The position numbers and the translations under genes were made by a program. Positions 1 to 37,170 of a stretch of DNA of 37,170 nucleotides are shown piece after piece. Source of the DNA: Candidatus Borkfalkia faecipullorum (lineage in GTDB: Bacteria > Bacillota > Clostridia > Christensenellales > Borkfalkiaceae); contig DXFX01000082.1 of assembly GCA_019114245.1 (NCBI GenBank), forward strand, positions 1 through 37,170. Direction: 5' to 3'. The notes under the pieces are model-generated. The model made no database searches and had not been told where the DNA came from. It worked only from the letters and a program-made list of their open reading frames with translations. Each line of letters starts with the position of its first letter. Within the stretch, counting starts at the first letter, position 1.

Positions 1-411
1 GGCACGGCGGGCATGCCGATCTTAGACGTTCTGAAAAACAAAAAACTGTTTGAAACGGCTGTCGTCGTTACCCGCTATTTCGGCGGCGTAAAACTGGGCG
101 CGGGCGGGCTCGTGCGCGCCTATTCGGGCACCGCAGCGGAGGCGTTGGCGGGCGCGGACGTGCGGGAATTCAAAATCTGCCGCGAGCTTTTCGTATCCGT
201 CGGCTATGAGCATTTCGACGCGCTCAAAAGGTTTCTTGCGGGCTGCGGGGCGGATGTTAAAGACGTAGCCTATGCCGGCAAGGTGACCGTTACCGCCGCG
301 GTAGAGGAGGAAAGCGCCCCTGCGTTTGCCGCCGCGCTCACCGACCATATGGCGGGCAGGGCTGAAATAAAGGAGGGGAAAAGCTATTGGTTCCCTTTTG
401 CCGTAAAGTGA
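1..411 (+). CDS. yigZ: YigZ/IMPACT family protein (5' truncated by window)
   Basis: This is the C-terminal part of a YigZ (UPF0029/IMPACT) family protein. The reading frame is open from base 1 and the true start lies upstream of the window. The visible part begins with GTAGMPILDVL, followed by the family signature VTRYFGGVKLGAGGLVRAYS at about residues 21-40 of the visible part, the end of the IMPACT domain. A ferredoxin-like DUF1949 domain then runs to the stop at 409-411. Complete family members are about 200-215 residues, so roughly 75 residues are missing. The biochemical role of bacterial YigZ is not settled; the eukaryotic homologue IMPACT acts on translational control through GCN1/GCN2. 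Family assignment is secure from the signature; function is not. Confidence 0.9.
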   Translation, partial: GTAGMPILDVLKNKKLFETAVVVTRYFGGVKLGAGGLVRAYSGTAAEALAGADVREFKICRELFVSVGYEHFDALKRFLAGCGADVKDVAYAGKVTVTAAVEEESAPAFAAALTDHMAGRAEIKEGKSYWFPFAVK

Positions 412-416
412 TGTTC

Positions 417-439
417 CATCGATAAATTCGATGATTTTT
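417..439 (+). terminator. Weak rho-independent terminator after yigZ
   Basis: A 6-bp stem (CATCGA 417-422 with TCGATG 428-433) and a 5-nt loop are followed by ATTTTTA. It lies 5 nt after the yigZ stop and before the ilvE promoter, which fits termination. The short A+T-containing stem makes it weak. Confidence 0.5.
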
Positions 440-465
440 ATTCGTATTATCCGTTTTGCAAATTA

Positions 466-494
466 TTTACAAATGCGGAAGCATGTGCTATAAT
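466..494 (+). promoter_or_regulatory. Sigma-A promoter of the aminotransferase gene
   Basis: TTTACA at 466-471 and a perfect TATAAT at 489-494 are separated by 17 bp. TGC just before the -10 makes it an extended -10 (TGN). Transcription should begin near 501, leaving a leader of about 45 nt before the ATG at 545. No T-box or other long leader structure fits in that space. Confidence 0.85.
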
Positions 495-544
495 ACAACA
501 AGAAAAAAAGGCGCACGCGCGCCCGATATAAAGGAAGTGTGGTT

Positions 545-1600
545 ATGAAATTCATCAAAGCGGAAAAATTAAAGGAAAAACCCGCCGATCAGAGCAAGCT
601 CGGCTTCGGCAAGATCTTCACCGACTACATGCTGACGATGAAGTACAGAGACGGCAAGTGGGAGGAACCGGTCATCGAACCGTACGGGCCCGTTCCGTTC
701 GATCTTGCGACGACCGTTTTCCATTACGCGCAGGGCATCTTCGAGGGACTCAAAGCGTTCCGCAACGATAAGGGAGAGGTGCGCGTTTTCCGCCCCGAAG
801 AAAACTTCAAGCGCATGAACCGTTCGGCGGAGCGTATGTGCATTCCGCAGATCGATGAAAAGGCGGTCCTGGAAGGACTTTTCGAGCTTTTGAAAGTGGA
901 AAAGGACTGGATCCCCACCGCGCCCGGCACGGCGCTGTATATCCGCCCCAGCATCATCGCCACCAACGTGGCGCTGGGCGTACACGCGGGTTCGGAGTAT
1001 TTGTTCTTCATCATTCTTTCCCCCGTCGGCAGCTACTATGCGCACGGGCTCACCCCCACGCGCCTTCTGGTGGAGGACTACTACACCCGCGCTACCGTGG
1101 GCGGCACGGGCGAAGCGAAGTGCATCGCCAACTATGCCGTCAGCCTGAAAGCGGGCGAAGAGGCGGAAAAGAAAGGGTTCGACCAGGTGCTCTGGCTGGA
1201 CGCCAGCGAAAAGAAATATGTGGAAGAAGTGGGCTCCATGAATATGTTCTTCGTCATTGACGGGGAAGTGGTCACGCCCCAGCTCGTCGGCTCCATTCTC
1301 CCCGGGATCACGCGCAAGAGCAGCATCGAACTTCTCAAAGCGCACGGCTACCGCGTCAGTGAGCGCCGCGTGTCCATCGACGAAGTGATCGCCGCACAGC
1401 AGGCGGGAAAGCTGGACGAAGCGTTCGGCACGGGTACCGCGGCAGTCATTTCTCCCGTCGGCATGATGGAGTACAAGGGCAAGGACTACGTCGTAAACAA
1501 CGGCGAGATGGGCAAGATCACCAAATGGCTGTACGATACCATCACGGGCATTCAGACGGGCAGACTGGAAGATAAATACGGCTGGGTAGTAAAACTCTGA
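545..1600 (+). CDS. ilvE: Branched-chain amino acid aminotransferase
   Basis: This PLP-dependent fold-IV aminotransferase (351 aa) interconverts Leu/Ile/Val and their 2-oxo acids in the cytoplasm, the last step of branched-chain amino acid synthesis. The family signature is clear: GGTGEAKCIANYA with the predicted Schiff-base lysine at about residue 192, then QVLWLDASEKKYVEEVGSMN and FGTGTAAVISPV near the C-terminus. The residues after the lysine (CIANYA) differ slightly from the commoner GGNYA. ATG 545 was chosen over an in-frame GTG at 539 because AAGGAAG (531-537) is well spaced only from the ATG. No other ilv/leu genes lie nearby. Its stop overlaps the next start (TGATG), suggesting translational coupling. 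Confidence 0.93.
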   Translation: MKFIKAEKLKEKPADQSKLGFGKIFTDYMLTMKYRDGKWEEPVIEPYGPVPFDLATTVFHYAQGIFEGLKAFRNDKGEVRVFRPEENFKRMNRSAERMCIPQIDEKAVLEGLFELLKVEKDWIPTAPGTALYIRPSIIATNVALGVHAGSEYLFFIILSPVGSYYAHGLTPTRLLVEDYYTRATVGGTGEAKCIANYAVSLKAGEEAEKKGFDQVLWLDASEKKYVEEVGSMNMFFVIDGEVVTPQLVGSILPGITRKSSIELLKAHGYRVSERRVSIDEVIAAQQAGKLDEAFGTGTAAVISPVGMMEYKGKDYVVNNGEMGKITKWLYDTITGIQTGRLEDKYGWVVKL

Positions 1601-1944
1601 TGTTTTTCGATAAACTGTTTAAGAAAAAGCCAAACGAAAAAGCCATCCGAAAATTCTGGGCGGAATTTGAATCGCGCGCAGACCTGTTTGCGGACATTCT
1701 GCAAAAGGAAGAGGAGGACGGCGAAGATTTTCTCTGGATGGAAGGGATGGTGCGCAAGTCTTTAAAGCTGTGCGTGCTGGATTCCTCCGTCGGATTTGCA
1801 TTCCATTTCGAGCGCAACCGCGATCCCGTACGTCTCGTCTTTTCCACGAAAGGCGACGACTATCTTCGCGCCGTCGGGGAGAAACTGACGGAGTATTATC
1901 CGCAGTCCCTTTCCGATAAAATTCAGTTTGCCGTGGAAGAATAA
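1600..1944 (+). CDS. Hypothetical protein, 114 aa, coupled to ilvE
   Basis: I do not recognise this protein. Its ATG overlaps the ilvE stop codon by one base, there is no separate Shine-Dalgarno sequence, and a terminator follows the stop, so it is very probably translated from the ilvE mRNA by reinitiation. It is small, soluble, without signal peptide or membrane segment, and rich in acidic residues and Phe. The N-terminus is basic (FFDKLFKKKPNEKAIRKFW), and the middle has an alternating pattern (VGFAFHFERNRDPVRLVF) that looks like beta strands. A conserved Firmicute hypothetical protein is likely, but no function can be inferred; co-transcription with ilvE may only be positional. Confidence 0.75.
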   Translation: MFFDKLFKKKPNEKAIRKFWAEFESRADLFADILQKEEEDGEDFLWMEGMVRKSLKLCVLDSSVGFAFHFERNRDPVRLVFSTKGDDYLRAVGEKLTEYYPQSLSDKIQFAVEE

Positions 1945-1952
1945 CGTCTTTT

Positions 1953-1980
1953 TTCCGCACCCGATCGGGTGCGGAATTTT
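1953..1980 (+). terminator. Rho-independent terminator after ilvE operon
   Basis: A perfect inverted repeat TTCCGCACCC-GATC-GGGTGCGGAA spans 1953-1976 and is followed by TTTTC. It begins 8 nt after the stop of the 114-aa gene. The U-run is short, so read-through into recX is possible. Confidence 0.7.
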
Positions 1981-1998
1981 CACAAAACGGGGGTACGT

Positions 1999-2616
1999 AT
2001 GGCAGAAATCACGTCGATCGTGCAGCAAAAAAAGGATAAGGAACGCGTCAGCGTGTATGTGGACGGCAGGTTTTACTGCGGCATGATGCTGGAAACGGTC
2101 ATCCGCTGCCGCCTGAAAGAGGGGATGCAGATCGATTGCGAAAAGCTGGACGAGATCCAGTTTGAAAACGAAAAATCGCAGGCGCTGGACAAGGCGATCA
2201 CCCACCTTTCCGCCACCATGAAAACGCAGAAGCAGATGCGCGATTTTCTCAAAAAGAAAGGGTATGCGGACGCCGTGTGCGAATACGTGTTGGAAAAACT
2301 GCGCGAATACAGGTTTGTGGACGACAGGGAATACTGCACACAGTTTGTGGAAACGGCGGGCAAAAATTACGGCTCTCTGCGCATTGCGCAGGAGCTGAAA
2401 AAGCGCGGCGCACAGGAAGAGGACATCGACGCGGCGCTTTCCGAGCGCACGGGCGAATCGGAAGCGGCGGAAAAGGCGGTGCGCAAGTACATGAAAAACA
2501 AGGAATTTACGCGGGAAAACCTGTCCAAGGCATTTCGCAATCTGCTTTCCAAGGGGTTCGATTACGAAACGGCGAAAGAGGCGCTCGCCTCGCTCGGCGC
2601 GGACGAAGAAGATTAA
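1999..2616 (+). CDS. recX: Regulatory protein RecX
   Basis: RecX (205 aa) binds RecA filaments and limits their extension, so it modulates recombination and the SOS response. The protein shows the three-helix repeat architecture of the family, with motifs such as KAITHLSATMKTQKQMRDFLKKKG, VLEKLREYRFVDDREYCTQF, and GSLRIAQELKKRGAQEEDIDAAL. The family usually has an N-terminal extension before these repeats, present here as a beta-rich segment (residues 1-50). ATG 1999 follows GGGGG at 1989-1993. Upstream in-frame codons at 1969 fall inside the preceding terminator stem and are rejected. recA is not in the window. The nnr gene follows 15 bp later, so the two are probably co-transcribed. Confidence 0.88.
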   Translation: MAEITSIVQQKKDKERVSVYVDGRFYCGMMLETVIRCRLKEGMQIDCEKLDEIQFENEKSQALDKAITHLSATMKTQKQMRDFLKKKGYADAVCEYVLEKLREYRFVDDREYCTQFVETAGKNYGSLRIAQELKKRGAQEEDIDAALSERTGESEAAEKAVRKYMKNKEFTRENLSKAFRNLLSKGFDYETAKEALASLGADEED

Positions 2617-2631
2617 AGGGGAGGGAAAAGT

Positions 2632-4113
<1,482 letters not shown>

Positions 4114-4212
4114 AGCTTTGCTTTCGCGGCAATACTAAGTGACGGAAACCCGTTCTTCTTACATATACTGACAGGGGAGGGGTATTCCGAAAGACAAAGC
4201 GAGGTCGCGAGC

Positions 4213-4578
4213 ATGGAAATTCATAGGGGAGAACTGTATTACGCAGACCTGAGCCCCGTTGTGGGCAGTGAACAGGGCGGGGTCCGTCCCGTGCTGGTGG
4301 TACAAAACGACGTAGGCAACAAGTACTCTCCCACCGTCATTGCGGCGGCGGTGACAAGCAAGCTTACAAAGGCAAAATTGCCCACGCACATTGAAATTTC
4401 GGGCAAAACTTTCGGGTTGCAGCGGGATTCTGTCATCCTTCTCGAACAGATCCGCACGCTCGACAAGCGAAGATTGAAAGAACGCATCGGCGTTCTGCCC
4501 GTTTCCACCATGCGTCGGGTAGACGGGGCTCTTCTGATCAGTCTCGGCTGTTCAGCGCAGCATACGGCGATCAATTAA
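4213..4578 (+). CDS. ndoA: MazF/EndoA-type endoribonuclease toxin, no antitoxin seen
   Basis: This 121-aa type II toxin of the MazF/PemK family is a ribosome-independent, sequence-specific mRNA endonuclease. It closely follows the Bacillus EndoA pattern: an [20 protein letters not shown]-terminus, Arg25 in GVRPVLVV and Thr48 in VTSK, residues conserved in the family active site, and the [11 protein letters not shown] helix. All look intact, so it should be active. The start is ATG 4213 with GAGGT at 4201-4205. The cognate CopG/ribbon-helix-helix antitoxin normally sits immediately upstream, but only 99 bp separate this gene from nnr and no reading frame with a start and ribosome binding site fits there. 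Either the antitoxin is encoded elsewhere or this is an orphan. A bidirectional terminator follows. Confidence 0.93.
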
Positions 4579-4583
4579 ACGAC

Positions 4584-4614
4584 AAAGAGCGCGGCTTGTG
4601 CCGCGCTCTTTTTT
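4584..4614. terminator. Bidirectional rho-independent terminator
   Basis: A 12-bp stem AAAGAGCGCGGC (4584-4595)/GCCGCGCTCTTT (4600-4611) with loop TTGT is followed by further Ts on the + strand, and on the - strand the A-run side also gives Us. It separates ndoA (+) from the convergent DUF4250 gene (-), whose stop codon overlaps its edge at 4613-4615. Confidence 0.92.
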
Positions 4615-4786
4615 ACAGAAATCTGTTCTGTTCGGGGGAGTAGGTATAGCCGATCTGCGCAAGTTTTTCGCAGATCTCCCGTTCGTCGGCGTCCAGGTCG
4701 TCGCACAGAGCGTGCAGATTCGGGTAGACGTCGCGCAGTTTCATGTTGACAAAGCTTAAAAGCATGACAGGGTCTTGCGGTATCAT
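4613..4786 (-). CDS. DUF4250 domain protein, 57 aa
   Basis: This small soluble protein belongs to the DUF4250 family, which is common in Clostridia and some other bacteria and has no established function. The family hallmark is the N-terminus MIPQDPVMLLSFVNMKLRD followed by a short helical stretch (NLHALCDDLDADEREICEKLAQIGY); essentially the whole protein is this domain. The start ATG 4786 has an excellent AAGGAG site upstream; an in-frame start at 4852 would overlap the permease gene and lacks such a site. It is the last gene of the minus-strand ABC operon, 13 bp after the permease stop, though the association is probably not functional. Confidence 0.85.
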   Translation of the reverse strand: MIPQDPVMLLSFVNMKLRDVYPNLHALCDDLDADEREICEKLAQIGYTYSPEQNRFL

Positions 4787-4799
4787 ACAGATCTCCTTT

Positions 4800-5618
4800 T
4801 TATTCTTTTCCGCGGTAGCGGCGTTTGAGTACAAAGACGGTGAGAAATACAAACAGTATTGTCAGGAGCGCCAGCGCCGCCAGACTGATCAGCGGGGAAT
4901 ATCCGAACATCGCACGGTGAAAAATTTCGGCGGGCAGCCAGCCGTTCAGTCCGCAGACGTTGCCGAACACGGCAATGCCCCAGGCGGAAGGGGTGATGTA
5001 TTTTATGTATCCCGCCGCTCCGTCCAGCACGAGCACTCCGTCCGAAAACACGACCTGCATAATGATGATCAGCAGGACGGGCAGGATGGCGCTCTCCGAT
5101 TTTTTGAGCAGGGCGGAGAGGAAGAGCCCAATCGCCGTCACGGAAAGGTTGGTGAGGATGAGTGCGGCGAGACAGAGCAAAAAGTCGGGGACGGGTGCGG
5201 AAAAATTGAACGGACTGTACAGGGCGGTCCCGAAAAGGAGCACGCTGCACTGCACGATCCCGACGAGCGCAAGGACGCAGAATTTGGAGAGCGCGTAGGC
5301 GGAGACGTCCAGTCCGCCGAACACTTCCCGAGAAAGGACGTCGCGTTCCTTGCAGATCTCGCGGTAGCTGTTGAGGATCCCCATCATGGCGGACATCATC
5401 ACCAGGATAAAGACGGTGATGTTTGCCTGGGAGACATCTTTGGCGGTGAAGGCGTCCGAACGGCAGGCAATGGCGAGGATGAAGAGCATGACGGGTGCTT
5501 CGAGCAGGAGGGGCAAAAGCTGCCCCGCGTTGGTAAAGATCTGGCGCAGATAGCGGGAAACGAGCACGCGGAAGTGCATCATGTTCATGCGCGCGGAGCG
5601 GGAACGGAATTTTTTCAT
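4800..5618 (-). CDS. ABC-2 type transporter permease
   Basis: This integral membrane protein (272 aa) is the permease partner of the FHA-ABC ATPase encoded just upstream. It has a basic cytoplasmic N-terminus (MKKFRSRSARMNMMHFRVLVSRYL), then about six hydrophobic segments: near 33-50, 68-88, 112-135, 147-170, 178-195 and 240-262. This is the ABC2_membrane (ABCG-like half) topology. Its ATG overlaps the ATPase stop (ATGA) and the AGGAGG site lies inside the ATPase gene, so translation is coupled. In related systems FHA, ABC and permease are often one polypeptide; here they are split. The substrate is unknown; a hydrophobic compound or peptide is typical of the class. Confidence 0.85.
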   Translation of the reverse strand: MKKFRSRSARMNMMHFRVLVSRYLRQIFTNAGQLLPLLLEAPVMLFILAIACRSDAFTAKDVSQANITVFILVMMSAMMGILNSYREICKERDVLSREVFGGLDVSAYALSKFCVLALVGIVQCSVLLFGTALYSPFNFSAPVPDFLLCLAALILTNLSVTAIGLFLSALLKKSESAILPVLLIIIMQVVFSDGVLVLDGAAGYIKYITPSAWGIAVFGNVCGLNGWLPAEIFHRAMFGYSPLISLAALALLTILFVFLTVFVLKRRYRGKE

Positions 5619-7183
5619 CTTTCTTCCTCCTGCGGCAAATCTTTTTTGCGGGTTTCCTTAAGATTTTTGGGCGGTTTCTCCCACGCCTTCTCTTCGCTGT
5701 ACTCTTCGGGCGGCAGAATGCTGTTTTTGCCGTACAGCTCGGAAAATTCGCGGAAGAGTGCCTTGTATTCTTCCGTGCTCCTGTACTTTGCGGCAAAGCG
5801 TTCGCTCGTTTCCTCTTCGCCCAAAGCTGCGAAAATGCGCGAGTAGGAGCGCCTGTTGAACCAGCGGAAGGCGCCCGAAATGTTTCCGTAATAGCAAAGC
5901 CGTCCGCCCCTGCCCAGAAAGGCGACTTTGTCGCATTTGTCCAGGTTGTCCATGGCGTGCGTGATGATGACGATGGTGCGCCCCTTGCGCGACAGATCGC
6001 GCAAAAGTTCCATCATTTCCAGGTCGAGGTCGGGGGAAAGCCCGCTGGTGGGTTCGTCCAAAAAGATGACTTTGGGGTCGGAAAGCAGTTCCATGGCAAT
6101 GGAAACGCGCTTTTTCTGTCCGCCCGAAAGGGCGGAAATGCGCAGCTTTTCCTTTCCACCCAATCGAACGTCCGCAAGCGCTTCCTTGACGCGTCGGAGG
6201 ATCTCTTCTTTGGAAAGATCTGCGCGCGTGCGCAGCTGCGCCGTGTAGTACAGCGCCTTTTCCACGGTCAGATCGTCGTGCATGATGTCCCGCTGCGGCA
6301 CGTACCCGATCACGCTCTTGTACGAGTTCATGTTCTCGTAATAATCGTTGGTGTCGTAGTAGATCTTGCCGCTCGTGGCGGGGCGCATCCCGTTGATGCA
6401 GTCGAGGGTGGTGGACTTTCCCGCGCCGCTCCCGCCCACGATCGCCGTAAATTCACCCGCGGCGATGCGCATGGAAACGTGCGTCACAAGCGAGATCTTG
6501 CCCCGCCTGTTTTTATCGGAAACTTCCTTGCAGATGTCCGCCGCGTCGATCTGAATGCCCGCCGCGGAGGTGGAACAGAGCAGTTTGTTTTTGTAAAATG
6601 TGTACGCCGCCCCGGGGATGGAAATGCGGTCGTAATCGCACAGTTTGCACCGCTTGATCTTTCGGTTGTTTATGTAAGTGCCGCGCAGGCTGTGCGCGTC
6701 CTCGATAAAGCAGTCCTTTCCGTCAAACACGATAAAGCAGTGCCGCTCGGAAACGAGCGGATTGCTGACGAGGATGTCGCTCTTGCTCCCGCTGCCGATG
6801 GTGGTCACCGTCTTTTGGGTGAGGTCGAACGCGGAAGCGTTCTTTTGCGGACGGATCTGCCTGACGAGAGAGATCTCCGCGATCGCACCCTCCTTTTTTT
6901 CTCCCTTTTTGCGCAGGGTCAGCGTCCCGTCCAGGCGCACAAGGGGCTTTTTGAAGGGCTTTTTCCCCAAAAGCAGCTGGCATTTTCCTTCCTCGGAGGT
7001 GAGATCCTCGGCGTACCATACGCCGTTTCTGAGCAGAAGTTTCGCCTGCTCTCCCTGTACGTACGGCGAACGGATGCAGATGTCTGCGCCGCGTTTGCTG
7101 CCGATGGTCAGCTGCGTGCGCTCCTCGCTGTCGATAAAGCGGAAGAGGTCTCCCTCCCGTATTTTGAGGACAATGTTTTTCAT
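5615..7183 (-). CDS. FHA domain ABC transporter ATP-binding protein
   Basis: This 522-aa ATPase energises the ABC-2 permease encoded downstream. The N-terminus has two forkhead-associated-like domains: a degenerate one at about 20-90, and a clear one at about 125-195 (TTIGSGSKSDILVSNPLVSERH, then RGTYINNRKI), which would read phosphothreonine signals. An ABCG/White-type nucleotide-binding domain follows: Walker A GGSGAGKST 250-258, signature LSGGQ 352-356, Walker B VIFLDEP 372-378, and H-loop His409. A charged C-terminal tail of about 70 residues ends the protein. ATG 7183 is used because the longer in-frame start (7231) lies upstream of the promoter. There is no ribosome binding site before ATG 7183, and the -10 ends only 7 nt away, so a nearly leaderless mRNA is predicted. 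Confidence 0.88.
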   Translation of the reverse strand: MKNIVLKIREGDLFRFIDSEERTQLTIGSKRGADICIRSPYVQGEQAKLLLRNGVWYAEDLTSEEGKCQLLLGKKPFKKPLVRLDGTLTLRKKGEKKEGAIAEISLVRQIRPQKNASAFDLTQKTVTTIGSGSKSDILVSNPLVSERHCFIVFDGKDCFIEDAHSLRGTYINNRKIKRCKLCDYDRISIPGAAYTFYKNKLLCSTSAAGIQIDAADICKEVSDKNRRGKISLVTHVSMRIAAGEFTAIVGGSGAGKSTTLDCINGMRPATSGKIYYDTNDYYENMNSYKSVIGYVPQRDIMHDDLTVEKALYYTAQLRTRADLSKEEILRRVKEALADVRLGGKEKLRISALSGGQKKRVSIAMELLSDPKVIFLDEPTSGLSPDLDLEMMELLRDLSRKGRTIVIITHAMDNLDKCDKVAFLGRGGRLCYYGNISGAFRWFNRRSYSRIFAALGEEETSERFAAKYRSTEEYKALFREFSELYGKNSILPPEEYSEEKAWEKPPKNLKETRKKDLPQEEER

Positions 7184-7190
7184 GGGCAGT

Positions 7191-7219
7191 ATTATAACAC
7201 AGAAAGGGTATTCCTGCAA
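7191..7219 (-). promoter_or_regulatory. Promoter of the FHA-ABC operon
   Basis: Read on the minus strand: TTGCAG (7219-7214), 17 bp, TATAAT (7196-7191), with a TG one base before the -10 (extended -10). The -10 ends 7 nt before the ATG at 7183, so transcription would start at or next to the start codon. Confidence 0.8.
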
Positions 7220-7258
7220 ATCTTTTCTCAAAAACTTCGCGCAAAAGCCCGCAATTTG

Positions 7259-7286
7259 TTGACGGTTTTTTTAACGTGAGTATAAT
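7259..7286 (+). promoter_or_regulatory. Promoter of the SLC13-like transporter gene
   Basis: TTGACG (7259-7264) and TATAAT (7281-7286) are spaced by 16 bp. Transcription should begin near 7293. This rules out the in-frame GTG at 7276 as the start of the downstream gene and supports the TTG at 7333. Confidence 0.8.
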
Positions 7287-7332
7287 TATATTGTCACGCG
7301 GAAGTTTCGCAGAGTACAGGAAGGTGATCGGG

Positions 7333-8490
7333 TTGGAAGAGATCAAAACCCCCTCGGCGGGGAAAAGGTTTTTATGGACGGCAGGGCACATCCTGCGCGG
7401 CAATGTGGTGCTGGTCATCGCTCTGATCGCGGCGGCCGTCACCTGTTTTTTTGTTCCGTTCGATGGGGAATATCTCGGCTACTTCGACCTGCGCACACTG
7501 TCCTGTCTGTTTTGTACGCTGGCGGTGGTTGCGGCGCTGAAAAACATCAAGTTTTTCGTGTGGCTGGCAGACGTCATCGTGCGGCGGTTCAAAAATATGC
7601 GCAACATCGTGCTGGCGCTGGTGTTCGTCACCTATTTCGGCTCGATGATCATGGCAAACGACATGGCGCTGGTCACCTTTCTGCCCCTCGGGTGGTTCGT
7701 GCTCGAATCGTGCGGAAACAAAAAGCTCGCCGCGTTTACCTTTATCATGCAGAACATCGCCGCCAACTTGGGCGGAATGCTCACCCCCTTCGGAAACCCG
7801 CAGAACCTGTACCTCTATTCCTATTACGAGATCCCCACGGCGCAGTTTTTTGCCATTATGGCAATTCCGTTTGCCGTCGCGTTCGTGCTGATCTTAGGGG
7901 TATGCCTCACCGTCAAACCCGAACCCGCGGCAGTATCCGCGCGCCCGCGCAAGGCGCCGCCCCTGTGGCGCAGCATCGTTTACGGACTTTTATTTGTGCT
8001 GTCCGTGCTCATCGTGTTCCGCGTCTTTCCCTATTATTGGGGATTACTCGCCGTCGTCGTGGCGCTCCTCGTGCTGGATTTCAAAGCGGTTTTGCACGTG
8101 GATTACGGCCTGCTCCTCACGTTCTGCGCCTTTTTCGTCTTTTCGGGCAACCTTGCCCGCATCCCGCAGGTAGAGGACTTCCTCGGCTGGCTGGTCGCAC
8201 TCGATCCGCTCGCGTTCGGAACGCTCTCCTGCCAGATCATCTCCAACGTTCCCTCGGCAGTCCTTCTGTCCCGCTTCACGCAGGATTATCTGCGGCTGCT
8301 CATCGCCGTCAACATCGGCGGGTTGGGTACGCCCATCGCCTCGCTGGCAAGCCTCATCACACTCAATAATTACCGCCGCTTCTGCCCCGGAGATACAAAG
8401 CGCTATATTCTGCTCTTTCTCGCGCTCAATTTCTCTTTCCTCGCCATCCTGCTCGGCTCGGGGTATCTGACGGCATTCCTTCTCGGCTGA
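7333..8490 (+). CDS. SLC13/ArsB-like (IT superfamily) anion transporter
   Basis: This polytopic membrane protein (385 aa, about 10-11 hydrophobic helices) belongs to the ion transporter superfamily that contains SLC13/DASS carboxylate transporters, ArsB and NhaD. Two inverted-repeat halves each carry a helix-breaking motif: ANDMALVTFLPL and NLGGMLTPFGNPQN in the first, SNVPSAVLLSRF and NIGGLGTPIASLAS in the second. The substrate may be a dicarboxylate, citrate or another anion and cannot be told from the sequence. The start is judged to be TTG 7333, because AGGAAGG (7318-7324) is spaced 8 nt from it and the only longer start (7276) lies within the promoter. It is transcribed divergently from the FHA-ABC operon and ends at a terminator, so it is probably monocistronic. 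Confidence 0.85.
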   Translation: MEEIKTPSAGKRFLWTAGHILRGNVVLVIALIAAAVTCFFVPFDGEYLGYFDLRTLSCLFCTLAVVAALKNIKFFVWLADVIVRRFKNMRNIVLALVFVTYFGSMIMANDMALVTFLPLGWFVLESCGNKKLAAFTFIMQNIAANLGGMLTPFGNPQNLYLYSYYEIPTAQFFAIMAIPFAVAFVLILGVCLTVKPEPAAVSARPRKAPPLWRSIVYGLLFVLSVLIVFRVFPYYWGLLAVVVALLVLDFKAVLHVDYGLLLTFCAFFVFSGNLARIPQVEDFLGWLVALDPLAFGTLSCQIISNVPSAVLLSRFTQDYLRLLIAVNIGGLGTPIASLASLITLNNYRRFCPGDTKRYILLFLALNFSFLAILLGSGYLTAFLLG

Positions 8491-8521
8491 AAAAAGGGGA
8501 CCGCAACGCGGCCCTTTTTTT
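8491..8521 (+). terminator. Rho-independent terminator after transporter
   Basis: A hairpin with CCGC/GCGG core (loop AAC), extended by G-run/C-run pairing around one mismatch, is followed by seven Ts (8515-8521). It starts directly after the TGA at 8488-8490. Confidence 0.85.
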
Positions 8522-8563
8522 GTGTAGGTTTACAGAAAATTGTCCTGCGCGGCGGGGCGGCTT

Positions 8564-8592
8564 TTGACATTTAATCAACAAATGTATAAAAT
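8564..8592 (+). promoter_or_regulatory. Probable main promoter of the glycan locus
   Basis: A consensus TTGACA (8564-8569) is spaced 17 bp from TAAAAT (8587-8592). It is the best promoter upstream of the lipoprotein gene at 9105, implying a leader of about 500 nt. A second TATAAT at 8783-8788 has no good -35 and may be a weaker, activator-dependent promoter. Confidence 0.7.
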
Positions 8593-9104
8593 AGTAGCAA
8601 GGGGAAAATTTGTTTTCTCCTTCCTTTTTTGTTTGCTTGGAAAATATTTCCTGAAAAGGAAAAATTGTTAAGAAATTTATCAGGTTAAAAGTTAGTAGGA
8701 AAAGGAAAAGAAAACTCATAAAAAAGTCAATATATGAAATAAACTGTGCGTTGATTGATAAGAAAAAGGGAAAAAGAACGCTTATAATGGTTTTGTAAGA
8801 TGGCAGAACAGTTTTTGTCTGTATGTCTGCAAGGCTATGAAGCAGGAACAAAAAACGGATCCGTTTTTTGTTGGTTACCACCAACAAAAAACGGATCCGT
8901 TTTTTGTTGGTTACCACCAACAAAAACACCTGTTATCAGCCTTTTGCGGCGCGGCAAACGGGTAGCATGGAGTGAGAAAGTATGCAGGGGAATCCCGGCA
9001 GACTTGCAGACAGGAAAAGGAGTTCTGGCTTCAATGGTTCGGGGGAAGAAAAGGCCGCAGGGAAAACGGCCAGCTCTTTTGTCCGAACGGAAAAGGAGGG
9101 TAAA
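8593..9104 (+). other. Long A+T-rich leader without a convincing gene
   Basis: The stretch to about 8800 is markedly A+T-rich compared with everything around it. It contains purine-rich runs and a small hairpin (GGAAA-ATA-TTTCC near 8640). A TATAAT lies at 8783-8788. The tandem palindromic repeat occupies 8849-8926, and normal base composition resumes after it. A GGCCG/CGGCC hairpin lies just upstream of the ribosome binding site (AAAAGGAGGG, 9091-9100). I could not match a known riboswitch. An open frame at 8800-9108 begins with ATG, has no ribosome binding site, and ends overlapping the lipoprotein ATG (ATGA); it is discussed as a finding, not called as a gene. Confidence 0.6.
8849..8926 (+). 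repeat. Tandem 36-bp palindromic repeat (two copies plus part of a third)
   Basis: A 36-bp unit (8849-8884) is repeated without change at 8885-8920, and the first few bases recur at 8921-8926. Each unit contains a perfect palindrome centred on ACGGATCCGT with A6/T6 flanks, followed by a second inverted repeat GTTGGT-TACC-ACCAAC. Because the units abut, 8849-8875 and 8880-8906 form a perfect 27-bp stem with a 4-nt TACC loop, and an alternative shifted hairpin uses the second unit. In RNA each A6-stem-U6 element also resembles a bidirectional terminator. It lies in the leader of the glycan locus, so a transcription-attenuation or protein-binding role is plausible. Confidence 0.9.
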
Positions 9105-12100
9105 ATGAAAAAAATTTTGGCGGTTCTGGCAGTCTCCTGCACGGTGATGCTGTTTGCGGCTTGTCAGGACAAAACCTATGATGTCACGTTCATGGTGGAC
9201 GGCGCCCAATACGGCGAAACGCTGACCGTGAAAGAGGGCGAAACGGTCACGCTTCCCGCGGCTCCCCAAAAAGAGGGATACCGCTTTATCGACTGGTACG
9301 AGGCCGATGTAGAGGAAGCGTTTGACGATGCAGCGGCGGTCAGCCGCGATTACACTCTTTCCGCAAAGTTTGAGGAAAATGTTTACACGCTGTCTTTCGA
9401 CGGCGGCGATGCGGAAGGGGAAATGTCCTCTGTGGAACTTACTTATACGCAGGAATATACCCTTCCTGCCTGCACTTACGAGTGGACAGACCACGCGTTT
9501 GTCGGCTGGGCCTTGGAAGCGGACGGCGAAATGACCTATGCGGACGGCGCCAAAGTCAGCAAACTGACGGCGGAGCACGAGGCGGAAGTTACGCTGTACG
9601 CCGTGTGGAGCGAGCAGTATTACACCGTATCCTTCGACGGCGGCGACGGATTGGGTTCGATGCAGTCCGTCAAGGTCCCGATGAGCGGAAAAGTCTCTCT
9701 TCCCGCAAACGCCTTTGTAAAAGAGGGCTGGCATTTTGCGGGCTGGGCGACGCAGGAAAACGGCGAAGCCGTCTATACGGACGGTGCCGAAATTTCCGCC
9801 CTTACGCAGACCGTGGGCGGCAGCGTGACGCTGTACGCCGTATGGGAAGAAGATTATTACCTTGTCCGCTACAATGCCAACGGCGGGGAAGGCACGATGG
9901 CGGAGCAGAAGGTCAAACTCAGCGAGACGGCTGCGCTTACCGCCAACGCATTCACCAAAGAAGGCTATACCTTTGTCGGCTGGGCAACGTCTGCGGACGG
10001 GGAAGCCGTCTATGACGACGCGGAACAGGTCACAGCTCTCGCATCGCAGAACGGCGCCGTTATCGAGCTGTATGCCGTGTGGCGCGGCGCTCCCGAAACG
10101 TACACCGTTGTGACAAAAATCCAACAGGCGGACGGCAGTTTTACCGAGACCAGCGAGCAGAAAGACAGCTATTTCGGCGAGACGGTTTCTGCAACGGCGG
10201 AGGAAAAGACGGGTTACGAATCTCAGATCCTCAACAACAACGCCGTCCTGGACGGCGGAAACGATACGGTCATCACCATCGAGTACACACTCAAAGAGTA
10301 CACGGTGACGGTGACGGGCGTGTACGGGACCAAGAAGTTTGAAGCGGCAAAGCAGACGTTTACCTATCTCACGGAAACGTTTGCGGCAGACGTTTCAAAA
10401 ATCGTCGAGGTGGACGGCGCTGCGTACAAGTTTGTCTCTTCCGAGGACAGCCTGACCGTTGAAAAGAACACGGCGGAAAACATTTTCATCGAAGCGAAAT
10501 ACGCCATCGGCGTTTCCACGGCGGAAGAGTTTGCCGACGTGTACAACAACAAGCACACGCTGGATCTGTTCCTGGAAAACGACATCGACTTTACCGAATA
10601 TTTCAAGACGCATTCCTTCTCGGGCGATACGCCGTATTTCTTCTGCAACTGGAACGATTTTACGGGTACGCTGGACGGAAACGGGCATAGCCTGACGGGA
10701 CTGACCCGCGGCATCAACGGCGACGGGACCTATACATACAACAGGCATTACGGCTTCTTCGGCGGCATGGCGGGCACCTTCAAAAACGTGTATATCCAGA
10801 TGGAACTCGCCGTCAATGCGGGCGAAGGGGGCGGATTCACCAACGGCGCCATCATTCAGACGCTGAAAGGAACGCTGGAAAACTGCATTTTTGACGTCAC
10901 GCTCCATTACTACATCGATTGGGGCGCATGGGATTGCGGGTTGTTCGATTCCGTAGAGAATACCGCCGTCGTGCGCGACTGCGTGTTTATCGTCAACAAT
11001 CATACGCCCGGAGCGCTGTTTGCGCGCAATCAGGCGGACTTCACGGTCGAAAACGTGGCGTTTATAGGAAATTATAACATTGAAGCGGAAAATCTTCTGC
11101 GCGGAACGTCGGACGGAAAGCCGCATACCAAGATGAAAGATCTGTACGTGTTCACCTCTATGGAACAGGCTGTGCAGGGCGTCGGATACGCTCTGAAAGC
11201 GGATTACGCTCAGGGCAGCGTGGTCTGCAACAGAAGTATCTGGGAGGACAACACCTCCAAACTTTCCGAGCTGTTTGCAGGGATGAACGATGTTTTTGAC
11301 GCGTCCTACACGGTCGTCACAAAGACGGAAACTTCGGAAGGCGTGTTTGAAGAGAGCAGCCGCATCGAAGAGGGCGCGCTGTTCACGATGGCAGCCGTTA
11401 CGGCGGAAGAGAAAGAGGGCTTTGTCTGCACGGTCTCGGGGGACAACGTTCTCATCGACGGAAACAGGCAGATCACCGTTACCGTTCAGTATTCTTATCC
11501 CCGCTATACGGCAACGCTGACGGGCGTCAGCGGAAACGGCGAATTCGAGATCGAAAGTAAAGTCTTTATGGAAAAGACCGAGGGCTTTACGATGCAATTC
11601 CCCGAAGAAGTGACGGTAAACGGCGTAACGTATCTCCTCGTCTCCGTCACCGATCAGCCCGAAGTTCCCGCAAACGCCGCGCAGAATATGCAGTTCAGGG
11701 CGGAATATAAAGTGGAAGTTTCCACGGCGGAAGAGCTTGTCAACGCGATGAAAAACGCACCGCAGGCAAACATCGTCCTGGTCAACGACGTCGACCTGTC
11801 CGATTACCTCGCCGCAAATCCCTGGAACAGCAGGGACACTTCCGAAAACGGCGCATTCTTCAACGTTCCCTTCTCCGGCGTTCTGGACGGACAGGGATAT
11901 TCCGTGACCAACCTCATCTCCACGGCAGGGCTGGTCGACCGCTACCTGAATACGGTATTTCGTGAGATCTCCGAAAAGGGTATCGTGAAAAACCTGCACA
12001 TCCAGGCGTACCTCGGCCTGTCGGCGGGCGGGGAAGGCGCAAGGATGGGCTTGTTCATCGGCAACCTCTACGGAACGGTGGAAAACTGCTTCTTTGAGAT

Positions 12101-13400
12101 CCATGCGGAATACAACGTAGACTGGTATATGTACGGCGCGGCTCCCATTTACAACCTGGGCGAAAAGGCCGCCGTGCGCAACACGGTGTTCTACATTCCC
12201 AACACGAACGGCCTGCGCATGATCTGCTCCACGGGATGGGGACAGGCGTTTGAAGGGTACGGCGTGTTTGACAAAGTTGCGTTTGTGTACGGAAATTCGG
12301 ACGTCAACAACTCTCTGCCTACGCTGTACAATCCGAACATCACCAACATTTATATCATCAGGGCGGACAAATCCGCAGGCGAATTCAACGATGCAAAGGC
12401 GCTCAATTCCGAAAGCTACAAGGCGGCGGAAACGGGCGACAAGAACAGCAAGGCTTATTGGGACGCCACGAGCTTCGAGGCGATCACGGCCGCAATGGAC
12501 GGCTTCACCTTCACGGCGAACAAGCTGATGTTCGGTGAAAAAGTCATTGCCGACTACGACGGGGTGAATGAGGTCTCCAACGCGTACGATTTCGTCACTT
12601 CCGTGCGCAATCATCCCGCAGGTTCCTTCAAGCTGACGCAGGACATCGACATGAACGATTATCTGCAGGCGTATCCCTGGAACTGGACGGACGTGAGGGC
12701 GTTCTTCGATGCTTCTTTCTCGGGCACGCTGGACGGGCAGGGACATTCCGTGCTGAACTTCACTTCCACCGCGGGGCTCATCAACCGTTGGGAAAATGCC
12801 GTGTTCCGCGAGATCACGGAAGAAGGCGTCATCAAAAACGTGCATCTGCAGGTTTCCCTCGGCGTGACCGCGTTTGAAGGACAGGACAGGGCCATCCTTT
12901 TCGGGAATATGTACGGCACGATCGAGAATTGTTTCTTTGAGATCGACGTGCAGACAGACAGCTCGTGGGGGATGTACGGTGCGTCCGTGTTCTATCGCCT
13001 TGCGGAAACGTCCTCTGTGAAAAATACGGTGTTCTACATTCCCAATTCGTCGGATTTCCGCCTCATGTGCGCCAATACGGGCACGGATGCGCTGGGAACG
13101 TTTGAAAACGTGACGTATGTCTGCGGCGGATTCAATATGCCCGGATTGCTTCCCAACCAGGTCAACCCGAATATTTCGGGGATCAACCTGATCAAGGTGG
13201 ATGAAACGGCGGGAACGTTCAGCGAAGTCAAGACGCTGAAAGCGGATTATGCGACGGGCAGCACCGCAAACGACGCTTCCCTGTGGGAAGACAGCACGTT
13301 CGACGCGGTCAATGCTGCGATGAGCGGGTTCACGTTCAGTGCAGATAAGATCCTGTTCGGCGAAACTGTCATCCGCGATTATTCTGCCGCGCAGGCATAA
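9105..13400 (+). CDS. Large modular surface lipoprotein: InlB repeats and beta-helix modules
   Basis: This 1431-aa exported lipoprotein has a signal peptide and lipobox (FAAC, Cys20). Residues about 25-325 hold four InlB B-repeat/Listeria-Bacteroides-type units, for example YTVSFDGGDGLGSMQSV ending in GSVTLYAVW. A MucBP-like beta segment (about 331-466) leads into a beta-helix-like module (about 470-657; GTLDGNGHSLTGLTRGINGD, HYGFFGGMAG, GTLENCIFDVTLHY). A second MucBP-like segment (about 735-870) follows, then two modules of a related type (about 871-1150 and 1155-1431; STAGLI..R, YGT.ENCFFEI, NTVFYIPN). The modules resemble GLUG/pectate-lyase-like right-handed helices, but I see no catalytic residues. 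It probably binds polysaccharide or protein at the cell surface. ATG 9105 follows a strong AGGAGG. It is the first gene of the transport operon. Confidence 0.82.
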   Translation: MKKILAVLAVSCTVMLFAACQDKTYDVTFMVDGAQYGETLTVKEGETVTLPAAPQKEGYRFIDWYEADVEEAFDDAAAVSRDYTLSAKFEENVYTLSFDGGDAEGEMSSVELTYTQEYTLPACTYEWTDHAFVGWALEADGEMTYADGAKVSKLTAEHEAEVTLYAVWSEQYYTVSFDGGDGLGSMQSVKVPMSGKVSLPANAFVKEGWHFAGWATQENGEAVYTDGAEISALTQTVGGSVTLYAVWEEDYYLVRYNANGGEGTMAEQKVKLSETAALTANAFTKEGYTFVGWATSADGEAVYDDAEQVTALASQNGAVIELYAVWRGAPETYTVVTKIQQADGSFTETSEQKDSYFGETVSATAEEKTGYESQILNNNAVLDGGNDTVITIEYTLKEYTVTVTGVYGTKKFEAAKQTFTYLTETFAADVSKIVEVDGAAYKFVSSEDSLTVEKNTAENIFIEAKYAIGVSTAEEFADVYNNKHTLDLFLENDIDFTEYFKTHSFSGDTPYFFCNWNDFTGTLDGNGHSLTGLTRGINGDGTYTYNRHYGFFGGMAGTFKNVYIQMELAVNAGEGGGFTNGAIIQTLKGTLENCIFDVTLHYYIDWGAWDCGLFDSVENTAVVRDCVFIVNNHTPGALFARNQADFTVENVAFIGNYNIEAENLLRGTSDGKPHTKMKDLYVFTSMEQAVQGVGYALKADYAQGSVVCNRSIWEDNTSKLSELFAGMNDVFDASYTVVTKTETSEGVFEESSRIEEGALFTMAAVTAEEKEGFVCTVSGDNVLIDGNRQITVTVQYSYPRYTATLTGVSGNGEFEIESKVFMEKTEGFTMQFPEEVTVNGVTYLLVSVTDQPEVPANAAQNMQFRAEYKVEVSTAEELVNAMKNAPQANIVLVNDVDLSDYLAANPWNSRDTSENGAFFNVPFSGVLDGQGYSVTNLISTAGLVDRYLNTVFREISEKGIVKNLHIQAYLGLSAGGEGARMGLFIGNLYGTVENCFFEIHAEYNVDWYMYGAAPIYNLGEKAAVRNTVFYIPNTNGLRMICSTGWGQAFEGYGVFDKVAFVYGNSDVNNSLPTLYNPNITNIYIIRADKSAGEFNDAKALNSESYKAAETGDKNSKAYWDATSFEAITAAMDGFTFTANKLMFGEKVIADYDGVNEVSNAYDFVTSVRNHPAGSFKLTQDIDMNDYLQAYPWNWTDVRAFFDASFSGTLDGQGHSVLNFTSTAGLINRWENAVFREITEEGVIKNVHLQVSLGVTAFEGQDRAILFGNMYGTIENCFFEIDVQTDSSWGMYGASVFYRLAETSSVKNTVFYIPNSSDFRLMCANTGTDALGTFENVTYVCGGFNMPGLLPNQVNPNISGINLIKVDETAGTFSEVKTLKADYATGSTANDASLWEDSTFDAVNAAMSGFTFSADKILFGETVIRDYSAAQA

Positions 13401-13410
13401 AAGTAAAGAT

Positions 13411-13443
13411 CGCCGCCGCAGCGCTCTGCGCATTGCGGCGGCG
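13411..13443 (+). other. Intercistronic stem-loop before the binding-protein gene
   Basis: A perfect 10-bp G+C stem, CGCCGCCGCA (13411-13420)/TGCGGCGGCG (13434-13443), with a 13-nt loop has no U-tract after it, so it is not an ordinary terminator. Just downstream lies a short inverted repeat, TGCAAA-TC-TTTGCA (13457-13470), directly before the GAGG ribosome binding site (13476-13479). A role in mRNA processing or stability is inferred. Confidence 0.7.
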
Positions 13444-13484
13444 GATAGGATAATACTGCAAATCTTTGCAAAGACGAGGTTTTT

Positions 13485-15146
13485 ATGAAAAAAACATTGT
13501 GCATCCTTTTAACTCTTGTATTGCTGGCCGTCACCTGCGCCTGCAAACCGCCCAGGATCAACGAAAATGTTGCCGATCCGAATAAAACGCCGCTCTATGT
13601 TGCCATCGGCGACAACGGCGTCGGCACGGAATTTTTGTACAATCTGGAAAAGGCGTACGAAGCGTATAATCCCGAAGTGGACGTCGTCATCAACCAGCGT
13701 GACTCCGAGCTTTCCAACGGCCTCGAGTATATCAAGACCGCCACGGAGGACATCATTTATGTCAACAGCGAGTTCACCTTCACGCAGTATGGAAACTATG
13801 TGCTCGACCTCACGGATATGACCGCTTCCAAGGCGTACGACGAAAACGGCGCCTATGTCGGCATGGGCAACGGCACAAAGTCCCTGCAGGACAAAATGAT
13901 GTACTACGAAAACGGATTCAACCTCGTCAACCAAGGGACGAAAGAAGATCCCGGATTCCTCGGCCTGCCCTGGTTCAGCGCCATTTACGGGCTGTGGTAC
14001 GACATGGATCTGTTCGACACGGAAAACCTGTACGATCTTCCCGAATACACGGGCTTTGACGGCGTGGCAAACACGGGCGACGAGTATTTCGGGCCGGACG
14101 GAAAGGAAGGAACGTACGACGACGGACTTACCGCAACCTGGGAGGACATGAAAGCTCTCCTGCAGGTGATGAAGGAAAAGGGGATCGTACCCTTTACTTT
14201 TTCGGGAATGCACTCCTGGATGCGCAATTTCTGGCTGGACGTCATCCTCATGAACTATGAGGGCATGAGCGATTATACTCTCTGCTATACGTTCGACGGC
14301 ACCGATTCCGATTTCGGCGAGATCAACGCGGACAACGGGTATCTTCTCAAACAGCAGGAGGGCAAAAAGGCGACGCTGATGGTGGCGGAAAAGATCGCCA
14401 AAGACAAACTGTACAGCACGCCTTCCCTCTATACGACGCAGACGCACCTGCAGGCGCAGATCGATTTTCTGAGAAGTACGACGACGGACAGCCCCGGGGC
14501 TTTTCTCATCGACGGCAGCTGGTGGGAATATGAAGCGAACGACGAGTTTGAGAGAATGGAAAATATCAGCAAAGAATTTGCCCGCGGCACCCGCAGGTTC
14601 GGATATTTCCCCATTCCCCGCTTTGTCGGAACGGAAGGGTTGAAAGACCAGATCAATACCCAGCAGTATATCAACAGCATTTCCAACTTCATGATCGCCG
14701 CCAACGCGAAGACGAAGGTCAAGGACGTCGTGGAAGACTTCCTTCTGTTCTCCCATTCGGAAGAGAATCTCATCAATTTCACCAAGACGACCAACCTGTT
14801 CTGCCTGTACGAGTACGACATGAGCAAAGATCTCGACAGCCTCACGCCGCTGGCGCAGAGCGTGTACGATCTGATGCGGGATGAAAACGTTGTCATTTAT
14901 TTCTCGGGGAAGGACGCCCTGACGATGAACGGTTACACCGCGACGCAGGCGCAGAACTGCCTGCGCGCGAAGAACAACACCTTCTTTGAAAACTGGGATT
15001 TCCTCACCAAAGTAGGAAACATGAACTATATGGACGCCATCCGCGATATGGCATTCGATGACGAAAATGAACTGACTGCTGCCACATGGTTTGAAGGATT
15101 GGGCGAAGCCTGCTCCAAATCGACGTGGGATACGTATTTCGGTTGA
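13485..15146 (+). CDS. ABC transporter sugar-binding lipoprotein
   Basis: This extracellular solute-binding protein (553 aa) would capture an oligosaccharide and deliver it to the two permeases encoded next. It has a lipoprotein signal with Cys20 (AVTCAC; the -2 Cys is unusual but tolerable). The body has the two-lobe binding fold of the SBP_bac_1/8 class: PLYVAIGDNGVGTEFLYNLEKAYEAYNPEVDV at the N-lobe, LGLPWFSAIYGLWYDMDLF, an acidic loop GPDGKEGTYDDGL (about 205-217) typical of this subgroup, and GAFLIDGSWWEYEA with paired Trp residues likely to stack on sugar. At 553 aa it is longer than most monosaccharide binders, as in proteins for oligosaccharides. Stem-loops flank the gene on both sides, which would suit overproduction relative to the permeases. 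Confidence 0.9.
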   Translation: MKKTLCILLTLVLLAVTCACKPPRINENVADPNKTPLYVAIGDNGVGTEFLYNLEKAYEAYNPEVDVVINQRDSELSNGLEYIKTATEDIIYVNSEFTFTQYGNYVLDLTDMTASKAYDENGAYVGMGNGTKSLQDKMMYYENGFNLVNQGTKEDPGFLGLPWFSAIYGLWYDMDLFDTENLYDLPEYTGFDGVANTGDEYFGPDGKEGTYDDGLTATWEDMKALLQVMKEKGIVPFTFSGMHSWMRNFWLDVILMNYEGMSDYTLCYTFDGTDSDFGEINADNGYLLKQQEGKKATLMVAEKIAKDKLYSTPSLYTTQTHLQAQIDFLRSTTTDSPGAFLIDGSWWEYEANDEFERMENISKEFARGTRRFGYFPIPRFVGTEGLKDQINTQQYINSISNFMIAANAKTKVKDVVEDFLLFSHSEENLINFTKTTNLFCLYEYDMSKDLDSLTPLAQSVYDLMRDENVVIYFSGKDALTMNGYTATQAQNCLRAKNNTFFENWDFLTKVGNMNYMDAIRDMAFDDENELTAATWFEGLGEACSKSTWDTYFG

Positions 15147-15154
15147 TCCGATTG

Positions 15155-15192
15155 CCGCAGGGGAAGGGGCAAAAGCGCCCCTTCCCTGGCGG
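15155..15192 (+). other. Intercistronic stem-loop after the binding-protein gene
   Basis: A 10-bp perfect core, GGGAAGGGGC (15161-15170)/GCCCCTTCCC (15177-15186), is extended by CCGC (15155-15158)/GCGG (15189-15192) around a G-U pair and one mismatch. No U-run follows, so partial attenuation or 3'-end protection of the binding-protein mRNA is more likely than full termination. Confidence 0.75.
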
Positions 15193-15225
15193 TAAAACCT
15201 GAATTATCAAAGGGGAACATTCAAC

Positions 15226-16284
15226 ATGGATGATAATGAGGAAAAGAGATCTGTAACGCAAAAGATCTTTTATCCCGTAAGCTGGCTTTTCGGGAAATGC
15301 CGAAAAGTACTCGGCGGCGCTCTTTACGATGTATCCGTGCGCATACACCAAAAGAGGGAAGAAAGGCGGGGTACAAAGCAGAAAAAGCTTTCCAGTTATA
15401 AAAAGAGCGAACTGCGTTTTTTATGGGCGATCTTCTTCTGGCCGATCGTCTGTTTTTTTGTAGGCTATGTCGCCTCCAACTTCAACTCCTTCCTGCTCGC
15501 GTTTCAGGAATACGACGTGGAGACAAACAGTTTTCACTTTATCGGCGACTTCCGCAACTTCACGCGTATTTTCAGGGAACTGAAAGTGACGCCGGGAATG
15601 TCGCTGATGGTGACAAACTCCATTATCTACTATCTGTTCACGACGGTGGTGTGCGGGGCGATCGGGTTATACGTCGCCTTCATGATCTATAAAAAAGTCC
15701 CTGCAGGCAATTTTTTTGTGGTCATTCTGTTTCTGCCCGCCATCATTTCCAACATCGTCTGGGTGCTCATCTATAAGTATTTCGTCGAGTACGGCCTGCC
15801 CCTCGTGGTAGGGGATCCCGACATGATGAGTCTCATCATGGACCCGGATACATCCTTTTTGTCCCTGCTGATGTTCGGGCTGTGGATCGGGTTCGGCGGA
15901 AACCTGCTCATCAATACGGGCGCGATGATGCGCGTTCCCAGGGATTGCCTGGAAGCGGCGAGCCTGGAAGGCTGCTCTCTCTGGAGAGAGTTCTGGACCA
16001 TCACGTTCCCCGTCATTTTCCAGACGTGGGGCGTGGGCATCATCTGCGGCGTCATCACTCTGTTTTCCGGTTCGCCGTCTACCTATTCTTTCTTCGGGGC
16101 AGACGCGCCGCTGGAAACGTACACCTTCGGCTACTATTTCTTCATGATCGTCGTCAACGGCAAGGACACCGAGCTCAACTATCCGTATGCCGCGGCGGCA
16201 GGCCTGATGTTCACGGCCGTGGTCGCACCGCTCACTTACTTTGTCAAGTGGCTGTTCAGCAAAGGCCCCAACGTGGAGGTGTGA
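15226..16284 (+). CDS. ABC sugar transporter permease (LplB/UgpA type)
   Basis: This membrane subunit (352 aa) of a binding-protein-dependent importer of the MalF/UgpA class starts with an unusually long, basic cytoplasmic extension (residues 1-65, many Lys/Arg). Six predicted transmembrane helices follow. The EAA loop that docks the ATPase is clear: EAASLEGCSLWREFWTITFP at about residues 244-263. The start ATG 15226 has AGGGG upstream. It lies between the binding protein and the second permease, with 1 nt to the latter, so the three form one transporter. No ATPase gene lies in the window; systems of this class in Firmicutes commonly share a single MsmX-like ATPase encoded elsewhere. Confidence 0.92.
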   Translation: MDDNEEKRSVTQKIFYPVSWLFGKCRKVLGGALYDVSVRIHQKREERRGTKQKKLSSYKKSELRFLWAIFFWPIVCFFVGYVASNFNSFLLAFQEYDVETNSFHFIGDFRNFTRIFRELKVTPGMSLMVTNSIIYYLFTTVVCGAIGLYVAFMIYKKVPAGNFFVVILFLPAIISNIVWVLIYKYFVEYGLPLVVGDPDMMSLIMDPDTSFLSLLMFGLWIGFGGNLLINTGAMMRVPRDCLEAASLEGCSLWREFWTITFPVIFQTWGVGIICGVITLFSGSPSTYSFFGADAPLETYTFGYYFFMIVVNGKDTELNYPYAAAAGLMFTAVVAPLTYFVKWLFSKGPNVEV

Positions 16285-16285
16285 C

Positions 16286-17170
16286 ATGGCAAAAAGGATC
16301 AGACATAAAGAGCTCATCAACCAGCACCCCATTATGAAATGGACGGGGTTTGCCATTCTTCTCATCTACGCGTTTACGCTGATCTTCAGCCTGGGATGGG
16401 CTTTGCTCAGCTCTTTGAAAGAGTTTTCAGATTTTCGGGAAAACCTGTTCGGACTTCCGAAGACGTGGATGTTTTCCAACTATGCGACGGCGTTTCAAGC
16501 CCTGTACGTGCCTGCGGACGGCAGAAATTACACCCTCATCTATCTCATCATCAACTCGGTGATGTACGCGGGGCTGTACACGGTCTTCCCCGTACTTGCC
16601 AACATTGTCGTGGCATACGCCTGCGCAAAGTACAAGTCAAAACTGTGCGAGATCGTCAAGACGGTCGTCATCCTGCGCATGGTCATCCCCATCGTGGGCG
16701 GACTGGCTTCCAGCCTCACCGTCTCCAAATTCATCGGTACATACGACAATCCGCTGCTTGCGGCAATTTTTCAGTTTTCACCGCAGGGCGCACACTTCCT
16801 CATCTTCCTGGCAACCTTCCAGGGGATCTCCAACGAGTATATGGAAGCGGCCCGCATCGACGGCGCGGGGCACGCCAAGATCATGTTCTCCATCATGCTC
16901 CCGCTTGCCCGCAACACCATCATCGCCGTGGGCATCATGGTGTTCATCGGATGCTGGAATGACTGGGAAACGGCGATGGTCTGGTTCCCGTCCTATCCTA
17001 CACTGGCATACGGCCTGTACCGTTTCCAGTTTTCTACGGGCAATTCCATTTCGGATATCACGCTCCAACTGACGGCATGTATCATTGCCATGATCCCTAT
17101 GCTGATCATCTTCATGTTCTTTAAGGATAAGCTGGTCGGCAATATCAGTATGGGAGGTTTAAAAGGTTAA
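16286..17170 (+). CDS. ABC sugar transporter permease (MalG/UgpE type)
   Basis: This is the second permease subunit (294 aa) of the sugar importer. It has a short basic N-terminus (MAKRIRHKELINQHP), six transmembrane helices, and the EAA loop EAARIDGAGHAKIMFSIMLP at about residues 190-209. ATG 16286 follows GGAGGT at 16275-16280, and the gap to the previous stop is a single base; a longer in-frame start at 16241 would overlap the first permease and has no ribosome binding site. Expression is therefore tightly linked to the first permease. A 3-bp gap follows before the large secreted protein, so that protein belongs to the same transcript. Confidence 0.92.
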   Translation: MAKRIRHKELINQHPIMKWTGFAILLIYAFTLIFSLGWALLSSLKEFSDFRENLFGLPKTWMFSNYATAFQALYVPADGRNYTLIYLIINSVMYAGLYTVFPVLANIVVAYACAKYKSKLCEIVKTVVILRMVIPIVGGLASSLTVSKFIGTYDNPLLAAIFQFSPQGAHFLIFLATFQGISNEYMEAARIDGAGHAKIMFSIMLPLARNTIIAVGIMVFIGCWNDWETAMVWFPSYPTLAYGLYRFQFSTGNSISDITLQLTACIIAMIPMLIIFMFFKDKLVGNISMGGLKG

Positions 17171-17173
17171 TTC

Positions 17174-20100
17174 ATGACAAAATTCATTTCAAGAAAAAAG
17201 GCGATCCTCTTTCTGGCCTGCGCATTCTTTCTCAGTATAGCCTGCCTGGTCTGTTCCTTTGCATTCAGAGGGTTTGCCGCCACGCCGAAACAGACGTCCT
17301 CGCTGTTCACGCTGCAGAGTTTTGATGCGGAGTACGGCGCGGAAAATCAGGAAGAGGGGCGCAGCGGCGTCCGCCTCGTTTCCGCAACGAGCGCAGCAAG
17401 CGCGACGTTCGACAACTATTCGGGCGTGTTCACTCTCCGACTCGGCATCGTGGGGGAGGAGGGGGAGCGCACCTTCGATACCCTGAGCTTTGAGATCAAA
17501 GACAAAGCGACAGGCAATTCCTTTACTCTTTCGTTTATCAACGATCATACGGACGGCAACGTCCGCATCACCGTCAAGGGAAGCAACACCTACGCCACGG
17601 CAACGGGACTTTCCTTCACGGAAGGGGTGTGCGGCATCCGCTTTGACGGCAGGTCCATGCAGATCTCCGTTCTGGTGGAGGACAGGGAAATCCCCGTGTT
17701 CGATTTCTCCTCTTCGGGGGACATGGCGCGCGTGTTTGCGGCCTTCACCTACGATCCCTTTGAAACGTACAGCGTGAAGATGAGCACGCTCTCTCTCAAA
17801 GAGGGCAAAACCGCGCAGCTGTACCTGTACGAACTTTCGGGCGAATCCCTCGCGGGGGAGACGCTGGAAGATACGGCAGGCGCGGAAGTCTGCGGGACGC
17901 CCTCCCTGTACAGGGGGACGTCGGGCAAAAGATACGCCCTTTCCCTGGACGGACTGATCTCCTTCGACGTCGTGGACGGCAAGGCCGCTTTCGACGGCGA
18001 GGCAAAAGTTCTGGACGGCAACGGAAAAGAGATCGCGCTGGACAGCGCCCTCGCTTTTGTTCCCGTCTCTCCGGGCATCTATACGGCACAGTTCCGCGCC
18101 AAGGATTCCGCAGGAAACTTCGGCGGGTGGGTCTCCTTTGAATTTACCGTCACGGCGCAGGATTCTTCCGTGCAGTGGAACCTGCTTTTCCCCGTGTATG
18201 AGGGAACGGTGCCGCAGGGGACGGAAGTCATCCTTCCCTCGGCGGAAGCGGTCTCTTCCTCCGCTACCGAGTTCACGGCCGCTTTGGCGGTGATGCTGGA
18301 AGTCAAGGCACCCGACGGTTCGTCCGCGCTTTCGCAGTCCGCGGCGCAGACTTCCGTTTTCACCTTCGATCAGGCGGGAACCTATAAAGTCATCTATTCG
18401 ACGACCGATTACGACGGTACGGTGTACAGTTCGGAAACTTCCGTGACCGTTGCCGCAGGTGACAAGGTCTCGCGCGAGGTGATCGCCCGCGAGTATCTGG
18501 TCAGCGAATCGCTGTATCTGCCGCAGGCAACGCAGGGCAGCAAGCAGCTTGAATCTGTTGCGATCGCTCCCGACGGGTCGCGCAGCGATTTCCCCAAGAT
18601 CCTTTTGGACAGCGCGGGCGTTTGGACCATTCGCTATACGGACGGCGATGCCGTTGTCTTTGAAGAGTATATACGTGTGCGCAATTCCGTGACGGAAATG
18701 TGGACGACCAAGAGCGGCGTAGACCTCACCGCAGGCGCAAAGACGCCCGATTATTACGATTTTGAAGCGTACGGCATGGAGATCGCCGCCTCCCTCACTT
18801 CGGGCGAGGCGTTCTACAACAGGGCGGTCAACCTGGACGGGCGCAGCAAGGACGACAAACTTCTCGAGTTTCTCGTCACTCCCTCCAACGAGGAGCAGCT
18901 GGAGCTCGACCGTCTGGAGATCGTCATTCGCGACGCATACGATCCGAGCAACTATATCACCATCGGCTTCGAGCCGAATATGTGGGGGTACAGACAGCTG
19001 ACCACCGTGTATGTCAGCCTCTCCACGGGACAGACGAGTTCGGCGGAATTCCATATGTCCACGACGCTGTACGGCAAATTTACGGGCGGCAAGATCAGCA
19101 CCGACCCCATCGTGTACGATCCCACCATCACCAAACCCTTCTCCCTGTATTGGGACGGGGTGGAAAACGCCATCTATCTCTCTCCTTCGCGCACCGACCT
19201 GAACAAGGCAATGCTGGCAGATCTGGACGATCCCGCAACCTTCGGCGTGGGCAACGAGTGGCAGGGCTTTACGACGGGCGAAGCGGAGATCGGGTTCGTG
19301 TTCCGCGAGATCAACGACACGGCGCACATCATCGTCACAGAATTTGACGGCATGAAATACGGCGCAAGCAGTTTCGACGATGTCACCGCTCCCACCCTCG
19401 TCCTTTCCGAAGAGGGGCAGGGCGCGGTCGGACTTGCGGGTGCAAACTATCCCGTCCCGCAGGCATACGGCATCGACACCGTGGACGGCAGGATCAACGA
19501 CGTGTTCCTCAAAGTGTATTACGTGGACGGCAACCGCAAAGTTTCCGTTCCCACGACCGATCGTTTCTCCTTTGTTCCGCAGTCGGCAGGCAGGTACGAG
19601 CTCATCTACAGCGTCACGGACGCGGCGGGCAATACGGGTTCGAGAACGCTGTTGGTAGATGTGACGGACAAACTCGACCCCATTCTCCTGGACGAAGATC
19701 TCAGCGAGGTATATCCCGCGCAGATGACCGTGGGCGAAGTGCTCCGCGTCAGGGAGATCGGCGCTTCGGGCGGCAGCGGAAAACTCAGCGTCGTCAAATC
19801 CGTCATGAGCGAAGGCATCGCGGAAGAGCTGTCTTCCAATTCCTATCTTCTGACCCAAAAAGGCAGATACGTATTGCGTTATTCTGTGACAGACTACCTC
19901 GGCAATACGCAGAATTTTGACTTCTATTTCGACGTTTCGGACAACGACGGGCCCGTTTTCGACAACGTCTATGTGCCCGAATACGTTCTTTCCGGCAAGC
20001 CGTTCACCGTTCCCGCCGTCACGGCAAAGGACTTTGCGGACGGCAAGGCGATGGATGCGTCGGTAGAGCTGTACATCGGCGACAAAAAGGTTCAGGCGGG

Positions 20101-21277
20101 CGAAAGCTTTGTCCCCGAAGAGGGATTTGAATTGCGCGCCGTGGCCACGGGCAGCAACGGCCGCACGGGCGAAAAGATCTATTCCGTGCAGACGGTCACG
20201 CCGCGCGGCGATACCAATTACATTGCCGATCACTTTATTCTCGGTTCGGGCGTTACGGCCACGCCGGGCAGCAACGGCATCACCTTCCGTTCGGAAGGGG
20301 ACGGGGAATTTTCCTTCATCAACCCGCTGCCCATGAACGAGTTTACGTTTGCGTTCTCTTCGGACAGGGAGAGCTTCGGCGGCGTGTTCGGCGTCCGCTT
20401 TACGGACAGCGTAAATGCCGACCGCACCGTGCTCGTGCAGTTCATGCAGAGCGGGGAGCGGGTTCTGTACTCGGTCAACGGCGGCACGATGCGCGAGATG
20501 AACGGCTCCGTTTTTGCGACGGGCGGCTTCACCTTCGGCGTTTCGGGCAACCTCCTGTGCGACGTGGACGGCACCGCCGTCGCCGTCATCGACAAGATGG
20601 AAAACGGGGAAGCGTTTGAAGGGTTCAGCGACGACAAGGCATACGTCACGTTCACGTTCTCTCAGGCGGGATCGGGTATGCAGATCGTGTCGCGCCAGCT
20701 GTGCAACCAGGTGACAGGTTCGTCCGTGACGGACAGGATCAAACCCATGATCGTGTTTGAAAGCGAGCTGATCAAGAGCGCAGACCTGGGCGATAAGATC
20801 GTTCTTCCCGGCGTCGTCGCCGTGGACGTGCTGGACAGCATCGTCACGTTCTCCGTCCTCATCACCGCGCCGGACGGTTCGGTGGTCTATGAGGGGGCGG
20901 TCGAGGAGTGCGAAGGGTTCACCATCGATCAGTTTGGTAAATATTACCTCACTTACACGGCAAAGGATTCTTCCGGCAACACCGCCACCAGCTACGATTT
21001 CGTGCAGGCGCTCGATTACGAAGTGCCGCAGGTCGACGTGCAGGGCGAGATCCCCGCAACGCTGAAAAAGGGCGAAAGCTTTACCGTTGCCGCGGCAACG
21101 GTGCAAGAGGGGATCACGCTGAAGATCTACCTCATCTCTCCCGACGGCGTGCGCACTCTCGTCTCCGCGGGCGACAAGATCACCGCGGAAAGGACGGGGG
21201 AATACCGCCTGATGTACTATGCTTACAATGCCGATTACAACAGCAATCTGGTCGTAAAGAGCATTGTCGTCTCGTAA
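17174..21277 (+). CDS. Giant secreted protein with repeated Ig-like domains
   Basis: I do not recognise this 1367-aa protein as a whole. It has a long signal peptide (basic MTKFISRKKA, hydrophobic core, probable cleavage after GFAA near residue 36) and no lipobox in a convincing position, no LPXTG and no C-terminal membrane anchor, so it is likely released or held non-covalently. Ig-like beta-sandwich units recur, recognised by strands such as GIYTAQFRAKDSAGNFGG (about 299), GRYELIYSVTDAAGNTG (about 806), GRYVLRYSVTDYLGNTQ (about 897), GKYYLTYTAKDSSGNTA (about 1253) and a final one near 1342. Regions at about 40-190, 520-740 and 1015-1160 look like jelly-roll/LamG-type domains. Carbohydrate binding or scaffolding is a guess from its place between the importer and glycan-related lipoproteins. 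A same-register antisense frame covers nearly the whole gene and is considered spurious. Confidence 0.85.
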   Translation: MTKFISRKKAILFLACAFFLSIACLVCSFAFRGFAATPKQTSSLFTLQSFDAEYGAENQEEGRSGVRLVSATSAASATFDNYSGVFTLRLGIVGEEGERTFDTLSFEIKDKATGNSFTLSFINDHTDGNVRITVKGSNTYATATGLSFTEGVCGIRFDGRSMQISVLVEDREIPVFDFSSSGDMARVFAAFTYDPFETYSVKMSTLSLKEGKTAQLYLYELSGESLAGETLEDTAGAEVCGTPSLYRGTSGKRYALSLDGLISFDVVDGKAAFDGEAKVLDGNGKEIALDSALAFVPVSPGIYTAQFRAKDSAGNFGGWVSFEFTVTAQDSSVQWNLLFPVYEGTVPQGTEVILPSAEAVSSSATEFTAALAVMLEVKAPDGSSALSQSAAQTSVFTFDQAGTYKVIYSTTDYDGTVYSSETSVTVAAGDKVSREVIAREYLVSESLYLPQATQGSKQLESVAIAPDGSRSDFPKILLDSAGVWTIRYTDGDAVVFEEYIRVRNSVTEMWTTKSGVDLTAGAKTPDYYDFEAYGMEIAASLTSGEAFYNRAVNLDGRSKDDKLLEFLVTPSNEEQLELDRLEIVIRDAYDPSNYITIGFEPNMWGYRQLTTVYVSLSTGQTSSAEFHMSTTLYGKFTGGKISTDPIVYDPTITKPFSLYWDGVENAIYLSPSRTDLNKAMLADLDDPATFGVGNEWQGFTTGEAEIGFVFREINDTAHIIVTEFDGMKYGASSFDDVTAPTLVLSEEGQGAVGLAGANYPVPQAYGIDTVDGRINDVFLKVYYVDGNRKVSVPTTDRFSFVPQSAGRYELIYSVTDAAGNTGSRTLLVDVTDKLDPILLDEDLSEVYPAQMTVGEVLRVREIGASGGSGKLSVVKSVMSEGIAEELSSNSYLLTQKGRYVLRYSVTDYLGNTQNFDFYFDVSDNDGPVFDNVYVPEYVLSGKPFTVPAVTAKDFADGKAMDASVELYIGDKKVQAGESFVPEEGFELRAVATGSNGRTGEKIYSVQTVTPRGDTNYIADHFILGSGVTATPGSNGITFRSEGDGEFSFINPLPMNEFTFAFSSDRESFGGVFGVRFTDSVNADRTVLVQFMQSGERVLYSVNGGTMREMNGSVFATGGFTFGVSGNLLCDVDGTAVAVIDKMENGEAFEGFSDDKAYVTFTFSQAGSGMQIVSRQLCNQVTGSSVTDRIKPMIVFESELIKSADLGDKIVLPGVVAVDVLDSIVTFSVLITAPDGSVVYEGAVEECEGFTIDQFGKYYLTYTAKDSSGNTATSYDFVQALDYEVPQVDVQGEIPATLKKGESFTVAAATVQEGITLKIYLISPDGVRTLVSAGDKITAERTGEYRLMYYAYNADYNSNLVVKSIVVS

Positions 21278-21297
21278 GGTACGGATAAGGAGCATAC

Positions 21298-23100
21298 ATG
21301 AAAAAGATCATAGTAATTGTTTTGGCAAGTCTCATGGCGCTGACCATGCTGTTCGGCTGCGCGAAAAAAGAGGAAGGGGAAACGGAAACCTTTTCGGGCA
21401 TCGACCTCGTCAAGGACGGGAAGACGGAATATTCCATTCTCCTTCCCGAAAACGCGGAGGACATGGAACAGACGGCGGCTTCCGAGCTTCAGACCTTTTT
21501 TGAAATGGCAACGGGCATTTCCCTCACCGTCCGCACGGACGATGCGGCCGTCACCGCGCAGGACCACGTCATTTCGCTGGGCAACACCTCTTTGAAAGAG
21601 GCGGAAAAGATCGACACGGCCTCCCTCAGCACGCACGGATTTATTCTCAAACGCGTGGACAACGCCCTCATCATTGCGGGCGAGGACGGGCGCGGCACCG
21701 TGTACGGCGTTTACGAATTTCTCGAACGCCAGTTCAATTATCACTATTACACGGGCGACGAGATCGCCATCGACAAGACCACAAACTGCAAACTCATCGA
21801 CGTGAATTACTCGGACGCGCCGTACATTCCCGACTACTGGATCGGCTACGAGACGATGAGTTCGTTCTACAATTCCAATCTTCGCTACCGCGCCCTGCAC
21901 GATTTTGAAATCTCCCGCTGGCCGCATTCCCACCTGAGCTTCCTGCCGTACGATCAGTACAAGGACCACGAGGGCTGGTACGACGCGAGCGGAAAGGCGC
22001 TGTGCCTGACCAATCAGGAAGTGATGGACGAGATGGCGCGCGTCGTCATCCAGCATGCGGAGGAAAACCCCACCGTCGAGAACGTCATGCTCGGCGCGGA
22101 GGACAGCTGGACGATCTGTTCCTGCGAAAACTGCCAGGCGAGCGATACGAAGTACACTCATACGGGGACGGACATCATTTTCTGCAACTATGTTGCGGAT
22201 AAACTGGTCGAGCACTTTGCGCCGCAGGGCAGAACGGTGAACATCGTTTCCCTCAACTACTATAACACGGAAAAACCTCCCGTGGAGTACGATGAGAGCA
22301 AGCAGGCCTACGTTCCCCTCGATGAAAAGGTGATCCCGCACGACAACGTGTACGTGCATATCTGCTATGTCTATGCGGACTATTCCGCGTCCTTCAAGGA
22401 TCCCGACCGCAACTCGACGCAGATCTATAACCTGGACGGCTGGAAAGCGCTTACCGACAATCTCACGGCGTACACCTACAACGGGTTGTTCGTCAATGAA
22501 GCGCTCCTTTTCTTCGACGATTTCGCATACAAGTCCGATTATATCAGGACGTTCGGCGAATACGGGTACAAATTCGTGTTTATGGAAGGCTCTCCCACGA
22601 AGGCTTCCACCTTTGAGGCGATGCGTTCGTACGTCTCGGCGCAGCTGTTCTGGGATCCCGATCAGGACGTCAACGCTCTGACGAGCGACTTTATCCAAAA
22701 CTACTATAAGGCTGCCGCGCCGTACATTCAGGAATATTACGACAAGATCAGCCTGCATATGTCTGAAATGAAGGCGATGTACGAGGCGGAAAACAAAAAC
22801 TTCGGCGCGTACGTGCAGCTGGAAATGAACAAATATCTCTTCACCGACCGCACCTGGCCCCAGCGCGTGCTGGAACAGTACCTCGAACTGATGGACAAAG
22901 CGTTTGAAGCGGTGGAAAACGCGGGCTATGACGAAGACCTCTATGAAAAGATGATCTACCGCCTGCGCATCGAACAGCTTTCGCCCCGCTATCTGCTTCT
23001 TGCTCTGTATCCCTCTTCGTTTACGGAAAGCGAGTACGCACAGCTTGCCGCGCAGTTCAACGAGGACGCCGCAACTCTCGGCTCGAAAATCAGACTGTGA
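21298..23100 (+). CDS. DUF4838 family lipoprotein (glycosidase-like)
   Basis: This 600-aa surface lipoprotein (lipobox LFGC, Cys21) belongs to the DUF4838 family. The N-terminal domain (about 35-155) looks like the alpha/beta domain found ahead of GH67, GH115 and GH20 catalytic barrels: TEYSILLPENAEDMEQTAASELQ, HVISLGNT, FILKRVDNALIIAGEDGRGTVYGVYEFLE. The central part holds DUF4838 with its typical Cys cluster C-S-C-E-N-C at 274-279, then a C-terminal helical region. Family members sit in polysaccharide loci, but no activity is established to my knowledge; a retaining or inverting glycosidase fold is likely. AAGGAG (21287-21292) supports the start. The next gene begins 11 bp after the stop, so they are co-transcribed. 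It may trim glycans outside the cell before uptake. Confidence 0.85.
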   Translation: MKKIIVIVLASLMALTMLFGCAKKEEGETETFSGIDLVKDGKTEYSILLPENAEDMEQTAASELQTFFEMATGISLTVRTDDAAVTAQDHVISLGNTSLKEAEKIDTASLSTHGFILKRVDNALIIAGEDGRGTVYGVYEFLERQFNYHYYTGDEIAIDKTTNCKLIDVNYSDAPYIPDYWIGYETMSSFYNSNLRYRALHDFEISRWPHSHLSFLPYDQYKDHEGWYDASGKALCLTNQEVMDEMARVVIQHAEENPTVENVMLGAEDSWTICSCENCQASDTKYTHTGTDIIFCNYVADKLVEHFAPQGRTVNIVSLNYYNTEKPPVEYDESKQAYVPLDEKVIPHDNVYVHICYVYADYSASFKDPDRNSTQIYNLDGWKALTDNLTAYTYNGLFVNEALLFFDDFAYKSDYIRTFGEYGYKFVFMEGSPTKASTFEAMRSYVSAQLFWDPDQDVNALTSDFIQNYYKAAAPYIQEYYDKISLHMSEMKAMYEAENKNFGAYVQLEMNKYLFTDRTWPQRVLEQYLELMDKAFEAVENAGYDEDLYEKMIYRLRIEQLSPRYLLLALYPSSFTESEYAQLAAQFNEDAATLGSKIRL

Positions 23101-23111
23101 GGGGGAGAACC

Positions 23112-25616
23112 ATGAAAAGAATTTTATTGATCGTCTTATCTTTTTTGTTCCTGTTTGCGGCGGCGTGTTCGCCGGATACGGGCACATCGGCCTACCGCGT
23201 CTCCCTCAGCAGGACGGAAGCGAGCCTGGAAGAGGGCGAGTCCGTACAGCTTTCGGCCGCCGTCGAACAGAGCGGCACGGAAGTGGAAGCGGAAGTTACC
23301 TGGAAGAGCTCGGATCCTTCCGTCGCGACGGTTTCGGGCGGAAACGTGACTGCCGTTCAGGCAGGTTCCGCCGTCATCACGGCGACGTATGAAGGGGCAG
23401 AAGCAGCCTGCGTGCTCACCGTAACGAAGTACTATCAGCCGCAGCTGCGCATCAAACTCAATTATTCGGACGTCCGTTTCACTCAGGCGGGGCAGACGGA
23501 AACGCTTTCCGCACAGGTCACGCTGGGCGGGGAAGCTTCCGATGCTTCCGTCAGCTTCACATCCGTCGATCCGCAGATCGCCAAGGTCAGCAGGAGCGGC
23601 CTCGTGACGGCGGTGGCGGAAGGGGAAACGCAGATCGTGGCGCGTGCGGAATCGGACGGCTGCTATGCCGAAAGCGTCTGCCGCGTCTCCGTGGCTCCCT
23701 ACGAGGAGAGCGTCATTCTGCAGACAGACGAAGAGGCGTACGTGTATTACCGGGATCCTTCCCGTACGGACGCCGTCGCCTTTGACGGGGAAGTGCTTTC
23801 CGTCCGCGACGAACAGACGGGAACGGAGATCCCGTACCGTGCGGAAGAGGGGATGGTCACCGTCCTTTCGGGCGTAGGCTACGGCGAGCGCGGCGTCGTC
23901 ATTGAAGGGGCATACAAACAGCTCATCTTTACGGGCATCTTTGTCACCTATGAGATCGGCAGCGCGGAAGACCTCGTTTCCAGGATGAAGGGCGGCACTT
24001 CCGACTACCTCGTCCTTTCGCAGGACATCGACATGACGGAATACCTCGAAGCCAACCCCTGGAACAGCACGGACATGAATTCGGGCGCCTTCTTCAACTT
24101 CGCCTTTGCGGGAACGCTGGACGGAATGGGGCATTCCATTCTCAACCTCAACTCCACGGCGGGCGTCATCGAGAGGAACCTCAACACCGTGTTCAAGGAA
24201 CTCTCTTCCACGGGCGTTCTCAAAAACCTGCACCTGCAGGTATCCATCGGCGTCAAGGCCTCCTTTGAAGGGGCAAGGCGCGGCATTCTCATCGGCGATA
24301 TGTTCGGCACCATCGAAAACTGCGTGTTCGACGTGGACGCACAGTACGACGTGGGCTGGTATATGTACGGCGCGGCGGCCTTCTACAACCTTTCGGAAAC
24401 CGCCTGCGTGCGCAACAGCGTGTTCTATATCCCCAATCCCTCGGCCATCCGCATGATCTGCGCCACGGCCTGGGGCGCAGACTTCGAGGGCTGCGGCGTC
24501 TTTGAAGATGTGGTCTACATTTACGGCGACCCCAACATCAACGGCGCACTTCCCGAAAAGCGCAATCCCAATCTCAAAGGCATTTATTCCATCACTTCGG
24601 GCGGCGGCGGTTCTTTCTCCAACGTCAGAAGGCTGAACGAGGAGAGATACAATTCCGCTCCCGCGGACGTCAAAAACGGTTACGATCTGTGGGACGACGT
24701 GACGCTGGAAGACGTGAACGGCGCGATGGAAGGCTTCACCTTCACGGATAAGACGCTGCGTTTCGGGGACACCCTCATCGTCGATTACGACGAACTTACC
24801 GAGATCTCCACGGCGGAAGAGCTTGCGGATGCCTTTGCCAACAAGCCTTGGGGCAACTTTGCGCTCACCGCGGACATCGACTTCACGCAATATCTGCAGG
24901 AGCACCCTTGGGACAATTCGGATACGCCGTACTTCTTCCGCAGCAGCAGCTTTGTCGGAACGCTGGACGGGCGCGGGCACAAGATCACGGGCCTCACGCG
25001 CGGCATCAACGGGGACGGCACGTACGATTACAACCGCCATTACGGCTTCTTTGCCGGCATGGGCGGCGTCATGAAAAATCTCGTCATGGAGATGGAAGTG
25101 GCCATTACCTGCGGCGAAACGGGCTTCGGCAACGGCGCCATCATCGATTCGCTCACCGGAACGCTGGAAAACTGCGTGTTCGACGTCACGCTGCATTACG
25201 ATGTTGACTGGGGCGTTTGGGACAGCGGTCTGTTCACCGGCGTCAGCGATACGGCCGTGATCCGCAACTGTGCGTTTATCGTCAACAATCACGTGTCCGG
25301 ATTCCTGTTCGGGCGCAACAATTCCGATTTCACCTGCGAAAACGTCGCCTTCATCGGCAAGTACGATCCGAAGAACAACCTTCTCAAAGGCAGTGCGGAA
25401 AGCGATCAGCTTCCCAACGCCAACTTGCACGGGATCTATCTGTTTACCGATCTTGCCCAGGCGGTCGCGGGCGGCGGGTACGCCCTGCGCGAGGATTATG
25501 CGGACTGGGGCGTCGTCAACGGTACGTCGGCATGGAAGGACAACGATAAAAAATTCAGCGACATCTTCACCACGCTCGCCTGCAACGAGTCGGGCGCCTG
25601 GGTGGTCATGCAGTAA
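23112..25616 (+). CDS. Modular lipoprotein: two Big_2 domains and two beta-helix modules
   Basis: This 834-aa surface lipoprotein has lipobox FAAAC (Cys19). Two bacterial Ig-like Big_2 domains follow: about 27-110 (VSLSRTEASLEEGESVQL, VTWKSSDPSVATVSGGNVTAVQAGSAVITA) and about 112-198 (SFTSVDPQIAKVSRSGLVTAVAEGETQIVA). Residues about 279-560 form one beta-helix-like module and 565-753 another. The first matches the second and third modules of the 1431-aa lipoprotein, the second matches its first, over long identical stretches such as GLTRGINGDGTY and FDVTLHY. So the two proteins share modules in a different order on different stalks. ATG 23112 was chosen for its GGGGGAG site. Surface binding of polymer or a partner protein is inferred; no catalytic motif is evident. 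Confidence 0.83.
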   Translation: MKRILLIVLSFLFLFAAACSPDTGTSAYRVSLSRTEASLEEGESVQLSAAVEQSGTEVEAEVTWKSSDPSVATVSGGNVTAVQAGSAVITATYEGAEAACVLTVTKYYQPQLRIKLNYSDVRFTQAGQTETLSAQVTLGGEASDASVSFTSVDPQIAKVSRSGLVTAVAEGETQIVARAESDGCYAESVCRVSVAPYEESVILQTDEEAYVYYRDPSRTDAVAFDGEVLSVRDEQTGTEIPYRAEEGMVTVLSGVGYGERGVVIEGAYKQLIFTGIFVTYEIGSAEDLVSRMKGGTSDYLVLSQDIDMTEYLEANPWNSTDMNSGAFFNFAFAGTLDGMGHSILNLNSTAGVIERNLNTVFKELSSTGVLKNLHLQVSIGVKASFEGARRGILIGDMFGTIENCVFDVDAQYDVGWYMYGAAAFYNLSETACVRNSVFYIPNPSAIRMICATAWGADFEGCGVFEDVVYIYGDPNINGALPEKRNPNLKGIYSITSGGGGSFSNVRRLNEERYNSAPADVKNGYDLWDDVTLEDVNGAMEGFTFTDKTLRFGDTLIVDYDELTEISTAEELADAFANKPWGNFALTADIDFTQYLQEHPWDNSDTPYFFRSSSFVGTLDGRGHKITGLTRGINGDGTYDYNRHYGFFAGMGGVMKNLVMEMEVAITCGETGFGNGAIIDSLTGTLENCVFDVTLHYDVDWGVWDSGLFTGVSDTAVIRNCAFIVNNHVSGFLFGRNNSDFTCENVAFIGKYDPKNNLLKGSAESDQLPNANLHGIYLFTDLAQAVAGGGYALREDYADWGVVNGTSAWKDNDKKFSDIFTTLACNESGAWVVMQ

Positions 25617-25629
25617 ATTACCGTATTCG

Positions 25630-25654
25630 TCCGCGGGCGGTATCCGCCCGCGGA
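25630..25654 (+). other. Intercistronic stem-loop
   Basis: An 11-bp stem (T + CCGCGGGCGG 25630-25640; CCGCCCGCGG + A 25644-25654) with a TAT loop has no U-tract after it. It lies between the exported-protein genes and the cytoplasmic enzyme genes, and may mark the 3' end of the stable upstream mRNA segment. Confidence 0.7.
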
Positions 25655-25669
25655 ATTGCGAGGACAGAC

Positions 25670-26824
25670 ATGAAAAAATTTGACGTCAACGGCTATCAGA
25701 TCAGTTTCTGGAATTATGTCGCCACTCACTTGCAGGGCGAGGAAATGGTGGATCTGATGAAAAACATGGGCTGCAATCTGTATATGTCGCCCGAACACAA
25801 GATCGCGGAAGGGCTTCCCAATATGCACAAGGTGCTCCGCCGCTGCGAGCAGCTGGAAATGCCCTGCATCGTGTACGATCACCGCGTCACCCTGCGCGTG
25901 CTCCTGGATAAGGGCGAAGGGGAGTACATTGCCAATCTCAAAGCTGCGTATGCCGATTACAAGGATTATCCCGCGGCTCTTTATTGCTTTGTTTGGGACG
26001 AACCCAACTCGGACGAGGAGTATGCGGGCGTCATCCGCGCCTGCGAACTGATGCGCGCGGAAACGGGGCTGCGGCCCTTCGTTTCCCTCAACCATGTGGG
26101 GATGCTTGCGGAAAAGGACGCGGACCGCGTTCTCAGACTTGCGGCGGAAGGGATCCGCCCCGACGTTTTGCTGTACAACTGTTACAGCCAGTGCATGGAA
26201 GAGGAATGCGACCGCCGTCAGGGGCTGGAAAACTATTACCACAACCTGCAAAAGTTTATTGAGGCGGGCAAAAAATACAACCTGCCCGTCTGGCAGTCTC
26301 TGCTGCTGACAGGGCACCTCTGCCTTGCAAACCCCACGCAGAAACAGCTCCGCTGGCAGCTGAACGTCGGCGCGGCGCACGGCGTCACGGGATTTTTCTG
26401 GTTCCACCCGCTGGAGCTGGGATACTCTCCCGATGCCTGCGGCCACGCGATCGACTGCCGCGGCAACAAGACGCCCAAATACGATATGGCGGCGTACGAA
26501 AGTTTCCGCTTTATGGAGGACGTTGCGTCTAAATTACAGGGGTACGTACACGAAAAAACGTACCATTTTCACACAAACGAAGGGGAGTTCGAGCGCTTCT
26601 ATGCGGACCGCGACGAGCTGATCGCGCAGGTGTACACGGAATACAACCGCCCCGCGGTTATCGGGAAATTTGTCGGCAAAACAGATCCTTCCCGCCGCGC
26701 CGTCATGCTCGTAAACGCCTCTCAGGAAAACATTTGCCATGCGCGCATTACCTTCGGCGGAGAGAAACCCTTTACGGACGATGTGTATTTGTCGGCAGGC
26801 TCGGCAAAGATCTACGAACTTTAA
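25670..26824 (+). CDS. Putative cytoplasmic glycosidase-like TIM-barrel protein
   Basis: This 384-aa protein has no signal peptide, so it acts in the cytoplasm. Its pattern suggests a (beta/alpha)8 barrel of a clan GH-A-like enzyme: ISFWNYVATH near the start, MGCNLYMSPEH (about 33-43), YCFVWDEPNSDEEYAG (about 105-120) with an Asp110-Glu111-Pro motif at a likely strand-4 position, VLLYNCYSQC, LPVWQSLLLTGH, and VTGFFWFHPLELGY. The C-terminal 70 residues look like a small beta-sandwich (RRAVMLVNASQ...). Distant similarity to GH42 or related beta-galactosidases is possible, but I cannot place it in a CAZy family. It is followed 33 bp later by a GH3 gene and shares its transcript, which supports a role in breaking down imported sugar. 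GAGGA precedes the ATG. Confidence 0.65.
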   Translation: MKKFDVNGYQISFWNYVATHLQGEEMVDLMKNMGCNLYMSPEHKIAEGLPNMHKVLRRCEQLEMPCIVYDHRVTLRVLLDKGEGEYIANLKAAYADYKDYPAALYCFVWDEPNSDEEYAGVIRACELMRAETGLRPFVSLNHVGMLAEKDADRVLRLAAEGIRPDVLLYNCYSQCMEEECDRRQGLENYYHNLQKFIEAGKKYNLPVWQSLLLTGHLCLANPTQKQLRWQLNVGAAHGVTGFFWFHPLELGYSPDACGHAIDCRGNKTPKYDMAAYESFRFMEDVASKLQGYVHEKTYHFHTNEGEFERFYADRDELIAQVYTEYNRPAVIGKFVGKTDPSRRAVMLVNASQENICHARITFGGEKPFTDDVYLSAGSAKIYEL

Positions 26825-26857
26825 TTGAATGCCTGCTTACGGGAGACAGGGAGAGTT

Positions 26858-29008
26858 ATGAAAGAAAAAGACATCTTACAACTCATGCAAAAAATGACGC
26901 TGGAACAAAAACTCGGGCAGATGAGCCTGTGTGAGTTCGGCGATCTCATGCAAAACAGCGACAATGCTTTTACGGGGCCGAAAGGGGAGTTTGCTCTCAC
27001 GGCGTCCCAGAAGAAGATCGTCGGCGGCGTGCTCAACTTCAAGGGCGCGGCGGAGATGATCGAATTGCAGAAAAAACATTTGGAAGAGGATCCCAACAAG
27101 ATCCCGCTCCTGTTCATGATGGACGTGATCCACGGGTACGTCACCGCGTTTCCCATCCCTCTGGCGCTCAGCTGCAGCTTTGACACAAAGCTTGCCGAGC
27201 ACGTCGCGCGCGCTTCCGCGGTGGAATGCGCCACGGGCGGCGTAAAGATCACCTATTCGCCGATGGCGGACCTGATGCGCGATGCGCGCTGGGGCAGGGT
27301 GATGGAGGGCTATGGGGAAGATCCCATGCTTTCCGCGCGTATGTCCGCCGCCTTCGTCAAGGGGTACCAGAAAAACGTGGATCCCCGCTTTGTCGTCGGC
27401 GGGTGCGCCAAGCACTTTGCCTGCTACGGCGCCGCCGAGGCGGGCAGGGACTACAACTGCGTGGATCTGTCCGACTATACGATGAACAACTATTATCTGT
27501 CGGGCTATAAGGCGTGCGTGGACGCGGGCGTGATGATGGTGATGACGGCGTTCAACTCCCTCAACGGCGCGCCCTGCACGGGCAACATGATGCTCCGCCG
27601 CAAACTGCGCGAGGAGTGGGGCTTTGACGGCGTCGTCGTCAGCGACTACAATTCCGTTGCGGAGATGATCAACCACGGGTACGCCAAAGACCTGCGCGAG
27701 GCGGCAAAACTTGCCATTCAGGCGGAATGCGACATGGAAATGGTTTCCACCAGCTACCTGCAGACGGGCGCTTCGCTCGTGGAATCGGGCGAACTGACCA
27801 TGGAGCAGATCGACCGCAGCGTGTACCGCATTCTCTCCCTGAAAAACAAGCTGGGACTGTTTGAAAATCCTTACGGCGCGGCGGATGTGCAGGCGGAAAA
27901 GAAATATTACAGATGCCCCGATTTTCTCGCCCTTGCGCGCAGCGCGGCGGCGGAAAGCGCCGTCCTTCTCAAAAACGAGGGCGTTCTTCCCCTGAAAAAG
28001 AAAGAGGGCATCGCCCTCATCGGGCCGTTTGCGGACAGCAAGGAGATCATCGGCGGCTGGAGCTGCAATGCGGACAACAAGCTTGCCGTCACCGTTCGCA
28101 CGGGATTGGAAGAGGCAGGCGCAAAATTCACCTATGCGGCGGGTTGCGGCGATGCGCTGGATGAGACGGATACTTCTGGCATCGAAGAGGCGGTCAAGGC
28201 CGCGCAGGAAAGCGAAACGGTGCTGCTCTGCCTGGGAGAAAGTATGCGCTATTCGGGAGAATGCAAGTCCCGCACCGATCTCACCCTCTCTCCCGCACAG
28301 CAGGAACTGTTCAGGCATGTCTATGCCGTCAATAAAAATGTCGTCGTCGTGCTGTTCCAGGGCAGACCGCTGGATCTGCGCGCCGTTCTCGACGCGCCCG
28401 CCATTTTCACGATGTGGCATCCCGGTACGGAGGGCGGCCGCGCCTGTGCCGATCTGCTTTTCGGAAAGTGCAACTTCGGCGGAAAGCTCACCATGTCTTT
28501 CCCGTACTGCGTGGGGCAGATGCCTCTCTATTATAATCACTACAACACGGGCAGGCCCTTCGATCCTGCAGGAAATCTCGCCGAATGGAAGTCCAAGTAT
28601 ATCGACGCGCCCAACGCGCCGCTGTTCGGGTTCGGGTACGGGCTGAGTTATTCAAAATTTGTCTGCAGGGATGTCAGACTTTCGTCGGAAACGCTGCGGG
28701 CAGGCGAAAAACTGCGCGTCGCGGTCAAGGTAAAAAACGACAGCGACGTGGACGGCAGCGAAGTGATCCAGCTGTATATCCGCGACGAGGCGGCCAGCCG
28801 CATCCGTCCCGTGAGGGAACTGAAAGATTATAAAAAAATCTTTCTGAAAGCGCATGAGGAGACGACGGTGGAATTTTTCCTCGAAAAGAAAGACCTCGCT
28901 TTCTGGCACGAGGGCGGTCAGGTTTATGCCGAGGAGGGTGAATTTACCGTCTTTGTCGGAAACGATTCCGCTGCGCTGAATTTTAAAAAATTTGTTTACA
29001 TTGCCTGA
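26858..29008 (+). CDS. Glycoside hydrolase family 3 (beta-glycosidase)
   Basis: This retaining exo-beta-glycosidase (716 aa, no signal peptide, so cytoplasmic) would release terminal sugars from imported oligosaccharides. The GH3 barrel (about 20-340) has the usual marks: LFMMDVIHGY, GGCAKHFACYGAAEAGRDYN (Lys185-His186), and GFDGVVVSDYNS with the nucleophile Asp263. The GH3_C alpha/beta sandwich spans about 380-590 (SAAAESAVLLKNEGVLPL, ALIGPFADSKE, GTEGGRACADLLFG), and a fibronectin-III-like domain ends the protein (about 640-710). The overall order resembles BglX-type enzymes. Substrate (beta-glucoside, galactoside or hexosaminide) cannot be fixed by eye. ATG 26858 has AGGGAGAG upstream, better than the in-frame codon at 26825. 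The AraC promoter overlaps the last codons of this gene. Confidence 0.93.
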   Translation: MKEKDILQLMQKMTLEQKLGQMSLCEFGDLMQNSDNAFTGPKGEFALTASQKKIVGGVLNFKGAAEMIELQKKHLEEDPNKIPLLFMMDVIHGYVTAFPIPLALSCSFDTKLAEHVARASAVECATGGVKITYSPMADLMRDARWGRVMEGYGEDPMLSARMSAAFVKGYQKNVDPRFVVGGCAKHFACYGAAEAGRDYNCVDLSDYTMNNYYLSGYKACVDAGVMMVMTAFNSLNGAPCTGNMMLRRKLREEWGFDGVVVSDYNSVAEMINHGYAKDLREAAKLAIQAECDMEMVSTSYLQTGASLVESGELTMEQIDRSVYRILSLKNKLGLFENPYGAADVQAEKKYYRCPDFLALARSAAAESAVLLKNEGVLPLKKKEGIALIGPFADSKEIIGGWSCNADNKLAVTVRTGLEEAGAKFTYAAGCGDALDETDTSGIEEAVKAAQESETVLLCLGESMRYSGECKSRTDLTLSPAQQELFRHVYAVNKNVVVVLFQGRPLDLRAVLDAPAIFTMWHPGTEGGRACADLLFGKCNFGGKLTMSFPYCVGQMPLYYNHYNTGRPFDPAGNLAEWKSKYIDAPNAPLFGFGYGLSYSKFVCRDVRLSSETLRAGEKLRVAVKVKNDSDVDGSEVIQLYIRDEAASRIRPVRELKDYKKIFLKAHEETTVEFFLEKKDLAFWHEGGQVYAEEGEFTVFVGNDSAALNFKKFVYIA

Positions 29009-29023
29009 TAAACATGGTATAAT
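28995..29023 (+). promoter_or_regulatory. Promoter of the AraC regulator gene
   Basis: TTTACA (28995-29000) and perfect TATAAT (29018-29023) are spaced by 17 bp, with TGG before the -10 (extended -10). The -35 lies within the 3' end of the GH3 gene. It allows the regulator to be made independently of the main locus promoter. Confidence 0.85.
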
Positions 29024-29056
29024 GGAGCAGACCTTGAAAAGGAGGCTGCAAAAAGG

Positions 29057-29887
29057 GTGCCGAAAAGCAAAATCAGCAACAACGGGTATTACGAATTAAA
29101 GACGGACTTGTTTTCGCATATCAAACTGGAACGGCGTCAGCTGAACTACGATATGCCCATGCACTTCCATCGGAATCTGGAATTTCAGTACATAGAGAGC
29201 GGGTGTTACCGCACGGTGGTGGACAACAAGGAATATGTGTTTGAAAAGGATGAAATGGTGTTTATTCCGTACTGCCTGCAGCACATGGCAGACGCAAGCG
29301 ACACGCAGTCTATCCTCTTCATCATTCCCCATGCCATCATGCAGGATTTTACCTCCTTTTTCCGCCACCGTACCCTCAATATCGAGCTGAAAGACAGAAA
29401 GTTCAACCGCGAATTCATTCTGCCCGTCATGGAGCTGATCCTCGCCGCGCCCTCCCAGCTGAACAATCCCATCGTTGCAAAGGGTTACGTCAACGTCATT
29501 TTCGGGCTTCTCACCCAGCACTACGGGTATGTCAAGTACGAAAATTTCTCCAATCCCAATTTCCTGCTCGATCTCATTCAGTACATCGATCAGCACAGCA
29601 ACGAAAATTTAACGCTGGATCGGCTGGCGGAACAGTTCGGGTACAACAAGTTTTACCTGAGCCGCATTTTCAACAAGACGTTGGGCGCTTCTTTGACCGA
29701 TTACGTCAATCAGGTACGGGTACAGAAGTTTGTCAAACAATACAGGGACGGCTGGGAAGGAAACATTGCCGACCTCGCCTTTTCGTGCGGATTTGAAAGC
29801 ATCCCGTCCTTTTACAGGACGTTCAGCCGCGTGTTTTCCATGACGCCGAAAGAATACTTTGAGCTGGAAAAGGAAATTTTCTGGTAA
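29057..29887 (+). CDS. AraC family transcriptional regulator
   Basis: This 276-aa transcription factor has an N-terminal cupin-type sensing domain (about 20-110; MHFHRNLEFQYIESGCYRTVVDNKEYVFEKDEMVFIP), as in sugar-responsive AraC proteins. Its C-terminal AraC domain has two helix-turn-helix motifs (about 172-272; LTLDRLAEQFGYNKFYLSRIFNKTLG and NIADLAFSCGFESIPSFYRTFSRVFSMTPKEYF). The start is GTG 29057, with AAGGAGG ending 11 nt upstream. It lies between the enzyme genes and has its own strong promoter, so it is the obvious candidate for controlling the locus. Its DNA sites are not known; the A+T-rich region around 8590-8800 and the GH20 promoter are places to look. Confidence 0.93.
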   Translation: MPKSKISNNGYYELKTDLFSHIKLERRQLNYDMPMHFHRNLEFQYIESGCYRTVVDNKEYVFEKDEMVFIPYCLQHMADASDTQSILFIIPHAIMQDFTSFFRHRTLNIELKDRKFNREFILPVMELILAAPSQLNNPIVAKGYVNVIFGLLTQHYGYVKYENFSNPNFLLDLIQYIDQHSNENLTLDRLAEQFGYNKFYLSRIFNKTLGASLTDYVNQVRVQKFVKQYRDGWEGNIADLAFSCGFESIPSFYRTFSRVFSMTPKEYFELEKEIFW

Positions 29888-29891
29888 ACCA

Positions 29892-29914
29892 CACCCGCAG
29901 GAAACCTGCGGGTG
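29892..29914 (+). terminator. Stem-loop after araC-type gene, weak terminator or processing hairpin
   Basis: A perfect 10-bp stem CACCCGCAGG (29892-29901)/CCTGCGGGTG (29905-29914) with an AAA loop is followed by CAGATTTTG rather than a clean U-run. It should slow but not fully stop transcription, so the GH112 gene 24 bp further on is probably reached from the regulator's promoter. Confidence 0.5.
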
Positions 29915-29937
29915 CAGATTTTGTCTAAGGAGGCAGC

Positions 29938-32100
29938 ATGAGCAGAGGAAGAGTGACCATTCCCACGGATGAGAGCTTCGTGGAGGGAACTAAGGAGATC
30001 GCAAAGAAGTGGGGAGCGGATGCCGTGCGCGACTGCGACGGGACCGTTCTGCCCGCAAACGTGCAGGAACTGGCGGAAAAGGTGTACAACACCTATTTTG
30101 TCGTGCGCGGAGACAACGAATGGGCGGAGGCGCATCCGGACGAATGCCACCGCGTATTTCTCATGAGCGCGCGCTATCTCGCAGAGGGGAGCACGCTGGA
30201 AATGGACCCGATGCGGGGATATTTTGCCGATCAGATCGCGCCCGATACAAATCAGCTTTCCCGCTGGCAGGTGATCGACCGCACTTCGGAAACAGAGGTA
30301 AAAGATTGGTCTTTTGACAAAAAAACGGGGTACGTTGTACTGAAAAATGCGCAACCCATGCACGAATACACGGTGGATTTCCTGGCAAAGATCACCTGGC
30401 ATCCCGTGCAGATCTACAACTATCTCACCAACAACTGGACTTGCCCCAAACAAAAAATGTACGATCCCGCATTCCCGCAGACGGCGTCGTATGTGCAGCG
30501 TCACATGGAGGAATGGTGCAAGGCGCATCCGGAAACCAACGTCGTGCGCTTTACCACCTTTTTGTATCAGTTCACGCTGGTGTTCAATGAAAAGGGGAAG
30601 GAAAAGTACGTCGACTGGTTCGGCTACGGCATGAGCACCAGTCCCGCGCTTCTCGATGCCTTTGAAAAGGAATACGGCTATGCGCTCTGCGCGGAAGATT
30701 TTGTGGACGGCGGAAGTTACAACAATCCTTTCCGCGTTCCTTCCAAAAAATTCCTCGACTGGATGGATTTCGTGCAGAGAAAGGTCTCGTCTGTCGTCAA
30801 AGATCTCGTCAAAACGGTGCATAAATACGGCAAAGAGGCGATGATGTTCCTGGGCGACGACTGGATCGGTGCAGAACCTTACGGAAAATATTTCAAGGAT
30901 ATGCAGCTGGATGCTGTGGTCGGAAGCGTGGGCGGCGGCGTCACCGTGCGTATGCTCTCCGAGATCCCGCACGTAAAGTACCGCGAGGGCAGGTTTTTGC
31001 CTTACTTCTTTCCCGATACTTTCTTTGAAGGGAACGAGGACAACGCCGTTGCGGAGCTGGACAGGAACTGGACGACGGCGCGCCGCGCTCTGCTGCGCAA
31101 GCCGCTCGATCGGATGGGGTTCGGCGGATACCTTTCGCTGGCGGCAAAATTCCCCAAATTTGTGGACAGAGTGACGCAGGTCTGCGACGAATTCCGCACG
31201 ATCGTCGAGGCTGCGGGAAAATCCGCGCCCTATTGCGGGCTGACCGTGGCGATCCTCAACGCGTGGGGCAGTCTGCGCAGCTGGCAGAGCCATATGGTCG
31301 CGCACGAGCTGTGGTACCAGCAGATCTATTCCTATCAGGGCATTCTCGAAGCGCTTTCCGGGCTTGCCGTCAACGTGAAATTTATCAGCTTTGAGGACGT
31401 AAAGCGCGGCATCGATGCGGACATCGACGTCATCATCAACGTCGGCGAAGCGGGAACGGCATATTCGGGCGCGCAGTACTGGGCGGACGAACGCATCGTC
31501 ACGGCCATCCGCCGCTGGGTGCGCGAGGGACACGGCTTTATCGGCGTCGGTGAACCCACGGCGTACGCAAAGGGCGGCAGGTTCTTTGCACTGGCGGACG
31601 TGCTGGGCGTGGACAAGGAGATCTCCCTCACGCTGAGCGAGGATAAATACAACATCCAAAAGCAAAGCCACTTCATCACGGAGGACGTGCAGGGGGAGAT
31701 CGATTACGGCGAAGGGATGAAAAATATCTACGCTCTCGAGGGGGCGCAGGTGTTGGACATCGCCTTTTCGGACAGATTCCGCCGCAGCGTCAACGTGGGA
31801 GAAGTGCTCCTTGCGGCAAACGAATACGGCAAGGGCAGGGGCGTCTATATGGCAGGGCTCCCTTACAGCGCGCAGAATGCGCGCCTGCTGTACCGCGCCA
31901 TGTTCTGGGCGGCGCATAAGGAAGGGGAAATGCAGCGCGCTTTCTCCTCTCACCCGCAGACGGAATGCACTTATTATCCCGAAACGGACAGATACGCCAT
32001 CGTCAACAACGCGCAGACGGCCGTGCAGACGTACTTTTACGACAAAGACGGAGAGAGCGAGCTTCTCACTTTGCAGCCGCATCAGATCTTATGGAAATAA
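29938..32100 (+). CDS. GH112 1,3-beta-galactosyl-N-acetylhexosamine phosphorylase
   Basis: This cytoplasmic phosphorylase (720 aa) splits Gal-beta-1,3-GlcNAc (lacto-N-biose) or Gal-beta-1,3-GalNAc (galacto-N-biose) with phosphate to give galactose 1-phosphate and the hexosamine. Similarity to the bifidobacterial enzyme runs through the length: GRVTIPTDESFVEGTKEIA, WGADAVRDCDGT, VVRFTTFLYQFTLVF, RFLPYFFPDTFFEGN, GFGGYLSLAAKFPKFVD, GFIGVGEPTAYAKGGRFFALADVLGVD. The motif MMFLGDDWIGAEPY (302-315) contains Asp307, which aligns with the general acid (Asp313) described for the bifidobacterial protein. Some GH112 members instead act on Gal-beta-1,4-rhamnose, so the exact acceptor is unproven. AAGGAGG lies just before the ATG. 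It ties the locus to mucin- or milk-type glycans. Confidence 0.93.
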   Translation: MSRGRVTIPTDESFVEGTKEIAKKWGADAVRDCDGTVLPANVQELAEKVYNTYFVVRGDNEWAEAHPDECHRVFLMSARYLAEGSTLEMDPMRGYFADQIAPDTNQLSRWQVIDRTSETEVKDWSFDKKTGYVVLKNAQPMHEYTVDFLAKITWHPVQIYNYLTNNWTCPKQKMYDPAFPQTASYVQRHMEEWCKAHPETNVVRFTTFLYQFTLVFNEKGKEKYVDWFGYGMSTSPALLDAFEKEYGYALCAEDFVDGGSYNNPFRVPSKKFLDWMDFVQRKVSSVVKDLVKTVHKYGKEAMMFLGDDWIGAEPYGKYFKDMQLDAVVGSVGGGVTVRMLSEIPHVKYREGRFLPYFFPDTFFEGNEDNAVAELDRNWTTARRALLRKPLDRMGFGGYLSLAAKFPKFVDRVTQVCDEFRTIVEAAGKSAPYCGLTVAILNAWGSLRSWQSHMVAHELWYQQIYSYQGILEALSGLAVNVKFISFEDVKRGIDADIDVIINVGEAGTAYSGAQYWADERIVTAIRRWVREGHGFIGVGEPTAYAKGGRFFALADVLGVDKEISLTLSEDKYNIQKQSHFITEDVQGEIDYGEGMKNIYALEGAQVLDIAFSDRFRRSVNVGEVLLAANEYGKGRGVYMAGLPYSAQNARLLYRAMFWAAHKEGEMQRAFSSHPQTECTYYPETDRYAIVNNAQTAVQTYFYDKDGESELLTLQPHQILWK

Positions 32101-32101
32101 C

Positions 32102-32130
32102 AAAAAGCCGACCGCAAGGTCGGCTTTTTT
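32102..32130. terminator. Bidirectional terminator after GH112 gene
   Basis: A 12-bp stem AAAAAGCCGACC (32102-32113)/GGTCGGCTTTTT (32118-32129) with a GCAA tetraloop and U6 starts right after the TAA. On the minus strand it can also back up termination of the convergent GH20 gene. Confidence 0.93.
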
Positions 32131-32160
32131 CGTGTGCGGATGGACTTGTTTTCTTGAATA

Positions 32161-32189
32161 AACCCGCCGCGCGGAAAGCGCGGCGGGTT
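32161..32189 (-). terminator. Terminator of the GH20 gene
   Basis: A 12-bp perfect G+C-rich stem (AACCCGCCGCGC 32161-32172; GCGCGGCGGGTT 32178-32189) with a 5-nt loop lies 10 nt past the GH20 stop. On the minus strand it is followed by TATTC after the stem's terminal TT, giving a short U-run. The + strand side reads GCGTTTTT. Confidence 0.8.
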
Positions 32190-32198
32190 GCGTTTTTC

Positions 32199-33800
32199 TC
32201 AGCCGAAGGGCTTGATGATGCTGCCGTAGATCCAGTCGTTGTAAAGGATGGTCTTTCCGTCCTCGTCCTTGTCGGAGAGAAGAAGAATGTCCTCGTCCAG
32301 CTCGGGGATGCTTTTCAGCTTGCCTGCGGCAAATTGTTCCAGTCTGCGGCGGCAATGCTCCAGGCGGCGCAGCGCTCCGCCCAGGCGGATGTCGTGCCGC
32401 TCATACCCGAAGGGTTTGCATTCCTTTTCCCACTGTGCTTCAAAGGAAGAGGCAAAAACGCGCAGCCGCTTTTCCGCCTCACGGAAATCCTCGATCACGC
32501 GGCCGATCTGTTCCTTGTCCCCGCTGCGGTAGGCCGCGCGGGCGTTGATGCCGAGCAGACAGCGCTTTTCCTGCAAATGGCAAAGGTTGGCAATGGTTTT
32601 GAACATATACCCGAACTTCCCTTTGCAGAGGGGGAGCAGCTGTTCGTACGTTTTCGCATACAGATCCGCGTTTTTCTTGGAAACGGTGCGGTCGAAAATT
32701 CCGAGGAAGGGGTCGCTGTACAGCATATACTTGCTGGGGTTGCGTATTTCCGTGCTGTCGCCGTCCCGTTCCGCGTCCTCGACGTGCAAAAACTCGTCCA
32801 ACGTCATGCCGAACAGCTTTTTAAAGCCTGCGGCGATGGCCTCTTCTACATAGTTTCCGCGCGCATATTCCGCCGCATACCAGAGGGCGGGCAGGTTGCT
32901 CCAGATCGAACTTTCCGAACCGTCGTCTTTCCAAGAAGTGAAAAACGCTTCCTTCACGCCGTTTTCGCGGCAGGCCTTCAGGGCCGCTTTGGTCGCTTCG
33001 ATGCTGAAACGGTTGTAGGGGATAAATCCGCTCCACGTCCATGCCCCGCCTGCAAAAACGACTTCTCTGCCCAGCTGTTCGTGCGATTTCAGCATGGCGT
33101 CGTAGTGCTCGGTCTTCAGGCTGTAATAATCCCAGTAGATGAGGCGCAGATTTTCGGGGATGTCCAGCCCTTCCACGGTGAGGGGTTGGTCGGAAGGTTC
33201 GTATTTTCCGTGGTTTGCAAGGCGGAAAAACATATCCGACCAGATCATGGGGCGGAACCCGTATTTTGCGGCGATCTCGCACACGCGGTGCAGGTGCTTG
33301 CTCAGAATGCTGAAACGGTTGCAGTATCCGTGCTTGTCCAGGTATTTTCCCAGTCCCACGAGGTGCGCTTCGTCCATGCCGATGTTGATCTCGCGGCAGG
33401 TAAAGCATTCCGCGCAGGTGCGGAACATATTATCAATGAGCGTGTACACGCGCTCTTCTCCCGCAAGCAGGATATCGCCGATATCGGTGCAGTCGAAGTA
33501 AGCGGGCCAGCGCAGGGCGCCCACCAGGTGGGCAAGCGTCTGGATGCAGGGGATAATGGTGATTTTTTTCGTTTCTGCGTATTTTACCAGCTCTTTCAGC
33601 TCTTCTTTCGAGTATCTGCCGCGCAGGTATCCGAAGAAAGGTTCGCCCTCCACTTCATAGGTGTCCTCCGTGTAGAGCTGCAGGGAAGAAAATCCCATTT
33701 TTTTCAACACGTCTATGTAATTTTTTAACGTTTCCACCGAGTACACGGCGCCGCGAGAGCAGTCGAGCATCACGCCCACTTTCACTGCTTTTTTGTTCAT
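32199..33800 (-). CDS. Glycoside hydrolase family 20 (beta-N-acetylhexosaminidase)
   Basis: This 533-aa enzyme lacks a signal peptide, so it acts in the cytoplasm. GH20 enzymes remove terminal beta-GlcNAc/GalNAc, or release lacto-N-biose, by substrate-assisted catalysis using an Asp-Glu pair. Here the pair is Asp143-Glu144 in INIGMDEAH, after a barrel start (KVGVMLDCSRGAVYSVETLKNYIDVLKKMG) and IIPCIQTLAHL. Later barrel motifs are RPMIWSDMFFRL and VVFAGGAWTWSGF, whose Trp residues would line the sugar pocket. The usual N-terminal GH20b domain is missing, as in the short intracellular type, and about 170 helical residues follow the barrel. ATG 33798-33800 has GGAGG upstream; the open frame extends to 34175 but passes through the promoter. 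It is convergent with GH112 and shares its theme. Confidence 0.9.
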   Translation of the reverse strand: MNKKAVKVGVMLDCSRGAVYSVETLKNYIDVLKKMGFSSLQLYTEDTYEVEGEPFFGYLRGRYSKEELKELVKYAETKKITIIPCIQTLAHLVGALRWPAYFDCTDIGDILLAGEERVYTLIDNMFRTCAECFTCREINIGMDEAHLVGLGKYLDKHGYCNRFSILSKHLHRVCEIAAKYGFRPMIWSDMFFRLANHGKYEPSDQPLTVEGLDIPENLRLIYWDYYSLKTEHYDAMLKSHEQLGREVVFAGGAWTWSGFIPYNRFSIEATKAALKACRENGVKEAFFTSWKDDGSESSIWSNLPALWYAAEYARGNYVEEAIAAGFKKLFGMTLDEFLHVEDAERDGDSTEIRNPSKYMLYSDPFLGIFDRTVSKKNADLYAKTYEQLLPLCKGKFGYMFKTIANLCHLQEKRCLLGINARAAYRSGDKEQIGRVIEDFREAEKRLRVFASSFEAQWEKECKPFGYERHDIRLGGALRRLEHCRRRLEQFAAGKLKSIPELDEDILLLSDKDEDGKTILYNDWIYGSIIKPFG

Positions 33801-33835
33801 TACAAGTATTTCCTCCCCGAATTGGTGATGATTGA

Positions 33836-33856
33836 TTTTGAAAAATTTTTTCAAAA
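33836..33856. promoter_or_regulatory. 21-bp palindrome just downstream of the GH20 promoter
   Basis: TTTTGAAAAA (33836-33845) and TTTTTCAAAA (33847-33856) are exact reverse complements around a single T. The site lies roughly +7 to +27 from the predicted GH20 start point, where a bound repressor would block transcription. A second small palindrome, TTCTTT-C-AAAGAA (33933-33945), lies about 35 bp upstream of the -35. Operator function is inferred. Confidence 0.5.
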
Positions 33857-33869
33857 CCGGGACTATTTT

Positions 33870-33898
33870 ATTGTATTTCCCCGCGCGAAAAAAGTCAA
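33870..33898 (-). promoter_or_regulatory. Promoter of the GH20 gene
   Basis: On the minus strand TTGACT (33898-33893), 17 bp, then TACAAT (33875-33870). The predicted transcript has a leader of about 60 nt with the 21-bp palindrome near its 5' end. Confidence 0.75.
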
Positions 33899-34043
33899 GC
33901 GAAAAGTCAAAAAGTTTGCATGGAAATTGCAGTTCTTTCAAAGAATATAATTGCGTGCGCACGCGAAAAGCGTGCGGCGGGCGCCCTTTGCTTACTTTGC
34001 CGTACGGGATATGAAAGCAGGGGGCACTGTTTTGAAAAAAGGC

Positions 34044-34071
34044 TTGACAAACGCTTATTCTGCGGTATAAT
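34044..34071 (+). promoter_or_regulatory. Promoter of the V-type ATPase operon
   Basis: Consensus TTGACA (34044-34049) and TATAAT (34066-34071) are spaced by 16 bp. It is the strongest-looking promoter in the window, as expected for an abundant complex. It lies about 145 bp from the divergent GH20 -35. Confidence 0.88.
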
Positions 34072-34077
34072 AAAATT

Positions 34078-34278
34078 CGGGGCGTGTCGGTTTTACGCGG
34101 ACGCGAACGCCCTTCCGCAGGTGGGAATTTTGCCTGAAAAGGGCGGAAAAACAGGCGCGCAAACGCCCGCCGCAAGGGAGTTTTTCAAGGGGAAAGACGC
34201 GCGGCAAATGCGTTTGAAAAGCGCGCAAACGAGGATAAAAAAGACAGGCGGTTTGCCGCAGGAAAGGAGAAAGGGAAC
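34078..34278 (+). other. 200-nt structured leader of the V-ATPase operon
   Basis: No gene is seen between the promoter and the GTG at 34279. The RNA can fold: CGCCCTT (34108-34114) pairs with AAGGGCG (34139-34145), enclosing CAGG (34118-34121)/CCTG (34133-34136). Further short G+C hairpins occur near 34153-34170 and 34250-34260. The ribosome binding site is AAAGGAGAAAGGG before the start. I do not recognise a known riboswitch or leader motif. The rest of the GH20-ATPase gap (33899-34043) holds only the small palindrome at 33933. Confidence 0.5.
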
Positions 34279-34839
34279 GTGGAATTGCAGATCGGGGATT
34301 TGATCAGCGCCATCAAAAAAGACGGCGTCGAGGCGGCGCAGACGGAAGCGGAACGCATCGTTTCGGAGGCAAAAAAACAGGCGGCGGCCATCGTTGCCGC
34401 GGCGAAAGAGGAGGCGGAACACATCCGCTCCAAGACGCAATCGGAAGTAGCGCTGCTAAAGGAAAGCGCGAAGATCGCGGCGGAACACGCCAGGCGGGAC
34501 GCCATGCTTTCTTTCAAGGCAGGGGTGCGTGCGGAATTTGAAAAGATCTTGTCCGCCGATCTTGCCAAAACGGCGGACACGGCGACGCTTGCAAAGCTGA
34601 TCGCAGCCGCCATCGGGGAGGAGGATCCCTCCCAGTACGCCGCCGAGGTGCATGAAGTGACGCAGGGGCTGAAAGGGGAACTTGCCGGCTTGCTTCGCGG
34701 CGGGCTGGAACTGAAAGTTAATCCCGACATCCGCGCGGGGTTCCGCCTTACGGCGAAGGACGGTTCGGGGTATTTCGACTGTTCCGACGAGGAACTCATG
34801 CAGATGCTCCTGCCCTTCTTCTCCGATTTTGAGATATAG
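34279..34839 (+). CDS. V-type ATP synthase subunit E
   Basis: This is the peripheral stalk subunit E (186 aa) of an A/V-type rotary ATPase, which links the catalytic head to the membrane motor. The N-terminal half (about 15-85) is a long Ala/Glu/Lys-rich helix (GVEAAQTEAERIVSEAKKQAAAIVAAAKEEAEHIRSK) of the coiled-coil kind, followed by a compact alpha/beta C-terminal domain. The start is GTG 34279 with AGGAGAAAGG upstream. It is the first gene of the operon; a DUF2764 gene follows 12 bp later. Assignment rests on architecture and operon position; the family's sequence conservation is low. Confidence 0.88.
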   Translation: MELQIGDLISAIKKDGVEAAQTEAERIVSEAKKQAAAIVAAAKEEAEHIRSKTQSEVALLKESAKIAAEHARRDAMLSFKAGVRAEFEKILSADLAKTADTATLAKLIAAAIGEEDPSQYAAEVHEVTQGLKGELAGLLRGGLELKVNPDIRAGFRLTAKDGSGYFDCSDEELMQMLLPFFSDFEI

Positions 34840-34851
34840 CGGGGGAGGGAA

Positions 34852-35382
34852 ATGTCGTCTTATTATTATCTGATGGCAAGTTTGCCCATGCTGCGATCGG
34901 ACGGGGAACTGCCCTTTTCCTATGAAGATTTTCTGGAAATGTGCCGATCAGCCGTCAGCGGCGCAAAGTATACGCTGCTGAAAGAGCTTTCCCTTTCCTC
35001 GGAAAAGGGGCCGCTCGTCGGCGAATGGGCAAAGTTTTATACGGCGCTGGAGCGGGAACTGATCCGCCTTCGCAACCGCCGCCTGGGCAGACAGGAGCAG
35101 GCGGACGGGGAGCGGGACGATGCGATCGCCGCGGCAATCTCCGCCGCGATCGGCGGGAAAAACCCGCTGGAAGCGGAACAGGCGCTGCTCGCGCTGGAGT
35201 TTCAGAAGCTGGACGAACTGATCGGCCTGCATTCTTTTGACGATCATGCCCTGCTGGGGTATGCGCTGAAGCTGAAACTGCTGGAACGCAAACGCGTTTT
35301 CGACCAAAAGAAGGGGAAAGCGGAACTCGGCCGCATTTTGGGGGCATTGCAGAAAGAGATCATGCTCGACGAACAGGAGTGA
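34852..35382 (+). CDS. DUF2764 family protein of the V-ATPase operon
   Basis: This 176-aa soluble protein has the DUF2764 signature start SYYYLMASLPML, followed by a mainly helical body (FSYEDFLEMCRS, LLALEFQKLDELIGLHSFDDHALLGYALKLKLLERKRVFDQKKG). DUF2764 proteins are found between subunits E and A in V-ATPase operons of Spirochaetes, Bacteroidetes and Chlamydiae, where a normal subunit C gene is absent. A role in place of subunit C, joining the central rotor to the membrane ring, is the usual inference but I know of no direct proof. A GGGGGAGGG site precedes the ATG, and subunit A begins 4 bp after the stop. Confidence 0.87.
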   Translation: MSSYYYLMASLPMLRSDGELPFSYEDFLEMCRSAVSGAKYTLLKELSLSSEKGPLVGEWAKFYTALERELIRLRNRRLGRQEQADGERDDAIAAAISAAIGGKNPLEAEQALLALEFQKLDELIGLHSFDDHALLGYALKLKLLERKRVFDQKKGKAELGRILGALQKEIMLDEQE

Positions 35383-35386
35383 AAGA

Positions 35387-37126
35387 ATGGAGCAAATTAC
35401 AGGAAGCGTAACGGGAGTCAACGGAAACCTCGTTTCCGTGCGGATCGACGGTTCGATCCGCAAAAACGAGGTGGGATATGTACTTGTGGACGGCAAGCGC
35501 CTGAAAGGGGAGATCATCCGCGTGGGCGGCGGCATTGCCGATATGCAGATCTACGAGATGACAAACGGCATCAAGGTGGGGGACAAAGCGGAATTTACGG
35601 GCGAACTGATGAGCGTGTCTCTCGGGCCCGGACTTCTGACACAGATCTACGACGGATTGCAGAATCCGCTCCCCGAACTTGCCGAAAAGTGCGGCTTTTT
35701 CCTCGAACGGGGCGAATACATCGATCCGATCCCGAATAAGGACTGGGAGTTTACGCCCGCGGTCAAGGCGGGGGACGTCGTCCGTCCCGGGGACACGCTG
35801 GGAACCGTCCCGGAAGGATTGTTCACGCACCACATCATGGTGCCGTTCGGGTTTTCGGAGGAAAACTGGACGGTGGAATCGGTGGTGCCCAAGGGCACGT
35901 ACAACGTCCGCGATACCATTGCGGTCGTCAGAGATGAAAAGGGGGCGAAAAAGGAATTGACCATGGTGTTTACATGGCCTGTCAAAAAGCCGATCACCTG
36001 CTATGCGCAGCGGCTGCGCCCCGATGAAACGCTGATCACAAAGATCCGCTGTATCGATACCTTTCTTCCCATCGCAAAGGGCGGAACGTTCTGCGTTCCG
36101 GGCCCGTTCGGCGCGGGAAAGACGGTTTTGCAACACATGGAAGCGAAAAATGCGGACGTGGACATCGTCATCGTCGCGGCGTGCGGCGAACGTGCGGGCG
36201 AAGTGGTGGAGATCCTGAAAGAATTTCCCGAACTGACCGACCCGCGCACGGGCAGATCGCTGATGGAACGCACCATCATCATCTGCAACACGTCGTCCAT
36301 GCCCGTCGCGGCGCGCGAAGCGTCCGTTTACACCGCCATCACGCTGGCGGAATATTACCGTCAGATGGGGCTTTCGGTGCTCATGCTCGCCGATTCCACC
36401 TCCCGCTGGGCGCAGGCAATGCGCGAAATGAGCGGCAGGCTGGAAGAGATCCCGGGCGACGAGGCATTCCCCGCCTATCTGGAATCCGTCATCGCATCCT
36501 TTTACGAGCGGGCGGGCAAGGTGCGGCTGAAAAACGGAAAGATCGCCTCCGTCACCATCGGCGGCACGGTCTCTCCCGCGGGGGGCAACTTTGAAGAGCC
36601 CGTCACGCAGGCGACGCTGAAAGTGGTGGGCGCCTTCCACGGCCTCTCCCGCGAGCGTTCGGACGCGAGAAAATATCCCGCCATCCACCCCATCGATTCG
36701 TGGTCCAAATACAAGGGAATCGCCGATCGGGAAAAAGTGGAAAAGGCGCGCGAGATCCTCGTCCGCAGTACGGAGATCAACCAGATGATGAAAGTCGTCG
36801 GGGAAGAGGGGATCTCCGCCGAGGATTATATTCTTTATCAGAAAGGGGAATTGCTGGATGCGGCGTATCTGCAGCAGGATTCCTTCGATCCCGTCGACGC
36901 CGCCTGCGAACCCGAGCGCCAGCTGCGCGTGTTCAGCGTTCTGTACGAGATCCTCACTTCGCCGTATGCTCTGGAAAACAAAAACGAGATACGTATGTTT
37001 TTCAACCAGCTGCGACAGCAGCTTCTGGATTGGCACACGATAGAGTTCAACACAGAAAAATTCGATCAGCAGGAAGAGGCGGTAAGGCAGCTTTCCCGTT
37101 CCAAAACCTGCAAACAGGCGGTCTGA
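35387..37126 (+). CDS. atpA: V-type ATP synthase catalytic subunit A
   Basis: This catalytic nucleotide-binding subunit (579 aa) belongs to the A/V-type ATPase head, which hydrolyses or makes ATP coupled to H+ or Na+ movement. The order is an N-terminal beta-barrel (about 1-70), the non-homologous insert typical of A/V-type A subunits (about 110-185), and the RecA-like core with Walker A GPFGAGKT at 239-246, GERAGEV, and SVLMLADSTSRWAQAMREMSGRLEEIPGDE, then the C-terminal helical domain. The length is normal. AGGAG (35375-35379) lies 7 nt before the ATG. Subunit B starts 1 nt after the stop. The ion specificity cannot be read here because the membrane subunits lie beyond the window. Confidence 0.97.
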   Translation: MEQITGSVTGVNGNLVSVRIDGSIRKNEVGYVLVDGKRLKGEIIRVGGGIADMQIYEMTNGIKVGDKAEFTGELMSVSLGPGLLTQIYDGLQNPLPELAEKCGFFLERGEYIDPIPNKDWEFTPAVKAGDVVRPGDTLGTVPEGLFTHHIMVPFGFSEENWTVESVVPKGTYNVRDTIAVVRDEKGAKKELTMVFTWPVKKPITCYAQRLRPDETLITKIRCIDTFLPIAKGGTFCVPGPFGAGKTVLQHMEAKNADVDIVIVAACGERAGEVVEILKEFPELTDPRTGRSLMERTIIICNTSSMPVAAREASVYTAITLAEYYRQMGLSVLMLADSTSRWAQAMREMSGRLEEIPGDEAFPAYLESVIASFYERAGKVRLKNGKIASVTIGGTVSPAGGNFEEPVTQATLKVVGAFHGLSRERSDARKYPAIHPIDSWSKYKGIADREKVEKAREILVRSTEINQMMKVVGEEGISAEDYILYQKGELLDAAYLQQDSFDPVDAACEPERQLRVFSVLYEILTSPYALENKNEIRMFFNQLRQQLLDWHTIEFNTEKFDQQEEAVRQLSRSKTCKQAV

Positions 37127-37127
37127 T

Positions 37128-37170
37128 ATGCAGAAAATCTACACGAAAATTCAATCGATCGTCGGCAACG
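37128..37170 (+). CDS. atpB: V-type ATP synthase subunit B (3' truncated by window)
   Basis: Only the first 14 codons are present: MQKIYTKIQSIVGN. The pattern KIYTKI..I.GN is the usual beginning of the regulatory B subunit of A/V-type ATPases, and its position directly after subunit A, with one base between, agrees with the E-DUF2764-A-B order. Confidence 0.85.
   Translation, partial: MQKIYTKIQSIVGN

Follow-up and report, generated by a model that had tools for sequence, protein, structure and literature searches.

A gene cluster of a Borkfalkia-group gut bacterium with a probable role in capture, cutting, and import of complex sugars and in intracellular cleavage of a Gal-beta-1,3-amino-sugar

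The bifidobacterial lnp/GNB-LNB locus combines a GH112 phosphorylase, a binding protein, and two permeases, with genes for an N-acetylhexosamine kinase (lnpB), a transferase, and an epimerase beside GH112, and Bacteroides polysaccharide utilization loci (PULs) contain SusC/SusD and surface glycan-binding proteins. The gpPUL is defined as a regulator, a polysaccharide-degrading enzyme, and a carbohydrate transport system in one locus, and is said to lack surface glycan-binding proteins, with a CBM often substituting (PMC10318527).

Our analysis of the window (the whole 37,170-nt stretch of Candidatus Borkfalkia faecipullorum DNA that was analysed) reveals that the locus at 8564-33898 is real. 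The genes lie on the plus strand in the order S1431, SBP, PermA, PermB, S1367, DUF4838, S834, TIM384, GH3, AraC, GH112, followed by the convergent minus-strand GH20C (Table 1). Gene content, domains, and export signals, read from ORFs and from Pfam and NCBIfam matches, confirm the sequence-only reading, which had described one region encoding a binding protein, two permeases (both BPD_transp_1 by Pfam), GH3, GH112, GH20, an AraC regulator, and four exported proteins of about 1431, 1367, 834, and 600 aa; for its "three or four cytoplasmic enzymes" there are four candidates, the fourth being TIM384. Plus-strand ORFs at 31965-33728 (antisense to GH20C) and at 4743-5846 and 5957-7279 (where the opposite strand encodes an FHA-ABC protein at 5615-7231) have no Pfam match and were rejected as genes.

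Table 1. Features of the locus, in window coordinates.
Feature	Position	Strand	Description	Basis
Palindrome	8847..8925	.	two tandem copies, perfect 32 bp, in gap 5' of operon	read in sequence
S1431	9102..13400	+	exported lipoprotein, List_Bact/Flg_new repeats and beta-helix-type domains	lipobox LFAAC in sequence
SBP	13485..15146	+	lipoprotein-type substrate-binding protein, 553 aa; core gene	weak NgcE match, gene order
PermA	15226..16284	+	ABC sugar permease; core gene	BPD_transp_1, 35.2 bits
PermB	16283..17170	+	ABC sugar permease; core gene	BPD_transp_1, 51.5 bits
S1367	17174..21277	+	giant exported all-beta protein, Ig-like domains plus further beta-rich modules; core gene	
DUF4838	21298..23100	+	lipoprotein (600 aa) with GH67 N-terminal domain; core gene	Pfam, 135 bits
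S834	23112..25616	+	exported lipoprotein, Big_2 Ig domains and beta-helix-type domains	
TIM384	25670..26824	+	cytoplasmic orphan TIM-barrel protein, invariant Asp-Glu-Pro (110-112)	
GH3	26861..29008	+	beta-glucosidase-like, cytoplasmic	Pfam, NCBIfam
AraC	29057..29887	+	AraC-family regulator	Pfam
GH112	29938..32100	+	galacto/lacto-N-biose phosphorylase-type enzyme	Pfam, NCBIfam, alignment
GH20C	32199..33800	-	GH20C-type beta-N-acetylhexosaminidase	Pfam; ORF open to 34175

The locus resembles the bifidobacterial lnp locus in combining GH112 with a binding protein and two permeases, but differs in its large exported proteins, and none of its proteins has a Pfam domain of an lnp-type kinase, transferase, or epimerase. 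In the model proposed below, it would resemble a Bacteroides PUL in coupling surface capture and cutting to import, repeated with different enzymes, but the protein families differ and ABC import crosses one membrane. All three elements of the gpPUL are present: AraC; GH3, GH20C, and GH112; and SBP with two permeases, for which carbohydrate is the presumed transported compound. The gpPULs of Roseburia, Eubacterium, and Blautia (PMC10318527) likewise group a regulator, glycoside hydrolases, and an ABC sugar importer and share the absence of SusC/SusD, but here the core, which is repeated with variable cargo, includes as fixed parts a DUF4838 lipoprotein and a giant exported protein with Ig-like domains. 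Roseburia GH112 and GH136 HMO loci (PMC7335108) also place a GH112 phosphorylase with an ABC importer and a regulator; the present locus differs in its large exported proteins and DUF4838, in having GH20C, GH3, and TIM384 inside the cell, and in the absence of a GH136-like sequence match to solved structures. Specifically, sequence comparison with solved structures does not support GH136 for the beta-helix-type proteins S1431 and S834, with no lacto-N-biosidase structure matched at E up to 1.

SBP, PermA, PermB, S1367, and DUF4838 constitute a modular core that relatives reuse with differing enzymes. Within the genus, SBP-PermA-PermB-S1367 lie in this order upstream of 41 of 52 testable DUF4838 genes (those with at least 8 kb of upstream sequence available), and all four partners are retained at 35 of 52 under a stricter overlap filter; the core is also present in two further families of the order (f18 and f32), with GH112 in L286. 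Since the same order recurs in other genomes, the gene order of the locus reflects more than chance. The enzymes beside the core are exchanged, and comprise GH112, GH20C, GH3, GH2, GH31, GH127, GH78, GH94, GH1, and GH38. GH112 follows DUF4838 within the same stretch in 6 of 75 mapped genes (7 of 75 counting G408, where it lies in an adjoining stretch), several genus GH112 genes stand outside the core, and close GH112 relatives without it include L046, L048, and L049. The core is general in the lineage; what sets this copy apart is its cargo, GH112 with TIM384 and GH20C. The titles and abstract openings listed for Borkfalkia polysaccharide utilization and mucin, and for Christensenellales PULs, ABC transporters, and solute-binding proteins, contain no description of the core.

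The sequence-only reading had tied the exported proteins to GH112 in a surface system, and had named a lack of co-conservation as evidence against this. Of 80 named GH112 loci, 9 have matches to both S1367 and DUF4838 in the examined flanks, and the set also recurs within the genus and, in another family, in L286. The association of exported proteins, an ABC importer, and a cytoplasmic phosphorylase therefore stands, but the exported genes are not GH112-specific, because other copies carry other enzymes. Trees reject the grouping of all DUF4838 rows of GH112 loci in one clade (p-AU 4e-71) and require 4 or more changes of state, and the GH112 of L160 groups with that of the window (starred) in a tree that left out characterised GNB, LNB, and GalRha phosphorylases, while the DUF4838 and PermB of L160 cluster with type 2. 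The rejection of a single origin of GH112-bearing cores, together with the L160 conflict, indicates that GH112 joined several cores.

A beta-helix-type domain is common to S1431 and S834, with 40-53% identity over three main segments, and S834 has a Pectate_lyase_5 match under its cut-off. Residues 430-1367 of S1367 were modelled with a mean pLDDT of 84.0 and a pTM of 0.62; the 50 Foldseek matches listed are generic multi-domain beta proteins, including an adhesin and S-layer proteins, which leaves a lectin role putative. These matches, and the common occurrence of Ig-like and beta-helix domains in adhesins, would fit non-nutritional adhesins or surface-layer parts lying beside a sugar operon by chance, a reading made very improbable by the fixed order with the importer at those 41 of 52 DUF4838 genes, by S1367-DUF4838 gaps that are mostly near-zero or negative, and by the presence of the same core in three families.

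The GH67-N and DUF4838 architecture of the 600-aa lipoprotein is enzyme-like, with D269, N297, and Y321 invariant across 76 aligned rows; comparison with solved structures returned short pieces only, at E 0.0017 or weaker. The protein is a candidate GH163-like surface glycosidase, an assignment that derives from a single table entry for another protein, a marine Polaribacter DUF4838 protein listed as GH163 in PMC9870897, the one paper among those searched that contains the term DUF4838. A GH163 member removes LacNAc antennae of N-glycans by an endo cut (PMC10154615), and cutting of that type by DUF4838 would, if it occurs, supply GH112 neatly.

SBP has no Pfam match and is classed as a binding protein on three grounds: a signal sequence, a gene position just ahead of the permease pair, and a weak, 23-bit NgcE match (NCBIfam). 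In a ligand search, chitin-oligosaccharide and XylA-named binders match it insignificantly or very weakly. A UgpC/MsmK-like ATPase is encoded at G000:C3 (341 bits, below the equivalog cut-off), and a GalT-like gene was detected.

GH112 matches all three domains of the LNBP family over curated cut-offs (PF09508, 628 bits; PF17385, 312.7 bits; PF17386, 55.3 bits) and, with 939.8 bits against a cut-off of 560.3, the TIGR02336 equivalog; it aligns almost full length with B. longum LNBP. In particular, Asp313, Arg32, Asn166, and Pro161-Val162 of the B. longum enzyme have identical counterparts (positions counted by eye). The earlier proposal of a Gal-beta-1,3-HexNAc-type phosphorylase is thereby upheld at the level of sequence.

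The neighbouring GH20C exceeds the cut-offs for its catalytic domain (40.4 bits) and GH20C C-terminal domain (155.7 bits) and matches solved structures 2epk and 5a69. GH20C lies near GH112 in 4 of 80 named GH112 loci (L156, L162, L191, and L199). The nagA and nagB models have no match in the window's own genome (92.7% complete), leaving HexNAc without an obvious catabolic route there; among 40 genus genomes, nagB is above cut-off in 12 and matched in 19 at E 0.001, and its presence does not track GH112. Use of mucin or host glycan is no more than plausible, given these nag and GH20C results, sister cores with rhamnosidases, and the beta-glucosidase-like GH3, which would be odd for mucin.

The glycan could instead be dietary, plant, or microbial, with GH112 acting on another beta-galactoside in the manner of the Gal-beta-1,4-L-rhamnose (GalRha) phosphorylases that the family includes (PMC8950772). 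GH3, the unmatched nagA and nagB, and sister cores with GH78 rhamnosidase, GH94, and GH1 would agree with this; we consider it unlikely in view of the TIGR02336 score, the Pro-Val pair and other residues identical to the B. longum enzyme, the adjoining GH20C, and the absence of a rhamnosidase domain from this locus by Pfam. Lactose-terminated oligosaccharides, either of the type-1 milk type or of the ganglio series, would account jointly for GH112 and GH20C, which would take Gal-HexNAc, and for GH3, which would take the reducing-end glucose. There is little to recommend this explanation, since Pfam found no GH2/GH35/GH42-type beta-galactosidase domain in the locus and birds, to which the names avistercoris and excrementavium point and from which L160 comes (a chicken MAG with a GH112-bearing core), are not expected to offer milk oligosaccharides.

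TIM384 matches no Pfam family, and a PDB sequence search found no relative among solved structures. A structure model predicts a TIM barrel plus a beta-domain; the 50 Foldseek matches listed comprise various TIM-barrel glycosidases and a single pyruvate kinase, none with a TM to the query above 0.59. The segment after strand 7 has no conserved Glu, which makes an ordinary GH-A retaining mechanism doubtful. Among 297 order-sample genomes, matches above 500 bits are confined to G000 and G296, both of which also have GH112; two GH112-bearing cores, L062 and L286, are without TIM384.

We consider it moderately probable that this is a glycan-use locus of the gpPUL kind whose core can be reused, and that the present copy is specialised for glycans containing Gal-beta-1,3-HexNAc. 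At the cell surface, S1367 would hold the glycan together with S1431 and S834, the two lipoproteins with beta-helix-type domains; DUF4838 would cut oligosaccharides from it; SBP and the two permeases would import these, energized by an ATPase encoded elsewhere; TIM384, GH3, and GH20C would trim the product inside the cell; and GH112 would phosphorolyse Gal-beta-1,3-HexNAc to Gal-1-P, with flux into the Leloir pathway through the GalT-like enzyme. More tentatively, and with the odds against the whole combination, the core may be the lineage's own SusC/D counterpart (an importer, a giant surface protein, and a surface endo-glycosidase, which some members carry several times per genome and combine with cytosolic enzymes that can be swapped). 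In GH112 copies, a GH163-like DUF4838 would then cut Gal-HexNAc units from glycoproteins at the cell surface, and TIM384 would represent a new family of glycosidases partnering GH112. If true, a core that is copied repeatedly while its enzymes are exchanged would give Gram-positive bacteria a counterpart of SusC/D, and it would aid prediction of the glycans eaten by the Borkfalkia group. The locus also highlights two uncharacterised protein groups, Gram-positive DUF4838 and TIM384.

The tandem palindromes, of which a sequence search found no further copy elsewhere in the genome, are a candidate operator or terminator. At the opposite end of the locus, the likely start of GH20C is the ATG at 33800, behind GGGGAGGA.

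The locus that the sequence-only reading had described as a 25-kb host-glycan or mucin system pairing GH112 and GH20 with giant exported proteins exists as observed (Table), and its importer-S1367-DUF4838 core recurs elsewhere in the genus and in two other families of the same order (f18 and f32). Every gene but GH20C, the hexosaminidase-type gene, is on the plus strand. By eye, clear lipoboxes can be read in the DUF4838 protein and in the beta-helix-type proteins S1431 and S834, and the signal of the binding protein (SBP) is lipobox-like; the giant Ig-like protein S1367 has a signal segment but neither a convincing lipobox nor a C-terminal anchor, and no export signal was seen in the orphan TIM-barrel protein TIM384, GH3, GH112, or GH20C.

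Positions of the locus and associated features
Feature	Sequence	Positions	Strand
MazF-like ORF (named by eye)	window	4213	
Tandem palindrome pair	window	8847-8925	
Glycan-use locus	window	9102-33800	+ (GH20C, -)
DUF2764 protein	window	34852-35382	
TIM384 paralogue	L291 (G000:C77, own genome)	4510-5661	-

The set SBP-PermA-PermB-S1367-DUF4838 forms a modular core. DUF4838 matches are present in 26 of the 40 genus genomes, with 3 in the own genome and a maximum of 17 in one genome. The stretches retrieved around matches of at least 84 bits hold 75 distinct DUF4838 genes, and for 52 of these the upstream sequence covers 8 kb or more; weaker matches and one 3-kb locus (L068) are outside these counts, and second copies within one cassette are counted separately. 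With profiles seeded from the same loci that were counted, SBP-PermA-PermB-S1367 lies upstream of DUF4838, in that order, in 41/52, and S1367 is directly adjacent to DUF4838 in 38/52, within 9 kb in 45/52, and not found in 7/52; a tighter overlap filter leaves all four partners in 35/52 and an adjacent S1367 in 34/52. The same core is present in fetched f18 and f32 loci, and one f32 locus (L286, genome G230) combines it with an S834-like gene and GH112. Across the order sample, near-full-length S1367 homologues occur in at least 12 of 297 genomes (the own genome, G296, six f32, and four f18) and any profile match at E 1e-10 in at least 45 (beyond the 12, mostly short pieces), both counts being lower bounds because scoring was limited to two candidates per genome. 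Among 391 genomes of the class sample, the own genome alone has a near-full-length match at E 1e-20, and two others have fragments. The genome with 17 DUF4838 matches, G427, has them on several contigs, a marked expansion in one genus member.

The genes that accompany the core are diverse. Of the 75 DUF4838 genes, 6 have GH112 downstream in the same stretch (window, L054, L055, L059, L062, and L066), or 7 of 75 when G408, with its GH112 in an adjoining stretch, is included. A Pfam scan of 20 chosen genes downstream of DUF4838 identified GH78-type rhamnosidase domains (3), GH94 (2), GH1, GH2, GH38, and CE2 (1 each), FAD oxidoreductases (2), an MFS transporter (1), and repeat or Ig-like domains alone (2), the remaining genes having no informative match; GH20C-like genes are also found in L121, L129, and L138. 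Such varied cargo is evidence against the core being confined to host glycans. The functional sketch of the earlier reading is reasonable, except that S1367 and DUF4838 are members of a general, modular core and not a GH112-specific invention; the locus is probably a variant of the Gram-positive polysaccharide-utilisation kind.

In the DUF4838 protein, Asp269, Asn297, Tyr321, Pro175, and Pro328 are invariant across 76 aligned rows, and His210 is present in 93%. A Polaribacter DUF4838 protein is tabulated as GH163 in one study (PMC9870897), and a passage of a review describes a GH163 member that removes LacNAc antennae by an endo cut (PMC10154615). If the Borkfalkia protein were GH163-like and acted on type-1 antennae, it would supply units of the Gal-HexNAc type required by GH112. 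Because DUF4838 also occurs in cores without GH112, however, polyspecificity of the family is more likely.

GH112 itself is found in several settings. PF09508 matches are present in 28 of 396 order genomes (over cut-off in 27), and the window GH112 as query has matches in 14 of 40 genus genomes. In G412, G406, and G296, a GH112 about 77% identical to that of the window has no core beside it in the stretches retrieved; in G418, AraC, GH112, and GH20C are still grouped with the C-terminal piece of a GH3. A second type (about 60% identical) occurs in a core setting with GH31-, TIM384-, GH2-, and GH127-like genes (G408, G409, and, twice, G425). Among named GH112 loci (the best 80 of 495 confirmed, a set that may lack records close to the window's genome), tblastn places S1367-type and DUF4838-type matches both in the flanks at 9 (L160, L167, L182, L183, L184, L186, L189, L193, and L224), several being genomes that also appear here under a G label. 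Both matches are downstream of GH112 in L167 and, by profiles, in L201; profiles find DUF4838 without S1367 in L190 and the reverse in L200. The GH112 residue pair at positions 156-157 of the window protein, near the presumed acceptor site, is PV in 30 sequences (window type), PT in 29 (Clostridium/Bacillaceae type), ST in 19 (mostly type-2 loci), and AT in 1 (L062), some genomes being counted twice, and may mark specificity. In L062 (G296:C22), an S1367-DUF4838 pair and an S834-like gene precede a divergent GH112, 51% identical to that of the window and possibly of different specificity.

Comparison of loci points to exchange of modules. Between the window and L160, identity is 74% for GH112, 32% for PermB, 29% for DUF4838 and TIM384, 26% for SBP, and 25% for S1367; between L160 and L054, it is 59% for GH112, 52% for PermB, 45% for TIM384, 44% for DUF4838, 33% for SBP, and 29% for S1367. 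With p-values that are indicative because groups were chosen after identities were seen, the 26-row DUF4838 tree rejects placing all 10 rows from GH112 loci in one clade (p-AU 4.12e-71) and also rejects a clade of window, L066, and L160 (8.14e-5), and the 31-row GH112 tree, made by a quick method, rejects a grouping of L160 with type-2 rows (1.25e-46). The GH112-locus state changes at least 4 times on the DUF4838 tree; PermB groups L160 with L054, L055, and L126 (starred), and GH112 places L160 and the window inside a starred group of 7.

The model of TIM384, from 10 rows, has a beta-domain after a TIM barrel (mean pLDDT 79.5, against 63.6-65.5 for the other four models), and Foldseek rows include GH5, GH35, and GH164 structures (TM to query 0.59, 0.57, and 0.55). 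All 10 rows share Asp110-Glu111-Pro112 where strand 4 ends. Substrate-assisted hexosaminidases (GH20, GH123) have an Asp-Glu pair; the TIM384 pair recalls theirs and, as a lead only, would fit Gal-HexNAc substrates. Homologues above 500 bits occur at 15 loci of the set (window included, some genomes twice), and 14 contain GH112; in the remaining one, L126, the contig ends after GH2, and GH2 and GH112 lie together on another contig of that genome, 3 kb long. The order sample is a less biased test, since most TIM384 loci were fetched by GH112: there, of 297 genomes, the own genome and G296 alone exceed 500 bits, and both have GH112. Conversely, TIM384 is missing from the GH112-bearing cores of L062 and L286. 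Weaker homologues occur elsewhere in stretches lacking GH112; one of them is the own-genome paralogue, which lies beside another SBP-PermB-PermA set and whose Pfam matches (DUF4434 and xylose-isomerase-like) are weak and do not reach the cut-off.

A stand-alone UgpC/MsmK-like ATPase gene (G000:C3; 341 bits, under the equivalog cut-off of 432) could power the core importer. For product fate, the own genome has a GalT-like gene (PF02744, 37.9 bits, over cut-off), and NagA and NagB models have no match in this 1.88-Mb, 92.7% complete assembly; among the 40 genus genomes, 12 have nagB over cut-off, so its absence here is a possible loss or assembly gap.

The surroundings are ordinary, with recX, nnr, and a CitMHS-type transporter upstream and V-type ATPase genes downstream. 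Before the operon, a perfect 32-bp palindrome with central GGATCC stands twice in tandem, with no further copy found by search of the own genome; the pair is a candidate operator, terminator, or assembly feature. The upstream flank also carries the MazF-like ORF, and the DUF2764 gene lies between V-type ATPase genes for a subunit E-like protein (by eye) and subunit A (Pfam).
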